A stretch of 64,000 bases of DNA from Calothrix sp. NIES-4105 (lineage in GTDB: Bacteria > Cyanobacteriota > Cyanobacteriia > Cyanobacteriales > Nostocaceae). Shown piece after piece: positions 1 through 64,000 of the stretch; position 1 is the first letter of the stretch, and each line of letters begins with the position of its first letter. A program made the position numbers and the translations under genes. The stretch is from positions 4,911,614 to 4,975,613 of the forward strand of contig NZ_AP018290.1 in assembly GCF_002368415.1 (NCBI RefSeq), read 5' to 3'. A model generated the notes under the pieces. The model did not search any database. It saw only the letters and a list, made by a program, of their open reading frames with translations, and was not told the DNA's origin.

Positions 1-117
1 CTATTTACAAATTTTCAGTATATCCTTTTAGCATTTGTAAACTTAAACTTTTTATAATTATCTACACGAGTCTAACTTTGATATTATTTACTATGTCAAA
101 AGTAAAATACTCAAGAA

Positions 118-627
118 ATGGTAAGGAAAAAGCGACCAAGAGAACATATAATAGCAGATTTAAGTGTTAATTCTGTTGAACGATATGTGTTTTTATGTGG
201 TTACTCTGTAGAACGCATTGAGTATGATTATGGCTATGACTTACTAATCTTTACTTATAATGCTGATGGTGAAATAGAAAATGGTCAGATTTATATACAA
301 TTAAAGGCTACAGATTCGCTTTCTGTACTTGCAGACCAAAAAACTATTACTTTTACCCTCGCACGCTCAGACTTAGAGCTATGGTTATCTGAGCCGATGC
401 CATGTATCTTAATTATATATGACGCAAAAGATAGTCAAGCTTATTGGCTCTATTTACAAGCATACTTTGAAAGCTTAGAGGGATTTGACCTATCCAAGGC
501 TGGCGAAAGTGTAACAGTTCGCTTATCTAAACATAATATATTAAATAGACAAGCTGTTAAAATATTTGCTAAATTGAAAAATGATGTTCTCAGCCAACTA
601 CAAGGAGTAATTCGTCACAATGGTTAG
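118..627 (+). CDS. DUF4365 domain protein, PD-(D/E)XK nuclease-like
   Basis: 169 aa. The N-terminal half carries DYGYDLLIFTY followed about 20 residues later by GQIYIQLKAT. This D...QxK spacing is what DUF4365 proteins show, and that family is thought to have a restriction-endonuclease (PD-(D/E)XK) fold. No signal peptide or membrane segment is visible, so a cytosolic nuclease-like protein is inferred. The ATG is preceded only by a weak AAGA. The 3' end overlaps the next gene by 8 bases, so the two are probably co-translated. DUF4365 genes are common in defence and accessory regions, and the subtilase/ATPase pair downstream fits that. Catalytic activity is inferred, not shown. Confidence 0.7.
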   Translation: MVRKKRPREHIIADLSVNSVERYVFLCGYSVERIEYDYGYDLLIFTYNADGEIENGQIYIQLKATDSLSVLADQKTITFTLARSDLELWLSEPMPCILIIYDAKDSQAYWLYLQAYFESLEGFDLSKAGESVTVRLSKHNILNRQAVKIFAKLKNDVLSQLQGVIRHNG

Positions 628-871
628 AGAAATAAAGTTTACAGAACTAGAACAGTTGCTTTTAAGTATAGGTTTTGTAACAATACCAACAACTGGTTCA
701 CAGAAAGTTTATCAGTATCCATCATCTGGTGCATTAGTTGTTTTGCCTGGTTACGAGCAACAAGCGTATGTACGAACAGTGCATTTAGTAGCTGTACGTC
801 GGATATTATCAGAAAATGGCTTAATGGATAGCGATAAATTCAATCATTTTTTGAACAAATTAGCCAGCTAG
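620..871 (+). CDS. HicA/YcfA-like small protein (possible mRNA interferase toxin)
   Basis: 83 aa. The layout FTELEQLLLSIGF, then GSQKVYQYP, then a short strand and a C-terminal helix matches the dsRBD-like fold of HicA toxins. These usually carry GSH(H) at the catalytic site; here the tripeptide is GSQ, so the catalytic His is replaced. It overlaps the DUF4365 gene by 8 bases. No HicB antitoxin follows, because the next gene is on the opposite strand. It may be a catalytically dead HicA domain serving the DUF4365 protein rather than a free toxin. The family call is moderately sure. Confidence 0.55.
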   Translation: MVREIKFTELEQLLLSIGFVTIPTTGSQKVYQYPSSGALVVLPGYEQQAYVRTVHLVAVRRILSENGLMDSDKFNHFLNKLAS

Positions 872-942
872 CTACAATATTACTAAGTATAGTTTAGTTT
901 TATTTCAGGCGCCTGTGTATAAATATAACTTAAATAGTAAAT

Positions 943-3537
943 TTATATTTCCACCTGTGTTGGAATTTCTAGTTTTACTTGAGCTTCGACAAAAGAGGTG
1001 TAAATAGGAATATTAGCTTGGGTACTTTCAAAGCTAATAGCCAAAGAATATGGAACCGTCGCATCAGGGTCATTGTTCCAACCTTTATGTCCTACCACCG
1101 CAATACAAAAAGCTTCTGTTAATTCAAATGACTTTACATAAGTCCAATCTTTTTGAATAGTTCCAGCGCTTCTGGAGACATCTCTAACTATTCCATGATT
1201 ATTTTGTTTACCAAGCATCCATTTAAAAATACCATCTCCTTTGTCAGTATCATCAGGTGCATCATGTTCTTTTAAAATCCTTGCCAGAAAACGCTCTGGG
1301 TCTTCTCCCTTACCACTACAATCCCAATCTAACCAAGTTGAAAGGTACTTTCTACGATTTCTACGTGTTCGACGTGGTTGTGCTTTGTACGACAAAGTAA
1401 CTTCTACTAAAATCTCAAGTTCCTCACCTGGAGAACGTAATTGTTCTGGCAATTTAACTTGGTAAACATGAGCTTGCCTAGCTTTTAGACGACGCTCTCC
1501 TCTTGTAATTAATGTAACGCGATTAGGAAAATTACCTAACGCGCGGTTTATGTTGGGAATGCCATAACCTATTTGCCGCAGAACTTGCAGTTTATTTACA
1601 TTAGAAGACATTGCCCATTCTGGCCATTGGGCTGATTGTACTATTAATGCACGATATAAAAGACAACTTTCATCCCTGAACTCAGCAGCAAGACATGCTG
1701 CAATATGGCTGACTTTCGGTGCAGCAAACGATGTTCCAACATTATCAGAGGCAACCGCCGGACCACCACTTAAAGTTGAGCGTACTAATTCGGGGCAAAC
1801 TTCTTTCGGGCTAGTAATGTCAGGTGGTGTACCTTGATTTTTTACAAAATCGCCACCATACTCAACAACTTCAGGCTTAATCGTAGACCAAATTCCTAAG
1901 CCAGAACATGAAAAGGCTGAAGGTTGATCTTTTTGTGATACAGAAGAACACGGCGGTACTTTATAAGAAATTGAGGAAACTGAGCCAACGGTTAATGCTT
2001 GAAAACTTTGTGCAGGGTTAGCGATTCTACAAGAATTTTCGAGAAGATAATCTGGATATTGCCGATTTGCTGCAAAATGGTCTTGAATAGATAATCTCGT
2101 AGAGCCTATTTTCCCATTTAATGGTAAATTACCTGCTGCCACAACAAAAAGAATATCTTGTTCCCATGTAAGATTATCGATAGTTGATGCCCAAGCACTC
2201 ATGTATTGAGTTTGACAAGCAACAGCACCTGTTACAGAATGGTTAAAAATTCTTGTTCCTGTTTGTTTGTGATAAACTCCTACAATTTCGCCAAGCAAAT
2301 TAGGGGGATATAATTGTTTAGGAAGTTTGCAGTCAGCATCAAGAACTCTTGCGTTTTGAATCCAGCAAACAGCTTTTTCACTGCCAGTTCTGGGTATTGT
2401 ATTAGGGTAAATTATGGCGCCAGCAACTCTAGTACCATGTCCTCCATTTTTAACGCCATCAGCCGTTATATGAATTTCTCCTGGTACCCAAGACCTTGAA
2501 CTTGCTGAGTCAATAGCTGCTCTCAAAAGAGAGTGTCGTTCTTGAATACCACTATCTATAACACAAACTTTAGGAGCATTATTATCTGGCTTTTCTAAAC
2601 TAAATGCGGGGGTATTATCATCAGATGAAGTACTTTCTATAATTATTTCAGCAAACTCATCGGGTTCACTAACATCAAATATATAGGGGAAGTTAAAAAC
2701 TAAATCTTTTAATCCTTGACCAGAAATTTGAATTCTACATGAAAAGCTGTCAGGTAGTTTAGCTCCATTCGGGATATCTGCCTCCACGAACGAACTTGTA
2801 ATTCTCCCATTATATGTTTCAACAAAACTTGTTAAATCTTGCTGCCTCTCAAATGCTAAATCATCCCATTCGTCATAAGTTGCATCACGTTTACTTATCC
2901 ATTTATTAACTCTGTTAGAGTATTTTTCATTACTTTCATCAGGCTTCTGTTCTGGAAAATCAGGAAACCGAGACTTAGCACCGATGCAGGAAATACCTAC
3001 ATCAACAGTATATATTTGTTCATCTCTAATTTGCTCCCATTCATTTAGTAATTCTGCTGATAGAATATACTCAGGTCGTCGGCTACCATCAATAATATCC
3101 CAAATCTCAGAGATTTTATTGCCACCTTTTTGTTGCTGAATAAATAGTTCTATCTTTTTCTGTAACTCGCTAAACTCCGGGTCATTCGCTGAAGCACCAA
3201 TAATATATCCATTCTCTAATTCAGCAACTACTTCAATACCAAACTTTCGTAAATCATTTGAATCAAAAGCTGTAGGGTCAATCTGTAATATGATAGGCTT
3301 CGATTTTTCAGAGAGCGAGGGCTTGCTTTCTTTTTCTCGTTGTTCTTGAGTATATTGCCAATCACTTATTAAAAAGTCTAAAGAACTCTTTAAGCGTTTT
3401 CCATGCCCCTGACGATTACTGAGATTTGCAGCCGTTTGGGGATTTTGTTTCCTTCCTACCGATGTAAAAGGTTTAGCACTTCCTTCTATTATCAATTGAA
3501 GTTGAATATGTGGTAATCGTTCGGGGCGTTCAACCAT
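943..3537 (-). CDS. ietS: Subtilisin-like serine protease, IetS-like (anti-phage IetAS)
   Basis: 864 aa S8 peptidase. The catalytic triad is visible: D328 in VCVIDSGI, H367 in GGHGTRVAG, S603 in VGTSFAAP, with the oxyanion Asn N470 in VVAAGN. A 320-residue N-terminal region of unknown fold precedes the protease, and a 200-residue tail follows. There is no signal peptide, so it should act in the cytosol, unlike secreted subtilases. It lies 28 bases after an AAA ATPase gene in the same direction. An ATPase plus subtilase pair of these sizes is the architecture of IetAS, described as a plasmid-incompatibility locus and later shown to act against phages. Assignment to IetAS is by architecture; the target protein is unknown. 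Confidence 0.8.
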   Translation of the reverse strand: MVERPERLPHIQLQLIIEGSAKPFTSVGRKQNPQTAANLSNRQGHGKRLKSSLDFLISDWQYTQEQREKESKPSLSEKSKPIILQIDPTAFDSNDLRKFGIEVVAELENGYIIGASANDPEFSELQKKIELFIQQQKGGNKISEIWDIIDGSRRPEYILSAELLNEWEQIRDEQIYTVDVGISCIGAKSRFPDFPEQKPDESNEKYSNRVNKWISKRDATYDEWDDLAFERQQDLTSFVETYNGRITSSFVEADIPNGAKLPDSFSCRIQISGQGLKDLVFNFPYIFDVSEPDEFAEIIIESTSSDDNTPAFSLEKPDNNAPKVCVIDSGIQERHSLLRAAIDSASSRSWVPGEIHITADGVKNGGHGTRVAGAIIYPNTIPRTGSEKAVCWIQNARVLDADCKLPKQLYPPNLLGEIVGVYHKQTGTRIFNHSVTGAVACQTQYMSAWASTIDNLTWEQDILFVVAAGNLPLNGKIGSTRLSIQDHFAANRQYPDYLLENSCRIANPAQSFQALTVGSVSSISYKVPPCSSVSQKDQPSAFSCSGLGIWSTIKPEVVEYGGDFVKNQGTPPDITSPKEVCPELVRSTLSGGPAVASDNVGTSFAAPKVSHIAACLAAEFRDESCLLYRALIVQSAQWPEWAMSSNVNKLQVLRQIGYGIPNINRALGNFPNRVTLITRGERRLKARQAHVYQVKLPEQLRSPGEELEILVEVTLSYKAQPRRTRRNRRKYLSTWLDWDCSGKGEDPERFLARILKEHDAPDDTDKGDGIFKWMLGKQNNHGIVRDVSRSAGTIQKDWTYVKSFELTEAFCIAVVGHKGWNNDPDATVPYSLAISFESTQANIPIYTSFVEAQVKLEIPTQVEI

Positions 3538-3565
3538 TTATTTCTCCAGAAAAACCAAACTATTT

Positions 3566-4567
3566 TCAGTTCACTTTGATTTCTGCAATAGCTTCTTCTA
3601 AGTGTTCCTGAATTACTAGCTCCTCCCGTTCTAGGATTGCTCGTTTCGCAGCATCTTGTGCAACCCTTACAACTTGAGCAGCAGAAAAACCATCCATCAG
3701 TTTAATAATATTAGACCAGTTTACGGCGCCTACTTCAAGAGCAGATAGTGTTTCTTTTAGTATAAATTCTAGCTCGTTTTCTCCTGGTTTGGGAACTTCT
3801 ATCAAATCATCAAATCGTCTCCAAAGCGCTATATCCAGAGTTTTATTCAAATTCGTTGCAGCTACTAAAAGTCCAGATGATGGTTCATACTCATCTAAAA
3901 TTTGCAAAAATGTGTTAACGACCCGTTTAATTTCACCTACTTCTTGAAAGTCCTCTCTTGATTTAGCGATAGAATCACACTCATCAAGAAACAATAGGCA
4001 TGGTTTTTTTGATGCTTCTTCAAACACGAGCCTTAAATTACTGGCTGTCTCACCTAAAAAAGATGATACCATTGCATCAAATCTAACTTTGATTAAAGGT
4101 AAACCCGTATTCCAAGCTAAACGTTCAGCCCCTAATGTCTTACCACAGCCAGGAGAACCATATAATAGAATTTTTTGCCGATAACGCAGTCCGTAATGGG
4201 CTAACCTGTCTCTAGCTGCATACTCACGTTCAATTCGACGGAACCGTTTCTCAATATTTTGAGGCAATATCATATGGTGCCGTAGTTTTTCTCTCGGTAC
4301 GGCACTTACTAAAGGTATATTAAGTCTTTTGCTGGTAGGTAGCTCGCTTAAAGCTTGTAAGTTCTCTGGTGGAGATAATGTCTGCTCGCCGCTTGAAGAT
4401 GATTTTTCTTTTCGGCTCTTTCTAGTAATATTCTCTAATTGATCTGCTAAGAGTGTATGCCCTTTGTCGCGCTCTTCCTCTATCACTAAGCTCGTGAGCT
4501 TATCAATTGCTTCAGTGTCTGAGCTAGCAATCGCTCTAAACAGTCTTTTGAGAAGCTCTGCCTTCAT
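3566..4567 (-). CDS. ietA: AAA ATPase, IetA-like partner of the subtilase
   Basis: About 333 aa from the chosen ATG. Walker A is GSPGCGKT, Walker B is LLFLDECDS, sensor 1 is VAATN and an arginine-finger-like RR follows in ALWRRFDDL, so this is a classical AAA ATPase with a small C-terminal helical lid. The N-terminal 90 residues are helical and charged. I prefer the ATG at 4567 over the in-frame ATG at 4579 because GAGAGG sits 5 bases before it. The pair is transcribed ATPase first, protease second. In IetAS the ATPase is thought to control or feed the protease; that role is inferred here. Confidence 0.8.
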   Translation of the reverse strand: MKAELLKRLFRAIASSDTEAIDKLTSLVIEEERDKGHTLLADQLENITRKSRKEKSSSSGEQTLSPPENLQALSELPTSKRLNIPLVSAVPREKLRHHMILPQNIEKRFRRIEREYAARDRLAHYGLRYRQKILLYGSPGCGKTLGAERLAWNTGLPLIKVRFDAMVSSFLGETASNLRLVFEEASKKPCLLFLDECDSIAKSREDFQEVGEIKRVVNTFLQILDEYEPSSGLLVAATNLNKTLDIALWRRFDDLIEVPKPGENELEFILKETLSALEVGAVNWSNIIKLMDGFSAAQVVRVAQDAAKRAILEREELVIQEHLEEAIAEIKVN

Positions 4568-4725
4568 AATGCCTCTCATCCTATAATAATTTTTATAGTA
4601 TTATTGTATCATGAAATGAGTTTTGAGAAAAAGAATATATTGAAATCATACACCTAAAAGCAGTTTTAGGTAAAATAAAATTCAGCATTGATAAGTGCAG
4701 CCTACCTTAGCTAACTCCTTGTCTA

Positions 4726-4758
4726 TGTTGGGTTCCGCAAAGCTTCACCCAACCTACG
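4726..4758. repeat. Interspersed inverted repeat, GTTGGGT...ACCCAACCTAC type
   Basis: TGTTGGGT and ACCCAACCTAC flank a variable centre. Related copies sit near 45870-45898 and 53313-53345. It is a dispersed intergenic repeat. Confidence 0.6.
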
Positions 4759-4806
4759 ATTGCTACTTCATTTTTCAGTCCATTTTAATGGACTTATGCC
4801 CCAACG

Positions 4807-4827
4807 CCTATAGCTGAAAGCTATAGG
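4807..4827 (-). terminator. Hairpin just downstream of the methylase gene
   Basis: Perfect 8-bp stem CCTATAGC / GCTATAGG around a TGAAA loop, 14 bases beyond the end of the minus-strand methylase gene. There is no clear U-tract, so it may instead protect the 3' end. Confidence 0.45.
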
Positions 4828-4840
4828 TGGGTATAAGCGT

Positions 4841-6892
4841 TCATAATGCTAATCCTTCCTCAAGTCTTTTTAATTCTTCATCAAGTGCTGCAATTTCGTC
4901 TAAAATTTCTTCAACACTCCTTAATTTCTCTGGCTGATAAAAGACTTTGTTAAAGTTAATTTCTACCCCTACTACGTTTTCTAAATACTCAAATGGCTTG
5001 GTAATATACTTTGCCATAAATGCTTCAATTGCTGCCTGATTTGCTGTCTCATCTCTATGGAAAGGTATAATTTCATAATCTTTCTGATAATCCGGCGCCA
5101 ATTCTACAGTTATTTCAATCCTTTCTGACTGGGTTTTCGTCCCTTTCTTAAACGCTGCTTTGACCACAATTTTACCGCAACCCAATGCTTCCTGCTTATC
5201 CAATGTCTCTTTAATCAGCGTTTCTCTGTCAGCATCAAACCGATACAAAGCTTTTTCTGTAATTACCTTTAAGGGTTGCTCTTTATAGTCCAGAGAATAA
5301 ATAAACGGCTTAATATCTAGCTCAAATGCCTCAATGAACGAGCCAAACCGTTGCGAATCGTAATCTGTAATTGTAAATTCTGTTAGTGTTCTTTCCCCAT
5401 TGTCTAACTTTAACGGCGCCAGTTTCATGCTAGTTTTACCTTCTTTCAACCGACTTGCAAAAGTTTTGCCTTGCTCATCTACATTTGTGAGCATTATTGC
5501 CTGTTTGTTAAAATAGAAAAATTCCTTATCAAACACGCGCGCATATTCATTGTCTACAAAGTTTGTCAGAGTTTCCACAATCTCTATACGGTTGGTTTCA
5601 TCCACCTCTTTCCGCTTCGAGCCTTTATTTTTCTTCAGTGGTTTAAACTTCTCACTCGCATTAATCAACATTACTTTATCTTGACATTTTGCTGATTTAT
5701 GCTTATTCAAGACCCAGAGATATGTATAAATGCCCGTGTTAAAAAACTCATCAGTCGGTAACTGAATTATCGCTTCTACAAAATCACAATCTAGCATCCA
5801 TTTACGTATATTACTCTCTGCCGAACCTGCATCCCCGCTAAACAGGGTCGAACCATTATGAACTACAACTCCCATACCATTTGCATTTAACTTTGATATT
5901 AGATGCTGCATAAATAATAACTGACCATCAGAAATTGATGGCAGATATTTAAATCGCTGGGTTTTGTCGTTTTCAATATCCTTTTGATAACCCTTCCAAC
6001 TCACCCCATAGGGAGGATTTGCAATCACTACATCAAATTCATCGTTATAAAACTTATCATCTGTAAGGGTATTTCCATGCTCTATTTTGGAATCGACCCG
6101 AAACCGACTTTCAATTTTTGCCAGCGCGTATAGTGCATCATTCCAGTCTTGCCCAAAAGTTTGGGTTAGTCGCTTAGACCTTTGATGGATTCTATCTTCC
6201 ACCCCAAACAACAAATTACCACCACCACACGTGCAGTCGTAAATTTTTAGTAGCTTATCTGAGTCCTTAATCTTAGAAGCAATAATCTCCGCAATCAGCC
6301 CAATTACATCATCCGGTGTGTACTGTTCCCCTGCCGTTTCCGCCGAAATATCCGCCCATCGCCGCTTAATATGCTCTTCCAGCGTCGTAATTGCCGAGTT
6401 ATCAAAAGCTTTAAGGTTAATACTGCTCCATTCTTTCGTGTAGCCTAACAGTACCTTTTTCGCTTTTAGCTTGGTAATCACCCCTTTAATATCGAGAAAC
6501 TTCTCACCTTCCGTTGCATCAACCCCCAACAGGTCTTTTGTTTCTCCATCAAAACCCCGCAAATATGCTTCAAAGTCTACATCAAAGGATTTATCATTTT
6601 TACAAATGTCCTTTAGGGTTTGGTTCTTCTCAAAAATATAAACGTTATAGCCTTGTCCTTTATCCTCAATAAGCTCCGTTAAATCTCCTAGTGCAATTTC
6701 TGCTAATGCCGCTTCCCCAATTTCCGCCTTTAATTCATCAAACATCCTCACCAAGCGGCTTTCGATCATCACCAGTGCAAAAAACGGCATCATATAGGAC
6801 GGCCATTCTGACTCCTTGATGCCGCAACCCCGCAGCAAATCGGCAGTTGCCCAAATATTTGATTCGTATTGGAGGATGTTATTGACAGTCAT
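4841..6892 (-). CDS. Orphan type I restriction-modification N6-adenine methylase (HsdM-like)
   Basis: 683 aa class I SAM-dependent methylase. The catalytic motif NPPY is at residues 292-295 and the SAM-binding motif I is DCTCGGG, upstream of it. The usual type I sequence there is close to DPACGSG, so this is a divergent but recognisable form. An N-terminal helical region of about 180 residues and a 250-residue C-terminal part flank the catalytic domain. No HsdS specificity or HsdR restriction gene lies on either side, so its DNA target and partner are unknown. It may be a regulatory orphan methylase, or it may use a distant HsdS. It sits next to the IetAS-like pair, which suggests a small defence island. 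Start ATG at 6892. Confidence 0.75.
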   Translation of the reverse strand: MTVNNILQYESNIWATADLLRGCGIKESEWPSYMMPFFALVMIESRLVRMFDELKAEIGEAALAEIALGDLTELIEDKGQGYNVYIFEKNQTLKDICKNDKSFDVDFEAYLRGFDGETKDLLGVDATEGEKFLDIKGVITKLKAKKVLLGYTKEWSSINLKAFDNSAITTLEEHIKRRWADISAETAGEQYTPDDVIGLIAEIIASKIKDSDKLLKIYDCTCGGGNLLFGVEDRIHQRSKRLTQTFGQDWNDALYALAKIESRFRVDSKIEHGNTLTDDKFYNDEFDVVIANPPYGVSWKGYQKDIENDKTQRFKYLPSISDGQLLFMQHLISKLNANGMGVVVHNGSTLFSGDAGSAESNIRKWMLDCDFVEAIIQLPTDEFFNTGIYTYLWVLNKHKSAKCQDKVMLINASEKFKPLKKNKGSKRKEVDETNRIEIVETLTNFVDNEYARVFDKEFFYFNKQAIMLTNVDEQGKTFASRLKEGKTSMKLAPLKLDNGERTLTEFTITDYDSQRFGSFIEAFELDIKPFIYSLDYKEQPLKVITEKALYRFDADRETLIKETLDKQEALGCGKIVVKAAFKKGTKTQSERIEITVELAPDYQKDYEIIPFHRDETANQAAIEAFMAKYITKPFEYLENVVGVEINFNKVFYQPEKLRSVEEILDEIAALDEELKRLEEGLAL

Positions 6893-7045
6893 GTAGCAGT
6901 CTTTTGCTCAAGGGTAGAAATCAGTAATACCCATTTTGACAGGGAAATTAGAAAATATACAACATGTGTAACATCATTAGATATTTAATCAGAACGCAAC
7001 GCACGTGCTAACTGCGAACATGGAATATAGTACAACATCTAATTT

Positions 7046-7103
7046 ATTCGGTTTTCACTACTTTTTATTCCGGAAAACCGAATCTATATGAGAAAAAAGT
7101 AGT
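7046..7103. other. Two overlapping, mutually exclusive inverted repeats
   Basis: ATTCGGTTTTC (7046-7056) pairs perfectly with GAAAACCGAAT (7073-7083). The loop element ACTACTTTTT (7057-7066) pairs perfectly with AAAAAGTAGT (7094-7103). The two stems interleave, so they cannot easily form together. Confidence 0.6.
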
Positions 7104-7123
7104 ATTTAAGTTCGTTCTAAAAG

Positions 7124-7189
7124 GGTGGGCAGTGCCCACCTTACAGCAACTAGTCGAAGCGCGTTACTACAGCAACTAGTCGGAGCGCG
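7124..7189. repeat. Hairpin GGTGGGCA-g-TGCCCACC followed by a 26-base direct repeat
   Basis: The near-perfect palindrome at 7124-7140 is followed by two copies of ACAGCAACTAGTCGRAGCGCG at 7143-7163 and 7169-7189. The second lies 5 bases before the muramidase stop codon. The palindrome recurs at 22480-22496, where it sits just beyond another gene end. Confidence 0.65.
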
Positions 7190-7193
7190 CGAC

Positions 7194-8000
7194 TTAAGCC
7201 CAAAGCAAAGTTGTCCAAGTTTTAATTCCGACGATACCATCAGTTTGTAGATTATTTGCTTTTTGAAAGTTGACAACGGCAGTTTTGGTTTTAAGATCAA
7301 AATAGCCGTTGACATTTCCCGGCGCCATTTCAGGTTTTTTAAAGTTTGTTAAATATAATTGAACTTCTTTAACTCGGTTTCCTGATGAACCTATTTGAAC
7401 AGGGTTAAATCTATTTAGGTCTGCCTTACGACTAACTCCTGCAATATTGCTCACATCACCTTCATATTGATGAATAAGGTAATTTCCACTTCCCCAAGTA
7501 CTAGGTATTAGTGACTCTGTGACACTGTATTCAGCAATCCACAATGGATATGCATTAAAATCAGAAGGGTTGCCAAGAGTTTCAATCCAAAAATTAGGAT
7601 ATGTGTAAATAATTGGCTTAATTTTTCTTTTTGTTTGTTATAAAAGCGCTTTCTCAACCTCCGCAAGCCATAATTTCATTTTGGCAATGATAGTGCTACG
7701 ACTTGCACTATCATCAACTTCTACATCAAACGCTGGTGGTAAATCTCCTGGCTCAAATTTACCTACTGTTTTAATAAATTCGCGCGCTTGTTGTACAGGG
7801 TCAGAAGTGCGTGGATGAAAAAAGTGATAGGCGCCGCGAAGAATGCCGTGTTTTTTCATATTCGACCAATGTCCAGCAAAGGCATCATCTTTAATGCTAA
7901 CACCTTCTGTTGCTTTGACATAAGCAAAAGTTTTACCAGAATTTTTAACGGCAGCCCAATCAACGGCGCCGTCACCTTCATAAACATCAATACCAAACAT
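7194..8000 (-). pseudogene. GH25 muramidase with C-terminal peptidoglycan-binding domain, interrupted by a stop codon
   Basis: The N-terminal part (MFGIDVYEGDGAVDW, KATEGV, GAYHFFHP) and FDVEV, which contains the Asp-x-Glu catalytic pair, identify a glycoside hydrolase family 25 lysozyme that cleaves peptidoglycan glycans. After EKALL a TAA at 7638-7640 stops translation. The same frame continues with IKPIIYTYPNFW, PLWIAEYS and a PF01471-type peptidoglycan-binding domain ending FQKANNLQTDGIVGIKTWTTLLWA. Compared with the related gene at 38438-40192, six or seven extra residues sit at the break, so a small insertion probably brought in the stop. There is no signal peptide. As it stands, only a 120-residue fragment with the catalytic half of the barrel would be made. 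Confidence 0.8.
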
Positions 8001-8586
8001 ATTCTTTCCTCAGTAAAATTTTCAACGTTTAGTTTATTTGATAAAAATATAAATTTACATACAAATTTATCTCAAATTGTAATTGCTTATTTGAGTTTAA
8101 AAAGCATATAAAACAACATATAAAATAATTTAATTTACTTTATTAAAAGTGATTGATGGAGCGTGAAAGCTATTTGACTGACTTTTGTGAGTGTTGATTG
8201 TCGGCGCCCTCTGGGCTTCAAACAGGGGTTGGAGGAGAGGTAAAAATTATGCTTGACATATCCACTCGAAAAGGGTAATACTAGATTCCAGTAGTAAATT
8301 ACAAAGATTATGTTTACCAAGCAGCTACCCCTACAAGTAACTTCTAGCCACCTACTAGGGCTAGGGCTACTACTATGCCTTGGTTAAGTAATTACTAAAA
8401 GTTTTATACATCTAAATAGTACTTGCATTGGAGATACATATGCTATTTCATCAATCGCTCAAGGTATTGCTGCGACTAATTACGGGTTGCTAGGTTTGGT
8501 TTTAGTGGCAACAGTAGCAGCCCTATTTTTATCCAACTCGCCACAATGCCTTGTAACTAGAGAAATTATCAATAAAGGAATTCACG
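8001..8586. other. Intergenic region with a possible membrane-protein remnant
   Basis: No complete gene is supported. On the plus strand an open stretch of about 65 codons ending at 8597 reads GLLGLVLVATVAALFLSN, a typical transmembrane segment. It has no ATG or GTG start and runs into the leuA start, so it looks like the tail of a lost membrane protein. AAAGGA at about 8575 is the ribosome-binding site of the next gene. Confidence 0.35.
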
Positions 8587-10311
8587 GTGTTAACTAATCC
8601 TGCATCTAAATATCGTTATGAAGCCCCTATTAACTTACCGAACCGCGCGTGGGTTAATCAAACAATAGAGGAAAGTCCAATTTGGTTGAGTACTGACTTA
8701 CGCGATGGCAACCAAGCTTTGATTGAACCGATGGATATTACGCGCAAGTTGCGTTTATTCAATCTGTTGATACGCATAGGTTTTAAAGAAATTGAAGTTG
8801 GTTTCCCTTCCGCTTCACAAACTGAGTTTGATTTTGTTCGCCACTTGATAGAACAGCAGTTAATTCCCGACAATGTGGCAATTCAGGTATTAACTCCCGC
8901 GCGTTCACAATTAATACGTCGCACTTTTGAATCATTGCGCGGTGCCAAGAATGCGATTGTACATCTATATAATGCGACATCACCAGTATTTCGCCGTACT
9001 GTCTTTGGTTTAGACCGTGCTGGAACAATTAATTTGGCAACAGGAGCAGCAACTTTGTTTAATGAACTTGCAGCACAGCAACCAAATACTAACTGGCAGT
9101 TTCAATATTCACCAGAAACGTTTACAGCTACTGAACTCGATTTTGCTGTAGATATCTGCGATGCTGTTTTGGATGTATGGCAACCAACACCGCAGCACAA
9201 AGCGATTATTAATTTACCTGCAACGGTAGAAGTATCAACACCGAATATATTTGCCGACCAAGTAGAATGGATGCATCGTAACTTAAGGCGTCGTGATAGC
9301 TTAATATTGTGTGTTCATACTCATAACGATAGAGGTTGTGGTATTGCTGCTGCTGAAATGGCACAAATGGCAGGCGCCGAAAGGGTAGAAGGATGTTTGT
9401 TTGGTAATGGTGAGCGTACTGGTAATGTTGATTTGGTAACTTTGGCTTTGAATCTCTATACTCAGGGTATTCATCCAGGTTTGGATTTTTCAAATATCAA
9501 CGAAGTCGCGCGTATAGCAACTGAATGTACGCAACTGCCAATACATCCACGTCATCCATATGTAGGTGATTTAGTATTTACAGCGTTTTCAGGGTCACAC
9601 CAAGATGCGATTAGAAAAGGGTTTGCAGTGCAGGAACCCGATAAAATTTGGGAAGTACCTTATTTACCGCTTGACCCTGCTGACGTTGGTCGCACATATG
9701 AGTCGGTAGTAAGAGTGAATAGTCAATCAGGAAAAGGTGGAATTACATTTTTACTCGAACGTGATTTTGGTTTGGCATTACCTCGACGGTTACAAATTGA
9801 ATTTAGTCGAGTTGTGCAGCGAGTTATGGATACTACTGGTAAGGAGTTATCTTCTCAAGATTTATGGCAATTGTTTGAACAAGAGTATTTGCACCGTGAG
9901 ACAGCATTAAGATACGTGTCGCATCAAGTTTATACTACTGATGATAGTACACAAATGCTGTCAGCAAAATTAGAAGTTAATGGGGAAATGATTGAGATTT
10001 GCGGTAAAGGTAATGGACCTATCGATGCTTTTGTTAATGCGTTGGGTATAGGAGTGCAGATTTTTCACTATGAAGAACATTCACGCAACTTAGGCAGTAA
10101 TGCTGATGCTGTTGCGTATGTGGAAATGAGTACTGATTTTATGACCGGGAGTTTATACGGTGTTGGGATAAACTCGAATATTGTCACTGCTTCAATACTG
10201 GCAATTATTAGTGGTGTAAACCGTATAATTAAATCTGTTGATACGCTTGTGCAAATTGAACAGTTGATGAAATTGAAAGATTACGCTTCTAAAGCACTTC
10301 CAAAAATTTAA
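8587..10311 (+). CDS. leuA: 2-isopropylmalate synthase, yeast/actinobacterial type
   Basis: 574 aa. The opening [17 protein letters not shown], then [35 protein letters not shown] and the metal-binding HTHNDRG (first His at 244) are those of the long LeuA form found in yeast and Mycobacterium. Common cyanobacterial LeuA belongs to the shorter bacterial type. The enzyme joins acetyl-CoA to 2-oxoisovalerate in the first step of leucine synthesis; the C-terminal 140 residues would be the leucine-sensing regulatory domain. The start is GTG at 8587 with AAAGGA 7 bases upstream. It stands alone, followed by a terminator. It could be a second LeuA serving a side pathway such as homologated amino acids; the substrate is not shown by the sequence. 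Confidence 0.9.
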
Positions 10312-10325
10312 TCCTTCCGGAATGT

Positions 10326-10350
10326 GGAATGGGCATCAAAAGCCCGTTCC
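10326..10350 (+). terminator. Hairpin terminator after leuA
   Basis: GGAATGGGC / GCCCGTTCC form a 9-bp stem with one G-T pair around ATCAAAA, followed by TTTC. The same GGAATGGGC word appears in the tandem repeat at 31973-32031. Confidence 0.6.
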
Positions 10351-10396
10351 TTTCAAAGCGGTTCTCTCTGCCCACCCCACAAGAAAATTATAGTCT

Positions 10397-11344
10397 CTAT
10401 ATATAGTTGTCAAAGTCAACAATAGGACCCTTCGGCACAATTCTATTAGGATTAATATCGGTCATACTCATGTAATAACCACGTTTGATATGGTCGAGAT
10501 TACACGTTGCTTTGAACTCTGGACGTTGATATAGGTCTTTTAGATAATTCCAGAGGTTGGGATAGTCGATAATTTGCCGCAAATTGCACTTAAAGTGAGC
10601 GTAATATACTGTATCGAAACGATATAGCGTTGCAAACATACAAATATCGGCTTCCGTCAGGTTATTGCCACACAAATAGCGTTGCTTGTTGAGGATGATT
10701 TCCCATCGATCTAAACTCTCAAATAGTTGTGTCACCGCTTCTTCATAAGCTGCTTGCGAAGTCGCAAAACCTGCGCGATATACGCCAGCATTGATTGGTG
10801 TATAAATCGCATCGATAGTTTCATCAATCTGCTGTTGTAAGTCAGGCGGGTATAAGTCTATTTTCTGCGTTGCTAATGAAGCGAACTCAACATCAAACAT
10901 CCGCATGATTTCGCGCGATTCGTTGTTGACGATGGTTTGAGTTTGCTTATCCCACAACACCGGAACGGTGACTCGTCCTGTATATTTAGCATTGGCTTTG
11001 AGGTAGATTTCTTGTAAATATTGTCTGTGATTTACCAAATCGGGAATAGTTCCTGGCGCCTCAGAAAACATCCAGCCCTTATCGCTCATAATCGGATCAA
11101 CAATAGAAATAGATATGGCATCATTCAGTCCTTTAATTTCTCTCATAATTAAAGTGCGATGTGCCCACGGACAAGCCAAGGCAACGTAGAGGTGATAGCG
11201 TCCTGCTTCTGCTTGAAACTCACTAGAACCATCTGTGGTAATGCGTGCGCGAAACGTTGTTGGTATCTCATGGAACTCACCGTTTCTTACTCGCTCATTC
11301 CCATCGGTTATCCATTTACCTCTAACCATTATTCCTGATACCAT
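10397..11344 (-). CDS. Glutathionyl-hydroquinone reductase (Xi-class GST, YqjG/ECM4 family)
   Basis: 315 aa. The N-terminal thioredoxin-like domain contains the active-site Cys in VALACPWAHRTLIMRE. The C-terminal helical GST domain includes YLCGNNLTEADICMFATL and RFDTVYYAHFKCN, both typical of YqjG/ECM4 proteins. These enzymes use glutathione to reduce glutathionyl-hydroquinones and act in the cytosol. The length fits the family. It is a single gene convergent with leuA. The start MVSGIMVRGKW may be the GTG/ATG at 11344 or the second Met; the family normally begins close to here. The call is firm, the physiological substrate is not known. Confidence 0.9.
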   Translation of the reverse strand: MVSGIMVRGKWITDGNERVRNGEFHEIPTTFRARITTDGSSEFQAEAGRYHLYVALACPWAHRTLIMREIKGLNDAISISIVDPIMSDKGWMFSEAPGTIPDLVNHRQYLQEIYLKANAKYTGRVTVPVLWDKQTQTIVNNESREIMRMFDVEFASLATQKIDLYPPDLQQQIDETIDAIYTPINAGVYRAGFATSQAAYEEAVTQLFESLDRWEIILNKQRYLCGNNLTEADICMFATLYRFDTVYYAHFKCNLRQIIDYPNLWNYLKDLYQRPEFKATCNLDHIKRGYYMSMTDINPNRIVPKGPIVDFDNYI

Positions 11345-11441
11345 ATTTCTCTCCTGGGCGGGATGATATAATTATTTTGATGCTGCTACGCGGGAGTACA
11401 CCTGTCTTAAGGAATAGGAATGTAATCATCAGCAAGATATA

Positions 11442-11621
11442 CTAATCATTCGATATCCATTTAGCAACTAAGCAATATTTGTTTCCATTAAATTCTTGAA
11501 CCCAAATTATTGAGAGCTTCGGTGAAGAAAATGGTTTGATATTTGTAGTTTCAGTACTAACTGCTGTACTATAAAATTGAGATTGTGAAGTCATTACAGC
11601 AGAATTGCCAACTAATTGCAT
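11442..11621 (-). CDS. Small protein of 59 aa, paralogue of the one at 14090-14275
   Basis: The frame reads MQLVGNSAVMTSQSQ and ends KYCLVAKWISND. It is clearly related to the 61-residue protein at 14090-14275: both share MQLV.NSA, a STAVSTETTNIKP core, SPKLS..WV.EF.G.KY.LVAKW and an acidic or polar end. Conservation at protein level with silent differences argues that both are real genes. There is no signal peptide or membrane helix. The upstream 60 bases are also shared, including a promoter-like element at 11642-11681. Function is unknown; I do not recognise a family beyond the paralogue. Confidence 0.65.
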   Translation of the reverse strand: MQLVGNSAVMTSQSQFYSTAVSTETTNIKPFSSPKLSIIWVQEFNGNKYCLVAKWISND

Positions 11622-11641
11622 ATTACTTTACCAGTGGAAAA

Positions 11642-11681
11642 CTATACTCATTTACACGAGACAGATTTTGGAATTATGCAT
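11642..11681 (-). promoter_or_regulatory. Shared promoter-like element, copy A
   Basis: Read on the minus strand: TGCATAATTC, then TGTCTC, then 11 bases, then TATAG. Three similar copies precede the minus-strand genes at 13203, 13667 and 14090. Confidence 0.6.
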
Positions 11682-11749
11682 TAACTCGCAATCGGCTTAA
11701 ATCTGGGAGTCAGATAGGTACACATCCCACAGGGTAAGGACAACTTTTC

Positions 11750-12402
11750 TTGGTGATGAATCGAGAGGGTTGGGTCGTCGGTTCTGATGGTGAGCGCATC
11801 AAACTTAAAGCTGGACAAGGCGCCTTTTTTGAACAAGGGGTGTACACGGTAGCCTTTTTAATGGGGGTATCTAATTTAACCATGTCTACTTTAAACTGGA
11901 AAATTGGTATCGAAATTGAATTGATGGCGCCAAGAGGACTTAGCCGTCAAGATTTAGCTGTTGCAATTGCTCAAAAATATGAAGGAACGGTTATAAGTTA
12001 CTTCCATCCTCAATCTGAACCTAGTCAAGTTCCCGGATGTCGGTTTTTGAGAACCTAACTCTAGGTTTTGAGGCAATTGATAAACAGGGAAATTGGATTG
12101 CTCGATGCGTGGATGACCTAACGCTTCAAGATGATTTAGATAAAACTCAAAGCCCTAAGCCTGGATGGTACCGTATTGTTAGTGATGATACACGACTTCT
12201 ACAATTAATCGCCTGTCAAGCTGACCCAACAGCAAGTATGACAACCGTACTTAAACCTATCGCTGAGTTATTTAATACGCAGATTGAAGCTGGTTTAGAA
12301 GGAATGCTTCGAGTTACTGACCAAACCAAGAATCTGATTGCTATTGTTGCACCCCTACCAGGAGAACGGGAACGTCCTTGTGAGTTGATTACTCCACCGT
12401 AA
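11750..12402 (+). pseudogene. Amidoligase-family gene, frameshifted and 3'-truncated
   Basis: The first frame reads WKIGIEIELMAPRGLSRQDL up to VPGC. The second frame (from about 12037) continues VFENLTLGFEAIDKQGNW, DDLTLQDDL, WYRIVSDD and ends GERERPCELITPP. IGIEIEL and the CEL.TPP motif are typical of the COOH-NH2 amidoligase family (ATP-grasp-like ligases related to glutamine synthetase). One base lost or gained near 12035 explains the frame change. The reading stops right after the conserved E-L-I-T-P-P, so more than half of a normal 400-500 residue protein is missing. The gene is not functional. Confidence 0.7.
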
Positions 12403-12514
12403 GCTAATATAAGTACCAACTTTGTACCTAATAAAAAACGGCGCCCTGCGTTTATAGTGAGCGATGAGAGCGTTAAAACAGTTAGTATAGTAAAGTCTTC
12501 GTAGATTAAGAATT

Positions 12515-13018
12515 ATGATTACTTCAAACGGATTACAAACAATGGCTTTATACAACAAGTGGCAGAACGAAAGCCTTTTTAGTCTTTGTGATGAATTGAG
12601 TCAGGAGCAACTTCTTTTGGATAAAGGAATGTTTTTCGATTCAATATTTAAAACTCTGAATCATATTATTCATGTGGATGAAACTATTCATTCATTGATT
12701 TATACGAAAACTCTCCCCAAATTTGACCCAAGCTTCATCCCATACCCTGAATATAATATATTAAAAACTGCACGTTTTGAGTTTGATGAAAAACTTGTTA
12801 AAGAATCTCAAGAATGTTCTCAGGCTTGGCTCGATGAGGTTTTTGAATTTTGGAGTGAGAGATTGAATCGAAATAGAAGAGTACCCAGAGCCTTCTATTA
12901 TATGCAAATGTTTAATCATCAAACACATCATAGAAGTCAAATTACCTCCGAGTTACATAAAATGGGGATTAATTATGGAAGTACTGACCTTCCATACAAT
13001 CCTTACTACAAGTTCTAG
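12515..13018 (+). CDS. DinB family protein
   Basis: 167 aa. The N-terminal MALYNKWQNE, LNHIIHVDE and the C-terminal FNHQTHHRSQITSELHKMGI give the spaced His residues of the DinB/YfiT four-helix bundle, which binds a divalent metal. Members range from damage-induced proteins of unknown role to thiol-dependent transferases, so the reaction here cannot be named. There is no signal peptide. The translation start could be the ATG at 12515 or the Met nine codons further in, which begins the conserved part. It is a single gene, with no clear promoter motif seen. Confidence 0.85.
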   Translation: MITSNGLQTMALYNKWQNESLFSLCDELSQEQLLLDKGMFFDSIFKTLNHIIHVDETIHSLIYTKTLPKFDPSFIPYPEYNILKTARFEFDEKLVKESQECSQAWLDEVFEFWSERLNRNRRVPRAFYYMQMFNHQTHHRSQITSELHKMGINYGSTDLPYNPYYKF

Positions 13019-13138
13019 ATTTTGGCATTTAGAATTGGCGCCACTGTTACTTTAAATAGTACCTTATTGCCGTTACACCATCACTGGTGCCACACAATAC
13101 ATACAGCGTGTCGAATAAACAACAATTCAAATAAAAAA

Positions 13139-13172
13139 TTCAATGCATTAGCTAATTAGCTAATGCATTGAA
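13139..13172 (-). terminator. Perfect 34-base palindrome ending the DUF4278 gene
   Basis: Two 17-base arms meet without a spacer (arm TTCAATGCATTAGCTAA). Read on the minus strand it is followed by TTTTTT, which makes a strong Rho-independent terminator for the gene ending at 13203. Confidence 0.75.
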
Positions 13173-13202
13173 AAGGGGCGCAATTATTCTTATTCGTGAG
13201 TT

Positions 13203-13526
13203 TTAAGGTGTAAATTCTGAATACCTATTTGTTGAAAATGTCGTTTTAAAATTAATTACAGGCTGAGAAAATGATGTCACTTGTTTTTGTCCAATTCGAT
13301 TAGTTAAGTAGGCAATGCCCCGATAAATTAATTGATATGTTTCTTGGTGTAGGAATGATTGAGTAGATTTATGATTGGGGTTAACATTATAATTTAACCC
13401 ACGATAACTTAATTGATAAGTTGCTTCTGATTCACGACGTACAGGCTGAAAAGGTTTAATGGTTTCTTGGCTTTGATTTTCATTCATGTTGTATTCGTAG
13501 CTCAGACCGCGATAATAGAGTTTCAT
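13203..13526 (-). CDS. DUF4278 repeat protein
   Basis: 107 aa with three copies of a short unit: MKLYYRGLSYEYN at the start, TYQLSYRGLNYNVNP in the middle and TYQLIYRGIAYLTN near residue 70. YRG.sY is the signature of DUF4278, a family found mostly in cyanobacteria. Function is not known. No signal peptide or membrane segment is visible. Single-unit DUF4278 proteins also exist, so this is an internally repeated member. It is preceded by the shared promoter-like element at 13569-13608 and ends in the strong palindromic terminator, so it is probably transcribed alone. Confidence 0.85.
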   Translation of the reverse strand: MKLYYRGLSYEYNMNENQSQETIKPFQPVRRESEATYQLSYRGLNYNVNPNHKSTQSFLHQETYQLIYRGIAYLTNRIGQKQVTSFSQPVINFKTTFSTNRYSEFTP

Positions 13527-13568
13527 ACATCACCTCATTAATAGTTCAGAATTTGAGTTTGTTTCTTT

Positions 13569-13608
13569 CTATATTCTTATTGGGGGACACAGAAATTGAT
13601 TTATGCAA
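13569..13608 (-). promoter_or_regulatory. Shared promoter-like element, copy B
   Basis: Minus strand: TTGCATAAATC, TGTCCC, 10 bases, TATAG, about 45 bases before the DUF4278 start. Confidence 0.6.
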
Positions 13609-13666
13609 TTTTTTGAGAAAGTAAAAATAATTTCAGTTTTGGTTTATTTTTATACTTATATTTTAC

Positions 13667-13948
13667 TTACATCCACCAATAAATACGGTCTTTTTTGGTT
13701 TTCGAGTTGTTGCTTGTGTTTATACTTGCCTGTATATTTTCCCATGCAAATTTTGACTTGATGTCACAATTAACTACATTTGACCAATAAATCGATGAAT
13801 ATTGAGATAACTTGATATTTTTAGCCGACTGCTTTGAAGATTCATCGCTTAAGCTCGATTCTGTCTTTTTATCAAATTTGGCGCCTAAATTCGATAAGGC
13901 AGTTTCTATATTGAACTTGGCTCGATTGAATGTAAAATTAAATAACAT
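13667..13948 (-). CDS. Small protein of unknown function, 93 aa
   Basis: The protein begins MLFNFTFNRAKFNIETAL and has a basic, Ser/Lys-rich middle (KKTESSLSDESSKQSAKN) and an aromatic end (DRIYWWM). I do not recognise a family. It is taken as real because a TTTTTTCC-type stretch does not interrupt it, it starts behind the same promoter-like element (14007-14044) as three neighbouring small genes, and it lies in the same orientation as two of them. No signal peptide, membrane helix or metal motif is visible. AGGAAAAAATC lies just before the ATG as a likely ribosome-binding site. Confidence 0.5.
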   Translation of the reverse strand: MLFNFTFNRAKFNIETALSNLGAKFDKKTESSLSDESSKQSAKNIKLSQYSSIYWSNVVNCDIKSKFAWENIQASINTSNNSKTKKDRIYWWM

Positions 13949-14006
13949 GATTTTTTCCTGATTGACAGTGAATTCTCGAAAAATTCTAATTTGACTCGTT
14001 TATTTC

Positions 14007-14044
14007 TATATATTTAATAGGGACACTCAATTTGATTTGTGTAT
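14007..14044 (-). promoter_or_regulatory. Shared promoter-like element, copy C
   Basis: Minus strand: ACACAAATCAA, GTGTCCC, 9 bases, TATAG. It is the most divergent copy at its 5' end. Confidence 0.5.
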
Positions 14045-14089
14045 TTTTGTATAAATAAATAAAATCACAGAAATGATTGACAATATACA

Positions 14090-14275
14090 CTAATTGTCTG
14101 ATACCCATTTAGCAACTAAGCGATATTTGTCCCCGTCAAATTCTCTAACCCAAACCATTGATAATTTTGGTGAGCGAGATGGTTTGATATTTGTAGTTTC
14201 AGTACTAACTGCTGTACTTAAAGATTGGGATTGTGGAGTAATTACAGTAAAAGCAGAATTGTGAACTAATTGCAT
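14090..14275 (-). CDS. Small protein of 61 aa, paralogue of the one at 11442-11621
   Basis: MQLVHNSAFTVITPQSQ opens the protein and YRLVAKWVSDN closes it; the centre is STAVSTETTNIKP. See the paralogue at 11442-11621 for the shared positions. Pairs of substitutions keep the chemistry (FNGNKYCL against FDGDKYRL), which supports selection on the protein. Upstream sequence is also nearly the same, down to CACTGGTAAAG 4-8 bases before the ATG. Function is unknown. The pair probably arose by duplication of gene plus promoter, since then separated by the amidoligase remnant, DinB and two other small genes. Confidence 0.65.
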   Translation of the reverse strand: MQLVHNSAFTVITPQSQSLSTAVSTETTNIKPSRSPKLSMVWVREFDGDKYRLVAKWVSDN

Positions 14276-14295
14276 ATTTCTTTACCAGTGAAAAA

Positions 14296-14335
14296 CTATA
14301 CTCATCTATAGGGGACAAAGTTTAGAATTATGCAA
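14296..14335 (-). promoter_or_regulatory. Shared promoter-like element, copy D
   Basis: Minus strand: TTGCATAATTC, TGTCCC, 11 bases, TATAG. It is almost the same as copy A, and the leader down to the start codon is also conserved. Confidence 0.6.
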
Positions 14336-14339
14336 GTCG

Positions 14340-14645
14340 TAAAGAGTGTAAATATTAATTAGCTCACGTAATAAAAGCACGCATACCTAATCCCCCTACC
14401 CCCCTTCCCTCGTAGGATACAGAAGAGCGAATAGGAGTTATGACCCCTTATTTCACACAAATTGGTTGGTAGAAACCGTATTAGGTTAAGGATATTGTCG
14501 AGCAAGTAGGTGTAGAAACCTCTAGTCGGGCAGCATCCAAGTCTACTTAGTAGCGTTTCCATTCTTATTCAAAGTAAGTTATACCGTGGACTTGGATAGA
14601 GGAAGCTAGATTTTCCGAGATTTTTAGAAGCGGTGGTTCATGGAA
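14340..14645. other. Gene-free stretch
   Basis: No convincing gene. It holds a C-rich word, CCCCCTACCCCCCTTCCCTC, of a type found in dispersed cyanobacterial repeats (compare 44094-44220). A 67-codon minus-strand frame here has no family features. Confidence 0.4.
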
Positions 14646-14693
14646 ACTTATTGGGAGAGACATAATTTGTTTATGCAGGGGCAACTCTCAAAA
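14646..14693. repeat. 48-base direct repeat, copy 1 (covers the 3' end of the glycosyltransferase)
   Basis: Matches 15256-15303 with only a few differences; shared words are GGGAGAGACATA and GCAACTCTCAAAA. It includes the last codons of the glycosyltransferase gene, so copy 2 is the tail of a second, lost copy. Confidence 0.75.
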
Positions 14694-15195
14694 TAGGCTG
14701 TTTCGTTGCTGCTAATTTTTCAAGCAATATAGCGGCATTTGTTGGTGCATTATAACGGGCAATCTCAGCTTGAAAATATTGAGCTTTTTGTCGGTAGTGT
14801 GAAGAGGTTAGAATTGTTTTTACTGCGTCTTTTAACTGTTTTGGTGTAGAAGTCTTAGTTTTGAGATTAATCCCCACTCCAGCCCACTGCACCCTGGCTG
14901 ATACTTCTGTCTTATCCTCGGTTTCACCAGCAGTAACTAAGGGGATACCATGTGCCAGAGCTGCTTGTATACCACCATACCCACCGTTTGTTACCATAAC
15001 ATCAACGTGTGGTAAAAGATGATAATAAGGAATAAACTGTTCTATCCTGGCGCCAGTTGCCTCGACTTGGGATTGAAAACCAAAACCAGTGTACCAGCAA
15101 ACTTCATTTCCGCGCTCCACTAATTGGCGAGCAATGGGTAAAACAGGATTGACATGCCCAATCGCAGGTATTGTTGTTAAAAGAAAGCGAGCCAT
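14671..15195 (-). pseudogene. MGT/UGT-family glycosyltransferase with a large internal deletion
   Basis: 174 aa where about 400-430 are expected. The N-terminal MARFLLTTIPAIGHVNPVLP and GNEVCWYTGFGF are the start of a GT1 (UDP-glucuronosyltransferase/macrolide) enzyme. After residue 56 (EQFIPYYH) the sequence jumps to LLPHVDVMVTNGGYGGIQAA, which belongs to the C-terminal donor-sugar domain, with HGIPLV following. So roughly 230-250 central residues, including most of the acceptor domain and the linker, are gone but the frame is kept. Both domains are needed in this family, so I infer loss of function. The frame-preserving deletion could make it look intact to automatic annotation. Confidence 0.75.
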
Positions 15196-15255
15196 ATTAT
15201 TTTTGTCAGGTTGAGTAACTTGCGCTTTGCCGTTAAATCAAATGCTTCCAAGGGT

Positions 15256-15303
15256 ACTTATGGGGAGAGACATAGTTCGTTTATGCAGAGGCAACTCTCA
15301 AAA
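15256..15303. repeat. 48-base direct repeat, copy 2
   Basis: Second copy of 14646-14693, now joined to the DUF928 remnant. It marks the 3' end of a duplicated glycosyltransferase gene that has otherwise disappeared. Confidence 0.7.
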
Positions 15304-15584
15304 CCATACAACGTGTAGAAACAAAACCTCAAGTTAAAAGTAGTCTCCAAACAGCAACACCACGGGAAAAAGCTGCCCTGTACGCGCGCGAAGGTTTTTG
15401 GCAAGACGCATTAACAACTTTAGGAGAACTACGACGCAGTAAACCGCAAGATACAGCCCTAGCATCTGATTGGCAACAACTGTTACAATCTGTAGGACTT
15501 ACGGATATAAGCAATCAACCGATTTCACAGTGCTGTAAACCATTTAGCAGACAAACTACCAGTTCAGGAAAGATTTTACGTTAA
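15303..15584 (+). pseudogene. DUF928 protein, C-terminal fragment
   Basis: An open frame without a start codon reads TPREKAALYAREGFWQDALT, TLGELRRSKPQD, SDWQQLLQSVGLTDISNQPI. This is the conserved C-terminal part of DUF928 proteins, exported cyanobacterial proteins often found near CHAT-domain and haemagglutinin-like genes. The N-terminal 150-200 residues and the signal peptide are missing, cut at the 48-base repeat. A non-homologous tail runs to the stop at 15584. Confidence 0.65.
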
Positions 15585-15782
15585 TTGAGGCTTGTCGATA
15601 AGAGATTAACCCTGGATTACTGAACGCTTACATTAAATTACACGTTGTCGAAAAGGCGCCGAGTTCAATCTATCCAAATGGTGAATTGATCTATTAACCT
15701 ACGATGAGAAAACCTCTTTCTAGAGAAAGATTTAGCCGATAAGCCAGATGAAGTAAAAATAATATGTCAAATGTAACAATAA

Positions 15783-16238
15783 TTGTATCCGATGAAACTA
15801 AATTACTTTACAAAACGCCTTTCGGTAGTAGGACGCTGGATAGCTACAACTTTATTTTGTGTATCAGCATTCACCTTTATTTGGCAGGGTACATATTTCT
15901 CTAACACCGCAGCGTTAGCTTCTGGGAATCAAATCTTAATCGCATCAAGAGACGCAGCTGATAGCGCTCAAGAAGCTGCCGGCGAAACCAAAGGAAAATC
16001 TAAAGGTTTTGTTGAAAATACAAAAGATTTCGTTAAGGATGCTGCGAAGAGCAATGCATCTAAAGTTGATGACGCAACCGATAACGATAACCCCATCGCG
16101 CGTAAAGCTAAGAGTGATGCTGCTACAATTCAGCAAAGAGCAGAGGAAGATGCTGCTAAGACTGAAAAGGCTATAGACAAAAATATGGGTGCAGTTCAAC
16201 GCACTATTGAAAACATCAAAGACGCTTTCAGCAACTAA
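15783..16238 (+). CDS. Secreted or membrane-anchored hydrophilic stress-type protein
   Basis: 151 aa. Residues 17-37 (GRWIATTLFCVSAFTFIWQG) form one hydrophobic segment near the N-terminus, a signal peptide or anchor. The rest is Ala/Asp/Lys/Glu-rich and lacks hydrophobic stretches: DAADSAQEAAGETKGKSKGF, DFVKDAAKSNASKVDDATD, AEEDAAKTEKAIDK. That composition, with amphipathic helices, resembles LEA/CsbD-like stress proteins, and cyanobacteria carry several of this kind with an N-terminal anchor. A desiccation or osmotic stress role is inference only. The preferred start is the ATG at 15792 (MKLNYF) or 15783. A strong hairpin terminator follows 28 bases after the stop. Confidence 0.7.
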   Translation: MYPMKLNYFTKRLSVVGRWIATTLFCVSAFTFIWQGTYFSNTAALASGNQILIASRDAADSAQEAAGETKGKSKGFVENTKDFVKDAAKSNASKVDDATDNDNPIARKAKSDAATIQQRAEEDAAKTEKAIDKNMGAVQRTIENIKDAFSN

Positions 16239-16266
16239 TATTCCATTTCAATAGTTTTACAGTAAT

Positions 16267-16294
16267 GTAGAGATCGGAAATTTCCGGTCTCTAC
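16267..16294 (+). terminator. Hairpin terminator, GTAGAGA-type palindrome
   Basis: Arms GTAGAGATCGGAAA and TTTCCGGTCTCTAC pair over 14 bp with one G-T, followed by ATTGCTTTTT. It belongs to the same GTAGAGAC-type repeat family found inside genes further right. Confidence 0.75.
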
Positions 16295-16667
16295 ATTGCT
16301 TTTTACCACTTTATTTCGCTAAATTTTTGACACCATTAACTCTACAAAGTTGTCTTGACTTAAAAAATCGTTCGATAGAACCTCAGTAAAATTAATGAGG
16401 CTAATCATAGAGATAAAGAGCAAAGTAAAAATAAAAATCTCTAATCGCCATAAATAAAGGTGGATTTCAGCCTTGCTCGACGCTAATCTCTTTTACGCGC
16501 TGTTTTACCATAATACTGCTAAAAAGCGTAAAATACTTAACCAAGAAATATATGAAGATGGTTATTAGTAGTCTATGTCATTAAATTTGGGGTAGGTGCC
16601 AAACTCTAACTCTCTTAACTCTTATCTCTGTGGACTCTGCGTCTCTGTGGTAAAAATCTTTACCGTC
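16295..16667. other. Gene-free stretch with dispersed repeat
   Basis: No gene seen. It contains a CTCTGTGGACTCTGCGTCTCTGTGG word, a dispersed repeat related to those near 33710-33745 and 55862-55945. Confidence 0.45.
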
Positions 16668-16695
16668 AAAACTAATGAAACGAACCATTAGTTTT
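16668..16695 (-). terminator. Hairpin downstream of the first kinase gene
   Basis: AAAACTAATG / CATTAGTTTT form a perfect 10-bp stem around an 8-base loop, 20 bases after the kinase stop codon in the minus direction. Confidence 0.5.
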
Positions 16696-16714
16696 ATACC
16701 ACCCTCTTCTTAGA

Positions 16715-18928
16715 CTAAGGTGTAGGTGTCGGTGTTGATGTTGGTGTCGGTGTCAGTATCGGTGTTGATGTTGGTGTTGGCGCCACCGTTGGTGTAGGTG
16801 ATGGTGACAATGTTGTAGGAGTCACCGTTGGTTCCACTGTTGGAGTTGCTGTTGGAGATGGCGCCACAGGGTTAGTAGCAGAAATATTAAGCGTATAATC
16901 TAAATCACTCGAACCGGAAGAAGCTACAACAAACTCGTAAAATCCATCTTCGGGCAATGTTAATGATAAGCTTCGCTTCGTAGAATCTTCTAAAAATCTT
17001 TGGCTACCACTCGGTGAATATACTGATAGTAAAACTTTGCTGTTTGCATCTAGTTTTAATTCTAACTTTTGATTTTGTGCAAGGTCGGCGATAAATACTC
17101 TACCATCACCTGGTTTAAGTGTTCCACCTGTTTTTGTACTCGTGGCGCCTGTATTAAATACGAGTTTCTTAAATGAGCTGCCAGCAACAATTGCATTCAG
17201 TTTATCATTTACAAACCCATGCCAAACTTGTCCAATTGGTTGGTCGATAAAATTCCTACCGCGCTGTTCTGGAAATTGCCGATAAAATGCAGCGTCTCCT
17301 AAATCATAAAGCGAACGACTACCGACATTAATTTTATTAACTTCAACTTTCCAGCGGTCACGTTCCGCTGCGGTAAAAGTACCTAGCTTACTGCGTGAGT
17401 CAGAACTTAATGGTGAAAGCTTGTTTAAAACCGAAGCTGCTGTTTCATCCCATTTAGTTCGTAAAGCAGCATCTTCGGGAGCATCAGTTAATGTACGTCC
17501 CTTTAAACTAGGGTTTTTATCCCAAAAAACTTGATTTACTAAATTTACATAGAAATTAAAGTCTATACCTAATTGTTGGCGCCGATTTTTTAATGTTTCT
17601 TTTCTTGCTCTTTCTTCAGGAGAATAGCTAGCTTCGGGGTCAGTAGGTTGATTATTAGTAGGAGTGGGACTAGTGGTTGATTGTGGTGTATTACTATTAG
17701 ATATATCCTGTGAACCAATTAAGTTTCTTGCACCCCATACACCTGCACTAACGACACCAGCTGTTACTATTAATGCGACAGCAACTTTTCCAGGTGTCCA
17801 CCCAGTGGGAGTAGGAACTGCGGATGGAGAATTAGGAATTGGAGCATTGGTATTTTGTGTTTCCCGCCTTTGAGTTGGGGTACCAGGAGATACAGCAACT
17901 GTTGCTTTGGTTTGTTCTTGTTGGGGTGGTAACTGTGTTGGTGGAAATTCTGTTGCCGGAAATTGTGTGGCAGGATAATTAATAGGTGAGTTAAGCGCTA
18001 ACATTACTTGTCTTGCATTTTGATACCGTTCAGAAGGCATCGGCGCCAGCATTCTATCAAGTATTTGCCCAAAATTAGGAGTTAGATTAATTTCTCGGCG
18101 CCACTGCCAAGTTAAGTTGTAATTATCTATAAGTTCTTGCGGTTGTTTTCCTGTAAGTAATACTAATACTGTTACAGCCAATGCATATAAATCACTATGC
18201 GGTTCTACAATCCCTGTTTGCATTTGCTCAGGAGGAGCATAGCCAATTTTACCTAGTAGTGTTGCTGGAGGGGAAGGTACATTTTGACCAGTTTGATAGT
18301 ACTGCGAAGCAACAGCGGCAACTACTTGTTTAACACCACCAAAATCTATAAGTACAGGTAATTGGTCTTGTGAACGTAAAATTAAATTATCGGGAGAAAT
18401 ATCACGGTGAATTACACCCATTGAGTGAATATAATCTAAAACAGGCAAGATTTGCTGTAATAACAACTTAACTTCTGTCTCACTAAACCGCATTCCAGAA
18501 CCTAAGCGCGCGTCAAGTAACGAACGGTAATTTTGCCCTTCAACATAATCTTGAACTATAAATAAATATTCTTTACCCCCTAAGTTGCTGCGGAACAGTT
18601 CACGAAAACGTGGAATTTGGGGATGCTGAAGCTTGTAGAGTACAGTTGCTTCACGCTGAAACAGTTCTTCAGCTTTTTGCAGAACGTAATCAGTTTGTAC
18701 TTGTGGTGAAAACTCCTTAATTACACAAAGTTCGCGAAAGCGGTTAATATCCTCAGCTAAGTAGGTTTTTCCAAAACCACCTTGCCCAATTTGCCGTACA
18801 ACTAAATAGCGTTCTCCCAAAGCTACCCCTGGTTGAATACTTAGCTGAACTACAGTATCTATTTTTTCGCCACAGTGCAGGCAAAATTTACTACCTGCTG
18901 GGTTTTCGTGTCCTTTGGAACAATACAT
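16715..18928 (-). CDS. Membrane Ser/Thr protein kinase with Cys4 knuckle and PPC-like C-terminal domain
   Basis: 737 aa. Order: a Cys4 zinc knuckle (MYCSKGHENPAGSKFCLHCG); kinase domain about 40-310 with GQGGFGKTYLAED (glycine loop), CVIKEF (ATP Lys), VIHRDISPDNLIL (catalytic loop) and LIDFGGVKQVV (DFG); a Pro/Thr/Gln linker; one membrane helix near 380-402 (VALIVTAGVVSAGVWGA); an extracytoplasmic region; a PPC-like beta domain ending about 680 (GFYEFVVASSGSSDLDYTL); and a tail of about 40 residues almost only Pro, Thr and Ser. It should phosphorylate proteins in the cytosol and sense something outside the membrane. The tail is encoded by degenerate GGTGTTGGTGTCGG-type repeats. The neighbour at 19125 is a paralogue in the same direction. 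Confidence 0.9.
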   Translation of the reverse strand: MYCSKGHENPAGSKFCLHCGEKIDTVVQLSIQPGVALGERYLVVRQIGQGGFGKTYLAEDINRFRELCVIKEFSPQVQTDYVLQKAEELFQREATVLYKLQHPQIPRFRELFRSNLGGKEYLFIVQDYVEGQNYRSLLDARLGSGMRFSETEVKLLLQQILPVLDYIHSMGVIHRDISPDNLILRSQDQLPVLIDFGGVKQVVAAVASQYYQTGQNVPSPPATLLGKIGYAPPEQMQTGIVEPHSDLYALAVTVLVLLTGKQPQELIDNYNLTWQWRREINLTPNFGQILDRMLAPMPSERYQNARQVMLALNSPINYPATQFPATEFPPTQLPPQQEQTKATVAVSPGTPTQRRETQNTNAPIPNSPSAVPTPTGWTPGKVAVALIVTAGVVSAGVWGARNLIGSQDISNSNTPQSTTSPTPTNNQPTDPEASYSPEERARKETLKNRRQQLGIDFNFYVNLVNQVFWDKNPSLKGRTLTDAPEDAALRTKWDETAASVLNKLSPLSSDSRSKLGTFTAAERDRWKVEVNKINVGSRSLYDLGDAAFYRQFPEQRGRNFIDQPIGQVWHGFVNDKLNAIVAGSSFKKLVFNTGATSTKTGGTLKPGDGRVFIADLAQNQKLELKLDANSKVLLSVYSPSGSQRFLEDSTKRSLSLTLPEDGFYEFVVASSGSSDLDYTLNISATNPVAPSPTATPTVEPTVTPTTLSPSPTPTVAPTPTSTPILTPTPTSTPTPTP

Positions 18929-18974
18929 ATAAATTTAATAGTTAAAAGTGCTGAGTGAGTCGTGCTGAGTATTG

Positions 18975-19116
18975 AGGAACAGAGTTAAGAGTTAGGAGTT
19001 AGAAGTTAAGAGTTAGGAGTTAGAAGTTAAGAGTTAGGAGTTAAGAGTTAGGAGTTGAAAGTTAGAGTGATTATATTTATAACTTATAACTTTACACTCA
19101 GCACTCAGCACTCATT
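18975..19116. repeat. Two short tandem repeats between the kinase genes
   Basis: GAGTTAGGAGTTA/GAAGTTAAGA-type pentamer and heptamer units run over 18985-19060. CACTCAG units run over 19093-19125. The same CACTCAG word occurs inside genes at 52140-52170 and 63783-63833. Confidence 0.75.
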
Positions 19117-19124
19117 ACTCAGCA

Positions 19125-20843
19125 CTAATTTGATTCCAGTTTACTAACCTTGGACGCTGCAATTGCATACCATATTTGACCAAACGTCGGTTGATTGAGT
19201 TTCCCACGTCGTTGTCCGGGAAACAAGCTATCAAATGTACGGTTGGTATCGTTGTTAAGTTGTGTAATCGTATATTTACCGAAATCACCAGCTTCGGCTT
19301 TTTGCTTCCAAGTCTGATAATCTTGCCCAGAGTAACTTCCCAACCTTTTACGCGCGTCGCTACTAAGGTTAGCTTGTTCTAATTTATCGAGTAATTCTTT
19401 ACCAATATTAAGCCATTGCTGACGTAACGCTTCATCCTCGGCACCACTGCTTAAATTTCTACCCTCTAAGTCAGGGTTTCTGGAATAAAAAATATAGTTA
19501 ACCGTTTGAGTAAAGAAACCTTGAGGAATTTCTAATGCGGCACGCCGACTAGCTAAATTACCATTACCACTACTACTATTGCTTTTAGTGGTTTCGGAGG
19601 AAGAATCTGAGTTACCACCAGGTAAACTAGGTAAACTAGGTAAGGAAATACTCGGCAGTGAAATCGATGATACACCTTTGACTACTGCATTAACTATACC
19701 TAAAGCTCCAGCACAAACTAAAACTATCGCTGTTGTAGTTACAGCACTAACAGCAAGTGGACGCATCCACATCGGCAACGGCAACGTTTGAACAGCCATT
19801 TGTGTTCTGGAATGCAAATTACCCGCGCGTCGAGCAGGCGCCGCTATCATTGTTTTTATTTTTGTAACATTTGTATTGACTTTATTCACAGCAGGTACAG
19901 CTACAGGTGAAAGTTTCTGTAAATCCTTTATTACTTGTTCTGCGTTTTGGTAGCGGTCGCTTGGTTTATACGCGACCATTTTCTTTAATATTTTTTCTAA
20001 TCCCTGGCTGACCTTTATCTCTGTACCCCAGCGCCAAGCTCCTTGGAAACTGTCATAAAGATTTTGTGGTTCTTTACCACTTATCAGTACTAAAGTACTG
20101 ACTCCTAGTGAATATAAATCACTACAAGGAAAAGCTTTACCTTGACGTAGTTGCTCTTCAGGTGCGTAACCTTTTTTGCCTAACAACGTCCGGTTGGCGC
20201 CCATTTGCGTCATCCAAAACCCTTGAGAAGCAGGAATTTGCTTAACTCCACCAAAGTCAATTAACACAGGCTGATTATCAAAGCTTCGTAAAATTATATT
20301 ATCAGGAGAAATATCGCGGTGAATTACATCTTGGGAATGGATATAGCTCAACACAGGCAGCATTTGCTTAAGCAACAAAGTTACTTCATCCTCGCTAAAG
20401 CCATTTTGCCCATAAGTAAGACGCTTGTCTAATAAATCCCAGTAAGTGTCACCCTCAATATAATCTTGTACCAAAAAGAAAAAATCCTTCTGCCCAAACT
20501 TCGTAGAGAGCGAAGCGTGAAACTTAGGAATTTGCGGATGTTGCAGCTTCTTAAGCACATTTGCTTCGCGTTCAAACAATTCCTTTGCTTTTCGGATATC
20601 TTCTGGTTTTTCTACTTGAGGTGCAAACTCCTTAAGAACACACTTTTGGTTAGACTGCTGGTTAGACTTTTGTAAGTCTTCAGCTAAGTAAGTACGTCCA
20701 AACCCACCTTGCCCCAACTGATTTAAAATTTTATAGCGACCAATAATAATTTCCCCTTGCGGTAGTGGCAAAGACTCACCGCATTGGATACAAAAACGAT
20801 TACCTGTAGTATTCGCGTGTTGTTTGCTGCAATAGATGTGCAT
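19125..20843 (-). CDS. Membrane Ser/Thr protein kinase, second tandem copy
   Basis: 572 aa. It starts with a Cys4 knuckle (YCSKQHANTTGNRFCIQCGE), then a kinase domain with GQGGFGRTYLAED, CVLKEF, VIHRDISPDNIIL and LIDFGGVKQIP, then a Lys/Arg-rich linker, one membrane helix near residues 360-388 (AVTTTAIVLVCAGALGIVNA), a Ser/Asn-rich spacer and a C-terminal region of about 130 residues that matches the equivalent part of the kinase at 16715 (ARRAALEIPQGFF, NPDLEGRNL, QPTFGQIWYAI). It lacks the PPC-like domain and the Pro/Thr tail. All kinase motifs look active. Tandem duplication is likely. Upstream the next gene is divergent. Confidence 0.9.
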   Translation of the reverse strand: MHIYCSKQHANTTGNRFCIQCGESLPLPQGEIIIGRYKILNQLGQGGFGRTYLAEDLQKSNQQSNQKCVLKEFAPQVEKPEDIRKAKELFEREANVLKKLQHPQIPKFHASLSTKFGQKDFFFLVQDYIEGDTYWDLLDKRLTYGQNGFSEDEVTLLLKQMLPVLSYIHSQDVIHRDISPDNIILRSFDNQPVLIDFGGVKQIPASQGFWMTQMGANRTLLGKKGYAPEEQLRQGKAFPCSDLYSLGVSTLVLISGKEPQNLYDSFQGAWRWGTEIKVSQGLEKILKKMVAYKPSDRYQNAEQVIKDLQKLSPVAVPAVNKVNTNVTKIKTMIAAPARRAGNLHSRTQMAVQTLPLPMWMRPLAVSAVTTTAIVLVCAGALGIVNAVVKGVSSISLPSISLPSLPSLPGGNSDSSSETTKSNSSSGNGNLASRRAALEIPQGFFTQTVNYIFYSRNPDLEGRNLSSGAEDEALRQQWLNIGKELLDKLEQANLSSDARKRLGSYSGQDYQTWKQKAEAGDFGKYTITQLNNDTNRTFDSLFPGQRRGKLNQPTFGQIWYAIAASKVSKLESN

Positions 20844-20939
20844 AGCGCAGTTAGGACATTAAGGGGGTTTTTAGTAAATTGCTACAACGTTGAGCGTCGC
20901 TATTACGGAAATATCACTTTTTAACATCAAATTACTCCA

Positions 20940-22460
20940 TTGACAACTATGATGAATCCAGAAGAAAAAAGACAGTATGCTATTGAGGCATTTTCCGATT
21001 TTTTAAATACCTCCCTAGATACTCGACTCCAGCGACATTGTGACACAGAACCAACTTCAACAGCTTTGAAGCTATTTAATAATGTCGCTGCAACCGTGCC
21101 TGCATACAAGACCTTCTTATCACAAAACGGTATTAATCCTGCCAGCATTCAAACAGAGAGCGATTTTCAAGCGCTTCCACCCTTAACAAAGCAAAACTAC
21201 CTACAAAAACATTCTCTGCCTGATTTGTGTCGTTACGGACAAATTGAAACCAGCGATATGATAGCAGCATCTTCTGGTTCAACAGGTAAACCAACGTATT
21301 GGTGTAGGTTTTTCGCTGACGAATTAGAAATTACTACACGCTTCGAGCAAATCTTCCACGATAGCTTTTTCGCAGATACCCGTCGCACCCTCGCAGTTAT
21401 TTGTTTTACCCTCGGTACTTGGGTAGGTGGAATGTTCACAACTAACTGCTGTCGTTATCTAGCAATGAAAGGTTATCCAATAACAGTTATTACTCCTGGT
21501 AACAATAAAGATGAAATATTACGTGTTGTCTCGGAACTCGGCACCAACTTTGAGCAAGTCGTGTTATTAGGGTATCCACCATTTCTCAAAGACGTTATAG
21601 ATACAGGAATTGCGCGCGGTGTTGAGTGGCAGCAGTACAACATTAAACTAGTAACAGCAGGAGAAGTATTCAGCGAAGAATGGCGAAGTTTAGTAGCAGA
21701 AAGAATAGGTTCACAAAACCCCTGTTATGATTTTGCATCATTATATGGAACCGCCGATGCAGGGGTATTAGGCAACGAAACACCATTATCTATATGCATT
21801 CGTAGATTTTTAGCAGAAAACCCCTCAGCAGCACGCGCTCTATTTGGAGAATCACGTTTACCTACACTTGTACAGTATGACCCAATGAGTCGTTTTTTTG
21901 AAGTAGAAGACGGCGCCTTACTATTCTCCGGCAACAACGGCATCCCATTAATCAGGTATAATATTTTAGATAACGGTGGTGTTATCACTTATGATAAAAT
22001 GATTGAATTTTTGCAAGGATGGGGATTCAATGTGGCACAGGCATCTTGCCTGTGCAGTCAAAGAGGCATAAGAAATTTACCATTCGTTTACGTATTCGGA
22101 CGCTCAAACTTCACAGTTTCATACTTCGGCGCCAACATATACCCAGAAAACGTCACAGTCGGTTTAGAAGTACCAGAAATTAGAGAATGGGTAACAGGTA
22201 AATTTGTCTTACAAGTAATAGAAGACAGCGATAAAAATAGACATTTAACAGTCACCGTAGAACTGGCGCCGAATATTGAAGCAAGCGTTGACAAAAAACA
22301 AGCAATAACAACATCTATATTGACACAACTAAGGCGCCTCAACAGCGAATTTGCAAATTACGTACCAGCCGAATATCAGGCGCCGCAGGTTACATTAAAA
22401 TTACATGGTGATGGCGAGTACTTTCCCATAGGCGTAAAACATCGATATACACGCGCATAA
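20940..22460 (+). CDS. Phenylacetate-CoA ligase (PaaK)-like adenylate-forming enzyme
   Basis: 506 aa. The phosphate-binding motif ASSGSTGKPTYWCRF near residue 110 and the later SLYGTADAGVLGNETPL and RYNILDNGGVITYD mark an ANL-superfamily enzyme of the PaaK branch, which activates a carboxylic acid as acyl-AMP and usually transfers it to CoA or a carrier. The substrate is unknown. Near residue 365 the segment NVAQASCLCSQRG is encoded by a dispersed hairpin repeat (22035-22055) inserted in frame, in a loop region, without breaking the protein. Start: two ATGs at 20940 region (MTTMMNPEEK); the third Met may also serve. No partner genes adjoin; the kinase upstream is divergent and Uma2 downstream is convergent. 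Confidence 0.75.
   Translation: MTTMMNPEEKRQYAIEAFSDFLNTSLDTRLQRHCDTEPTSTALKLFNNVAATVPAYKTFLSQNGINPASIQTESDFQALPPLTKQNYLQKHSLPDLCRYGQIETSDMIAASSGSTGKPTYWCRFFADELEITTRFEQIFHDSFFADTRRTLAVICFTLGTWVGGMFTTNCCRYLAMKGYPITVITPGNNKDEILRVVSELGTNFEQVVLLGYPPFLKDVIDTGIARGVEWQQYNIKLVTAGEVFSEEWRSLVAERIGSQNPCYDFASLYGTADAGVLGNETPLSICIRRFLAENPSAARALFGESRLPTLVQYDPMSRFFEVEDGALLFSGNNGIPLIRYNILDNGGVITYDKMIEFLQGWGFNVAQASCLCSQRGIRNLPFVYVFGRSNFTVSYFGANIYPENVTVGLEVPEIREWVTGKFVLQVIEDSDKNRHLTVTVELAPNIEASVDKKQAITTSILTQLRRLNSEFANYVPAEYQAPQVTLKLHGDGEYFPIGVKHRYTRA
22035..22055. repeat. Dispersed hairpin repeat inside the PaaK-like gene
   Basis: GCACAGGC / GCCTGTGC, an 8-bp perfect stem with ATCTT loop, translated as part of AQASCLCS. 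Confidence 0.7.
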
Positions 22461-22479
22461 TGATCCCCCACCCCCGTAA

Positions 22480-22496
22480 GGTGGGCACTGCCCACC
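22480..22496 (+). terminator. Hairpin after the PaaK-like gene
   Basis: GGTGGGCA-C-TGCCCACC, followed by ATTTTCT. It serves the plus-strand gene and perhaps also the convergent Uma2 gene; same repeat type as 7124-7140. Confidence 0.55.
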
Positions 22497-22535
22497 ATTT
22501 TCTATAGAAATTCAAGATTAAGCATGTTATTGTTG

Positions 22536-23111
22536 TTACCAAACTAGCCTCATGTCTAAAACAAAACCTAGTAGCACATCTTCTCCTAATAATGTTGCAG
22601 GAGAATCTAATATTTCAACTTCTTGTCCCAAGCGATAAATTTCTACACGACGATTTTTTCTATCTATTAACCAACCTAATCTAACTTCTGCTGCCATATA
22701 TTCGCGCATTTTAGCTTGAGTTTCACTCAAACTATCAGATGGGGACATTAACTCCAACACAAAGTCAGGAGCAATAGGGGGAAATTTTTCTCGTTCAGAA
22801 GGTGTAAGTGCATTCCATCTGTCTATTTGTATCCACGATACATCGGGGGAACGGTCGGGACCATTGGGAAGTTTAAAACAAGTTGAAGAGTCAAATACTT
22901 CCCCTAGTTCGGTTTGTTCGTTCCACAGTACAAACCGTGTAGTAAGTTTGGCATTGCGTTTCCCTGTTTCTCCTCCTGTTGGTGGCGCCACTATTAGTTG
23001 TCCCCATTGATTACGTTCAAATTTGAGTTCAGGATTATCCTGACATAGTTGATAAAATTGGTCGTCTGTCAGCTTTACTACGTTATTCAAGTTAATGGTA
23101 AGGGAAATCAT
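22536..23111 (-). CDS. Uma2 family protein (DUF820), copy 1
   Basis: 191 aa. Residues FYQLCQDNPELKFERNQWGQ, SPDVSWIQIDRW, PPIAPDFVLELMSPSDSL and MREYMAAEVRLGWLIDRKNR carry the acidic and Lys positions of the PD-(D/E)XK fold used by Uma2 proteins. Hundreds of these exist in cyanobacteria; they are called putative endonucleases, but a biological role is not established. It is a close paralogue of the gene at 32762-33337 (most residues the same). Single gene, no signal peptide. ATG at 23111. Confidence 0.85.
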   Translation of the reverse strand: MISLTINLNNVVKLTDDQFYQLCQDNPELKFERNQWGQLIVAPPTGGETGKRNAKLTTRFVLWNEQTELGEVFDSSTCFKLPNGPDRSPDVSWIQIDRWNALTPSEREKFPPIAPDFVLELMSPSDSLSETQAKMREYMAAEVRLGWLIDRKNRRVEIYRLGQEVEILDSPATLLGEDVLLGFVLDMRLVW

Positions 23112-23309
23112 GGTATCGTGTAAAAGCAGCGATTCACTTTATTTTAGCGTAAAGTCGTTAGTTAACAGTCGTTATCTCAGTACAAGGCATAACCTTTTTG
23201 TCAATAAAAATACAGATTAACCCATTTTAGATTAATACAGCAAAGTCTTCCACATAAATTGCTTAGTTTTAGAACTGTGTCATTTTAGATAAGGTAAAAT
23301 AATCTTAAA

Positions 23310-23670
23310 TCACCAATTATACTGATTTAAAACAATAAATTGAGCTTGTAAAGAAAGCCCAGTGTTTTGCAAATTATTTATAGCTTTGACTATTGCTGTA
23401 TAACTCATATTCTTCATTGGGTCAGCATCTTGATATATTGCTAAAATTCCCGAATGTTCTGGGTTCGCTTCGTGAATTGCCAGAAAATCATCGCAGTTAC
23501 GGGTAAGTAATATTCTTTGTTGAACTCTGGCTAGTTCCATTACAGATGCATCAGGTATACCAGTCACACCAGCCTCACCAATTGTTAATACATCATGACC
23601 ATCTGCCCGTAGCATTTCAATAAGACGGCGAGAAGAGTGTGTCTTCATCTACAAATATTCTAAGACTCAA
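23310..23670 (-). pseudogene. DUF5615 PIN-like toxin, frameshifted near its N-terminus
   Basis: From a TTG at 23670, overlapping the antitoxin stop, the frame reads MSLRIFVDEDT. That is the normal start of DUF5615 PIN-like proteins, with the acidic FVDED needed for the nuclease site. The continuation HSSRRLIEMLRADGHDVLTI is one frame away, so one base has been lost or gained near 23640. The conserved rest follows (RILLTRNCDDFLAIH). The open frame beginning with ATG at 23648 would make 112 residues without the first acidic cluster, so it should be inactive as a nuclease. The partner antitoxin directly upstream is intact. Confidence 0.75.
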
Positions 23671-24163
23671 TACTAACACCCCGTTCTTTCAATCGATAAA
23701 GTTCTTCCTGGGCTTCCATCTTGATTAGTTCTTTATTCGCTTCGCAGTAACGAATAATTTCATTAATTGCATCTAATGGTAAATCAAAATTCTCAGCTGC
23801 TTCTTCGGTGCTAAGTTCATTTACCAGGATATCTTGCCAAACAGTAGAAGCTAAAAGGCGTCGTCCTTTTACATAAAGCTGTCGTCTCCAAGGATGTGGA
23901 CGGGATACTAAATATTTCCAAGTTGACTGTGGTGGTGGTTCTAGTTCGGGTATAACCAGATGAATTTGCTCGTTTGGTGTTACAAGTCTTATTTGGTAGC
24001 CTTGTTGCAGATAATTTTGGAGAACCGTTACCACTGATATTGAACGTAAAATCGTTTCTTTGGTAGTTGTGACTCCCATTGCTTGTCGCAACCACTCTAT
24101 TTGCGCTTCTTGTTCAGGTGACACATTGAAATTTTGCCGTTTTGTTTCTCCTGCTTGGCTCAT
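23660..24163 (-). CDS. DUF433-like antitoxin, partner of the DUF5615 protein
   Basis: 167 aa. Residues 10-45 (FNVSPEQEAQIEWLRQAMGV) look like a short DNA-binding segment. The region from about 88 on (HPWRRQLYVKGRRLLASTVW, NELSTEEAAENFDLPLDAIN, EIIRYCEANKELI) is the helix-turn-helix-containing DUF433 module, typically found with DUF5615 toxins. It should bind and neutralise the toxin and repress the operon. Its stop codon overlaps the original toxin start (TTGAGTCTTAG), the usual coupling in this pair. Intact, ATG at 24163. Confidence 0.75.
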   Translation of the reverse strand: MSQAGETKRQNFNVSPEQEAQIEWLRQAMGVTTTKETILRSISVVTVLQNYLQQGYQIRLVTPNEQIHLVIPELEPPPQSTWKYLVSRPHPWRRQLYVKGRRLLASTVWQDILVNELSTEEAAENFDLPLDAINEIIRYCEANKELIKMEAQEELYRLKERGVSIES

Positions 24164-24358
24164 TGGGGTTATGGTTATATGAGTATATTATGAGTATAGC
24201 TTACTCATGTGTCTCGTATAGATTTATTGTCTGCAATCAATATGGACAGGGTACAGAGGGCGCCTATTCCATTTAATCGAACAGACTGCTCTTGACGCTG
24301 ACAATGCAATTGCATTACTATAATCTGTGAAATCTGGCTGACAAACTTGGAAGTACTT

Positions 24359-24688
24359 ATGGCTAGAGATTTAATTCAAGCCCAATCAACGCTTACTCAC
24401 CGATACCAAACTACGATTCCTGATAGTGTGCGAAAAGCTTTGGGCTTAAATAAGCGCGATAAAATTAATTACGCCATTCAGCCAAACGGTCAAGTTATCA
24501 TCTCAAAGGCTGAACAGCTAGAGGATGACCCTGTGCTTGGACAGTTTTTGGATTTTATTGTTGAAGACATTAAAAAGAATCCTCAGCACATTCAGGCTAT
24601 TAGTTCTTCTATCGTTAACCGTGTTCAGTCCTTAGTTGCCGATGTTGAGTTTGATATTGATGCACCACTATCTGATGAGGATGAATAA
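24359..24688 (+). CDS. prlF: PrlF-family antitoxin (AbrB-like)
   Basis: 109 aa from the ATG at 24359 (MARDLIQAQS); an in-frame TTG/ATG lies 12 bases upstream. STLTHRYQTTIPDSVRKALG and INYAIQPNGQVIISKA are the swapped-hairpin AbrB fold of PrlF/SohA, which binds DNA and the YhaV toxin. The tail PLSDEDE is acidic as usual. It is followed after 2 bases by the yhaV-like gene, so the order antitoxin then toxin of the PrlF-YhaV system is kept. Confidence 0.85.
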   Translation: MARDLIQAQSTLTHRYQTTIPDSVRKALGLNKRDKINYAIQPNGQVIISKAEQLEDDPVLGQFLDFIVEDIKKNPQHIQAISSSIVNRVQSLVADVEFDIDAPLSDEDE

Positions 24689-24690
24689 GT

Positions 24691-25080
24691 TTGTCCACAA
24701 GCGAACCGTTGGTAATTAATGGGTGGAGTATTTTTGCTCATCCCCTTTTTCTCGACCAGTTTGAACAACTTTTGACATCTGTTGAACTTCTCCGGCAAAA
24801 TGACCCCCAAAATTATCACAAGAAAAATGCTGCTAAACGTTTGGCAGCTATAGCTAAACTTGTATTTGAAGTTATTCCTCAAGACCCAACGCGCAGTGAG
24901 TACCGTCAAGGCAACACTCTAGGCGCCGAGTATAAACATTGGAAAGCAGCGAAATTTTTCCAACAGTATCGATTGTTCTTTAGATATCACCAAGAAGGTA
25001 AGATTATAGTATTTGCTTGGGTAAATGATGAAGACTCGACAGAAGACAAAATTATTGAAATTCGGAAACATTGCTGTTAA
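24691..25080 (+). CDS. yhaV: YhaV-family toxin with altered C-terminus
   Basis: 129 aa. INGWSIFAHPLFLDQFEQL, AKLVFEVIPQDPTRSEYRQG, YKHWKAAKFFQQYRLFFRYH and IIVFAWVNDED are the core of YhaV, a RelE-superfamily ribosome-dependent or free mRNA nuclease. The start is TTG, 2 bases after the prlF stop. Normal YhaV proteins continue after NDED with about 25-30 residues (a Lys-Thr-Asp-Ala-Tyr segment and a GHPP motif). Here only STEDKIIEIRKHCC follows, and no other frame restores the family sequence, so the 3' end has been replaced. Activity is doubtful because the family's C-terminus contributes catalytic residues. Confidence 0.75.
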   Translation: MSTSEPLVINGWSIFAHPLFLDQFEQLLTSVELLRQNDPQNYHKKNAAKRLAAIAKLVFEVIPQDPTRSEYRQGNTLGAEYKHWKAAKFFQQYRLFFRYHQEGKIIVFAWVNDEDSTEDKIIEIRKHCC

Positions 25081-25237
25081 CGAGCATCTGGCAGCATCAC
25101 CCGATAAAAGTTGCGCCTGCTAAACAACCAGAAATTTTGTTTGGTAGTTAAGCCCTTTGTGCATTCCTACCTGTTACTAAGAACGCCAGTGCTGCAACTG
25201 TAAACATTTATGCTTAAGATGGCACTGTTACGTATAT

Positions 25238-25489
25238 TTAGATTGATAAACTTGGGTTTGGCACCTGCTGAGATACTGTGTCTAGACTTGGCTCAGAGTA
25301 TGGTTTTACGTCATTTTGATGAACTGCAAACCAAGCAATAGTTGTGCCATCTTCGCGGGAAAATTCAACTTCGTAAGCTTCATCACCATATACTTCTAAA
25401 ATAATGCCAATTGCTCCAATTGAGACTCCTCTATCTTGATAGCGGTCTGTAATAAGTTGAATAACTGAATATTGTTCCAGTAGCATCAT
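25238..25489 (-). CDS. DUF4926 protein
   Basis: 83 aa. The core DRYQDRGVSIGAIGIILEVY and AYEVEFSREDGTTIAWFAVH matches DUF4926, a small beta-barrel-like family (KOW/SH3-like pattern: G-D/A-I-G-I-I-L ... YEVEF). It is the second gene of a two-gene unit with the DUF6883 gene 18 bases upstream. These two families are regularly found side by side, and a toxin-antitoxin role has been suspected, but I know of no proof. No signal peptide. Confidence 0.8.
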   Translation of the reverse strand: MMLLEQYSVIQLITDRYQDRGVSIGAIGIILEVYGDEAYEVEFSREDGTTIAWFAVHQNDVKPYSEPSLDTVSQQVPNPSLSI

Positions 25490-25507
25490 GAATTACCCTC
25501 GACATTA

Positions 25508-25891
25508 TCATTCTTTTGCAAATCCAGAAAATGGAGTTGCCAACTTTAGTATACCATCTGTGTCCAAAATCCATCCGGTTAAGAGGCGCCTACCTCGAAT
25601 CTCAACAACTATAGTAAATCTTTGTCCATATTGATCTCTCTCACCAACAATGTAATCACGAAGATTAAACTTAGCTTGAGCTTGACTAATATAAGTTGAC
25701 AAAAGCTCTTGTGCATCCTCATCACTGTTAGGACGAAAGCCTAAAATATTAATAAATATTTTATCCTTACCAGTTTTATGGTTAGGTACTAAAACATAGT
25801 TTGAAAACTTTCTGGGGTCGCCAGTAATAAGTCTTACTTCCCATTCAGTCGATAGTTCTTGATTATTGGCTTTATCTTCACTATTGTTCAT
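25508..25891 (-). CDS. DUF6883 protein
   Basis: 127 aa. FSNYVLVPNHKTGKDKIFIN, ILGFRPNSDEDAQELL, GERDQYGQRFTIVVEI and LTGWILDTDGILKLATPF follow the DUF6883 pattern: a basic, His-containing segment, then D.yGqry, then a closing W. It resembles small toxin-like folds, but no catalytic site is established. First gene of the pair with DUF4926. ATG at 25891. Confidence 0.7.
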   Translation of the reverse strand: MNNSEDKANNQELSTEWEVRLITGDPRKFSNYVLVPNHKTGKDKIFINILGFRPNSDEDAQELLSTYISQAQAKFNLRDYIVGERDQYGQRFTIVVEIRGRRLLTGWILDTDGILKLATPFSGFAKE

Positions 25892-26401
25892 GTCTTCAAA
25901 TGGCTAATTATGCAGATAAAATAATCATTTTTGCACTCATACTTACGTTCTTAATATGTTATTTGATTATTATCTACATTATTATACCAGGAGTATTTAT
26001 TCTTTAGTCATGCACAAACAAGTAAATGAGGACGCAGGCAATAGAAAAAAATATAAATATTTGATACAAATATCTGGCTTTAGCGTACAGAAAATGCTTT
26101 ATCTCAATTGACAATAATAGGTTTAAGCAAGAAGAAGATGACAGATTTTCACGAATTACAATATCTGCTGTTACAGCCATACCTGGTGCCAGACAGCTTT
26201 CCAAAAAATCTGGATAATCCTGATGACGCAGAATATGACAAATGATGAATTTGGCAATAATATTGTAAGTAAGTTGGCGCCGGAAAGCACTACTATGTTG
26301 AGTTTTGTAAAGAAACTCAAACCCAAGCTAAATAAGGCTTTTCTTAAAGTTTACATTCTGTTACTCGCGTTAGTTTTATTTTCACTCACCTACTTATTAC
26401 G
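25892..26401. other. Region without a firm gene
   Basis: A 35-codon plus-strand frame (26138-26245, MTDFHELQYLLLQPYLVPDS) and a hydrophobic frame from 26223 are open, but neither has supporting features. I call no gene here. Confidence 0.35.
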
Positions 26402-26428
26402 AAAAAAAAGGCGCCGTTTGGTGGCGCC
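26402..26428 (-). terminator. Rho-independent terminator built from two GGCGCC boxes
   Basis: GGCGCC-GTTTGGT-GGCGCC can fold into a 6-bp all-GC stem, followed on the minus strand by eight T residues. It ends the decayed two-gene unit at 26455-26854. Confidence 0.7.
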
Positions 26429-26454
26429 CTTGGATACTTCTTACTGTATTGTTT

Positions 26455-26665
26455 TTAGCTTTGATGCATTTGCTCTAACTGAGCTAAAGTTTTTTCTATT
26501 TTGGGTTGATTAATCAACTGGCTAGCTTTTCTTCTGTGCTTCCACCGCTTGCTGCATTAAGCGATGGCCTTCTACATATTTTCCTTGTCGGTTTAAATCA
26601 ACTGCTTGTTGACTTAGCTCTTTGGCTTGCCTTGCTAGCGCTTTTGCTTCTTCAATCATTTTCAT
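26455..26665 (-). pseudogene. Small helical protein, copy 1 (one-base frameshift near the end)
   Basis: The frame from ATG 26665 reads MKMIEEAKALARQAKELSQQ, AVDLNRQGKYVEGH and RLMQQAVEAQKKS, then stops at 26522. One base fewer in the AAAA run before that stop would continue ASQLINQPKIEKTLAQLEQM to the TAA at 26455, so a frameshift is likely. The LNRQGKYVEGHRLMQQAVE part looks like one TPR-type helix pair. It overlaps the end of the gene upstream by a few bases. Two more decayed copies exist at 41906-42051 and 45771-45815. Function unknown. Confidence 0.55.
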
Positions 26666-26854
26666 ACTCCGATATAACTTGTAGTATCGAGTCCGCTTCA
26701 AAGAAAGAGTCTATTGGCTCTTGCTTCTAATAAACTAGCATCTGCATAATCTTCATTTTCGCTCTTCCTGCTCGTATTCCGCATACAACCTGGATATGAT
26801 TGGTTGCATAGAATTATAAGCCTCTAACATTGCTTGTCTAGTAGATTGTTTCAT
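26652..26854 (-). pseudogene. Small protein upstream of the helical protein, frameshifted
   Basis: From ATG 26854: MKQSTRQAMLEAYNSMQPII, SRLYAEYEQEERK, then a stop at 26753. A neighbouring frame continues SENEDYADASLLEARANRLF and, after another shift, FEADSILQVISEYEND, ending in a TGA that overlaps the start of the next gene (ATGAAAATGATTGA). Helical, acidic, no known family. Its last 70 bases are also found beside the copy at 41906. It looks like the first gene of an old two-gene operon. Confidence 0.5.
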
Positions 26855-26969
26855 CGGCACTCCTGATAAAACGACACCGCAGTGTTGGTGTCTGCTTTAA
26901 GTTTTCCTAGTACAACAGGCACAGAAAGCATACTGTGTAACTACGACGGGCATAAATGCTTCGTTACAT

Positions 26970-27030
26970 GACATGGTAATGGCAATGCCATTACCATGTC
27001 AAGAAAAAAGTCATTATAATTGCCATTACC
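26970..27030 (+). promoter_or_regulatory. Palindromic operator upstream of the RHH gene
   Basis: 15-base arms (GACATGGTAATGGCA and its complement) meet around one A at 26970-27000. A third half-site TGCCATTACC lies at 27021-27030. The next gene starts at 27082 and encodes a ribbon-helix-helix protein, so autoregulation is likely. AATATAAATAAGG between site and gene may hold the -10 region. Confidence 0.65.
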
Positions 27031-27081
27031 AATTAAAATTGTTAATTTCAATATAAATAAGGTTTTGGAGGTTTCCGGGTA

Positions 27082-27324
27082 ATGGCAAAACGAGAGAGAA
27101 CTTTGATTCAGTTTCAAGTAGACCCCTTAACGAAAGAAAAATTTACTAAGAAGGTAGCTCAAGAAGGTAAAACCATTACTGAGGTGATGCTTGAATGGAT
27201 TAAGGAATATATAGGCGAAGCTGAAGCTGGTGTTGATGTCATCGAGTTAAATCGGCAAGTTCAAGCTTTGAAGCTTGCTGTCCAAGAAATAAATTCAAGA
27301 CTGGTGGGGAAAACGTCCGCTTGA
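27082..27324 (+). CDS. Ribbon-helix-helix regulator (orphan antitoxin-like)
   Basis: 80 aa. The N-terminal strand RTLIQFQVDPLTKEKF, then KKVAQEGKTITEVMLEWIKE, is the ribbon-helix-helix DNA-binding layout of CopG/ParD/Arc proteins. Residues 48-75 (AGVDVIELNRQVQALKLAVQ) form a likely coiled coil. GGAGG precedes the ATG at good distance. No toxin gene follows, so it is an orphan antitoxin or a stand-alone repressor. The upstream palindrome with a third half-site is the expected type of binding site. Confidence 0.75.
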   Translation: MAKRERTLIQFQVDPLTKEKFTKKVAQEGKTITEVMLEWIKEYIGEAEAGVDVIELNRQVQALKLAVQEINSRLVGKTSA

Positions 27325-27426
27325 GAGAAGAATTGCCTCTTCAAGAAAGATTCTCCTGAAATGCAGGGTTTTTCTCGCACAAACCTTCTTTACATAAGAA
27401 GTTTTGTAGAAGCTTACCTAAAGTTA

Positions 27427-27459
27427 GGAAATTGTCCAACAAATTGTTGGACAATTTCC
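27427..27459 (+). terminator. 33-base perfect palindrome after the RHH gene
   Basis: Arms of 16 bases (GGAAATTGTCCAACAA and its complement) around one A, 100 bases after the RHH stop. Terminator or repeat; the T-run is short. Confidence 0.5.
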
Positions 27460-27579
27460 TTGAAAGCATAACATTCCTGTATCAGATGCAGAAAAACACC
27501 CTGACGCTAGACTTTGATATGTACAAAAGAATTATAAAGGTTGGATATTAGCTCATTGAACTGCTTATGAGGCTTTAAA

Positions 27580-30372
27580 TTACTTAATCTTCACAAGTAC
27601 ATTATCAAAGTAAACAGCAACCCCTTCTCTCTCACCACTTGAAGAGATAAATCCAATTTTGCCAGAAGAGATGGAGTTGTCTTCAAAGCTGCCTATCATT
27701 TTATCATTTATATACCCAATAATTGTGTTGCCATTGCAAACTATCCTTAGTCTATTTGTAGTACTTTGATTTCCAGCCAAATGTTTTAGATCAACTTCTG
27801 TATCTATCATTTTGTTTGTGATGATTTTCCCAAAGCGAACATCTCCATTTCCATTGATTCGCAAGTAATAGAATCTATAATTATCATTTCTTGCAATTAT
27901 GCCAAAATACTCATCATCAGAACCGCTGCTTTTTTTAACATCCGCTGAAAAATCAACATCTTTTAAGTTACTAAACCAAGGCTTTTTCCAAGTAGACAAT
28001 CGCATCGTGTTTTGATCTGGTACAAGTTGAAATAAAGCTTCGTCTTTTATTTCAGCACCTTTATTAAGAAACCAGTCGTTTTGATTGGGATTTTGAAAAT
28101 CTTCTTGAAGTATTACTTTGGTAAAAGCTGATGTATCAAAAGCGACTTTTGTATAATATGTATGCCCTGCCAGTATAACTACAAAAATTATTGCCAATAT
28201 TTCGATTATTTTTGCTCGTTTTCGACGTGCTAATACTTCTGAGATAGAATTAGTATTTGTAGTTTTTATGTCCTCTTGGCTTAACAAGACCAGCATCCAA
28301 ATTATAAAACTTGCAGGAAAAACTAACGACCACCCTGATAAGAATGAATTAGGATTTATAAAACAGTTAATTACTCCAAGAGCAGGTACGCATATAGCGA
28401 GGTTTATTTTAGAATAAATTGATATTTTTTGTCTTTCAGCAACCAACCCATTTAATCCAGAAATAAATGCTATAAAAGACCAGCATATTAACCAAAAAAT
28501 ATCTACACTTTCTCCGTTGTTTGTGTAATGGTAGACTGAAAAGCTAATTATAGCTGCACTAATGGAAGCAAGTATAGTAATGAAAAAAATACTAATAATA
28601 TTAGACTTTTTATTTAATAAAATGTAATTACGTGTTCCAATAAGAAGTAACCATGATATAAAACAAAATAACCATAATCCACTAAGAAATTTATGAGGGT
28701 ATATAAAAGTATTAATAACTCCGGTCAAGGGCAAAGCCGAACTAATAATTATATTGCCAAATAGTGGACAATCTTGAGTTTTAATTGAGCTTGAAACTGT
28801 TACGGATGAAGCTAAGACTACCCATAAGCCTAAAGAAACAGTTAAAACTTCAATATTATGATAGTGTATACATGTATATCCGATGAGGTATAAATTAGGA
28901 ATACATAACCACGGTATAAAATATCCGTCATTATTTCGACCACTGCTACTAGAAGGTTGTACTGTTTTTGAAACAGCTTTATTAGCACTTGATATCTGAG
29001 AATTATTTAATTGTTTAGAAGCTGAATTGCTGGCATTAGGATTACTAACGGTATTAAAGTTACTTATAGATTGATTTTGTTTTACTGATGAAGCCGTTGT
29101 ACTGCTGGAAGAAGGAACTCTTTGCGGCGCCGGATTCGATTGATTATTAGAGTTAGGCGCCTGTCTTGGGGGAGGTGGTACGGATGGAACTGGTAATGAT
29201 GAAGTATTTGAAGTTGATGGTGTGCGACTATTAAGCTGCGTTTGACTAGCGTTAACATTTGAGGAAACTGACCCTAACCCATAGTTTTCCAGCAGTACAT
29301 CTGAAAATATAGACTCTGATTTTGACGCAGCAACATGAGATTGTGGTTGTCGAACAATACCGGGAAAGTAATCAATATTATGATTTGTGGCGCATTCACA
29401 CCAATAGCACTTGCCATAATTCTGGCTGTAGTAATGGTTGTCAAACTTTCCACAAAGAGTTAGTTCATTAATAGCGACTTTCAGCACTCTCTTCCAATAA
29501 GAAGCAGTTGGACGTAAGTTAGGATTTATATGCCCATCGTTAAAGCACTTGAGAAAACTTTGTTGAAGTTGTGGATGCACAATATCAAGGGGCAATATTT
29601 CTAATGGTTGAATGCTCATGTCAGGTGCATAAGTCCATAAGCCACGTTGAACTAGCTCATCTACTTCTGGCGCCTCTCCCACTCCTGTCCATTTACCTTG
29701 AAAAGGACTCCTGGTGAACAATAAATGGTAGATTATTACGGCTAGCCTAAAGTTATCATGAAATTGTGTTTGGTCAATGTTAGAGAAATCTTTCCCAATT
29801 AATTCAGGTGGTGTAAATCCTGGTGAACCAACTTCACAGCGATATATTTCACCTGTTAATGGATGCCGAACTTGAAAGGAATCTGTATCGATAATTGAAG
29901 GCAACGCGCGATTATTAACAAGGATATTCTGCGGTTTGATATCACCTAAAATATAACCAGCAGCATGAATAGCTTCGATAATTGACGCAATGTTCAGTGC
30001 TGTTGTATGGAGAAAACGCCAGTCTATCTCAAGTTTCTGAGACTTGCGTTGACGAGGATTATAAATATCAAGGAGTTGTTTACCCCCTTTAATTTCAGGC
30101 ATTAAAAAACCGACATAATTGCCGTAAACGTCTTTTAGCAACGATTTAGGCCAAGCAAAGGAGATATGATTGAGGTGAGAGTTTGGCTCTTGGGGTGGAA
30201 ATGCTACCATCACCTCTAGCTTTTGGACAATCTCAAAGGTTGGAGGCTTTTTATAAATCTTAGCTACATAGCCATTGCGATTTGTCTGCCAAATTTCCCC
30301 TTCCCCTCCCTTAGTAATATATTTATCTAGGGTTATCGATTGTCCCGTACTAGCACAGGTATAAACTTTCAT
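27580..30372 (-). CDS. TerY-P triad protein kinase, with membrane and LamG-like C-terminal parts
   Basis: 930 aa. Residues 1-300 are a divergent Ser/Thr kinase: ITKGGEGEIWQ (glycine loop), YVAKIYKK (ATP Lys), GYILGDIKPQNILV (catalytic loop with GD for RD) and IIDTDSFQV (DTD for DFG), the usual variations in YegI-like kinases. A Cys cluster follows (ELTLCGKFDNHY...KCYWCEC), also typical. Then a Ser/Asn/Pro linker, a block of about eight to ten hydrophobic helices (490-750), and a C-terminal beta domain of about 190 residues like LamG or DUF1080 (VILQEDFQNPNQNDWF ... GFISSSGEREGVAVYFDNV). So a cytosolic kinase is coupled to a membrane block and a sugar-binding-like domain. Last gene of the vWA-PP2C-kinase unit, 6 bases after PP2C. 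Confidence 0.85.
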   Translation of the reverse strand: MKVYTCASTGQSITLDKYITKGGEGEIWQTNRNGYVAKIYKKPPTFEIVQKLEVMVAFPPQEPNSHLNHISFAWPKSLLKDVYGNYVGFLMPEIKGGKQLLDIYNPRQRKSQKLEIDWRFLHTTALNIASIIEAIHAAGYILGDIKPQNILVNNRALPSIIDTDSFQVRHPLTGEIYRCEVGSPGFTPPELIGKDFSNIDQTQFHDNFRLAVIIYHLLFTRSPFQGKWTGVGEAPEVDELVQRGLWTYAPDMSIQPLEILPLDIVHPQLQQSFLKCFNDGHINPNLRPTASYWKRVLKVAINELTLCGKFDNHYYSQNYGKCYWCECATNHNIDYFPGIVRQPQSHVAASKSESIFSDVLLENYGLGSVSSNVNASQTQLNSRTPSTSNTSSLPVPSVPPPPRQAPNSNNQSNPAPQRVPSSSSTTASSVKQNQSISNFNTVSNPNASNSASKQLNNSQISSANKAVSKTVQPSSSSGRNNDGYFIPWLCIPNLYLIGYTCIHYHNIEVLTVSLGLWVVLASSVTVSSSIKTQDCPLFGNIIISSALPLTGVINTFIYPHKFLSGLWLFCFISWLLLIGTRNYILLNKKSNIISIFFITILASISAAIISFSVYHYTNNGESVDIFWLICWSFIAFISGLNGLVAERQKISIYSKINLAICVPALGVINCFINPNSFLSGWSLVFPASFIIWMLVLLSQEDIKTTNTNSISEVLARRKRAKIIEILAIIFVVILAGHTYYTKVAFDTSAFTKVILQEDFQNPNQNDWFLNKGAEIKDEALFQLVPDQNTMRLSTWKKPWFSNLKDVDFSADVKKSSGSDDEYFGIIARNDNYRFYYLRINGNGDVRFGKIITNKMIDTEVDLKHLAGNQSTTNRLRIVCNGNTIIGYINDKMIGSFEDNSISSGKIGFISSSGEREGVAVYFDNVLVKIK

Positions 30373-30378
30373 TTCTTT

Positions 30379-31167
30379 CTACATTTTGTCAAACAGGCAC
30401 AACAGCAAAGTTTTATCGTCGTCGGTGCGAGCATTCAACCGTTCAGAGTTAAGGAAGTTGCTTAAATATTCGTCTTCCTTCTCTGGGTCGCTCGTTTCCC
30501 GTAAGTATTCCTCTAACGGCTGGAAGAATGGTGGAAAAGGCGCCCAGTCCGAAATGCGTATTGCGAGTTTCTCTAGCCCATCAGTGGAAGCACAGATAAA
30601 TTCTGGTTTTCCTAGCAATACTTCTACCTGCATTTCATCTTTAGCGTTTGTTGATGTGACAAATGTCGTCTCGTTGGCAAATTCTCCTTTATCTGGGGGG
30701 AAAATTAATTTATATTCGCTGTCAGTAGCGCGCGTCACTATAAATCCATCCCCTATCTGCATTGCTGCGACCCATTCAGGAGTAGCGACAAAAACCAAGA
30801 GAGTGCAAGCTAGCTCATCTATAGAATAATCCTTACTATCAGCTTGCTCTTGCAAAGCAGCGCGCGCTTTTAAAAGTGTTTTTGTAAACAGCTTTTTGGC
30901 TCTTTGTTGAGAAAGCGCTTGAGAAGAGCAAAGCGTGCAACGTTTCCGTTTTTGGATGCGTTTAGCAATCTCTAATAAGTGATTTACTACAGATTCAACT
31001 ACCAAGTTTGCCCCAATATCAGAATATTTTGCACTTCCGGCGCCATCAGCTACTGCTCCAACAATCACATCATCCGAAATTTCATATTTACCATAATCTT
31101 GACAAGGCATACCCTGCTTTTGATGACTAACTCCAATTACAGCGCGCGCAATTGCTTTCCACGTCAC
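30379..31167 (-). CDS. PP2C-family protein phosphatase of the TerY-P triad
   Basis: 262 aa. ARAVIGVSHQKQGMPCQDYG, VIVGAVADGAGSAKYSDIGA and the later WVAAMQIGDGFIV and FICASTDGLEKL give the metal-binding Asp residues of PP2C (VADGAGS, IGDGF, STDGL). It resembles E. coli YegK, which acts with the YegI kinase and YegL vWA protein. It removes phosphate from Ser/Thr proteins, probably those phosphorylated by the kinase encoded next. It has a Cys pair (CTLCSSQ) near residue 80. Spacing to the kinase is 6 bases, to the vWA gene 33 bases, so one operon. Confidence 0.88.
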   Translation of the reverse strand: MTWKAIARAVIGVSHQKQGMPCQDYGKYEISDDVIVGAVADGAGSAKYSDIGANLVVESVVNHLLEIAKRIQKRKRCTLCSSQALSQQRAKKLFTKTLLKARAALQEQADSKDYSIDELACTLLVFVATPEWVAAMQIGDGFIVTRATDSEYKLIFPPDKGEFANETTFVTSTNAKDEMQVEVLLGKPEFICASTDGLEKLAIRISDWAPFPPFFQPLEEYLRETSDPEKEDEYLSNFLNSERLNARTDDDKTLLLCLFDKM

Positions 31168-31200
31168 AATATACCCTCAATATATATAATTTAAACTAAT

Positions 31201-31860
31201 TTAAACTGTAATTTGACCCCATCCGACAGGCGGTAATGCTACTGCTTGCCCAACTTTGCCACTCGATACTCGTTTCATGGAAGTCGATAACCAAACAAAT
31301 AAAGAACGAAAGTCTAATCCATTTAGCAATACAGGTGGACGCTCAGGAGGTGCAATTTGATTTAAGATTTTCATATCGGCGCCTTGCACACCGACAGCAA
31401 AAAAACATAATCGACGATTTGCTTCTGCCTCTCTGACACGATGCGCTGCATATTGCCAACTATCAGTTGGGGCGCCATCAGTAATTAAAAATACCCAAGG
31501 GCGATAGTACAAAATACCGTTTTCTCTATAACTCAGCTTACGCGCTTCTAACGTATCCAAAGCATACTCTATTGCTTCACCCATCGGCGTGACATCATTC
31601 GCTTCTAGCCTAGGAGGTATAAATTGGTCGATGGTGACAAAATCTTGAATTAGCTGTACAGAACCACCGAACGTGATAATTTCTACTTCTACACTCAAAG
31701 ATGCTTGAGTATCCTTTAGCACATCTTCTTTGAAAGCAGCAATACCTTGATTTAACTCTTGAATGGGTTTACCAGACATAGAGCCAGAAGTATCAAGTAA
31801 CAAAACTACTGGACACCGATTTTCGGGGTTTTCAACAAATTCTGGTAGTCCTATTGGCAC
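31201..31860 (-). CDS. TerY-like von Willebrand A domain protein
   Basis: 219 aa. The MIDAS metal site is VVLLLDTSGSMSGKPI, with Thr in DVTPMGEA and Asp in VFLITDGAPTDSW, so a full DxSxS...T...D set. The protein is essentially one vWA domain with a short tail. TerY/YegL proteins of this size are the phosphorylated adaptor in the TerY-P triad, proposed to link kinase and phosphatase to stress or phage responses. It starts with GTG at 31860, the only start before the conserved PxGLPEFV. First gene of the triad. Confidence 0.88.
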   Translation of the reverse strand: MPIGLPEFVENPENRCPVVLLLDTSGSMSGKPIQELNQGIAAFKEDVLKDTQASLSVEVEIITFGGSVQLIQDFVTIDQFIPPRLEANDVTPMGEAIEYALDTLEARKLSYRENGILYYRPWVFLITDGAPTDSWQYAAHRVREAEANRRLCFFAVGVQGADMKILNQIAPPERPPVLLNGLDFRSLFVWLSTSMKRVSSGKVGQAVALPPVGWGQITV

Positions 31861-31972
31861 GCGCGCACTCCTTAGTTAAAGTTGTTTGATTCTTAACTAC
31901 TTACATCTTTAACTAAAAAATATTACTTTACAAACAGCATTTACACGTAAAAAAGCTTCTTGCGAACGGGCA

Positions 31973-32031
31973 GGGATGCCCATTCCACAAGATAGGGATG
32001 CCCATTCCATAAGATATGGATGCCCATTCCA
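31973..32031. repeat. 22-base tandem repeat, 2.7 copies
   Basis: Unit GGGATGCCCATTCCAYAAGATA. The GCCCATTCC word also forms the leuA terminator arm, so this is an amplified dispersed repeat. Confidence 0.8.
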
Positions 32032-32102
32032 AATCAAAAGCGCTGTAAGTATAGGTTACAGTAAAGACTTATATCTTGGAAAATAAGATCGGATGTAAAT
32101 TT

Positions 32103-32741
32103 ATGAGTCTCAAAGCTACAGCCAAAATTGCAGACTTGTACCGAGTTCCAGATAACGGAAAAGCCGAGTTGGTAAATGGAGAACTTGTAGTTATGGCAGC
32201 AACCGGGTTTCTACCTGGATTTGCTGGGGGGGAAATCTACAGCAGCTTGCGTGACTATGGATTTGCAACTCGGCGTGGTTATGGATTACCAGATAATGTA
32301 GGATACATTGTTAATTTACCAGTTCGTCCAAAAGTAACTGTTTGGTGGGAATCGGCTAATGGTTGGCAGGAATTTACTACAAATCTACCCAAACGCGAGT
32401 CGTTTAGTCCAGATGCTGCATTTTTTGCTGGGGCACTTCCAGAGAACCAGGGGAAATTTCTCGAAGGGGCGCCAATTTTTGCAGCCGAAGTAAGAAGTGA
32501 AAGTGATTATGGCGAAAAAGCTGAGAAGGAGATGGCTAAAAAGCGATTGGATTACTTTGATGCAGGAACTTTAGTAGTGTGGGATGTAGATGTTCTCAGA
32601 GGGGAATTAATAAAAGTTTATCAGTCGAGCGACCCGCGTAATCCTATTATTTACCAACGGGGGGAGATTGCGGAAGCCGAACTTGCTTTACCTGATTGGA
32701 GATTGGAAGTTGATCGGCTGTTTCCACCAATTTGGCTATGA
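32103..32741 (+). CDS. Uma2 family protein, divergent type
   Basis: 212 aa from the ATG at 32103 (MSLKATAKIADLYRVPDNG); an in-frame TTG lies nine codons upstream. AELVNGELVVMAATGF, FSPDAAFFAGALPE, APIFAAEVRSESDYGE and KRLDYFDAGTLVVWDVD give the Glu...Asp...ExK-like set of the Uma2 PD-(D/E)XK fold. It belongs to a different subgroup from the two DUF820 copies nearby, with an extra segment near residues 75-105 (VTVWWESANGWQEF). Role unknown. Confidence 0.85.
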   Translation: MSLKATAKIADLYRVPDNGKAELVNGELVVMAATGFLPGFAGGEIYSSLRDYGFATRRGYGLPDNVGYIVNLPVRPKVTVWWESANGWQEFTTNLPKRESFSPDAAFFAGALPENQGKFLEGAPIFAAEVRSESDYGEKAEKEMAKKRLDYFDAGTLVVWDVDVLRGELIKVYQSSDPRNPIIYQRGEIAEAELALPDWRLEVDRLFPPIWL

Positions 32742-32761
32742 GAAAATTACCCTACTATGGA

Positions 32762-33337
32762 TTACCATACAAACTGCATATCTAAAACAAACCCTGGTAG
32801 TACATCTTCTCCTGATAATGTTGCAGGAGAATCTAATATTTCTACTTCTTGCCCTAAGCGATAAATTTCCACAGGACGATTTTTTCTATCTATCAACCAA
32901 CCTAATCTAACTCTTGCTGCCATATACTCGCGCATTTTTGCTTGAGTATCGCTCAAACTATCGGATGGGCACATTAACTCCAACACAAAGTCAGGAGCAA
33001 TGGGAGGAAATTTTTCTCGTTGAGAAGGAGTAAGTGCATTCCATCTATCTATTTGTATCCATGATATATCAGGGGAACGGTCGGGACCATTGGAGAGTTT
33101 AAAACAAGTTGAAGAGTCAAATACTTCTCCTAGTTGAGTTTGACGGTTCCAAATTACAAAATCCGCAATCACCGATGCATTGCGTTTAAGAGTCTCTCCC
33201 CCTGTTGGTGGCATTACTATTAGTTCTCCCCATTGGTTACGCTCTAATTTTAGTTCGGGATTATCCTGACACAGTTGATAAAATTGGTCGTCTGTAAGCA
33301 TTACTACATTATTTAAGTTGATGGTAATGGCAGTCAT
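32762..33337 (-). CDS. Uma2 family protein (DUF820), copy 2
   Basis: 191 aa, the same length as copy 1 at 22536 and nearly the same sequence (FYQLCQDNPELKLERNQWGE, SPDISWIQIDRW, PPIAPDFVLELMCPSDSL, AARVRLGWLIDRKNRPVEIY). Catalytic-type acidic and Lys residues are kept. The similarity includes DNA around both ends, so this is a recent duplication or gene conversion. It is convergent with the other Uma2 gene, 20 bases apart. Confidence 0.85.
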   Translation of the reverse strand: MTAITINLNNVVMLTDDQFYQLCQDNPELKLERNQWGELIVMPPTGGETLKRNASVIADFVIWNRQTQLGEVFDSSTCFKLSNGPDRSPDISWIQIDRWNALTPSQREKFPPIAPDFVLELMCPSDSLSDTQAKMREYMAARVRLGWLIDRKNRPVEIYRLGQEVEILDSPATLSGEDVLPGFVLDMQFVW

Positions 33338-33385
33338 GGCATTTGTGTAATAGCTTGGCTTAATTTTAGCGTAAAGTCGTTTATC

Positions 33386-33463
33386 CTAAGACATTAGATT
33401 GGCGCCCTTGCACATTTCCAAATATGCTTTTGGTGTTTGACCAGTCCAGCGTTTAAAAGCGCT
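33386..33463 (-). pseudogene. AraC-family regulator, last 25 codons
   Basis: Frame reads SAFKRWTGQTPKAYLEMCKG then ANLMS and a stop. FKRWTGxTPxxYR-like sequence is the hallmark of the second helix-turn-helix of AraC regulators. Nothing else of the gene remains. Confidence 0.7.
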
Positions 33464-33495
33464 CATGTACCACAGCTTCCGCAATAGTTCTGAGA

Positions 33496-33675
33496 ATGAG
33501 GTTGGCAAGTGTTTCACTGTGGATTTTAGGGCAAAGTGAGTTTTTTGCACCAGTTATTGAACACGCACCTGTTTTAGAAACGGCGCCAATTGGGTTTATT
33601 TTATGGGAAATTTGGCTAATTGTCGTTGGTGTTTTCTTGCTGCGAAAAAATGGAGGGCGCCGAATTGTAGCATAG
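33496..33675 (+). pseudogene. Membrane-protein C-terminal remnant
   Basis: 59 codons: MRLASVSLWILGQSEFFAPV, then GFILWEIWLIVVGVFLLRKN. The last part is a transmembrane helix with a basic end. It looks like the tail of a DUF4386-type small membrane protein, but that family call is weak. Upstream frame has stops. Confidence 0.35.
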
Positions 33676-33758
33676 GCCAAAGCGCCTGTGCAGTGGTTAA
33701 AAGTAATTGATTTTACCACAGAGACTTCTAGGGCACAGAGAAGAGATACTAATTCTTT
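33676..33758. repeat. Dispersed repeat CCACAGAG...GGCACAGAG
   Basis: TTTTACCACAGAGACTTC followed by GGGCACAGAGAAGAGA; a relative of the sequence at 55862-55945. Confidence 0.5.
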
Positions 33759-34811
33759 TTATAAGAGTGTTTTTAACCAATAACTTTCTAATGCCTTGTT
33801 AATCCTTTCTCTTGAATATTCGTCCTTTAGAGAACAATATTCGAGGTATGAAACGATTGCTTTTTTCTCCTCTTGGTTAAAATGTGAAAACTTTATTGTT
33901 GCTATTTCATACCAATTAAAGTCATCTTCCCTCTCAAATTCCTCGTCAATTAACCCGTATGTCAGGTGGAACACTGGGTCGGCATTAGACCAAGCTCCTT
34001 CGATTTCAGGTATGATTAAATCGGCAATCAAAAAGGCGCCTATAAAGTATCTAAATCCTTCATCGGTGAAAAAACTTAAAGCTGAGGAGTTTACAGCAAG
34101 AAAATCCGGGTGAAGTGTTTTCCAATTTAATCCTCGAAACTCCATTGCATACTCCGCAGGCTCATTACCCAAATCTGAACCGCAAAGGCTATTATCTCCC
34201 GGATATGGAGTTTTTTCAAACGCTGCGTTGATTTGCTGTTGAAGTTCTCTTACTTGTGGGTCTTTAGCAAGTGGATACTGGTAATTATGGAGACTTCGGT
34301 AAAACTCTTCACTTTTTGCTTGAGCCGGATGTGTTTGGTTATTCCAACCCCATCTCAAAGCCTGCGCGCTCAAAAATTTTAATTGAGGTAGTGTGTCAAA
34401 TACTAGCCCTAAAAACGAGCAAACTGCTTTATACTGTTCTGAGGTAAACAGCGAGGTCTGATACTCAAAGTCTTCATCTTTACCACAATAATATAAACTA
34501 TGAAAGCTAGGAATCAAACTAAAAACTGTTGAATGAATAAGGTCGTTATCCTCTGAAAAATTAGAAATGCATTTAGTCAATAGAGACGGTAGATAATAAC
34601 GATAACCCTCAGCGCTTAAATAACAAAACGAAGACCATTCTTCCACCAAAAATTCTTGCTCAAGACTCAACCAGTTTTTACCGACAAGCTTGTGCCCTAT
34701 TTCCTGTTCCTCCTCCCAATCACCTGCAGATGGTCTTAATAAATTTGTCAGCTTTGGTACTTCTAGCCAGGAAAACGCATCAATTATTTCTTGTTCAACT
34801 TTTTCAATCAT
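33759..34811 (-). CDS. DUF6714 protein with two tandem domains
   Basis: 350 aa from the ATG at 34811 (MIEKVEQEIIDAF), which follows the stop of the small upstream ORF by 4 bases; a GTG at 34829 is possible. Two similar halves are seen: the first has IIDAFSWLEVP, WLSLEQEFL and YLSAEGYRYYLPSLL, the second INAAFEKTPYPG, WKTLHPDFL and FFTDEGFRYFIGAFL. That is the DUF6714 pattern, a family with no assigned role often seen in accessory loci. It is the last gene of the minus-strand series that begins with the muramidase at 40192. Confidence 0.75.
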   Translation of the reverse strand: MIEKVEQEIIDAFSWLEVPKLTNLLRPSAGDWEEEQEIGHKLVGKNWLSLEQEFLVEEWSSFCYLSAEGYRYYLPSLLTKCISNFSEDNDLIHSTVFSLIPSFHSLYYCGKDEDFEYQTSLFTSEQYKAVCSFLGLVFDTLPQLKFLSAQALRWGWNNQTHPAQAKSEEFYRSLHNYQYPLAKDPQVRELQQQINAAFEKTPYPGDNSLCGSDLGNEPAEYAMEFRGLNWKTLHPDFLAVNSSALSFFTDEGFRYFIGAFLIADLIIPEIEGAWSNADPVFHLTYGLIDEEFEREDDFNWYEIATIKFSHFNQEEKKAIVSYLEYCSLKDEYSRERINKALESYWLKTLL

Positions 34812-34815
34812 CTTT

Positions 34816-34941
34816 TTACCCCATTGCACCTCGAATCATTCCAATTGCTACAACCGCAACCAGCATAATTCCGCAATTTTCTTGAACATTTCTAGTTTTT
34901 TGAATTGGCGCCTGTATCGTTGTAACAATCAGTACGCTCAT
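34816..34941 (-). CDS. 41-residue hydrophobic ORF
   Basis: MSVLIVTTIQAPIQKTRNVQ, then CGIMLVAVVAIGMIRGAMG. The C-terminal 17 residues could span a membrane. It sits between the acyl-carrier-like remnant and DUF6714 and is translationally close to the latter (TAA, 4 bases, ATG). No family. A holin-like or membrane-anchor role would fit the lytic enzymes upstream, but that is speculation. Confidence 0.35.
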   Translation of the reverse strand: MSVLIVTTIQAPIQKTRNVQENCGIMLVAVVAIGMIRGAMG

Positions 34942-35013
34942 AAAAGGCGCCCACTACTTACTTGCTCCCCAGCTGCTGTTACGCACCAAAACATATAAAT
35001 GCACAACTTTTAA

Positions 35014-35277
35014 TCAATATAAAGATTCCCGTCTATACTTTGATTCAATTTTAGGTGGTTCTTGAGGCGCCCGCGTGTTGGAAACATTTGATAAACGATG
35101 CTTTCTTTGCAGGCACTTTAGAAGCGTTATGTATAATGCAGCATCTCCTAAATCATGGATTTCTGCTGTATCATCATCGTACTCGACTTTAACATTAAAC
35201 TCTTTTTCAACTGCTCTAACAAACTTGACGGAACCAATACCCTATTAGCAGAGCATTTCTAAAATGTCAGGGGTCAT
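35014..35277 (-). pseudogene. Acyl-carrier-protein-like gene with two adjacent stop codons
   Basis: Frame: MTPDILEMLC, TAA TAG, then GIGSVKFVRAVEKEFNVKVE, YDDDTAEIHDLGDAALYI, TLLKCLQRK and a basic tail. The part after the stops resembles the second half of an acyl carrier protein (EKEF.v.i......i..lGDa..Yi). The Ser-bearing DSL segment would have been in the missing part, so either a deletion removed it or the family is a different one. Start ATG lies 17 bases after the helical protein gene. Confidence 0.5.
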
Positions 35278-35294
35278 ACTTGATTAGGTATAAC

Positions 35295-35702
35295 TCATTC
35301 CATAATTTTGTTCAATCCATCTAGTATTTTCGGAACTCCGGCAATACCTTGACTTGCAGCAGCTAATATTCCACTAAAAAAGTCAACGATTTTACTTAAA
35401 AAGTTAATAGATGTATTGAACCCTTCAAGGTCATCAATAACTGTATTTAAGTTAGCAGTAACTGATGTAATTTGGGATTCAAAAGTTCCAAATGTTTTAG
35501 AGACTACATCGAAAAGTTTAAGTGTTATATCTTTGCGGATTTTGCGAAGTGGTTCTTCAATTTGCTTACGAATTTCAATAAACTGGTCATTGTTTATTTT
35601 CTTCTGTGCTAAGAGTTCGTTACGGTTTGCTAAAGAAAAATCTAGAATTTCAGAAATTAACTGTCGGCATAGTTCTAAATCTGTCAAATCAGGCTGAGAC
35701 AT
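35295..35702 (-). CDS. Helical protein, member 1 of a paralogous pair
   Basis: 135 aa. It begins MSQPDLTDLELCRQLISEIL and is helical throughout, with heptad-like spacing in ITLKLFDVVSKTFGTFESQI. The end is SQGIAGVPKILDGLNKIME. The neighbour at 35771 shares the plan: LxxCRxLIxEI at the start, a Gln/Phe-Gln-Phe-type middle (NNDQFIEIRKQIEEPLRKI against DEAQFNQIFTDVELKLCEI), and a closing PKILDGI/L. No known family, no signal peptide. As part of an operon with a lipoprotein, lipase and muramidase, a chaperone, adaptor or immunity role is possible; not shown. Confidence 0.65.
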   Translation of the reverse strand: MSQPDLTDLELCRQLISEILDFSLANRNELLAQKKINNDQFIEIRKQIEEPLRKIRKDITLKLFDVVSKTFGTFESQITSVTANLNTVIDDLEGFNTSINFLSKIVDFFSGILAAASQGIAGVPKILDGLNKIME

Positions 35703-35770
35703 TTTTAACTCCTTATAATCATTGTAATGAATAATACAGTGGTTACATCAAGCACTTATTTTTACTAAAG

Positions 35771-36181
35771 TTAATACTGAGTACAAATTGCTTTAATCCC
35801 ATCAAGAATTTTTGGAGTTTCTGGATAGATTTCTTCTTGACTAAGAAGATTGTGAAAATAATCAACTAGTTCACATAGCTTTTGGATTAGTATCTGAGAA
35901 TTTCCAGTATTTTCAATAAATTCTTGCAATTTTTGCCTAGTAGTATTAATTTGCTGCTGATAAATGGTTACTGAGCTTACAGATTGCTCATTGATAATTA
36001 TTGCCATTTCATCCGCAATTTCGCATAACTTAAGTTCAACATCTGTAAATATTTGGTTAAACTGTGCTTCATCTATTTCTTTTTTAAACAGCCGTTCCGC
36101 GCTATTTGTTTGTACAAAATAAATAATTTCATTAATTAAATTACGACAGACAAGTAAGCTTGTGACATCTTGAAGCATCAT
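35771..36181 (-). CDS. Helical protein, member 2 of a paralogous pair
   Basis: 136 aa (or 135 from the second Met). LLVCRNLINEIIYFVQTNSA opens it, TRQKLQEFIENTGNSQILIQ lies in the middle and ETPKILDGIKAICTQY closes it. All-helical by composition, cytosolic. See member 1 for shared positions. Only 68 bases separate the two, and 32 bases separate this one from the lipoprotein gene upstream. Function unknown. Confidence 0.65.
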   Translation of the reverse strand: MMLQDVTSLLVCRNLINEIIYFVQTNSAERLFKKEIDEAQFNQIFTDVELKLCEIADEMAIIINEQSVSSVTIYQQQINTTRQKLQEFIENTGNSQILIQKLCELVDYFHNLLSQEEIYPETPKILDGIKAICTQY

Positions 36182-36213
36182 GGTTTAACTCCTAATTTTA
36201 TTTTTATTTGCTA

Positions 36214-37296
36214 TTATCGTTGTTTGTTAAGTTTTTGTAGCAATGGCTCTATAACTTTTACGTGTTTATCGATAATCGCTTGAACTCTTCGCATCGTTTC
36301 TGGTTTAATTTCCTGAGTTTGTTCTTTCTCTGCGGTTTTAGTATTAGACGACTTGAATAAATCTTGACAATACTTGTCGAATTTAGCACCTGTCAAAGGA
36401 ATATCGCCATCCTTAACAAATTCTGTTTTTAAAGATGCGTGCAGTGATGACAATTCCCTTAAAATCTTTGTATATGCTTCAGCTTCATCTTTACGAGTAC
36501 GTACCACATCCATCGCAGTATTATACTTATCTTCTACTGACATAAATTCAAGGGGATTTTTCCTTAAATCATCTCCCAGTAGCGCTATATACTCGCTATA
36601 GTAAGTACGGATACTTGTTTCTTCTTCAACCAATAGTCCATCAACGTAAACTTTTTTGGCGATTGCCACCAATCCTCCCGGCTCTGGTTGTCCTTCGACT
36701 GCACCTTCACCCTTAATATAGGTTTGGATACTACTATCTGTACATAAAATTGCTTGCTTGAGCTTGCTGCGACGAAGTTCTTTAGTAAATAGGTTTGTGA
36801 GAAACTTCGCGATTGCAACTCCTGCTTTGACCTCTGCTTCTTTAAATACCGTTTGCGCTTCTGAAGAAGGTGATGGTGAGTATTTAAGATTTGTTAAGGA
36901 AGTCTCTAATGTTTGAAAGCTGGCATCAAAGGTAATTTTTTTTCCTTTCTCCCGTTCTCCGTTAGCAACTTGAACAAGGGCTTTCATATAATTGATTAAA
37001 ACCCCATTCGCATTGTCCATGACAGAAGAAACTCGCTTGTAATTATCATCACAAAATTTTTCTTCGGGTTGTCTTTCTGTAAATACAGTAGGAGAACCAG
37101 GTGTTCCAAAAAATTGAGTTGCTCTAATACATGAGCGATACATATCTTTGGAGATATCTCTACCTTTGCTGTCGAGTTTATCAACAGTATCACTGACCCC
37201 TTGTAATGATGGAATATTGCGTCCGCAACTGGCTAATAACAAACTGATTGTTACTAGTAACAAATTTTGATATAATTTAGTACATATTCGCTTCAT
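36214..37296 (-). CDS. Lipoprotein of unknown function
   Basis: 360 aa from the ATG at 37296 (MKRICTKLYQNLLLVTISLL). The signal sequence ends in a lipobox LLASC, so a diacylglyceryl Cys near residue 24 is expected and the protein should sit on the periplasmic side of a membrane. The rest is helical and charged (SVMDNANGVLINYMKALVQV, LRELSSLHASLKTEFVKDGD), with several Cys residues that could form disulfides. No family recognised. It lies between the lipase and the two helical proteins, with gaps of under 60 bases. A role as inhibitor or anchor for the enzymes is inference. Confidence 0.75.
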   Translation of the reverse strand: MKRICTKLYQNLLLVTISLLLASCGRNIPSLQGVSDTVDKLDSKGRDISKDMYRSCIRATQFFGTPGSPTVFTERQPEEKFCDDNYKRVSSVMDNANGVLINYMKALVQVANGEREKGKKITFDASFQTLETSLTNLKYSPSPSSEAQTVFKEAEVKAGVAIAKFLTNLFTKELRRSKLKQAILCTDSSIQTYIKGEGAVEGQPEPGGLVAIAKKVYVDGLLVEEETSIRTYYSEYIALLGDDLRKNPLEFMSVEDKYNTAMDVVRTRKDEAEAYTKILRELSSLHASLKTEFVKDGDIPLTGAKFDKYCQDLFKSSNTKTAEKEQTQEIKPETMRRVQAIIDKHVKVIEPLLQKLNKQR

Positions 37297-37353
37297 TTCA
37301 GTCAAATTTATATTAATTTACAAAAATTACTTTCTAACGGCGCCGTTGGGCAA

Positions 37354-38319
37354 TCAGCGGCTTGAAACAGCAATGCCTGTTTCAGCTTGTAAAGCCTGAA
37401 AATATGCTGGTAAGATATGATTATTGGGGATACGACCTGTTTGTAAAGTAAAGTAAATTGGTATTCCAATATGCTCGTAATCAAATCTTGATGATTTTTT
37501 AGTTGCGATAACTGTGGCGCCTGTTTGCCCAGGAAGACTAGCAGAGGAAAGTAATAAACATGGCATGGGAATTTTAGGTACAATATCTTCACTATTGGCA
37601 ATTCGATAACACTCTAAATTATCAAAGTTGCGAGCAAAATTCATATCTCCGACTCTTGGACTTGCAAACGAATAAAGAATTGGAGACTTAATAGGTATCC
37701 TCTCGCTAAGGTGAATATGTAATGTTGCAATTGTTGCTAAAGCTCCACCTAAACTATGACCTGTAACAAATACACGAGAATTAGCTGGGCAATTGCTAAG
37801 AGTTTTCTCTATTGTATCTCTGATTGAATTATAATTATCATCACGGTTGAAATCATATATCCGATCTATTAAGTTTCCAAGGTCTGGACGAATGTAAGTT
37901 TTGTAGAAACCACGATGAACTTCACCTAATATTGTTCTGGGTATAGTTGGGCAAAGCGGAGGATTATTAGCTTGCTTATATGATTGCTGAACAAATTTAA
38001 AGTTAGAAATCCATTCTGCAAGATTTGCTGTTCCTCGAAAAACAACATAAATATCTTGAGTATCTTGCCTTTGAGCTATAAAACCAAAGGGGACTCTTTT
38101 GCGTTTTAAAAACAAATAGTGAGCAAAGCCAAAATTAGCAAGTATTTTATACTTTTTACCATTTACGTTTATTGCTGTTAAATCTTGTTCCCATAAAAAT
38201 GTTGGTTGTTGTTGAGCTTGTGCAAATTGATGATGAGCTTGTTGAATTAGATACAGCATCTCCAATGCACGGTCATGGTCAAAATTGTTAAAGTTATTAG
38301 GAATTAGATTTGTATTCAT
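37354..38319 (-). CDS. Class 3 lipase (alpha/beta hydrolase)
   Basis: 321 aa. VFVTGHSLGGALATIATLHI carries the nucleophile Ser elbow. YVVFRGTANLAEWISNF (oxyanion-type strand) and later PMPCLLL and YEHIGIP are as in fungal-type class 3 lipases (PF01764). The catalytic Asp and His would be NSEDIVPKIP and the His of YEHIG or HILP. It hydrolyses ester bonds in acylglycerols or phospholipids. No obvious signal peptide, unlike the lipoprotein that follows, so it is either cytosolic or exported by another route. Second gene in the minus-strand series. Confidence 0.85.
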   Translation of the reverse strand: MNTNLIPNNFNNFDHDRALEMLYLIQQAHHQFAQAQQQPTFLWEQDLTAINVNGKKYKILANFGFAHYLFLKRKRVPFGFIAQRQDTQDIYVVFRGTANLAEWISNFKFVQQSYKQANNPPLCPTIPRTILGEVHRGFYKTYIRPDLGNLIDRIYDFNRDDNYNSIRDTIEKTLSNCPANSRVFVTGHSLGGALATIATLHIHLSERIPIKSPILYSFASPRVGDMNFARNFDNLECYRIANSEDIVPKIPMPCLLLSSASLPGQTGATVIATKKSSRFDYEHIGIPIYFTLQTGRIPNNHILPAYFQALQAETGIAVSSR

Positions 38320-38437
38320 GGATTGATGATATTTTCAGTTAAACTCAATTTGATTGCTGATACATTAGGTATTGGCACGATAATTTCGTACCAATACAAA
38401 TATTCACTTGCAGCTAATTTTTAGAAGCTTATGAAAA

Positions 38438-40192
38438 TTAACGATGAGAGTTTCCATTTAGTGAAACTTCTAATTGGGGTGAAGAAACAGAAGTAGGAAC
38501 AATATTTTCGCTTCGGGTTTCCCTAACGATAAAGTTAGCAGGGACGCGATTTGTAATAGTCTCAACAAAAGCTGTTAATTCGTCAAACGAACCATTAAAG
38601 TGATTTCTATCAACTTTTCCTTGAACTCCAGGTACAGCACCAGTTTCTGTATACTGCCAGAAATTCCAACCATTTCTACCCCAATTATTTGCCGGAACTA
38701 ATGGTTGAGGTTTATTTGTATAATTAGCAATCCACAGTGGATATTTGGCAAATACTTGTGTATCACCCATATACGATGTCCAGAAGCCGTAACTTGTATA
38801 GATTATTGGCTTGCGTCCTGTTACGCTTTCAACAATATCTAACCATTGCTGCACTCTAGGAATACGTTCATTGGATGGGGTTTTTTCCCATTGTCTTTTA
38901 ACATAGTCTGGGTAATGTTCCAAGTCGAGAACGGGTGGTAAGTCGCTAGATTCAATTTTGCCAACGACTCGTAGAAAATGCTGTGCTTGTTTTTCCGAGT
39001 CAATTAAAGGGAGGAAGAAGTGATAAGCACCGCGAATGATACCAGCATCTTTCATTCGCTCCCAATTATTATCAAAATATTTGTCTGTAAAGTCTACCCC
39101 TTCGGTTGCTTTAGCAAATGCAAACACGACTCCACTACCTTTTGCTTTTCGCCAATCAATAGAGTTTCCATTATGGTTAGAAACATCTATTCCATGATTG
39201 GTTGTAATACCTCCTGAAATCCGAGGAATTTCTTTAAACAAATCATCGCCAGCAATTACTGTAGTTAGGAATAGATAATTGTTGTTTCGTTCATAGCGTC
39301 TATCTTGCTTAAGCAGTGCCATAAACTCTCTATGTCCTTGTCGAGTTCTACCAACAAGACAACCAGCACCAGCCATGCCAATGTCAGCACGAGGTAAGTC
39401 ATAACCCCAATGCTGATTGATGGCGAAATTACCTGTATCAAGAAAATCACCAGGTCGAATAAAGTCTTGGTTTTTATCTCGATAAACAGAAACAGGAGTA
39501 TGCTGAATTAAGGCTTCATGTGGATCGGCGCCTGTTTGCCCACGATGAGTTCCTACTCGCCAAGCTTTATACTGCCCAAAGGCTATTCGTGCGGCGCCTA
39601 ATTCATTCAATGGGTTTAAGGTGAAGTGCGTACCAGGTTCTGTTGTACCTTCCCACTTGCCCCGAATAACTGGTATAAAGTCTGATTTGGGAATTTCTAT
39701 GACTAATCGTAAATCATTAAACTGGTTACGAGCATCCGAATTTAAAGTTCCATCAGCATTCATTCCTTCAACATAAACAATGTTGTATTTCCTGTCGCCT
39801 ACAGAAACACGGTAGTTCATTTCTACCATGTATTTGATTAGACTAGCGGCTAAATCCTGGCGCGAAAAGTCAATTTTAGGTTTAAGTTTAGATATAGCTT
39901 CTGGTGCGGTTTCAATTAAAGCTCTTGCAGTTTCTAAACTTAGAAATCCCAGTTCTTGAGCAACTTCCGGTCGGACAGTGCTAATAAGCTCTTGAAATTC
40001 AATAAATGCATCTGTAGAAATTGGACCAAACTTTCCATCGACAGGTGGGTCGAGAAATTTCAGCCAAACAAGACATTCTTGTATATGTCTTGTTAGTTCT
40101 TCATCAGCAGCAATTGCTTCTATCCCGTAATCAAAAGCTTTACCATTATCTGTAGCTAGCTTGCTCGCTTGAAAGAAATTTTCTAAACGCAT
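38438..40192 (-). CDS. Three-part GH25 muramidase
   Basis: 584 aa from the ATG at 40192, which has AGAAGG upstream; a GTG at 40216 is possible. Part 1 (about 30-100) is peptidoglycan-binding-like (PPVDGKFGPISTDAFIEFQE). Part 2 (about 125-330) has HEALIQHTPVSVYRDKNQDF, FAINQHWGYDLP and GMAGAGCLVGRTRQGHREFM; a conserved His, and Cys in AGCLVG, recall YkuD-like or other Cys-His cell-wall enzymes. Part 3 (about 340-540) is GH25: NHGIDVSNHNG, AKATEGVDF, GAYHFFLP, PVLDLEHYP (catalytic DLE) and KPIIYTSYGFWTSY. It should cut peptidoglycan. No signal peptide. First gene of the series with lipase and lipoprotein. Confidence 0.85.
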   Translation of the reverse strand: MRLENFFQASKLATDNGKAFDYGIEAIAADEELTRHIQECLVWLKFLDPPVDGKFGPISTDAFIEFQELISTVRPEVAQELGFLSLETARALIETAPEAISKLKPKIDFSRQDLAASLIKYMVEMNYRVSVGDRKYNIVYVEGMNADGTLNSDARNQFNDLRLVIEIPKSDFIPVIRGKWEGTTEPGTHFTLNPLNELGAARIAFGQYKAWRVGTHRGQTGADPHEALIQHTPVSVYRDKNQDFIRPGDFLDTGNFAINQHWGYDLPRADIGMAGAGCLVGRTRQGHREFMALLKQDRRYERNNNYLFLTTVIAGDDLFKEIPRISGGITTNHGIDVSNHNGNSIDWRKAKGSGVVFAFAKATEGVDFTDKYFDNNWERMKDAGIIRGAYHFFLPLIDSEKQAQHFLRVVGKIESSDLPPVLDLEHYPDYVKRQWEKTPSNERIPRVQQWLDIVESVTGRKPIIYTSYGFWTSYMGDTQVFAKYPLWIANYTNKPQPLVPANNWGRNGWNFWQYTETGAVPGVQGKVDRNHFNGSFDELTAFVETITNRVPANFIVRETRSENIVPTSVSSPQLEVSLNGNSHR

Positions 40193-40377
40193 TATTTCTA
40201 ACCTTCTATAATACACGCATGAACCTTGTTAGTAACTTACGCATCTAATACTAAAAATTCAGTTCTTGTATATTTCCTCTCACCCGCATCCTGATTTACT
40301 CTATAAACCGTATCGATGTACGTAAGTAACATGTGCAATAAAATAAACATAAACAAACCACCCTCCTCAAATCAGCT

Positions 40378-40437
40378 AACATGCATTAGTAACATTATTA
40401 GTAAACGATAATTGCTAATGGGCATTAGGTGATTTTT
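40378..40437 (+). promoter_or_regulatory. Upstream element of the RTX gene, shared with the DUF4114 gene
   Basis: CTAATGGGCATTAG followed directly by GTGATTTTT at 40415-40437, with ATTAGTAA words before it. The same arrangement precedes the gene starting at 43921 (minus strand, 43995-44030). Confidence 0.55.
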
Positions 40438-40503
40438 CCTAACTATCCTGGGTATGTTGTTTTTATTGCGGGATTAATCTCGATAGAGCAAGTAAGAGGG
40501 TGT

Positions 40504-40516
40504 AGGCGAATCGCCT
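40504..40516. other. Small palindrome before the RTX gene
   Basis: AGGCGA-A-TCGCCT, 46 bases upstream of the ATG. Possible operator or part of the leader. Confidence 0.35.
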
Positions 40517-40561
40517 GTTTTGGTTCTGAGGAAAATATTTAAAACAAAAAGGGACAAAATT

Positions 40562-41464
40562 ATGACATTTTACTGGAACGGTAATAATACAAACAACTTT
40601 TATAACTACACGGGGACAGATATTCTCCAAGCTAATGGATATGGTGGGAGAGATTACATTTATGGTGGGAGCAACAACGACATTATAAGAGGTGGAGCCG
40701 ACGGCGATTACTTATACGGTAGGAGTGGAAATGACACCTTATATGGGGATGAGGGGCACGATTATCTAGTAGGGGGTATAGGAGACGACTTGCTCTATGG
40801 AGGAATCGGTAACGACCAATTATATGGCGATAATGGCGATGATGCCCTATACGGTGGAGAAGGTATGGATAATTTATATGGCGGTGCTGGGAACGATAAA
40901 TTATATGGCGGTAAAGGTGATGATTACTTAGACGGAGGAGATGGTAACGATTTTTTGTATGGTAACGATCACTTACAATATGGTACTGGAAATGACGAAC
41001 TAAATGGTGGTGCCGGCAATGATTATATCTGGGCAGGTGGCACTAGCAATAAACTTATGGGCGGGACTGGTAACGACTACCTTCAGGGTTCATACGCTAG
41101 AGATGGTTACAATGTTTACAACCGATTTGAAGGTTTTGGTGGTGGAGCCAATGAAGTAGACTATTTGGTTGGTTCTGCAACTGGAAGCGATATGGATGTA
41201 TTCGTTCTAGGTAATGAGAATGGTTCGTTCTACAAAGATGCTGGTTACGCTCTTATCTATGGTTATTCTGCTTATTCTTGGGATCAAATTATTTTATCTA
41301 CGAATACAACCAATATACACTCTGAATATTTTATCTCTGATATCCATTGGGCTGGCAGTAGCTCTCTTACCGATAGAGCTATTTTTGCTTACGGTACTAA
41401 CGATTGCGTCGCCGTACTAGTAGACGACAATACATTCAGTCTCAATAATGCGTTTACAGTTTGA
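40562..41464 (+). CDS. RTX (haemolysin-type calcium-binding repeat) protein
   Basis: 300 aa from the ATG at 40562 ([18 protein letters not shown]), which has GGGACA-type purine-rich sequence before it; a GTG/TTG start at 40520 is less likely. Residues 30-180 are consecutive GGxGxDxLx nonapeptides ([41 protein letters not shown]), which fold into a calcium-filled beta-roll. The C-terminal 100 residues ([25 protein letters not shown]) form the usual end domain with a type I secretion signal. No toxin domain, so probably a surface or matrix protein. No type I secretion genes are in the window. Confidence 0.88.
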
Positions 41465-41905
41465 TATGATTTTGCGTTCGCACTCTCTAATACTTGATGA
41501 ATTAATGCGATCTCACTTTCCATAGCCCAATAATTTTATGCGATCACACGCACCCTACCACAACCCAGAAATTTTGTGAGATCGCTCTTCCCATCACCCA
41601 ATCATTTAATACAGTCCAACCTCATTAGGTCGTATTCAAAATTTAATATATAGGACTCCTATTTGATTTTTGAACAACTAAGCTGCCTAGAGATTTGACA
41701 TCCCTTCGCTTTCCTTCTGAGCGTATTTTCGCCAAAGGGGTAGCCATGCCAGTTTTATTAACGGTGCCCAGGTTTATTTTGTAGGAGTTTTTTCAATTTT
41801 GGACTGATTAATTAACTGGCTAGTGCAGCTTGGCTAAAATAACTTACCAGTTGAAAAATGTAAAAAAGCTTGTGAAATAAGCTTTCTTACTTTTGCCTTG
41901 TTGTA
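41465..41905. other. Gene-free stretch
   Basis: No gene supported. It contains GCGATCTCACTTTCC and GAGATCGCTCTTCCC words (imperfect repeats) and, at 41780-41905, an insertion-bearing copy of the DNA downstream of the small gene at 26522. Confidence 0.4.
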
Positions 41906-42051
41906 CTAGCTTTTCTTCTGTGCTTCCACCGCTTGCTGCATTAAGCAATGACCTTCTAGGTATTTTCCTTGTTGATTTAGATCAACTGCTTGCTGAGGCA
42001 CGCAAAGGCTGCTTGCCTTGCCAAGATGAGTGCTTCTTCAATCATTTTCAT
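41906..42051 (-). pseudogene. Small helical protein, copy 2 (frameshifted)
   Basis: MKMIEEALILARQA is followed by a frame change, after which AVDLNQQGKYLEGH and QQAVEAQKKS are read in another frame. Its flank 42062-42137 matches 26680-26752 closely. It is a decayed duplicate of the locus at 26455-26854. Confidence 0.65.
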
Positions 42052-42137
42052 GCTCCGATATTACTTGTAGTATTAAGTCTGCTTCAAAGAAAGAGTCTAT
42101 TGGCTCTTGCTTCTAATAAACTAGCATCTGCATAATC

Positions 42138-42330
42138 TACGGAAGATACGTTAGATTGGTCATAAGCTACAATCTCGTTTAGTTTAGTGGCGCCAACGTC
42201 GAAACTCGACTTTCTTTACGTTATGAAGTACGTGCAACGCTTGGGCAACTTTATGGCGTCGAGTTTTCTGATTATTTGGGATTGTTGGTTTGGGGTTGAG
42301 TAATTTGACGGGAGAGTTCGCTGTAAAATT
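42138..42330. other. Remnant of unknown origin
   Basis: A plus-strand frame (about 42197-42300) reads VETRLSLRYEVRATLGQLYG, like a beta-strand of an outer-membrane protein, but is too short to name. Confidence 0.25.
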
Positions 42331-43921
42331 TTAAATGCGACTAAAATTTGCCTGCACAATTACATCATTATAATCTCTATCGCCACCTAATGGTAAATCC
42401 TCAAAACCCCATGCGTTATTTCCTAACAGGCGAGTATGGTCAAACCTTCCAGGATTTGCAATTGATGAACCGAAATAAACATCAGGGTCGTTATTGGGAT
42501 TATTATCGAGAAGCTCTTCTGGCTTACCATTACTAATAATCAATGGCGCGTATAATAATCCACCATTCAGGTCGATAGTAAAAGTAGCGGCGCCTTGATT
42601 ACTAACCGTCAAGTCAAGACCAGCAACTCTTGACTGTATCGCAGCTAGAGCATAACCAGTATCGCCAGGACGTAAATCAACTGTTCCATTATTATCGAAA
42701 TCAACACTACCATTAACGTCTGCAACTCGATAAAAGGTAACGTAATTATTAAAAGCAGCTTCTCTATTTACTGTAAATGTAGCCTTTACCTGACCATTTA
42801 CATCACGTAAATCAATTAATTCGCCTTCGGGTGTTGCTTGATAAGAAGCACCTAGAGGTATGGGTTGATTGGTTGCTACAGCTTTTACTACTAAATCGTT
42901 GAAGTCAACTACACTGTTACCTTTGCCATCTTCCCAAGCGAGAGAAAATTGACCATTACCTAAAACTTCTACCTTTTGGGTTTCGCTTCGGGAAAATAAA
43001 ATTTCTGATGTGGGGGTGGCGCCAGAGCGGACAGCATCAATTGTACCGTTTCTTACTAGAAAGAATCCGAGCTTATCACCTGAGTTAAATTCTATAGAAC
43101 TGGTTGTATTAATTTGATTAAATCCTAATGGTGGATTAGAAATAGCAGAAAAAACTACCTTTGCTCGTTCTAGTGCTGCTTCTACATATCCAGCCGAACC
43201 AGGTGTAATACTGTTGATTGTTCCTTTCTCATCATCAACTTTAAATACGCCCAATTCATTCACGAAATTAGAATTGCGTCCTGTGAGAGTGAATTGCAGT
43301 TTCGCGTTACTACCCTCACCTTCGATGGTAAATATATTACTGCCACCACTATAAGTAAGATTGGTTGGTATATCCAGATTGTTAACTTGGATTGTTAACG
43401 GCTTTTCAAAGAACAGTCCGCCTTTGTCAGTTGTGCGGATGCGGATATTGTAACTGGGTTTGGTTTCAAAGTCTGGGGAATTTTTGATCTTCAGGCTATT
43501 GCCATCAATCGTGAAGGCATCATTATCAGTAAAACCATTTTCGGAAACTAAAGTGTAAGTAAAAGTATCGTTTTCGTTAGAGTCGATGGTGCTAAAATTA
43601 CCGATGACTGTTCCTGCTACCACGTTTTCATTGATACTCGTAGCGCTCAATACTAAATCTGTAGGTGCTTTAAGCTCCTAATGCTCCATTAATTTGTGTG
43701 GCATCAATAATTTGAATTGAAGGAAACTTATTAAAACTTCCAGTTATCCAATCTTGTGCTAGACTTTGTGCCTCCTCTCTATCAAAGTCGTTGCCAAAGG
43801 TCAGGATCATTTTTTCAAAAAAGTCTTCATTTGTTGCGAAGGATGTAAGAAAGTGGCGAGTTATTTGTAATGCCTGTTCTAAAGTCTGATTATGTGAAAA
43901 CTGATTGTCTAAGGAAAACAT
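42331..43921 (-). pseudogene. Secreted cadherin/DUF4114 protein, frameshifted after its N-terminal module
   Basis: ORF 1 (43921-43670) is MFSLDNQFSHNQTLEQALQI, FATNEDFFEKMILTFGNDFD, and IIDATQINGALGA, an N-terminal module common in large secreted cyanobacterial proteins. A stop follows, but in the next frame KAPTDLVLSATSINENVVAG continues at once and runs to 42331. ORF 2 has a cadherin-like domain (ENDTFTYTLVSENGF, NIRIRTTDKGGLFF) and two DUF4114 domains (FSLAWEDGKGNSVVDFNDLV and NNAWGFEDLPLGGDRDYNDV), whose acidic DxxDYND-type loops bind calcium. One base at about 43660 explains the split. If the frame is repaired, a 520-residue exported adhesin-like protein results. Confidence 0.7.
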
Positions 43922-43994
43922 CTTAATTACTCAACTTTTTAAATAAGTTAACGCCAGCGAAAACAGCTAAATAAATTTAAAATAAAGTACTTAT

Positions 43995-44030
43995 AAAAAT
44001 CACCTAATATGCATTAGTAATACCATTAGT
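43995..44030 (-). promoter_or_regulatory. Upstream element of the DUF4114 gene, shared with the RTX gene
   Basis: Minus strand: ACTAATGGTATTACTAATGC, then ATATTAGGTGATTTTT. The final part CTAATG..ATTAG-GTGATTTTT matches 40415-40437. Confidence 0.55.
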
Positions 44031-44093
44031 ATTTTGTGCCAGGATTTGCCCATACAAAAAAGTACACTTAGAGGTTTGAAAAGTCTAAAAATA

Positions 44094-44225
44094 TACATTA
44101 AACCCCTCTCCAAACCTCTCCCCGTTCACGTAGTGTGCCGCTTCGGCAAGCGGGGAGAGGCTTTAAAAGCCTTATACTATCGTTCCCCTTCCCTCGTAGG
44201 GAAGGGGTTAGGGGTTAGGTTTTTG
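44094..44225. repeat. Dispersed repeat, CCCCTCTCC / GGGGAGAGG type
   Basis: AACCCCTCTCCAAACCTCTC, then CTTCGGCAAG, then CGGGGAGAGGC. A second inverted pair CCCCTTCCCTCGTAGGGAAGGGG sits near 44186-44208. These are typical intergenic repeats. Confidence 0.6.
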
Positions 44226-44371
44226 GTCAATATTGATACTTTTCAAACATCCTCTTAGGGTTAACCTTCACGTAGAAAGAAACCCTTACAACTAACGGCG
44301 CCGTTTAATATGACGTAATTTCAGCAGTTGAAGCTAACCTTCGTGTAGTTATTTATCCTACAAAAACGTTC

Positions 44372-44612
44372 ACAGGTGTTAAGTTTAGTCCTAACAATGA
44401 TGTGTTTGCTAGTTGCAGTCAAGACGAGACAATTCGACTTTGGGATGTCAAGAAAGGGAAGTGTCGGTAAGTAGTGCGCGCGCGTCGTCATAGCTGAAAA
44501 TATGAATATTACGGGTATCACTGGCTTAACAGCAGCGCAAAAAGCAACACTAAAAATTCTAGGCGCCATAGAATCAGCCCAGGATACTACACAAAGAACT
44601 GCATTTTGGTAG
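44372..44612 (+). pseudogene. C-terminal remnant of a WD40 STAND gene
   Basis: One WD40 unit, TGVKFSPNNDVFASCSQDET, IRLWDVKKGKCR, then a stop and frame change; then ENMNITGITGLTAAQKATLK, ILGAIESAQDTTQ. The second part equals the tail of the intact gene at 49274-52900 (GMNITGITGLNSAQKATLKT). So a third copy of that gene ended here. Confidence 0.75.
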
Positions 44613-44654
44613 TACAGAAAAACTTACTGTACAAATATAAATTACACGCAAACG

Positions 44655-44683
44655 GTAGAGACGTTACATGTGCGCGTCTCTAC
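44655..44683. repeat. GTAGAGACG palindromic repeat, intergenic copy
   Basis: GTAGAGACGTTACATG then TGCGCGTCTCTAC; imperfect copy of the family seen at 46821, 48328 and 51097. Confidence 0.75.
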
Positions 44684-44751
44684 AATCCATTCATATGCGT
44701 TCACGCAGTGTTCCCCAGGAAAGCAAAATCACACTGACAGGTAATTTGAAA

Positions 44752-45039
44752 TCACTCATTACTTTGGTCTGATCTGAGATTGATTTTTTGCTCTCGCATC
44801 CTATCTAGAATCCGTTTTTCTGCTACTTCTAAGTGAGCAAGCCCGTCTAGTGTTTCTTGTTTCTTTTTTTGCACTATTTCCAAGTTACGAATCAGGTATT
44901 CACCACTTAAATAATAATTGCCTAATCGCAATACTTCCTCATCTGATACTTCTTTTCCAGCGAAAGCATTACTTTCAAGCTCCTCTATTTTTTCAATCCA
45001 AGTATGTGCTTGTTCAGGTGTCATGTCTATCTTCTCCAA
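44752..45039 (-). CDS. Small coiled-coil protein paired with the GNAT-like gene
   Basis: 95 aa: MEKIDMTPEQAHTWIEKIEE, KEVSDEEVLRLGNYYLSGEY, LEIVQKKKQETLDGLAHLEV. Charged and helical, with a likely coiled coil from residue 45 to 90. No family known. It overlaps the upstream gene by 13 bases, so it is translationally coupled to it. Confidence 0.6.
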   Translation of the reverse strand: MEKIDMTPEQAHTWIEKIEELESNAFAGKEVSDEEVLRLGNYYLSGEYLIRNLEIVQKKKQETLDGLAHLEVAEKRILDRMREQKINLRSDQSNE

Positions 45040-45623
45040 CGCAATTTATATGCTTCTAAAAATTGTAGCGCTTTTTCTCTTGTAAGTATCATCTCTCTGG
45101 AACCATCTGGGTTCTCTTCAAACCCAATACTTCTGTAAAATTCGATGGCTGCTGGTATGGCTGCTACTTTGAGTATTCCACTCATTTGATTTGGAGGAGA
45201 AATAGCTTCTTGAATTATTTCTGCTACTAGCCAAGTCGCTGCTCCTTTTTTTGTCTCAGGTACACTTTGGGGTAAGCAGTTCCAAGGTGCAGAGCAAAGT
45301 ATATCTAAAAGTAGATGTTCTTGCCGACCTTCATATAAATAGATTTCTCCTCTTCTGCTCTCAATAATTGCACCAGCGTGAAGCATATTATCGCTTGCTA
45401 CTCCTCTAAAACTAGTAGGATAATCGCTAGCAGATTCTAGTAAATATTGAGATTTATTCATGCAAATACCAAACTTAGTTCTTAGGGCATTAGCCGGGTC
45501 TGCATCATAGTATTCAATCAAGTAACTCTGTATCTTATTCTGCCAATATAATAAATTAGAAATTACTACATCATTTGCATAATTTACAAAAACAAATTGA
45601 TTTATCGTCATAGTAATTGACAT
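45027..45623 (-). CDS. GNAT acetyltransferase-like protein
   Basis: 198 aa. The C-terminal part GAATWLVAEIIQEAISPPNQ ... ILKVAAIPAAIEFYRSIGFE resembles the end of the GNAT fold (alpha 3, beta 5, then FYxxxGFE). The acetyl-CoA loop usually written Q/RxxGxG/A is not obvious; KKGAATWL may be the altered form. The N-terminal 110 residues (FVFVNYANDVVISNLLYWQN) are not typical. A Met four codons in could be the start. With the small helical partner it resembles a two-gene toxin-antitoxin layout, but that is only a guess. Confidence 0.5.
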   Translation of the reverse strand: MSITMTINQFVFVNYANDVVISNLLYWQNKIQSYLIEYYDADPANALRTKFGICMNKSQYLLESASDYPTSFRGVASDNMLHAGAIIESRRGEIYLYEGRQEHLLLDILCSAPWNCLPQSVPETKKGAATWLVAEIIQEAISPPNQMSGILKVAAIPAAIEFYRSIGFEENPDGSREMILTREKALQFLEAYKLRWRR

Positions 45624-45740
45624 TAAATTTAAAATAATTTTAATCTAAATTGTACTCTTTTTTAATAGTTTAATATTTTTTTAGTTAATTTATATAACAA
45701 AACTATTACGATAAAAATTTAAAAGCAGATATTATTCATA

Positions 45741-45815
45741 AGCGCCATAAAATCAGCGCACAATGCTACACAAGCGCTTGTCTTATCAACGCTTTTGCTT
45801 TTTCAATCATTTTTA
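45741..45815. pseudogene. Fragments of a STAND gene tail and of the small helical gene
   Basis: Plus strand 45741-45775: SAIKSAHNATQ, matching GAIESAQDTTQ at 44570. Minus strand 45771-45815: MIEKAKALIRQAL, third copy of the helical gene (26455). The two remnants are fused here. Confidence 0.55.
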
Positions 45816-46142
45816 TGCTCCAATATTATTTGTAGTATAGTCCTTAGTGTTTAATATAATTAAGAGCTTTGTTGGGTTACGCTGCGCTTTACCCAACAAA
45901 AGTAGGTAAATTTTGTTACATTTAAGCAATCATCCTAATATGCGCGTTAATATTTGGTATAAAGGTACAGCAAGTAACATCTTCTTCAAAAAAATACATA
46001 CTGCCTCATCCTAGATAAAAAACCAAAGTTATTACCAGGTAGGATTTACAGCCAATTATTTAATTTTTGTGTAGCTTTAACCAAATTCTTTATGTGTGAT
46101 TTAAGATACTAGTTATCAAAATTTATTCCAACCATCAATTTA
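45816..46142. other. Gene-free stretch
   Basis: No gene. It holds one GTTGGGTTAC...ACCCAAC repeat (45870-45898); the rest is AT-rich. Confidence 0.4.
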
Positions 46143-46238
46143 ATGGTATTACACGCTTATTCACCGGGTAAGGAGTTCGCGCGCTTTGTCGAAGCAAGCA
46201 AGTGTTGGTTTGTGCATCAAGTCCAACTGAAATGTTAA
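46143..46238 (+). pseudogene. N-terminal remnant of a STAND gene
   Basis: ATG then VLHAYSPGKEFARFVEASKC, W. The DNA aligns with the start of the gene at 46446 (LLHSSSRCEEFAQKFVQANE), including the bases before the ATG, and then jumps to CAAGTCCAACTGAAAT, like CAGTCCAACTGAGAT 170 bases into that gene. So a deleted duplicate of the N-terminus. Confidence 0.6.
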
Positions 46239-46445
46239 TTACCCGTATTGAAAATACAGTGGATGATGTATTTTTTATTACTATTTAATTGAAGAGTAGG
46301 CGTTTGATTGCTAGATTCCTACTTAGTCTGGAGTCATTGTTAATTAAGACTTACGGCGAATTATAAAGTTTGTGTTTTTTTTAACACTAGTGTTAATACT
46401 TAGGCTAATATATTTAAGTTAAAAACTTTTATCAGAAAAATTGTA

Positions 46446-48305
46446 ATGTTATTACACTCATCATCACGATGCGAAGAGTTCGCGCAGAAGTTTGTTCAAG
46501 CCAACGAGTCTTGGAACTTGGAGCAGTTGTATCAAGATATTGCTTTTGCCAAGCACCAAGAGAGACAACTATATCGTAAACAACTGACTCCGACGGAAAA
46601 AGCTTGTTTACGAGGGTTAATTTGTGGTTACAGTCCAACTGAGATAGCTTGGGAACTCAACCGCGAACCAAATGGTTTACGGGTGGAGCTTTCCAGAGGT
46701 TTATATAGATATATCGAGAGTTTGACTCACACCCGCATCAAAAATTGGAGCAACGTCTCAAAAGAATTGGAAAACAAAGGATATAAATTACATAGCATAG
46801 GTACAAACGTTGCCGCAAATTGTAGAGACGTTACATGTAACGTCTCTACAATCCAAAATCCATTCATGTCTGAAGGCAAATCTATTCATTGTCGAAGACA
46901 GATCCAAAATCAAACTGATTGGGGAGAAGCCATAGATGTATCTATATTCTACGGGCGCCACACCGAACTCACTACGCTACAATACTGGATAGAACAAGAC
47001 AAATGTCGTGTAGTTGCCCTGTTAGGTATGGGTGGAATTGGAAAAACTGCCTTATCTGTGAAGTTAGCGCAACTGGTAGAAAACGAGTTTGACTTTGTAA
47101 TTTGGCGCAGTCTCCGTGATGCTCCGACCATAGAAGAACTATTAGATACATTAATCAAATTTTTCTCGTGCCAGCAAGAAATTAATTTACCTCAAACGGT
47201 CGGCACCAAAATATCACGTTTAATTGAATATCTACGTAATGCACGTTGCTTGATAGTATTAGATAACTTTGATGCTGTGTTATCTGGTGGAGAACGCGCG
47301 GGTAATTATCGCTCTGGGTATGAAGACTACGGGGTACTGCTACAACGACTCTCCGAAACGGCGCATAATAGTTGTTTAGTGCTAACTTCGCGCGAGAAAC
47401 CAACGGAAGTGGCAGCTTATTCTGGAGAATTTCTACCAGTTCGTACTTTACAGTTGTCAGGATTGAATAATGATCATGCACAGGGTATTTTAGCTGCTAA
47501 AGGTCTGACTGGGTCGGTGGAGGAGATTGAGAAATTAATCGAGTGTTATGGAGGAAACCCATTAGCACTAAAAATTGCAGCGACTTCAATTTTTGATTTG
47601 TTTGATGGTAGCATTGCTGATTTTTTACAAGAAGGGACAACTGTTTTTAACGGTGTTCGCAATCTTTTAGACCGCCAATTTAAGCGCTTATCACCTCTAG
47701 AAGAAGATGTAATGTACTGGACTTGTATTAATCGTGAACCTGTACAAGTAGCAGAATTACAAGGTGATATTGTGCCAACGGTATCGAAAGGCAATGTATT
47801 GGAATCATTAGAGTCTTTAACTTGGCGTTCTTTAATCGAAAAACGTAGAGACGTGATTAATCACGTCTCCACATTCACGCAGCAACCTGTAATCATGGAA
47901 TATATGACTGAGCGATTGGTTACAGGCGCCACCCAAGAGATAAAAACAGGTAAAATTAATTTATTAAATAAATACGCTTTAATTAAGGCTACTGCTAAAG
48001 ATTATATTCGCTCTAGTCAAGTTCGTGTGATTTTAGAACCTGTATTAGCTAATTTACAGTCTGATTTAAAATCTCAATCTGTAATTGAACAGAAAATTAA
48101 AAACAATCTTTATAACCTGCGCGATCAATTTTCAAATCAATCAGGGTACTTGAATGGGAATTTGATTAATTTGTTACACCACCTCAATGTTGACTTAACT
48201 GGGTATGATTTTTCGGGTTTAACTATTTGGCAGGCTTACTTACAAGGTGCAAATTTACATCATTGTAACTTTATAAATGCGAATATTCACAAGTCAAATT
48301 ATTAA
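46446..48305 (+). CDS. NB-ARC STAND ATPase, truncated before the WD40 repeats
   Basis: 619 aa. Residues 1-110 are the HTH domain common at the start of such cyanobacterial proteins (RQLTPTEKACLRGLICGYSP). NB-ARC follows: VALLGMGGIGKTALSVKLAQ (P-loop), CLIVLDNFDAV (Walker B), SCLVLTSREK and GGNPLALKIAAT. The last 100 residues begin a pentapeptide-type stretch (LTGYDFSGLTIWQAYLQGAN) and stop at HKSNY, just where the paralogue at 49274 runs on into WD40 repeats. So the sensor half is missing. Two palindromic repeats are translated inside it (46821-46850 and 47845-47872). It may be a decoy, a regulator or simply decaying. Confidence 0.8.
   Translation: MLLHSSSRCEEFAQKFVQANESWNLEQLYQDIAFAKHQERQLYRKQLTPTEKACLRGLICGYSPTEIAWELNREPNGLRVELSRGLYRYIESLTHTRIKNWSNVSKELENKGYKLHSIGTNVAANCRDVTCNVSTIQNPFMSEGKSIHCRRQIQNQTDWGEAIDVSIFYGRHTELTTLQYWIEQDKCRVVALLGMGGIGKTALSVKLAQLVENEFDFVIWRSLRDAPTIEELLDTLIKFFSCQQEINLPQTVGTKISRLIEYLRNARCLIVLDNFDAVLSGGERAGNYRSGYEDYGVLLQRLSETAHNSCLVLTSREKPTEVAAYSGEFLPVRTLQLSGLNNDHAQGILAAKGLTGSVEEIEKLIECYGGNPLALKIAATSIFDLFDGSIADFLQEGTTVFNGVRNLLDRQFKRLSPLEEDVMYWTCINREPVQVAELQGDIVPTVSKGNVLESLESLTWRSLIEKRRDVINHVSTFTQQPVIMEYMTERLVTGATQEIKTGKINLLNKYALIKATAKDYIRSSQVRVILEPVLANLQSDLKSQSVIEQKIKNNLYNLRDQFSNQSGYLNGNLINLLHHLNVDLTGYDFSGLTIWQAYLQGANLHHCNFINANIHKSNY
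46821..46850. repeat. Perfect 30-base GTAGAGACG palindrome inside an ORF
   Basis: Arm TGTAGAGACGTTACA and its complement. It is read as CRDVTCNVST in the NB-ARC protein, between the HTH and the ATPase. Confidence 0.85.
47845..47872. repeat. GTAGAGACG palindrome inside the same ORF
   Basis: GTAGAGACGTGATT then AATCACGTCTCCAC, one mismatch; read as RRDVINHVST. Confidence 0.8.
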
Positions 48306-48327
48306 ATTATAAAAAAAAAAACTAAAA

Positions 48328-48357
48328 TGTAGAGACGCGATATATCGCGTCTCTACA
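48328..48357. terminator. 30-base GTAGAGACG palindrome between convergent genes
   Basis: Arm TGTAGAGACGCGATA and its complement. Placed between the ends of two convergent genes, so it could act as a bidirectional terminator. Preceded by A10. Confidence 0.65.
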
Positions 48358-48405
48358 ATCTAAATATTCATGAATAATTTAGGATTACTGTATTATCTAC
48401 TTCCT

Positions 48406-48978
48406 CTAAAAATGATAAGAAACACCAACAGAAAGCACTGGATAAATACTATATCCATCTAAATCTTTTTCCAGTTGTCTTTCCTCAGCTTTCACATCTC
48501 TAAGGATTTGTTCCCGTGTTGCTGCAGGTACACTTGGGTCAATATTTCCGGTAACATCAACATTAGGAGAACCTGTAAACATTACACCTAAATTAACCGC
48601 AAAACTCAAACGATTTCCTGGTCTTACAGCATTACCCCAACCAATACCTAAATAAGGCGCCACGCTATTTGGTAAAGAAACCTTTGCTTTTGCAGAACCA
48701 ATTTGAGAGGTATTGTAAGTATTACCATTAAACTCAAACTCTTGGTTATTTCTAGCTTGGGCATTTCCTTCAACTTTATTGTTGTTAAATACTACACCTC
48801 CTGTTAAGCGAAGACCAGAATTTTTGAAAGGATGATAATCAACTAAAGTCGAAACATTCAATAAATTCAAATCTGCTTTGTATTTAACGTCGGTTTCCTC
48901 AATATCGATACCGTAAGAAAAAGCATTGATCCCCACTCTTGCATTTAAATTAGGTGTCAGTGATCTCGTTGTGGCAAT
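48406..48978 (-). pseudogene. Outer-membrane beta-barrel protein lacking its N-terminus
   Basis: The open frame starts after a TAG at 48981 and reads IATTRSLTPNLNARVGINAF, DIEETDVKYKADLNLLNVST, then alternating strands (YLGIGWGNAV, LSFAVNLGVMFTG) and ends YPVLSVGVSYHF, with the C-terminal Phe of outer-membrane barrels. The signal peptide and the first strands are missing, and there is only a GTG at 48936 to start from. So it should not be exported. A porin-like OmpW/COG3637-type family is likely. Confidence 0.65.
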
Positions 48979-49273
48979 CTAAAAATTTACCTAGAAATAG
49001 AAATGGTAATAGCTTAATATTGCCATCTGTACTAAGACAGATATTTCTAAGCTACTTAATACTTTAACAACATGTATCTTATTTGACAGTCACAAAAGGT
49101 AATGATAAAGTCATAATAAAGTAATATTTTATACTAAAAAATAATAGTTATATGGTTAATTAGCTAAAAAAATTTTATATCCTGAAATATAAGTCAGAGC
49201 ATGGTATACCTAAATACTTTTGCGTTGTAGATGACGCAAATACTTTAAATCACCCACACAAAAGGAGATGATA

Positions 49274-52200
49274 TTGTTGACGGTTGAAGAGGGATTAGCA
49301 GTTGTTGAGCAGTTACTACCGCAAGGAAATTTGAATAAAGTTCAGCAAATTGTTTTTCGCTGTTCCTGGGCTGGTCAGTCTTACAACGAGATGGCTAAGA
49401 CTTATGACTATGATTATGGTTATATAAAAGACACTGGCTCAAAGCTGTGGCAATTACTGACAAAACTTCTGGGTGAGAAGGTAACAAAACTCAATATCAA
49501 GGGCGTATTATGGCGTTACGTCAAATGTAAAGACCCGGCATGTACGGTTTCCACAATCCCAAATTCAATATCCATAATCCAAAATACGGATTGGGGAGAA
49601 GCCATAGACGTATCTATATTCTACGGGCGCCAAAGAGAACTTACCACATTACAACACTGGTTAAAACAAGATAAATGCCGTGTAGTTGCCTTATTAGGAA
49701 TGGGTGGAATTGGTAAAACTGCTTTATCAGTAAAGTTAGCGCAACTGGTAGAAAACGAGTTTGACTTTGTAATTTGGCGCAGTCTCCGCGATGCTCCTCC
49801 ACTCCACGAATTATTAGATATACTAATCAAATTTTTCTCATGTCTTACTGAAACGAATTTACCTCAAACTCTCGGCGCCAAAATCTCGCGTTTGATTGAA
49901 TATATACGTAATGCACGTTGCTTAATAGTACTAGATAATTTTGACGCTGTGTTATCTAGTGGTCAGCGTGCAGGTAATTATCGCTGTGGGTATGAAGATT
50001 ATGGGGAACTGCTGCAACGACTTTCTGAAGTATCACATCAAAGTTGTTTAGTGCTGACTTCACGCGAGAAACCAGCAGAGGTAGCAGCTTACTCTGGAGA
50101 ATTTCTACCAGTTCGTTGTTTGCAATTATCAGGATTGAATAATGATGACGTGCGAGGCATTTTAGCTGCTAAGGGTCTTACTGGGTCTGTGGATGAAATA
50201 GAGAAATTAATTGAGCGTTATGGAGGAAACCCATTAGCACTAAAAATTGTAGCAACTTCTATTTTTGATTTATTTGATGGTAGTATAGCTGATTTTCTCC
50301 ACTCAGGCACAACTGTTTTTAATAGTGTTCACAATCTTTTAGAACGCCAATTTGAGCGGTTATCACCCTTAGAACAAGATATAATGTACTGGACTTGTAT
50401 TAATAGAGAACCTGTGCGAGTTGCAGAATTACAGGCAGATATTGTGCCAGCAGTATCAAAAGCAAATATATTAGAATCATTAGAGTCTTTGACTTGGCGT
50501 TCTTTAATCGAAAAAAGTAGAGACGTGATTAATCACGTCTCCACAATTAATCACGTCTCCACATTTACGCAGCAACCAGTAGTCATGGAGTATATGACTG
50601 AGCAACTCGTTGCAGGCGCCACCGAAGAGATAAAGACAGGTAAGATTGAATTATTAAATAAATACGCTTTGATAAAAGCAACTTCTAAGGATTATATTCG
50701 TGACAGTCAGATTCGCGTGATGTTAGAACCAATATTAGCTAATTTACAGTCAGACTTCAAATTTAAATCGGAAGTTGAAAATAAAATTAAAAAAAATTTG
50801 CGTAATAATTTTTCAGAACAACCAGGATACAAAAGTGGAAATTTGATTAATTTATTACGCCAACTCAAAGTTGACTTGACTGGGTATAATTTTTCTGGTT
50901 TAAACATTTGGCAGGCTGACTTACAAGGCGCCTGTTTACATGACTGTAATTTTGCCAATACCAATGTTAGTAAATCCAATTTTAGCCAAGCGTTAGCGAA
51001 TATTCTTTCGGTAGATTTTAGCCTTGATGGAAAGCTTTTTGCAACCGGTGATGCTAATGGGGATGTGTGTTTGTGGGATGCGGGTAAAATACACAATGTA
51101 GAGACGTTACATGTAACGTCTCTACACGGTCATGTTGGATGGGTGTGGTGGGTCAAATTCAGTCCTGATGGAAAAACGCTTGTTAGCAGTGGCGAAGATG
51201 GTACTATCAGAGTCTGGAATATAAGTACTGGTGAATGCTTACACGTTATACAAGCTTATTCGATGCGATGTGCATCGGTTAGTTTTAGCCCAGATGGAAA
51301 AATATTAGCAAGCGGTGGAGTTGATGGAACTATCAAACTTTGGGATGTTAGGACTTGGCAATGCGTAAATATATTCAAAGGACATACAAAGCTTTTACGC
51401 GCGGTTACTTTTAGTCCAGATGGTTTATTCATTGCAAGTGGAAGCGATGACCATACTGTAAAGCTATGGAATATTAAGGACGCTGAATGTCTATATACAT
51501 TTACAGAACATACTGATGCAGTTCTTTCGGTTGCCTTTAGTCGCTCTTGGCGCCTTCTCGCTACCGGAAGCGCAGATAAAACTATAAAATTATGGTGCCT
51601 CGACACAGGTAAATGCTGGAAAACACTACAAGGTAATCAACTTGATACAGTTGTTACAGTTGTTTTTAGTCCTAATGGGCAAACCCTAGTTACTGGGGGT
51701 GAAGCATCTGTCATTAGTTTGTGGGATATCGAAACTGGACAATGTTTGCAAACTTTCGGTGGACATACAAGACGTGTCTGGTCGGTTACTTTTAACCCTC
51801 AAGGAAATATTCTTGCCAGTGTGAGTAGAGACCAAACTGTAAGACTATGGGATGTTGCCACAGGCAAATGCTTGAAAACCTTGCAGGGTTATACAGGTAG
51901 AGTTTGGACGGTAGCTTTTAGTCAAGATGGTAAATATTTAGCCAGCGGTACAGACAACACCGTTAGACTTTGGAATTTGTCTAATAATAAATGCTTCAAA
52001 ACTTTCCACGGTCACACCTGTGAAGTTTGCTCGCTGACTTTTACTGACAATGGACAACTAGCTAGCAGTAGCTATGACCAAACAATCAGAATTTGGGACA
52101 CTAATATTCATGAAGACGCTCCTTATCGCGTCTCTACACGACTCACTCAGCACTCATCACTCACCACTATAAAAGGACATACTGGTTTTGTATTTTCTGT

Positions 52201-52900
52201 ATCTTACAGTCCGAACGGTCGGATTTTAGCTAGCAGTAGTGCAGACAGTATGATTAAACTATGGAATATTGAGACAGGGCAATGTCTTAAGACTATAGAC
52301 CCACAAATAGGTTGGGTTTTTTCTGTTGCTTGGAGTCCTGATGGGGAAATTCTTGCAGCTTCCGGCAGAGACGGTATTATCAAACTATGGAATACTAAAA
52401 CTTGGGAATGTCTTAACACGTTACAAGGACATATTGGTTGGGTTTACTCAATTGCTATTAGTCTAAATAGTGAAACATTAGTTAGTGGTGGAACTGATTT
52501 AACTTTGAGACTATGGGATATCAAAACAGGTAACTCTAAGCTAATACCGCAAGCACATACAAACATGATAACCAATATCAAGTGTAGCCCTGATGGAAAA
52601 ACATTTGCTAGCTGTAGTCGTGACCAAACTATCAAAATTTGGAATTATACAGGAAATTTTCTAAAGACACTTGTAGGGCATAAACATTGGATTTTAGGAA
52701 TAGACTTCCACCCAAAACAACAAATATTAGCTAGTGCCTCTCAAGACCAAACTATTCTACTTTGGGATGTAAATACAGGAGAGTGTAAAGACATTTTACA
52801 GGCGCCTCGTCCTTATGAAGGCATGAATATCACAGGTATAACAGGTTTAAACTCAGCACAAAAAGCTACTCTGAAAACACTTGGCGCTTTTGACTTATAA
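49274..52900 (+). CDS. NB-ARC STAND ATPase with two WD40 propellers
   Basis: About 1208 aa. Residues 1-90: HTH domain (LTVEEGLAVVEQLLPQGNLN). About 105-420: NB-ARC with ALLGMGGIGKTALSVKLAQL, CLIVLDNFDAVL, CLVLTSREK and GGNPLALKI. About 520-560: pentapeptide-like (LTGYNFSGLNIWQADLQGAC). From 570 on: about 14 WD40 units, each SFSPDGKxLASGxxDxTIKLWD, enough for two seven-bladed propellers. The tail is GMNITGITGLNSAQKATLKT. STAND proteins oligomerise on ligand binding; such architectures are known in bacterial anti-phage defence and in signalling. The SD AAAGGAG touches the ATG at 49268, so the TTG at 49274 (or 49277) is the better start. Three repeats are translated inside. Confidence 0.9.
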   Translation: MLTVEEGLAVVEQLLPQGNLNKVQQIVFRCSWAGQSYNEMAKTYDYDYGYIKDTGSKLWQLLTKLLGEKVTKLNIKGVLWRYVKCKDPACTVSTIPNSISIIQNTDWGEAIDVSIFYGRQRELTTLQHWLKQDKCRVVALLGMGGIGKTALSVKLAQLVENEFDFVIWRSLRDAPPLHELLDILIKFFSCLTETNLPQTLGAKISRLIEYIRNARCLIVLDNFDAVLSSGQRAGNYRCGYEDYGELLQRLSEVSHQSCLVLTSREKPAEVAAYSGEFLPVRCLQLSGLNNDDVRGILAAKGLTGSVDEIEKLIERYGGNPLALKIVATSIFDLFDGSIADFLHSGTTVFNSVHNLLERQFERLSPLEQDIMYWTCINREPVRVAELQADIVPAVSKANILESLESLTWRSLIEKSRDVINHVSTINHVSTFTQQPVVMEYMTEQLVAGATEEIKTGKIELLNKYALIKATSKDYIRDSQIRVMLEPILANLQSDFKFKSEVENKIKKNLRNNFSEQPGYKSGNLINLLRQLKVDLTGYNFSGLNIWQADLQGACLHDCNFANTNVSKSNFSQALANILSVDFSLDGKLFATGDANGDVCLWDAGKIHNVETLHVTSLHGHVGWVWWVKFSPDGKTLVSSGEDGTIRVWNISTGECLHVIQAYSMRCASVSFSPDGKILASGGVDGTIKLWDVRTWQCVNIFKGHTKLLRAVTFSPDGLFIASGSDDHTVKLWNIKDAECLYTFTEHTDAVLSVAFSRSWRLLATGSADKTIKLWCLDTGKCWKTLQGNQLDTVVTVVFSPNGQTLVTGGEASVISLWDIETGQCLQTFGGHTRRVWSVTFNPQGNILASVSRDQTVRLWDVATGKCLKTLQGYTGRVWTVAFSQDGKYLASGTDNTVRLWNLSNNKCFKTFHGHTCEVCSLTFTDNGQLASSSYDQTIRIWDTNIHEDAPYRVSTRLTQHSSLTTIKGHTGFVFSVSYSPNGRILASSSADSMIKLWNIETGQCLKTIDPQIGWVFSVAWSPDGEILAASGRDGIIKLWNTKTWECLNTLQGHIGWVYSIAISLNSETLVSGGTDLTLRLWDIKTGNSKLIPQAHTNMITNIKCSPDGKTFASCSRDQTIKIWNYTGNFLKTLVGHKHWILGIDFHPKQQILASASQDQTILLWDVNTGECKDILQAPRPYEGMNITGITGLNSAQKATLKTLGAFDL
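50517..50562. repeat. GTAGAGACG palindrome with a duplicated right arm inside the WD40 STAND gene
   Basis: GTAGAGACGTGATT, then AATCACGTCTCCAC, then the right arm again (50545-50562). Read as RDVINHVSTINHVST, so the extra arm added 6 residues in frame. Confidence 0.8.
51097..51126. repeat. Perfect 30-base GTAGAGACG palindrome inside the first propeller
   Basis: Arm TGTAGAGACGTTACA and its complement; read as NVETLHVTSLHG in the loop after the first WD40 unit. Confidence 0.85.
52114..52168. repeat. Half palindrome plus CACTCAG-type repeat inside the WD40 STAND gene
   Basis: GACGCTCCTTATCGCGTCTC then ACTCACTCAGCACTCATCAC; read as APYRVSTRLTQHSSLTT between two propeller blades. Confidence 0.75.
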
Positions 52901-52903
52901 TAT

Positions 52904-53089
52904 ATTACAATTCCCATCGGAGTACCTACCTATGCACAATTGCAGCGTCAAAAAATTCGTATCGGTAGGCAAGATTTACGAATAGCGTCAATTGCTATTG
53001 TGAATAATGCAATTTTGGTAACAACGAATCAACGAGATTTTTCGCAGGTGCCTGGTTTAAAATTTGAAGATTGGACGAAAGAAAACTAG
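52904..53089 (+). pseudogene. VapC-type PIN toxin, C-terminal fragment
   Basis: Frame reads QKIRIGRQDLRIASIAIVNN, AILVTTNQRDFSQVPGLKFE, DWTKEN. This is the C-terminal third of VapC PIN proteins (G..DL.IAAiA.....LVT.N.rDF..vpgL). The N-terminal acidic residues are gone and no start codon is present. No VapB remains. Confidence 0.75.
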
Positions 53090-53276
53090 CGCAAGCTATG
53101 AAAAAATTTCTTAGATGGTTGTTGACTGGCGCCTCATTGTAAATTTTCTCTATTCGGTGAATGGTAAAATCAACTTCAAAGGTCAAATGCGGCGCCTCCT
53201 ATTGAAGCATAAAACTCAGCCATTGAGTTGTAAATATTGATGGTTTTATGCATTGGTAATCTTTATTAAAATATAG
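53090..53276. other. Gene-free stretch
   Basis: No gene. Two GGCGCC sites and short A/T-rich inverted repeats only. Confidence 0.4.
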
Positions 53277-53306
53277 AATCCCGGTAACTTTTAGGATACC
53301 GGGATT
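53277..53306. terminator. Hairpin AATCCCGGTA / TACCGGGATT
   Basis: Perfect 10-bp stem with a 10-base loop, followed by TTTAAG on the plus strand; on the minus strand it lies downstream of the fasciclin gene. Confidence 0.6.
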
Positions 53307-53312
53307 TTAAGA

Positions 53313-53345
53313 TGTTGGGTTTTGCGTAGCGACACCAACCTACAT
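53313..53345. repeat. Dispersed repeat GTTGGGT...ACCAACCTAC
   Basis: Third copy of the repeat at 4726 and 45870. Confidence 0.6.
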
Positions 53346-53358
53346 TGGCTCTAAATAT

Positions 53359-54300
53359 TTAGAGGGTAGGAGGTAAAATCACTTTGTCGATAACGTGAAT
53401 AACACCGTTGTTGGCTTTAATATCAGGTTGAACAACTTTAGCGTCGTTTACTGTTACACCAGTAGACGGGTCTATTTTGACGCCAATAGGGTCCCCTTGC
53501 AAACTCTTGACTTCACCAGGTTTCAAGTCGGTAGAAAGTACCTGACCTGATACTACATGATAAGTCAAAATTTTCACCAACACTTCTTTATTTTCTGGCT
53601 TTAACAAGTCTCTAACTGCATCTTTTGGTAACTCGGCAAACGCTGCGTCTGTTGGTGCAAAGACAGTGAAAGGACCTTTACCTTGTAAAGTTTCAGTTAG
53701 TCCAGCAGCTTTAAGTGCTTGAATTAAGGTTTTGAACGAACCGTTTGCTTGAGCTACTGCAATAATATTCTTGTTAGAGTCGCTTTGACTTCCTGGTTTT
53801 GTACCTGGTGTGGGTTTTTCTGGTGTTGTTGTAGGTGGTGTTGGTGTAACGCTAGGTTCGGTTGGTGTTGTAGGTGGTGTTGGTGTAACACTAGGTTCAG
53901 TCGGTACTGATGGAGTCTCTTGACCACTAGGTACAGGGAGTGTAGTCGGTGTAGGAGTAGAGGTGCCGCCACCGGGACAAGCGCTGCGGTTGTATGGACA
54001 CTCCTGTAAAATACTAGGAGCAGGATTTAATTTAGCTCCTGGAGTCGTATTCTGAGCGCTTTGAGTCTTTTTCTTTTTATTGGAATTTTGCTTTAACGCA
54101 TCGAACGTTGGTTCGCTCGGTACATACTGTGTGTTGGTCAGTACGCGCTGACTGCGGTTGTAGGTTGTTTCCGCAAAAATACCGGGGTTTGGATTGAGTT
54201 TATTTTGGGCGCCTGCTGGCAAGTTAATCAAGAGACCAATGCCCGTTACTCCCACTACGCCAGCCAAAAAGGGCAGCCAATTGCTGTTATTAACCTTCAT
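53359..54300 (-). CDS. Secreted fasciclin (FAS1) domain protein
   Basis: 313 aa. Signal peptide or anchor at 1-31 (FLAGVVGVTGIGLLINLPAG, then AQ). Residues 32-110 hold two related motifs, LNPNPGIFAETTYNRSQR and LNPAPSILQECPYNRSAC. A Pro/Thr linker (PTEPSVTPTPPTT, twice) leads to the FAS1 domain at about 178-313: NGSFKTLIQALKAAGLTETL, GPFTVFAPTDAAFAELP, ILTYHVVSGQV, GVIHVIDKVILPP. FAS1 proteins mediate adhesion at the cell surface or in the matrix. Single gene, ATG at 54300. Confidence 0.9.
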   Translation of the reverse strand: MKVNNSNWLPFLAGVVGVTGIGLLINLPAGAQNKLNPNPGIFAETTYNRSQRVLTNTQYVPSEPTFDALKQNSNKKKKTQSAQNTTPGAKLNPAPSILQECPYNRSACPGGGTSTPTPTTLPVPSGQETPSVPTEPSVTPTPPTTPTEPSVTPTPPTTTPEKPTPGTKPGSQSDSNKNIIAVAQANGSFKTLIQALKAAGLTETLQGKGPFTVFAPTDAAFAELPKDAVRDLLKPENKEVLVKILTYHVVSGQVLSTDLKPGEVKSLQGDPIGVKIDPSTGVTVNDAKVVQPDIKANNGVIHVIDKVILPPTL

Positions 54301-55058
54301 AAATCTATGTTTGGCTTAGATTTCCACACATTACATAGAAGATATATAACATTTTTTTACGCACAAAATCTAACGAGAGCAAATAATATTTTTACTTATA
54401 AACAACTTGCATTGGGGACTTCCAAATTCTAGACACCAATATTTTTACTTGATTTACCTGTATTGATTAAAAGGTTATGCAACGAACTTTGAACTTATTC
54501 TATAAGCAATAAGCCTCTCAAACGCCAGTATCAAACCATAATTTCTCGTTTCTACCAAGCGTGCGTTTTTACTACCACAAAAAATAATTAACTACAAATT
54601 CTTGAATCAATCAGTAAAAATATATACATTACTGTTCATGTTTTTTACTCATAAACTTTAAAAAGCATATTTCAAGGCTCATACACATTTTAACCAGAAA
54701 AAATCATGTTATTATTTATACTTAATTTTTAATTAAATTTTATGTAGATAAGGCTGAGAAATGACATTAGACTATCAAAAATTGTACACGACTGACGCAA
54801 CGATGAGATTGTTCCAACATGTATAAATTATTCATGGATAGTATTGCTTGTATGAGTATTTTTTAAGCGATAATTATAGAAGAATGTAATACAAGCTTAT
54901 ATATACTCAGTAATAATCTATGTTTGAATCTAAGGTAACTATATCGTTCGATAGTTGTGCTGTAAAAATTAGCCCAACATACTAATTATGAACTGAATGA
55001 ACTTAAATAAAGATAAAATTGTACAATCTACGAGCCAACTAGTAGTAGGGAATACAAA
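54301..55058. other. Long AT-rich intergenic region
   Basis: I see no gene, RNA structure or repeat that I can support. It holds the promoters of the two divergent genes on its ends. Confidence 0.5.
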
Positions 55059-55856
55059 ATGCTAGAACTGTACCAATTTGAACTGTCGCAATACTCAGAA
55101 AAAGTGCGATTGATTCTGGATTACAAAGGGCTAGATTACCGCAAAATTGAAGTAACACCTGGTATCGGACAGGTTGAGTTATTTCGGCTAACCGGACAGC
55201 GACAGGTGCCTGTACTTAAAGACGGGAGTAGGTATATCGTTGATTCTACTGAGATTGCTAAATATCTAGATTCCGTATATCCCGACCGGACGCTTATACC
55301 TTTAGACACTAAGCGTCGAGGTTTAACCTTGATGATGGAAGAATGGGCTGACGAGTCGATTGGTATAAAAGGAAGAAAAGCGCTATTTGGCGCCATAAGT
55401 CAAGACCAGTATTTTCGTAAATCATTGCTACCAACAACGACACCGGATATCTTGAGGACATTGGTAGAGGGTGTACCAAGTGATTTGGTTAAAGCTTTGG
55501 GTATAGGAGTTGGTTATAGTCAGGATGCAATTAGAAGTGCAATCGAAGACTTGAAGCAAGATTTAGAAGCATTATGCTTAATATTGCAAGATAGTCCTTA
55601 TTTAACAGGGGATGAGCCGACTTTAGCCGATTTTGCCGTCGCAGGTTTATCTATATTGTTAAAATTTCCTGAAGGTGATTATTTAGATTTGCCAATTGGT
55701 GTTAGAGGCAAAGGTGTTCCTGAATTAGCGAATAATTTGTCTTACCAACGCTTTTTCACTTGGCGTGATAATTTGTACGCGCGTTACCGTAAACCTTTAG
55801 CGTACACCTCTGTTACTTCAGGTGGTGGCGCCCCAACTTCAATTCAAATCGAGTAG
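55059..55856 (+). CDS. Glutathione S-transferase family protein
   Basis: 265 aa. The thioredoxin-like N-terminal domain is LELYQFELSQYSEKVRLILD, with Ser in place of Cys in the usual CPxS/C region and the cis-Pro in TGQRQVPVLKDG followed by VDSTEIAKYLDSVYP (glutathione-binding Ser/Thr). The C-terminal helical domain has YLTGDEPTLADFAVAGL, the GST N-capping motif. Substrate unknown. Alone on its transcript; ATG at 55059. Confidence 0.85.
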   Translation: MLELYQFELSQYSEKVRLILDYKGLDYRKIEVTPGIGQVELFRLTGQRQVPVLKDGSRYIVDSTEIAKYLDSVYPDRTLIPLDTKRRGLTLMMEEWADESIGIKGRKALFGAISQDQYFRKSLLPTTTPDILRTLVEGVPSDLVKALGIGVGYSQDAIRSAIEDLKQDLEALCLILQDSPYLTGDEPTLADFAVAGLSILLKFPEGDYLDLPIGVRGKGVPELANNLSYQRFFTWRDNLYARYRKPLAYTSVTSGGGAPTSIQIE

Positions 55857-55861
55857 ACGCT

Positions 55862-55945
55862 TATTATTTCTCTGCGCTCTCTGTGTCTGGAGTGGTAAGA
55901 TATTCTATTTTCACCACAGAGGCACAGAGTACACAGAGGGGTTTT
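55862..55945. repeat. Dispersed repeat, CTCTGTG... / CACAGAGG inverted pair
   Basis: TTTCTCTGCGCTCTCTGTGT, 35 bases of spacer, then ACCACAGAGGCACAGAGTAC. Can form a long imperfect hairpin and may end the GST transcript. Confidence 0.6.
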
Positions 55946-56058
55946 TACATAACTTAAAATATTACAATTTTTAGATATAGTACATTTTTTCTTGATTTTT
56001 TAACATAATAATTAAAATTCGATTTAATATATATCGAGAACATTATGTGTTTATTAAC

Positions 56059-57792
56059 ATGCAGTTGGGACAGCCGTTAGGCTCAATTACTCAAGGTTCG
56101 CTTACTGGTGGACTAGAAGTGCGTTTGCACCCCGATATTTCTGTTGAAGATATGCGCGTCGGGAAATTTTTAGTAGTGCAGGGGATGCGGTCGCGTTTCT
56201 TTTGTATGTTGACTGATGTTGCACTCGGTATTGCTAACCAGCGAATTATTGCAAATCCTCCAAGTTGGGAAGATAGTTTTTTACGCGAGGTGTTGGCGGG
56301 TAGTGGTACTTATGGCACAATAAATTTGGCGCCGATGTTAATGTTTACCCCCGAAGTTGAGGAAAAAGTCACATTCTCAAACGGAAACCCAGCAAATGCT
56401 TTCGTTCCTAATAGATTAAATGGTTTGGCATCGTTTCAACCCCAAACAAGTACAACAATGGAATTGTTACCAGTAAAAACGATTCCTAGTCACTTTAGCC
56501 AAGTTTACGAAGCATCTGAAGAAGATTTTCGTCGCGTTTTTGGGTGGGAAGACGACATTCACCGCAAGAATTTTTCTATCGGCAAACCATTAGATATGGA
56601 TGTTCCGGTTTGTATCGATTTAGACAGATTTGTCGAACGCAGTAATGGTGTATTTGGTAAATCAGGTACCGGGAAATCTTTTTTAACACGTTTACTATTA
56701 GCTGGGATAGTTCGCAAAAATGCCGGGGTTAACCTTATATTTGACATGCACTCAGAATATGGGTGGCAAGCCGTCTGCGAAGGTAAACAATACAGTACAG
56801 TAAAAGGATTAAAGCAATTATTCCCCGATAAAGTCGAAGTATACACCCTTGACCCAGCTTCTACAAAACGTCGAGGTGTACAAAACGCTCAAGAATTATA
56901 TCTTAGCTACGACCAAATCGAAGTTGAAGATATTCGACTTTGCAGTCGTGACCTTGGACTTTCAGAAGCAAGTCTCGATAATGCCAATATACTCTTTGCC
57001 GAATTTGGCAAATCTTGGATTCTTCAATTAATTAACATGACCAACGAAGAAATCAAGACATTTTGCGAAGAAAAGCGTGGACACCAAGGTTCTATCACCG
57101 CATTACAGCGCAAACTGTTACGGATGGAGAACTTAAAATACATGCGTTCAGCATGTCCCCAAAACTATGTCAACCAAATATTAAAGACTCTCGAAGCTGG
57201 TAAAAACGTTGTAATTGAGTTTGGCTCGCAGTCAGACATGTTATCGTACATGTTGGTAACAAACATGATTACACGTCGTATCCACCAACATTATGTTGCC
57301 AAAGCCGAGAAATTTCTGCAATCGGGTAATGTAGCAGACAAACCAACCCAATTAGTAATTACCATCGAAGAAGCGCACCGTTTCCTTGACCCTGCTATTG
57401 TTGCCAGTACTATCTTTGGAACCATCGCGCGCGAAATGCGGAAATATTTCGTAACACTATTAGTAGTAGACCAGCGTCCATCTGGAATTGACAATGAAGT
57501 CATGTCTCAAATTGGTACGCGCGTTACTGCATTATTAAACGATGAAAAAGACATCGAAGCAATCTTTACAGGAGTATCAGGTGGTACCGCATTACGTTCA
57601 GTACTAGCAAAACTAGACTCAAAACAACAAGCATTAATTCTAGGTCACGCAGTACCAATGCCAGTAGTCGTGCGTACACGTCCTTATGATGAACAATTCT
57701 ACCGTGAAATTGGAGACCCAATATGGGAAGAAAAAGACGACGAAGAAGTATTTGCAGCAGCAGAACTAGCAAAAGCCGATTTAGGATTTTAG
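56059..57792 (+). CDS. HerA-like hexameric ATPase (DUF87)
   Basis: 577 aa from the ATG at 56059 (MQLGQPLGSITQGSL); a GTG lies four codons upstream. The N-terminal 100 residues form the HAS beta-barrel. The ATPase has GVFGKSGTGKSFLTR (P-loop), NLIFDMHSEYGW, LVITIEEAHRFLD (Walker B with Glu-Glu) and LLVVDQRPSGID (sensor), ending with GHAVPMPVVVRT. HerA proteins pump DNA and usually work with the NurA nuclease, in repair or in defence systems. No NurA or nuclease gene lies next to it. The last codons are followed by an 8-base tandem repeat. Confidence 0.88.
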   Translation: MQLGQPLGSITQGSLTGGLEVRLHPDISVEDMRVGKFLVVQGMRSRFFCMLTDVALGIANQRIIANPPSWEDSFLREVLAGSGTYGTINLAPMLMFTPEVEEKVTFSNGNPANAFVPNRLNGLASFQPQTSTTMELLPVKTIPSHFSQVYEASEEDFRRVFGWEDDIHRKNFSIGKPLDMDVPVCIDLDRFVERSNGVFGKSGTGKSFLTRLLLAGIVRKNAGVNLIFDMHSEYGWQAVCEGKQYSTVKGLKQLFPDKVEVYTLDPASTKRRGVQNAQELYLSYDQIEVEDIRLCSRDLGLSEASLDNANILFAEFGKSWILQLINMTNEEIKTFCEEKRGHQGSITALQRKLLRMENLKYMRSACPQNYVNQILKTLEAGKNVVIEFGSQSDMLSYMLVTNMITRRIHQHYVAKAEKFLQSGNVADKPTQLVITIEEAHRFLDPAIVASTIFGTIAREMRKYFVTLLVVDQRPSGIDNEVMSQIGTRVTALLNDEKDIEAIFTGVSGGTALRSVLAKLDSKQQALILGHAVPMPVVVRTRPYDEQFYREIGDPIWEEKDDEEVFAAAELAKADLGF

Positions 57793-57796
57793 TGTA

Positions 57797-57832
57797 GTGC
57801 GCTCGTGCGCTCGTGCGCTCGTGCGCTCGTGC
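57797..57832. repeat. 8-base tandem repeat, four copies
   Basis: GTGCGCTC repeated four times, 5 bases after the HerA stop. Confidence 0.85.
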
Positions 57833-57873
57833 TGAGTATAAATACACTGTAAACGACTAAAATCTAGGCTCCT

Positions 57874-57930
57874 TGTCATGCTGAGGTACGAAGCATCTCC
57901 AAGGCTGTCATGCTGAGGTACGAAGCATCT
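57874..57930. repeat. 25-base direct repeat, two copies
   Basis: TGTCATGCTGAGGTACGAAG plus CATCT at 57874-57898 and 57906-57930, with a third partial copy at 57935-57950. Confidence 0.75.
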
Positions 57931-58014
57931 AAAATGAAGCATCTCCAAGATGTTCACGTAAATTAAAAGTAAAGTTGTAATCAGTTTTGAATATGATTTA
58001 AATCTGAAATCTTT

Positions 58015-58290
58015 ATGGAGTTTGAATGGGATGAAAACAAAGCGATACGGAATCTAGAAAAACACGGAGTTTCCTTTGATGAAGCAAAAACTGTATTTGA
58101 TGACCCAGTTTATTTAATCTTCCCAGACCCAGACCACTCAATTCGTGAAGAACGGTTTATTATAATGGGTAAATCAACGCAAAACCAATTACTGGTTGTG
58201 TCTTATACATAACGTGGTCAAATTACCAGGTTAATTAGTGCAAGAACAGCAACTCGTCAGGAACGTAAAGTATATGAATCAGAAATATAA
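58015..58290 (+). pseudogene. brnT: BrnT toxin with an in-frame stop codon
   Basis: MEFEWDENKAIRNLEKHGVS, FDEAKTVFDDP and QLLVVSYT are the first two thirds of BrnT, a RelE-like ribonuclease. TAA at 58210-58212 then stops translation, but the same frame continues RGQITRLISARTATRQERKV, YESEI and stops at 58290. The usual residue here is Glu or similar (YTERG), so a single G-to-T change turning GAA into TAA explains it. The Arg-rich RLISAR.AT..ER part, which is conserved in the family, is lost. The antitoxin gene overlaps its end and is intact. Confidence 0.85.
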
Positions 58291-58498
58291 CTCCGAATTT
58301 GAAGACGAATTACGCGATGAATATGATTTTAACAGTTTACCAATAATCGCAAGAGGTCGAGGACGAAAAAATCCAAAAAAAGTAACGATAGAATTAGAAC
58401 CAGATGTTGCAGAAATATTTTCTGACTCTGTATCAGTCAACGAAGCTTTACGCTTTTTAATTAAGGTTACTCAAAAGTCACTTCCTCAACCACGATAA
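58274..58498 (+). CDS. brnA: BrnA-type antitoxin
   Basis: 74 aa from the ATG at 58274 (MNQKYNSEFEDELRDEYDFN). RGRGRKNPKKVTIELEPDVA, then EIFSDSVSVNEALRFLI, is the ribbon-helix-helix C-terminal part of BrnA, which forms the DNA-binding repressor with BrnT. It overlaps the brnT 3' end by 17 bases, the normal arrangement. Confidence 0.8.
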   Translation: MNQKYNSEFEDELRDEYDFNSLPIIARGRGRKNPKKVTIELEPDVAEIFSDSVSVNEALRFLIKVTQKSLPQPR

Positions 58499-58574
58499 TT
58501 ACGTTTATTGGTCAGATGATCTAGGTTATTGTATAAATTACGTATGTAATTCACCAATTTTTATAGAAGATGAA

Positions 58575-58769
58575 ATGAGTACAAAAGATATTTTAATTAA
58601 AGAGATAGAACAAACACCTGACTACCTTTTAACAGAGATACTGGATTTTGTTAAATTTGTCAAAAATAAATATTTACAAGCAAAAATTGAAATAAGTATA
58701 ATCACCGAATCCTCACTTGCCAAAGATTGGTTGAAACCTGAAGAGGATGAAGCATGGAAAGACTTGTAA
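58575..58769 (+). CDS. DUF2281 antitoxin-like protein, orphan
   Basis: 64 aa: MSTKDILIKEIEQTPDYLLT, EILDFVKFVKNKYLQAKIE, ending LAKDWLKPEEDEAWKDL. DUF2281 proteins have this pattern of a short helical N-terminal part (I..LP..ll.eVlDFv.FLk) and an acidic tail ending near LAKDWL.PEED. They are antitoxins, usually with PIN or MazF toxins. No toxin follows here. ATG at 58575. Confidence 0.7.
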   Translation: MSTKDILIKEIEQTPDYLLTEILDFVKFVKNKYLQAKIEISIITESSLAKDWLKPEEDEAWKDL

Positions 58770-58865
58770 AAAATCATACTATTATCAGCCATTTTATCTT
58801 TGATTATGATATAATTTATGATTACCTTAAATAAGTTTAAATAATACGTAAAACTACTGAATAAC

Positions 58866-59159
58866 ATGATGAATTTGATTAGAGCAAAAATACTTGAAAA
58901 AATAGACGCTTTACCAGAAAATGAATTAGTTGAAGTTCTTGATTTTGTAGATTTTTTAAATTGGCGCCAAAAGAACCAAGAAAAATCTTCATCTCCAAAT
59001 TCCGAATCCATAAAAGACAAAACAGATGATGATTGGCTAGAAAGCGACTTATCAAACCTAGGTAGCTATGAACCTTACGAATGGCAACCAGGTGAATTAG
59101 ATGAAGCTTTACCTGTAAAATACGTACCAGGAAAAGGAATAATTATCATTAGGGAATGA
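58866..59159 (+). CDS. DUF2281 antitoxin of the PemK/MazF pair
   Basis: 97 aa (or 96 from the second Met). LIRAKILEKIDALPENELVE, VLDFVDFLNWRQ, then an acidic, disordered half ending LDEALPVKYVPGKGIIIIRE. The stop overlaps the toxin start by 4 bases (ATGA). It should neutralise the toxin next to it. Confidence 0.75.
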   Translation: MMNLIRAKILEKIDALPENELVEVLDFVDFLNWRQKNQEKSSSPNSESIKDKTDDDWLESDLSNLGSYEPYEWQPGELDEALPVKYVPGKGIIIIRE

Positions 59160-59530
59160 CAAATACTTCTTTAAAATTTGGCGATGTAGTTACAGTCAAC
59201 TTTCCAGGCGCAAATCCTCAAGGACGTGAACAGGAAGCACTTAGACCAGCTATTGTTGTAGGATTTCCGAATTGTTTAGGAACACCACGCTTTGATTTAA
59301 TTATTGTTATTCGTTTAACAACCGATAAAGGTCAAGCATGGGCATTAGCTTCACCAGATTTATATCCTCGTTTTCCAGCCGGAGTTGCTCGCTTAAACTT
59401 ACCATCAATCGCTTTACTAGACCAAATTAGGGCTATAGATGCTAATAGAATAACTGCATATCTAGGAAGTTTAACACCAGAACAGTACGAACCTATATTA
59501 GATAGCCTTCACCGTTTGATTGGCGTTTAA
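59156..59530 (+). CDS. PemK/MazF-family mRNA interferase toxin
   Basis: 124 aa. LKFGDVVTVNFPGANPQGRE, QEALRPAIVVGFP and LPSIALLDQIRAIDANRITA match PemK/MazF: beta-barrel with Arg of RPAIVV and Asp/Arg of LDQIRAID as the RNA-cleaving site. Complete. It is the one clearly intact toxin with its antitoxin in this stretch. Translation is coupled to the antitoxin by a 4-base overlap. Confidence 0.9.
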   Translation: MTNTSLKFGDVVTVNFPGANPQGREQEALRPAIVVGFPNCLGTPRFDLIIVIRLTTDKGQAWALASPDLYPRFPAGVARLNLPSIALLDQIRAIDANRITAYLGSLTPEQYEPILDSLHRLIGV

Positions 59531-59544
59531 ATATAAACTGACTT

Positions 59545-60138
59545 ATGGGACTTTCAAAAAAAGAAACTCGAATAATTACTGTAAACGGAACAACTTATAA
59601 ATGGGTTGTTTCACCTAGTGGCGGTTATCTATATTTAATTATTGAACATAACGATTTTTCTGGGCAAAGGCTTAACGCTGGGTTTAAATACCATAACACT
59701 TATGTTTATAATAAAGATAGCGAATATCGGAGATTGGAGCAACGGCGCCTAATAACTCCTTCTTTAGTAAAATCAGTTATACTCCTAGCTTTAGATAAAG
59801 GTTGGAAACCTGCTCAACGTGGTTTAGGCTATTTTAGTCTTTGGCTTGATGAAGAATTTCCAATTGCTGAACAAAAAACATCAGGTATTGCTCTTGAAGA
59901 TATTGCTGCGGATATTGCCCATGAACTACTTTATCAAGTAAGCGAATTTTATGAATGGCGCCAAAGATTATTCTATGCGAAAGTGGGCGAGCGATTTGAA
60001 ATAATAAATGATAATAGCTACGGATTAAAATTTCAGGCATTTCTTGATGGTTGGACAGAAGACGGTTTTTGGTTTATTGCCGTTGAATGTATCAATTTTC
60101 CACATATAGTTTTTTATAGTATGAATGGTGTTTTGTAA
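59545..60138 (+). CDS. Conserved protein of unknown function
   Basis: 197 aa. ITVNGTTYKWVVSPSGGYLY, LIIEHNDFSGQRLNAGFKY, ITPSLVKSVILLALDKGWKP and LFYAKVGERFEIINDN are the most ordered parts. The first half resembles proteins encoded in accessory islands, a beta-rich module followed by helix and GWxP. I cannot name the family. It follows the MazF gene by 14 bases in the same direction and may be part of that transcript. ATG at 59545. Confidence 0.55.
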   Translation: MGLSKKETRIITVNGTTYKWVVSPSGGYLYLIIEHNDFSGQRLNAGFKYHNTYVYNKDSEYRRLEQRRLITPSLVKSVILLALDKGWKPAQRGLGYFSLWLDEEFPIAEQKTSGIALEDIAADIAHELLYQVSEFYEWRQRLFYAKVGERFEIINDNSYGLKFQAFLDGWTEDGFWFIAVECINFPHIVFYSMNGVL

Positions 60139-60193
60139 GATAATAATCAATCTTGTCTTATTCATGTTGTGCTGAAATATTTACTCAAAATAT

Positions 60194-60475
60194 TCATGCT
60201 ACTTTTTCTTGCGGGACGGTTAACTCTGTATCTGGCTCAATATATGCTGGAAATAATTCACTCAGAACAGCTTCTCCTTCAATTTCACCAGCGCTTGTAA
60301 ACCGTTCAATTTCAACTGAACCATCATGGAAAAACTCAATTTCCCATCTTTGCCCAGGTACTGCTGTCAGAACCATGATTGATTCATCTCGGTGATGAGC
60401 TAATGTATAATTAATTTTATGCTGTTCTAACTGAACCAAAAAATTTGTGAGTTTTATAAAACCATTACTATTCAT
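60194..60475 (-). CDS. Small conserved protein, second gene of a pair
   Basis: 93 aa: KLTNFLVQLEQHKINYTLAH, HRDESIMVLTAVPGQRWEIE, FFHDGSVEIERFTSAGEIEG. The pattern, with YTL.HHRDESIMV.. and W.IEFF.DG..E.E.F, recurs in cyanobacterial two-gene units as I recall, but it has no assigned function. It overlaps the upstream gene by 4 bases. Toxin-antitoxin-like in layout only. Confidence 0.6.
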   Translation of the reverse strand: MNSNGFIKLTNFLVQLEQHKINYTLAHHRDESIMVLTAVPGQRWEIEFFHDGSVEIERFTSAGEIEGEAVLSELFPAYIEPDTELTVPQEKVA

Positions 60476-60759
60476 TTATCAAACCTCTTATCGCTTAATA
60501 ATTTACGGATTGTTCGATATCCTGGAATATTTACTTCTGCTGCTGCTTCTATCTCCTCCCAGGTCATGTTATTCAATTCATCCCAAGTAGGTGCGTTTTC
60601 TGGCAATTGAGCCTGTTTAATACTACCTTTTTTGAGCTTTAAAATATCAGAGACTTTCAAGCCTACAAACCGATGTGGTGGAATACTTACCTCCTTGATG
60701 CGGACATCACTATTTCGTTTATTATATAATATCCATAATGCAAGTAACCGACAAAGCAA
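60472..60759 (-). CDS. Small conserved protein, first gene of the pair (start uncertain)
   Basis: 95 aa as drawn from the ATG at 60759. The convincing part begins at KVSDILKLKKGSIKQAQLPE and ends MTWEEIEAAAEVNIPGYRTI, RKLLSDKRFDK. A strong AAGGAGGT lies at 60687-60697 (minus strand), but the codon at the proper distance is ATT, and a TTG at 60660 is the nearest usual start, so the true start is not settled. The GYRTIRKLLSDKRF end looks like a short helical DNA or RNA-binding segment. Confidence 0.5.
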   Translation of the reverse strand: MLCRLLALWILYNKRNSDVRIKEVSIPPHRFVGLKVSDILKLKKGSIKQAQLPENAPTWDELNNMTWEEIEAAAEVNIPGYRTIRKLLSDKRFDK

Positions 60760-60792
60760 CTAAGCGGCGCCATAATATAAACTATTAAATTT

Positions 60793-61556
60793 ATGAACAT
60801 AATTACTAATCAATCTTCTCTGGCAAAGGTTGCACCAAAATATTTAGAATTACTTCATGAGCTACAAACAAGAGTAAAAAAAGATTTTGGCGCCGACTTG
60901 AGAGCATACTATCTCTTAAGCAGTGTTGGAAGAGGTGAAAATTTACCAGGTGTCTCAGACATGGATACAGTTATTATCTTACGACGGGCGCCTAACGATG
61001 AAGATGAATTATGGGAAAAAGCAATTCAAGAAAAATTTGAACCGAAATATCCAACTCTTACCCTTCTTGATATTAGCTGTATACATGATAAAGAATTCGA
61101 TGACCCAAATGCAGAACGGTTAAGGTTTATTTTTAAAACTGACAGCGTATTGGTTTGCGGTGAAGATATTACTGCATCGTTTTCATCGTATCCACCAGGA
61201 GTACAATTAGCAAAACTTTTAAATGCTAATTACCGCAAAACGTTAGAGGATGTACGAAAAGATATTCTTGAACCAGACGAAGAAGACCGAAATTGGAATG
61301 CGCGCGGTGGGCAAGTAAGAAGGTTTTACGCTTATGTTTGGGTATAACTATGGTCACTGAAGCATTTTATACTAGGCAGATGCAAGTAATTGCCGAAAAG
61401 TTTTTAGAGTTGTATCCTAATTATAAATTGCAAGTTGAAAAAGCTTTACATCAATATATACAGCCAACTAATAAAGTAAATGAAGCGATTGATTTTATAG
61501 ACGAGATGAGTATGAGTATATATAAACTAGCAGATGACAAGTTTAATTTTGTCTAG
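60793..61556 (+). pseudogene. Nucleotidyltransferase-fold protein, frameshifted
   Basis: Frame 1 (60793-61347) has VKKDFGADLRAYYLLSSVGR, then GENLPGVSDMDTVIIL: a polymerase-beta-like nucleotidyltransferase site (G.G...SD.D). It breaks at about 61300 after DRNWNAR. Frame 2 (61293-61556) continues WASKKVLRLCLGITMVTEAF, YTRQMQVIAEKF. The family end is in frame 2, so a one-base change in the GCGCGCGG run splits the gene. Repaired, it is about 254 aa. Such proteins can be resistance enzymes or MNT-type antitoxins; no HEPN gene is present. Confidence 0.75.
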
Positions 61557-61581
61557 TTGTTACAGAACTGAGCATAAAAGT

Positions 61582-61758
61582 ATGACACCAGAAGAAAAGC
61601 AAGAAATTATAGAAACTTATAAATGGATAAAAGTCAAGCATTATGAAGATGATGAAACAAAATCTTTGGAAGAAAGGTATAAACAACTGGAGAAGCATCA
61701 TCTGGAAGAAACAAGTTTTTTGATTGCCAAAATTCGTGAACTTGTTCAAATGCTTTAA
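61582..61758 (+). CDS. Small charged helical protein
   Basis: 58 aa from the ATG at 61582: MTPEEKQEIIETYKWIKVKH, YEDDETKSLEERYKQLEKHH. A coiled coil is likely. No family. It begins 25 bases after the broken nucleotidyltransferase gene. Confidence 0.5.
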   Translation: MTPEEKQEIIETYKWIKVKHYEDDETKSLEERYKQLEKHHLEETSFLIAKIRELVQML

Positions 61759-61877
61759 ATTAGCAGCATCAACTCTAATTATTAATGAAATGCACAGGCG
61801 AAGAATACCTATGCTACAAGAATACATTAAAATATGCACGAAGCTCTAACAGAGTAGAAATCAGGAATGTATTTTGT

Positions 61878-62227
61878 ATGAAATCACATTCTCTTAGGTT
61901 TTGGCTAGTTCACAACAGTGCTTTTGTGTCACTGTCCTTTGTCAACCCAACAGTAACACAGATAACACGAGATGGAACCTTACCAAATAATTCTATTGTT
62001 ACACCACAGGGAAATGTAACAACAATAGAAGGTGAAATTAAGTCTGGTAGTAATTTATTTCATAGTTTTGGTTATTTCTGAGTTCCAAGTGGCACCACTG
62101 CTTTTTTGATAATTCTTTGGATATTCAAAATATTATTACTAGAGTCACGGGTAAATCAGTATCTAATATAGATAGGTTAATACCATCAGCTTGTATGCCT
62201 AATAATACTGTTATATCAAATCAATGA
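61878..62227 (+). pseudogene. TPS-domain (haemagglutinin-type) exoprotein, decayed N-terminus
   Basis: Frame 1: NSAFVSLSFVNPTVTQITRD, GTLPNNSIVTPQGNVTTIEG, EIKSGSNLFHSFGYF, then a stop. Other frames continue VPSGTTAF, DNSLDIQNIITRVTGKSVSN, IDRLIPSACMPNNTVIS. This is the two-partner secretion domain of filamentous haemagglutinin-like proteins (NLFHSF..F.VP.g..A.F.N...iqNIi.RVTG...S.IdG), here with two frame changes and its large C-terminal part deleted. The CHAT gene begins 12 bases later. Confidence 0.8.
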
Positions 62228-62239
62228 GGTGTAGTGACA

Positions 62240-64000
62240 ATGAAAATAATATTTCTTTTCCTAGCTACATTATTGCTAATCTGTAATATTCATCCCCTTT
62301 CCCCTACCCACGCAGCAGATATCCCATCAAATCCTCAAGTTTTAATTGAGCAAGGTCGAAAACTTTATGAAACTGGAGAATTAACGCGCGCTGATGCAGT
62401 TCTGCTACAAGCTGTGCAAATTTTTAAATCAAATGGTGATAAGTTAGGAGAGGCAATAACATTAAGCAATCTCTCTTTGGTTGCTAAAAAACTTGGAGAA
62501 TTGAATAAAGCTGAAAGTTATATTACACAAAGTCTTCAAATCTTAACAAAATCAGAACTTCGGACAGACAAGATATCAACACTACAAATACTTGCCGAAA
62601 CTCTAGATATTCAAGGTCAAATACAATTAGAATTAGGTCAAGCCGAAAAAGCTTTAGATTCATGGAAATTAGCTGCGAATATTTATACTAAAGCAAACGA
62701 CGAAGTTGGTGCAACTCGCAGTTTAATTAATCAAAGTATTGCCCTGCAAGCTTTAGGAATGTACCGTCAAGCACGCGCGACTTTAGAACAAATATATCCT
62801 CGTCTTGACAAACAAGCAGATTCGCTTATAAAAGCTACCGCGTTACGTAGCCTAGGTGACGTTTTACAATTAGATGGCGATTTCAAAAACTCCACTAATA
62901 TATTACAGCAAAGTCGGGACATCGCAGTAAAACTACAATCTCCTTCACATATTAGTGCAGCTTTAATTAGTTTAGGCAATACTCAATTAGCTCTTGGTAA
63001 AAGACAATTAGTACAAGAAATTAATACTACCTACGAACAGTCTACACCTTTAAGTTGTAAAAGTAGTCAAAATCTTACTCAATACCCACTCGCCTTTAAA
63101 TTTTATAATCAAGCAGCACAATTATACTCAGAAGCTGTTAATATATCAACTTCACCACTTGCACAAGTTCAAGCACAACTTAACCTGTTAGATGTTCGGC
63201 AAGAGCTTCAACAATGGTCAGAAGCGCAAAAACTAGCAAGTCAAATTAAAACTAAATTACAAACAATACCACCTAGTAAAGCAGCTATTTATGCTCAAAT
63301 CAACTTAGCACAAAACTCGATTTGCTTAAAAAAAGCTACCACAGCAGATAATCTTAGCTGGAAAGAAATTGCTCAAACTTTGGCTGTTTCTATTCAACAA
63401 GCAAAAAATATTAATGATAACCGTTCGCAATCTTTTGCTTTAGGTGCCTTGGGTGCATTATATTTAGAAGCTCAAGATATAAATAACGCACAAAAGCTTA
63501 CTCAATCCGGTTTAGTAATAGCTACTGCAAACAAAGCTATAGATATAGCTTATTTATGGCAATGGCAATTAGGTTACATATACAAAGCAAAAGGAGATAT
63601 TCAAAGTGCGATTACTTCATATAAAGAAACAATTAATAATCTCAAAGATTTACGTAATGATTTAGTATCGCTAAATCCTGACATACAGTTTTCCTTCAGA
63701 GATAACGTCGAACCTGTTTATAGGCAATTTGTAGATTTACTCTTACAACCAGAGAATGAAGACTCTAAAAAACAATTATACTCCCCACTCAGCACTCCCC
63801 ACTCAGCACTCAGCACTCAGCACTCAGCACTCACGCAAGAAAATTTAAAATTAGCGCGCGAAGCAATCGAAGGATTGCAGTTAACAGAGCTAGAAAACTT
63901 CTTCCGTGAAGCTTGTTTATTGCCAAAAGCCAAGCAAATTGATGATATTGTTGATAAAACAGACACAACATCAGCAGTTATCTATCCAATTGTACTAAAA
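62240..64000 (+). CDS. Exported TPR-CHAT protein (incomplete, runs off the window)
   Basis: 587 codons to the window edge, no stop. ATG at 62240 begins a signal peptide (MKIIFLFLATLLLICNIHPL) followed by SPTHA-AD as probable cleavage site. Residues 35-420 hold TPR-like helices (GRKLYETGELTRADAVLLQA, LSLVAKKLGELNKAESYITQ, ALGMYRQARATLEQ). From about 530 a CHAT domain begins (LQLTELENFFREACLLPKAK, AVIYPIVLK). CHAT is a caspase-like peptidase fold; its His and Cys lie beyond the edge. Cyanobacteria often place such genes beside haemagglutinin-like TPS genes, as here. An in-frame CACTCAG repeat adds residues (PLSTPHSALSTQHSALT) just before the CHAT domain. Confidence 0.88.
   Translation, partial: MKIIFLFLATLLLICNIHPLSPTHAADIPSNPQVLIEQGRKLYETGELTRADAVLLQAVQIFKSNGDKLGEAITLSNLSLVAKKLGELNKAESYITQSLQILTKSELRTDKISTLQILAETLDIQGQIQLELGQAEKALDSWKLAANIYTKANDEVGATRSLINQSIALQALGMYRQARATLEQIYPRLDKQADSLIKATALRSLGDVLQLDGDFKNSTNILQQSRDIAVKLQSPSHISAALISLGNTQLALGKRQLVQEINTTYEQSTPLSCKSSQNLTQYPLAFKFYNQAAQLYSEAVNISTSPLAQVQAQLNLLDVRQELQQWSEAQKLASQIKTKLQTIPPSKAAIYAQINLAQNSICLKKATTADNLSWKEIAQTLAVSIQQAKNINDNRSQSFALGALGALYLEAQDINNAQKLTQSGLVIATANKAIDIAYLWQWQLGYIYKAKGDIQSAITSYKETINNLKDLRNDLVSLNPDIQFSFRDNVEPVYRQFVDLLLQPENEDSKKQLYSPLSTPHSALSTQHSALTQENLKLAREAIEGLQLTELENFFREACLLPKAKQIDDIVDKTDTTSAVIYPIVLK
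63783..63833. repeat. CACTCAG-type repeat inside the TPR-CHAT gene
   Basis: CCCCACTCAGCACTCCCCAC, then CTCAG plus CACTCAG units to 63833, translated in frame. Same family as 19093-19125 and 52140-52168. Confidence 0.85.

Follow-up and report, generated by a model that had tools for sequence, protein, structure and literature searches.

Non-coding repeat DNA supplies pieces of real proteins in filamentous cyanobacteria, and perhaps rewrites some of them. The repeat is a palindrome of less than 31 nt which, in Calothrix sp. NIES-4105, is translated in frame inside genes as different as a photolyase-like gene, ModBC, a Mg-chelatase H homologue, NRPS modules and a histidine kinase. Very probably it is a small, putatively mobile element that selection has filtered to in-frame, tolerated positions. 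An earlier note on the stretch of 64,000 nt analysed here (the window) had pointed to such copies, and the pattern proved stronger genome-wide than within the window, with 224 copies, and with every one of the 17 genic copies found in 2.46 Mb in frame.

A dispersed palindrome with covarying arms

In the window the palindrome reads GTAGAGACG-N10-CGTCTCTAC (28 nt), and the family, dispersed in filamentous cyanobacteria, has the fully self-complementary consensus TGTAGAGACG-N10-CGTCTCTACA (28-30 nt). Copies with exact arms number 224 in the 12 Mb host genome against 0 for the reversed pattern used as control, and the window has 21 occurrences of GTAGAGACG with up to one mismatch, where 6.0 are expected and none of 100 shuffles gives as many. 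The finder used for the frame count below returned 122 copies in 2.46 Mb (107 of exactly 28 nt) and 0 in the reversed sequence, for which looser finders gave 6 and 2. The family is present in 44 of 60 genomes including the host (43 of 59 relatives), with 1 to 383 copies each. Four genomes of one genus, of 99% completeness, carry 72 to 503 copies, a range that suggests recent spread; palindromes of this genus also lie within two different repeats of ~95-105 nt having inverted ends of their own. One subtype had no match in 50,697 phage records, and two subtypes were found in 5 and 8 plasmid records.

The arms covary within the family. In a set of 99 copies whose left arm is exact and whose right arm has at most 2 mismatches, Watson-Crick pairs occur in 91-96 copies at every one of the five innermost positions; four of these five positions vary, and 40-52 pairs are expected under independent arms. 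The terminal GTAG of the consensus is complementary to CTAC of the opposite end, and is thus paired. As to coding, a TAG stop lies in one of the three frames, and translation of the remaining two gives VET....SL or RD....VS.

Genic and intergenic copies in the window

All copies that the earlier note had read between 16267 and 52114 exist, at coordinates correct to within 1 base, and those within open reading frames are translated as it claimed. Three are intergenic: an inner-arm variant, GTAGAGATCGGAAATTTCCGGTCTCTAC, at 16267-16294, an imperfect palindrome of 29 nt at 44655-44683, and a copy at 48329-48356, 23 nt past the stop codon of the first NB-ARC gene. This gene (46446-48305, forward strand, 619 aa) contains two palindromes. 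The first, at 46822-46849 (14/14 pairs), encodes CRDVTCNVST in the linker that joins the N-terminal part to the NB-ARC domain, a linker of low confidence in the AlphaFold model, and the second, at 47845-47872, encodes RRDVINHVST, which the model places in a beta hairpin following NB-ARC (pLDDT ~63-68). A WD40-repeat gene downstream (49268-52900, forward strand, 1210 aa), whose N-terminal part is paralogous to the first NB-ARC gene, holds two palindromes as well as a decayed and a degenerate copy. The decayed copy, at 49527-49554, is absent from the earlier note; it is the counterpart of the 46822 copy, with 8/14 pairs and the peptide CKDPACTVST. The palindrome at 50517-50544 encodes SRDVINHVST and is followed by an 18-nt repeat of its right arm (50545-50562, INHVST), a duplication in frame as had been proposed, where loci L036 and L038 have 15-nt units. 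The other palindrome, at 51098-51125, encodes VETLHVTSL at a join of WD40 blades and is old, a decayed form being found at the equivalent place in Spirirestis. The supposed half copy at 52114 is a degenerate copy (52113-52137) between WD40 blades, and the linker matching this site in L036 (D. desertica) carries a nearly complete palindrome.

The copies at 47845 and 50517 had been taken as separate cases; two NB-ARC paralogues carry them at the equivalent place, as do both paralogues of L036 and L038, so that they represent one insertion event copied by gene duplication. The placement of the window peptides in linkers or loops was borne out for the NB-ARC linker, the predicted beta hairpin and the WD40 blade join. 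The confidence of the AlphaFold models is low to moderate (mean pLDDT 58.6, and 60.5 for the photolyase-like protein), and they give rough placement only. Homologous residues without the DNA palindrome, named beforehand as a finding that would speak against the proposal, do occur at old sites, only partly kept (at 49527, and in Spirirestis at 51098). A hairpin at 22035-22055, within a gene called PaaK-like from an initial sequence reading (20940-22460, forward strand, 506 aa; no Pfam match at E 0.001), is translated in frame as stated; it belongs to another family, its core had no further copy in 2.4 Mb of the host genome, and it is length-neutral relative to some homologues. Four relatives lacking the hairpin (G001, G010, G011 and G017) have loops within one residue in length, and the loop is 3-21 residues longer in six other relatives.

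Reading frame and the occupation of loops

Within 2.46 Mb, 17 of the 122 copies lie within genes, and all 17 are in frame, none shifted and none with a stop; copies out of frame are thus not as frequent as those in frame (0 against 17), and the claim that the repeats keep the frame was not refuted. This figure is partly an ascertainment effect, since broken genes may have been lost or missed by the gene model. According to the gene model, the other 105 copies comprise 13 with coding sequence on one side, 1 between opposite strands and 91 without coding sequence; among 2000 random 28-mers used as control, 15 were called shifted and 1 stopped. A looser finder gave 13 in frame and 0 shifted in 1.26 Mb, retaining the copies at 219108, 786906 and 46822 that the stricter finder or the coding threshold dropped. 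Further, genes are depleted of the palindrome, as called genes hold 24 of 116 copies against 2408 of 3000 random places. Tandem periods beside genic copies are multiples of three in 5 of 5 cases (one of them, at 732107, being flank sequence and not arm), against 2 of 12, or 2 of 8 loci, beside intergenic copies. Most of the genic copies whose position was examined lie in a linker, a hairpin turn or a loop between domains; the ModBC comparison comprises the 17 of 20 loci that yielded a row, L258 (G001) lying outside the input.

Comparison with homologues revealed empty sites, and no clean target duplication was found at the sites compared. The photolyase-like gene has a net gain of 24 nt relative to two relatives without the palindrome (92 and 94% identity), a single close empty site with ambiguous boundaries that is compatible with several insertion lengths. 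Its insert forms a helix, not a loop, in an AlphaFold model of moderate confidence; 4 of 29 homologues have, without the palindrome, loops of equal length or one residue longer, and the remaining 25 are 4-8 residues shorter. At the entry of NRPS A-domains, the repeat is present in 5 of 16 modules and the other 11 are shorter by 6 or 7 residues; one NRPS loop displays both readable frames, as CRDAINRVST in the host and VQTRLIAS in Halotia branconii. Of 28 genomes, at least 13 have some repeat in one loop of the Mg-chelatase H homologue (palindromes in 8, other repeats in at least 5 more); the repeats are of several types, the frame is open every time, and the loop always lies within the longest open frame. 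Intergenic DNA of the genus with 72-503 copies offered no readable clean empty site, its species being too diverged. The idea that the repeats act as protein-coding insertions therefore stands as regards their translation, the empty sites (+24 nt) and the multiples of three; it falls short in that the repeats often replace loop residues. The net gain at the sites compared is 0 to 8 residues, below the 9-10 coded by the repeat, so that simple insertion is an incomplete account.

Under the explanation that we consider very probable, the palindrome would be, or would have been, mobile by some route, landing in genes as well as in intergenic DNA, or being converted into them. Selection would then purge copies causing a frameshift or a stop or falling in structured protein, and the genic copies left over would be in frame and mostly confined to linkers, turns of hairpins and loops between domains. 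The repeat-coded peptide would be a neutral passenger in its loop and may outlast a decaying palindrome, and tandem repeats of an arm would persist in multiples of three.

Alternative explanations and related elements

A genic palindrome may instead be rewritten in place and so stay palindromic, either through hairpin-templated replication or with other copies as donors of conversion, a reading that we regard as tentative and worth serious consideration. Template switching at quasipalindromes, a mutation described for E. coli (PMC7202029), or conversion would change the arms as a unit, and hence the loop peptide as a unit. In one Mg-chelatase H slot shared by G000 and G003, with flanks 86 and 91% identical, 8 of 28 positions differ, all of them in 4 fully compensated pairs. 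In a slot shared with G010, G011 and G013, the 28-nt palindrome of G017 has three outer pairs altered on both sides, and no second copy exists in its own genome (arms with up to 2 mismatches); this comparison leaves out G090, a member of the same genus. The same-slot set of four keeps 54 of 56 pairs, against a shuffled mean of 41 and 0 of 5000 shuffles reaching 54. However, at four other shared sites the palindrome is decaying and pairing is barely above shuffles (126, 146, 659 and 242 of 2000 reach it), the tests, with duplicate arm sequences counted once and the double copy of G012 left out, involve few sequences and ignore their relatedness, and independent re-insertion into one slot could give an equal picture, except perhaps for G017. 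It is conceivable, with about the same reserve, that certain loops are standing slots, where unrelated small repeats enter in frame repeatedly, the resident palindrome is rewritten as a unit, and DNA structure rather than residue selection sets the loop amino acids.

That genic copies are retained as a functional DNA or RNA signal, such as a terminator or mRNA hairpin, appears unlikely. The hairpin is preserved by compensatory changes, pairing is equal in genic and other copies (means of 13.06 and 13.02 of 14 among the 107 of 122 copies of 28 nt), and convergent genes flank 31 of 92 intergenic copies against 79 of 592 random places, an enrichment. Conversely, promoter avoidance also yields such enrichment, a terminator would do harm within coding sequence, relatives have anywhere between 0 and 503 copies, part of the peptide outlasts the palindrome in old genic copies, and no Rfam family reached its gathering score in the 64,000-nt window.

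Still less probable is membership of the palindromes in REP/RAYT or IS200/IS605-type systems. GTAG stands at the end of the palindrome, and the search for a REP-type transposase proposed in the earlier note gave 23 Y1_Tnp matches in the host genome; nevertheless, GTAG is paired here and the REP tag is unpaired (PMC3733652). Within ~1.5 kb on either side, 4 of the 20 Y1_Tnp loci covered have a palindrome against ~3.3 expected (host genome only; copies from a looser finder, expectation from the density of the stricter one). With no enrichment near these loci, there is no sign of Y1_Tnp mobilising the palindrome, and this link was rejected. As regards a possible relation to MITEs, which share their ends with an autonomous transposon, a search of 2.4 of the 12 Mb for transposons with palindrome ends gave no convincing pair; the solo inverted pairs there amounted to one exact pair, inside a WD40 gene, and 8 candidate pairs with a one-arm mismatch allowed. 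Lastly, chance or convergent coding, by which loops merely happen to have palindromic DNA, is refuted by the reversed-pattern (0 vs 224 copies) and reversed-sequence (0 vs 122) controls, even though conserved motifs can match the end sequence, e.g., CGTCTCTACAAA in an NRPS module.

Small dispersed repeats (SDR) are tiny mobile repeats in heterocystous cyanobacteria, among them conserved hairpins, some nested, some inside mini-transposons. Elhai et al. reportedly described SDR families of 21-27 nt from Nostoc punctiforme in 2008, and the likeness of the palindrome to SDR is one of such general features. Rickettsia palindromic elements are in-frame and translated in unrelated genes (PMC10969869; PMC3733652), two of them, RPE-4/6, being named REP-like (PMC3733652). 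The parallel drawn earlier with these elements applies to behaviour, as the host palindromes are likewise in frame inside unrelated genes, but not to length, ~150 bp (PMC10969869) against 28-30 nt here (28 in 107 of 122), in another phylum; moreover, the palindrome copies are mostly intergenic and the net gain is often below element size. The GTAG-tagged REP superfamily, which includes the cyanobacterial families GTAG-12, -15 and -16, resembles our family in its 20-40 nt palindromes, GTAG at the end, subfamilies arising by compensatory stem changes, and many copies between convergent genes with some intragenic (PMC3733652). Conversely, GTAG lies in the stem here, no RAYT association was seen, and unidirectional gaps are without enrichment; the three cyanobacterial families were compared by their description in PMC3733652, not by consensus sequence, and the sections of it considered name no cyanobacterial intragenic case. 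Enterobacterial RU elements are small, mobile and also intragenic, with reading frames joined into annotated genes, yet they are MITE-like units of 103-168 bp in other organisms (PMC2759123). Perfect palindromes are kept in coding genes of Nematomorpha mitochondria; unlike ours, they reach 284 bp, lie in conserved coding regions and are not described there as dispersed (PMC6649704). Among the literature matches listed, in which subscription papers are thinly covered, no report of such palindromes within cyanobacterial genes was found. The palindrome thus behaves like Rickettsia palindromic elements or intragenic REPs, yet fails tested features of both.

With these findings, translated repeats of palindromic DNA, so far described from Rickettsia and other bacteria, are extended to free-living phototrophs, and to a large group of them. 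As a caution, loop differences in alignments of cyanobacterial proteins (NRPS, chelatase and WD40 proteins) may be repeat-derived and not functional. The host enzymes have solved relatives, and dozens of species allow comparison of one and the same loop in its empty, filled, doubled and rewritten states, so that two questions become testable: by what means repeats of less than 30 nt spread when no partner enzyme is known, and whether protein sequence can be steered by a DNA structure that is itself non-coding.

Structure and spread of the palindrome family

The palindrome places named in an earlier note, which included genic copies at 46821, 47845, 50517 and 51097 of the window, proved real when checked in the window sequence. 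The repeat unit is a 28-nt palindrome, GTAGAGACG-N10-CGTCTCTAC, with one further base per side partly conserved. Exact-arm copies number 224 in the Calothrix sp. NIES-4105 genome (G000, 12.04 Mb) and 0 for the reversed-pattern control, and the palindrome is present in 44/60 genomes (G000 counted) at 1 to 383 copies each; the named loci nearest to the window are those of Dulcicalothrix desertica PCC 7102, Calothrix sp. PCC 7716 and Spirirestis rafaelensis. There is almost no variation in the outer 9 bases, and the inner arms form subtypes (TTACATGTAA, CGATTAATCG, CGATATATCG and others), all of which remain palindromic. Among 99 copies with an exact left arm and at most 2 mismatches in the right arm, Watson-Crick pairing was found in 91 to 96 for every pair of the innermost five, four of which are variable (40-52 expected there under independence), the fifth being nearly invariant. 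Mean pairing is 13.06/14 in genic copies and 13.02/14 in the others. The loop is longer in some copies (G000 C1 184896, 227205 and 312754, among others) and includes sequence resembling TACCTGCGGTACACT or its complement, which may be a further small repeat nested at the hairpin tip. Another palindrome family, GGTGGGCANTGCCCACC, is abundant in the window and in G000 (102 matches on both strands in 2.4 Mb; reversed control, 0).

Regarding spread, no excess of copies was observed at the Y1_Tnp (REP-type transposase) loci of G000, no convincing transposon with palindrome ends was found in 2.4 Mb of this genome, phage records searched with one subtype gave no match, and comparison with strongly diverged species of another genus yielded no readable intergenic empty site. 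In another genus, palindromes are also carried within longer repeats having their own inverted ends. At locus L280 of G027 (1-160, 13820-13960 and 14560-14680), palindromes lie within repeats of ~95-105 nt that look like mini-transposons, their inverted ends being close to AGACATCTCCA or ATCATGTCCG.

Reading frame and avoidance of genes

A search of 2.4 Mb of G000 together with the window gave 122 copies (0 in the reversed sequence), and the earlier claim that genic copies keep the reading frame held: by gene model, 17 lie in frame within coding sequence, with 0 between coding stretches of different frames and 0 placing a stop in frame, while 13 are flanked by coding sequence on a single side, 1 is placed between opposite strands and 91 are without coding sequence. 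As a control, 2000 random 28-mers gave 934 in frame within genes, 15 called shifted and 1 stopped. With a separate gene model, 24/116 copies fell within genes, against 2408/3000 random places. These frame counts, together with the genic depletion, indicate that genes are avoided and that the persisting genic copies are in frame. Two frames are used, giving the peptides VET....SL (9 copies) and RD....VS (8 copies); the third holds TAG.

Sequence adjoining copies is often tandemly repeated. Genic periods measure 15, 18 or 24 nt, 5/5 being multiples of three (one, at 732107, is flank sequence), as are only 2/12 (2/8 loci) of the intergenic ones; the 18-nt unit beside the 50517 copy (50545-50562) and the 15-nt units of the homologous loci L036 (D. 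desertica) and L038 agree with this pattern. In a hybrid histidine kinase linker (G000 C1 1724100-1724310), several in-frame 18-nt units coding SGDAIN stand beside two palindromes.

In-frame palindromic repeats are known in Rickettsia and as intragenic REPs, as described in PMC3733652 and PMC10969869, and the palindrome works like both, as repeats in frame within genes. It differs in length from the Rickettsia palindromic elements of PMC10969869; unlike in the GTAG-tagged REPs of PMC3733652, its GTAG is paired, and, judged by the Y1_Tnp loci of G000, it shows no RAYT link.

Host genes and their loops

Among the host ORFs that were scanned, hosts comprise NB-ARC and WD40 proteins, an AAA_35 protein with its WD40-carrying paralogue, a DPRP photolyase-related protein (best solved match, 8ijy), a ModB-ModC fusion, NRPS adenylation domains, a hybrid histidine kinase, an M1 peptidase and a Mg-chelatase subunit H homologue. 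The latter is a distant relative of solved ChlH, and its best NCBIfam model was BchH, below cut-off, with half of the protein as query. At 46446-52900 of the window two paralogous genes adjoin, the first stopping before the WD40 part, whereas locus L037 (Spirirestis) has a single 1295-codon open frame spanning the match; in PADLOC the second gene had one partial HEAT-ARM match and the first had none.

Comparison of sites shows that repeats often stand in place of loop residues, be it from the time of entry or through trimming afterwards. In the photolyase-related gene, the repeat is absent from two same-genus genomes (92 and 94% protein identity; gain, 24 nt), and of 29 aligned homologues 25 are shorter by 4-8 residues and 4 are equally long or one residue longer without a palindrome. 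Five of the 16 NRPS adenylation domains of G000 carry the palindrome, the other 11 being shorter there by 6 or 7 residues; after NB-ARC, RRDVINHVST corresponds to ISEGGETV or similar, 2 residues shorter, in Microcoleus homologues. The hairpin of a separate family at 22035, in the PaaK-like gene, also occurs in G002 and G003; in G004 it is doubled, G005 and G006 have decayed forms, and G001 and more distant relatives lack it. Loop length differs by at most one residue in G001, G010, G011 and G017, and six other relatives have loops longer by 3-21 residues.

The Mg-chelatase H loop before the motif GILLYRKHV was surveyed in 28 genomes (G000 and 27 others). It has 9-11 residues in eleven genomes that lack an evident repeat, 13 in G018 and 19 in G045. 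A single GTAGAGACG-type palindrome is present in G000, G002, G003, G010, G011 and G013, where the loop has 12-15 residues; G012 has two such palindromes (24 residues), and G017 has a related palindrome with an arm repeat (23 residues). G007, G016, G046, G009 and G008 have other repeat types (17-64 residues), and the long loops of G014 and G038 (29 and 30 residues) are of uncertain nature; all classes except the palindrome were assigned by eye. At every locus the longest open frame includes the loop, and nine homologue matches have one internal stop, outside that frame. Near 3823 of L208 (G006), a palindrome lies at a second place in this homologue, also in frame, where several relatives have AACCGC-AAGACGC-type sequence.

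DNA comparison of the ModBC linker revealed palindromes with differing arms in G000 and in five relatives of its genus, extra arms being present in several, all in open genes. The NRPS loop before YKTGD reads CRDAINRVST in G000 and VQTRLIAS in Halotia branconii, and this use of two different frames argues for independent entry of repeats. A Planktothrix agardhii plasmid PKS has VETLHATSL in frame.

Decay and possible rewriting of the palindrome

At four old shared sites (NB-ARC turn, NB-ARC linker, NRPS entry and WD40 join), pairing barely exceeds shuffles, a statistic that ignores relatedness, and the palindrome has been outlasted in part by the peptide. In the Mg-chelatase H loop, the G000 and G003 repeats differ by 8 nt, all within 4 compensated pairs, between flanks of 86 and 91% identity (300 nt per side), and the G017 palindrome has three outer pairs altered on both sides. 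Re-insertion into the same slot is a rival to rewriting for such differences, except perhaps for G017; no second palindrome of the G017 type (arms with at most 2 mismatches) was found in G017, G090 (same genus), G000 or G010. Because shuffles take no account of relatedness, rewriting of the palindrome in place is treated as a lead, a possible reading of these sequences: both arms would change together by template switching at quasipalindromes, a process described in PMC7202029, or by conversion from other copies.
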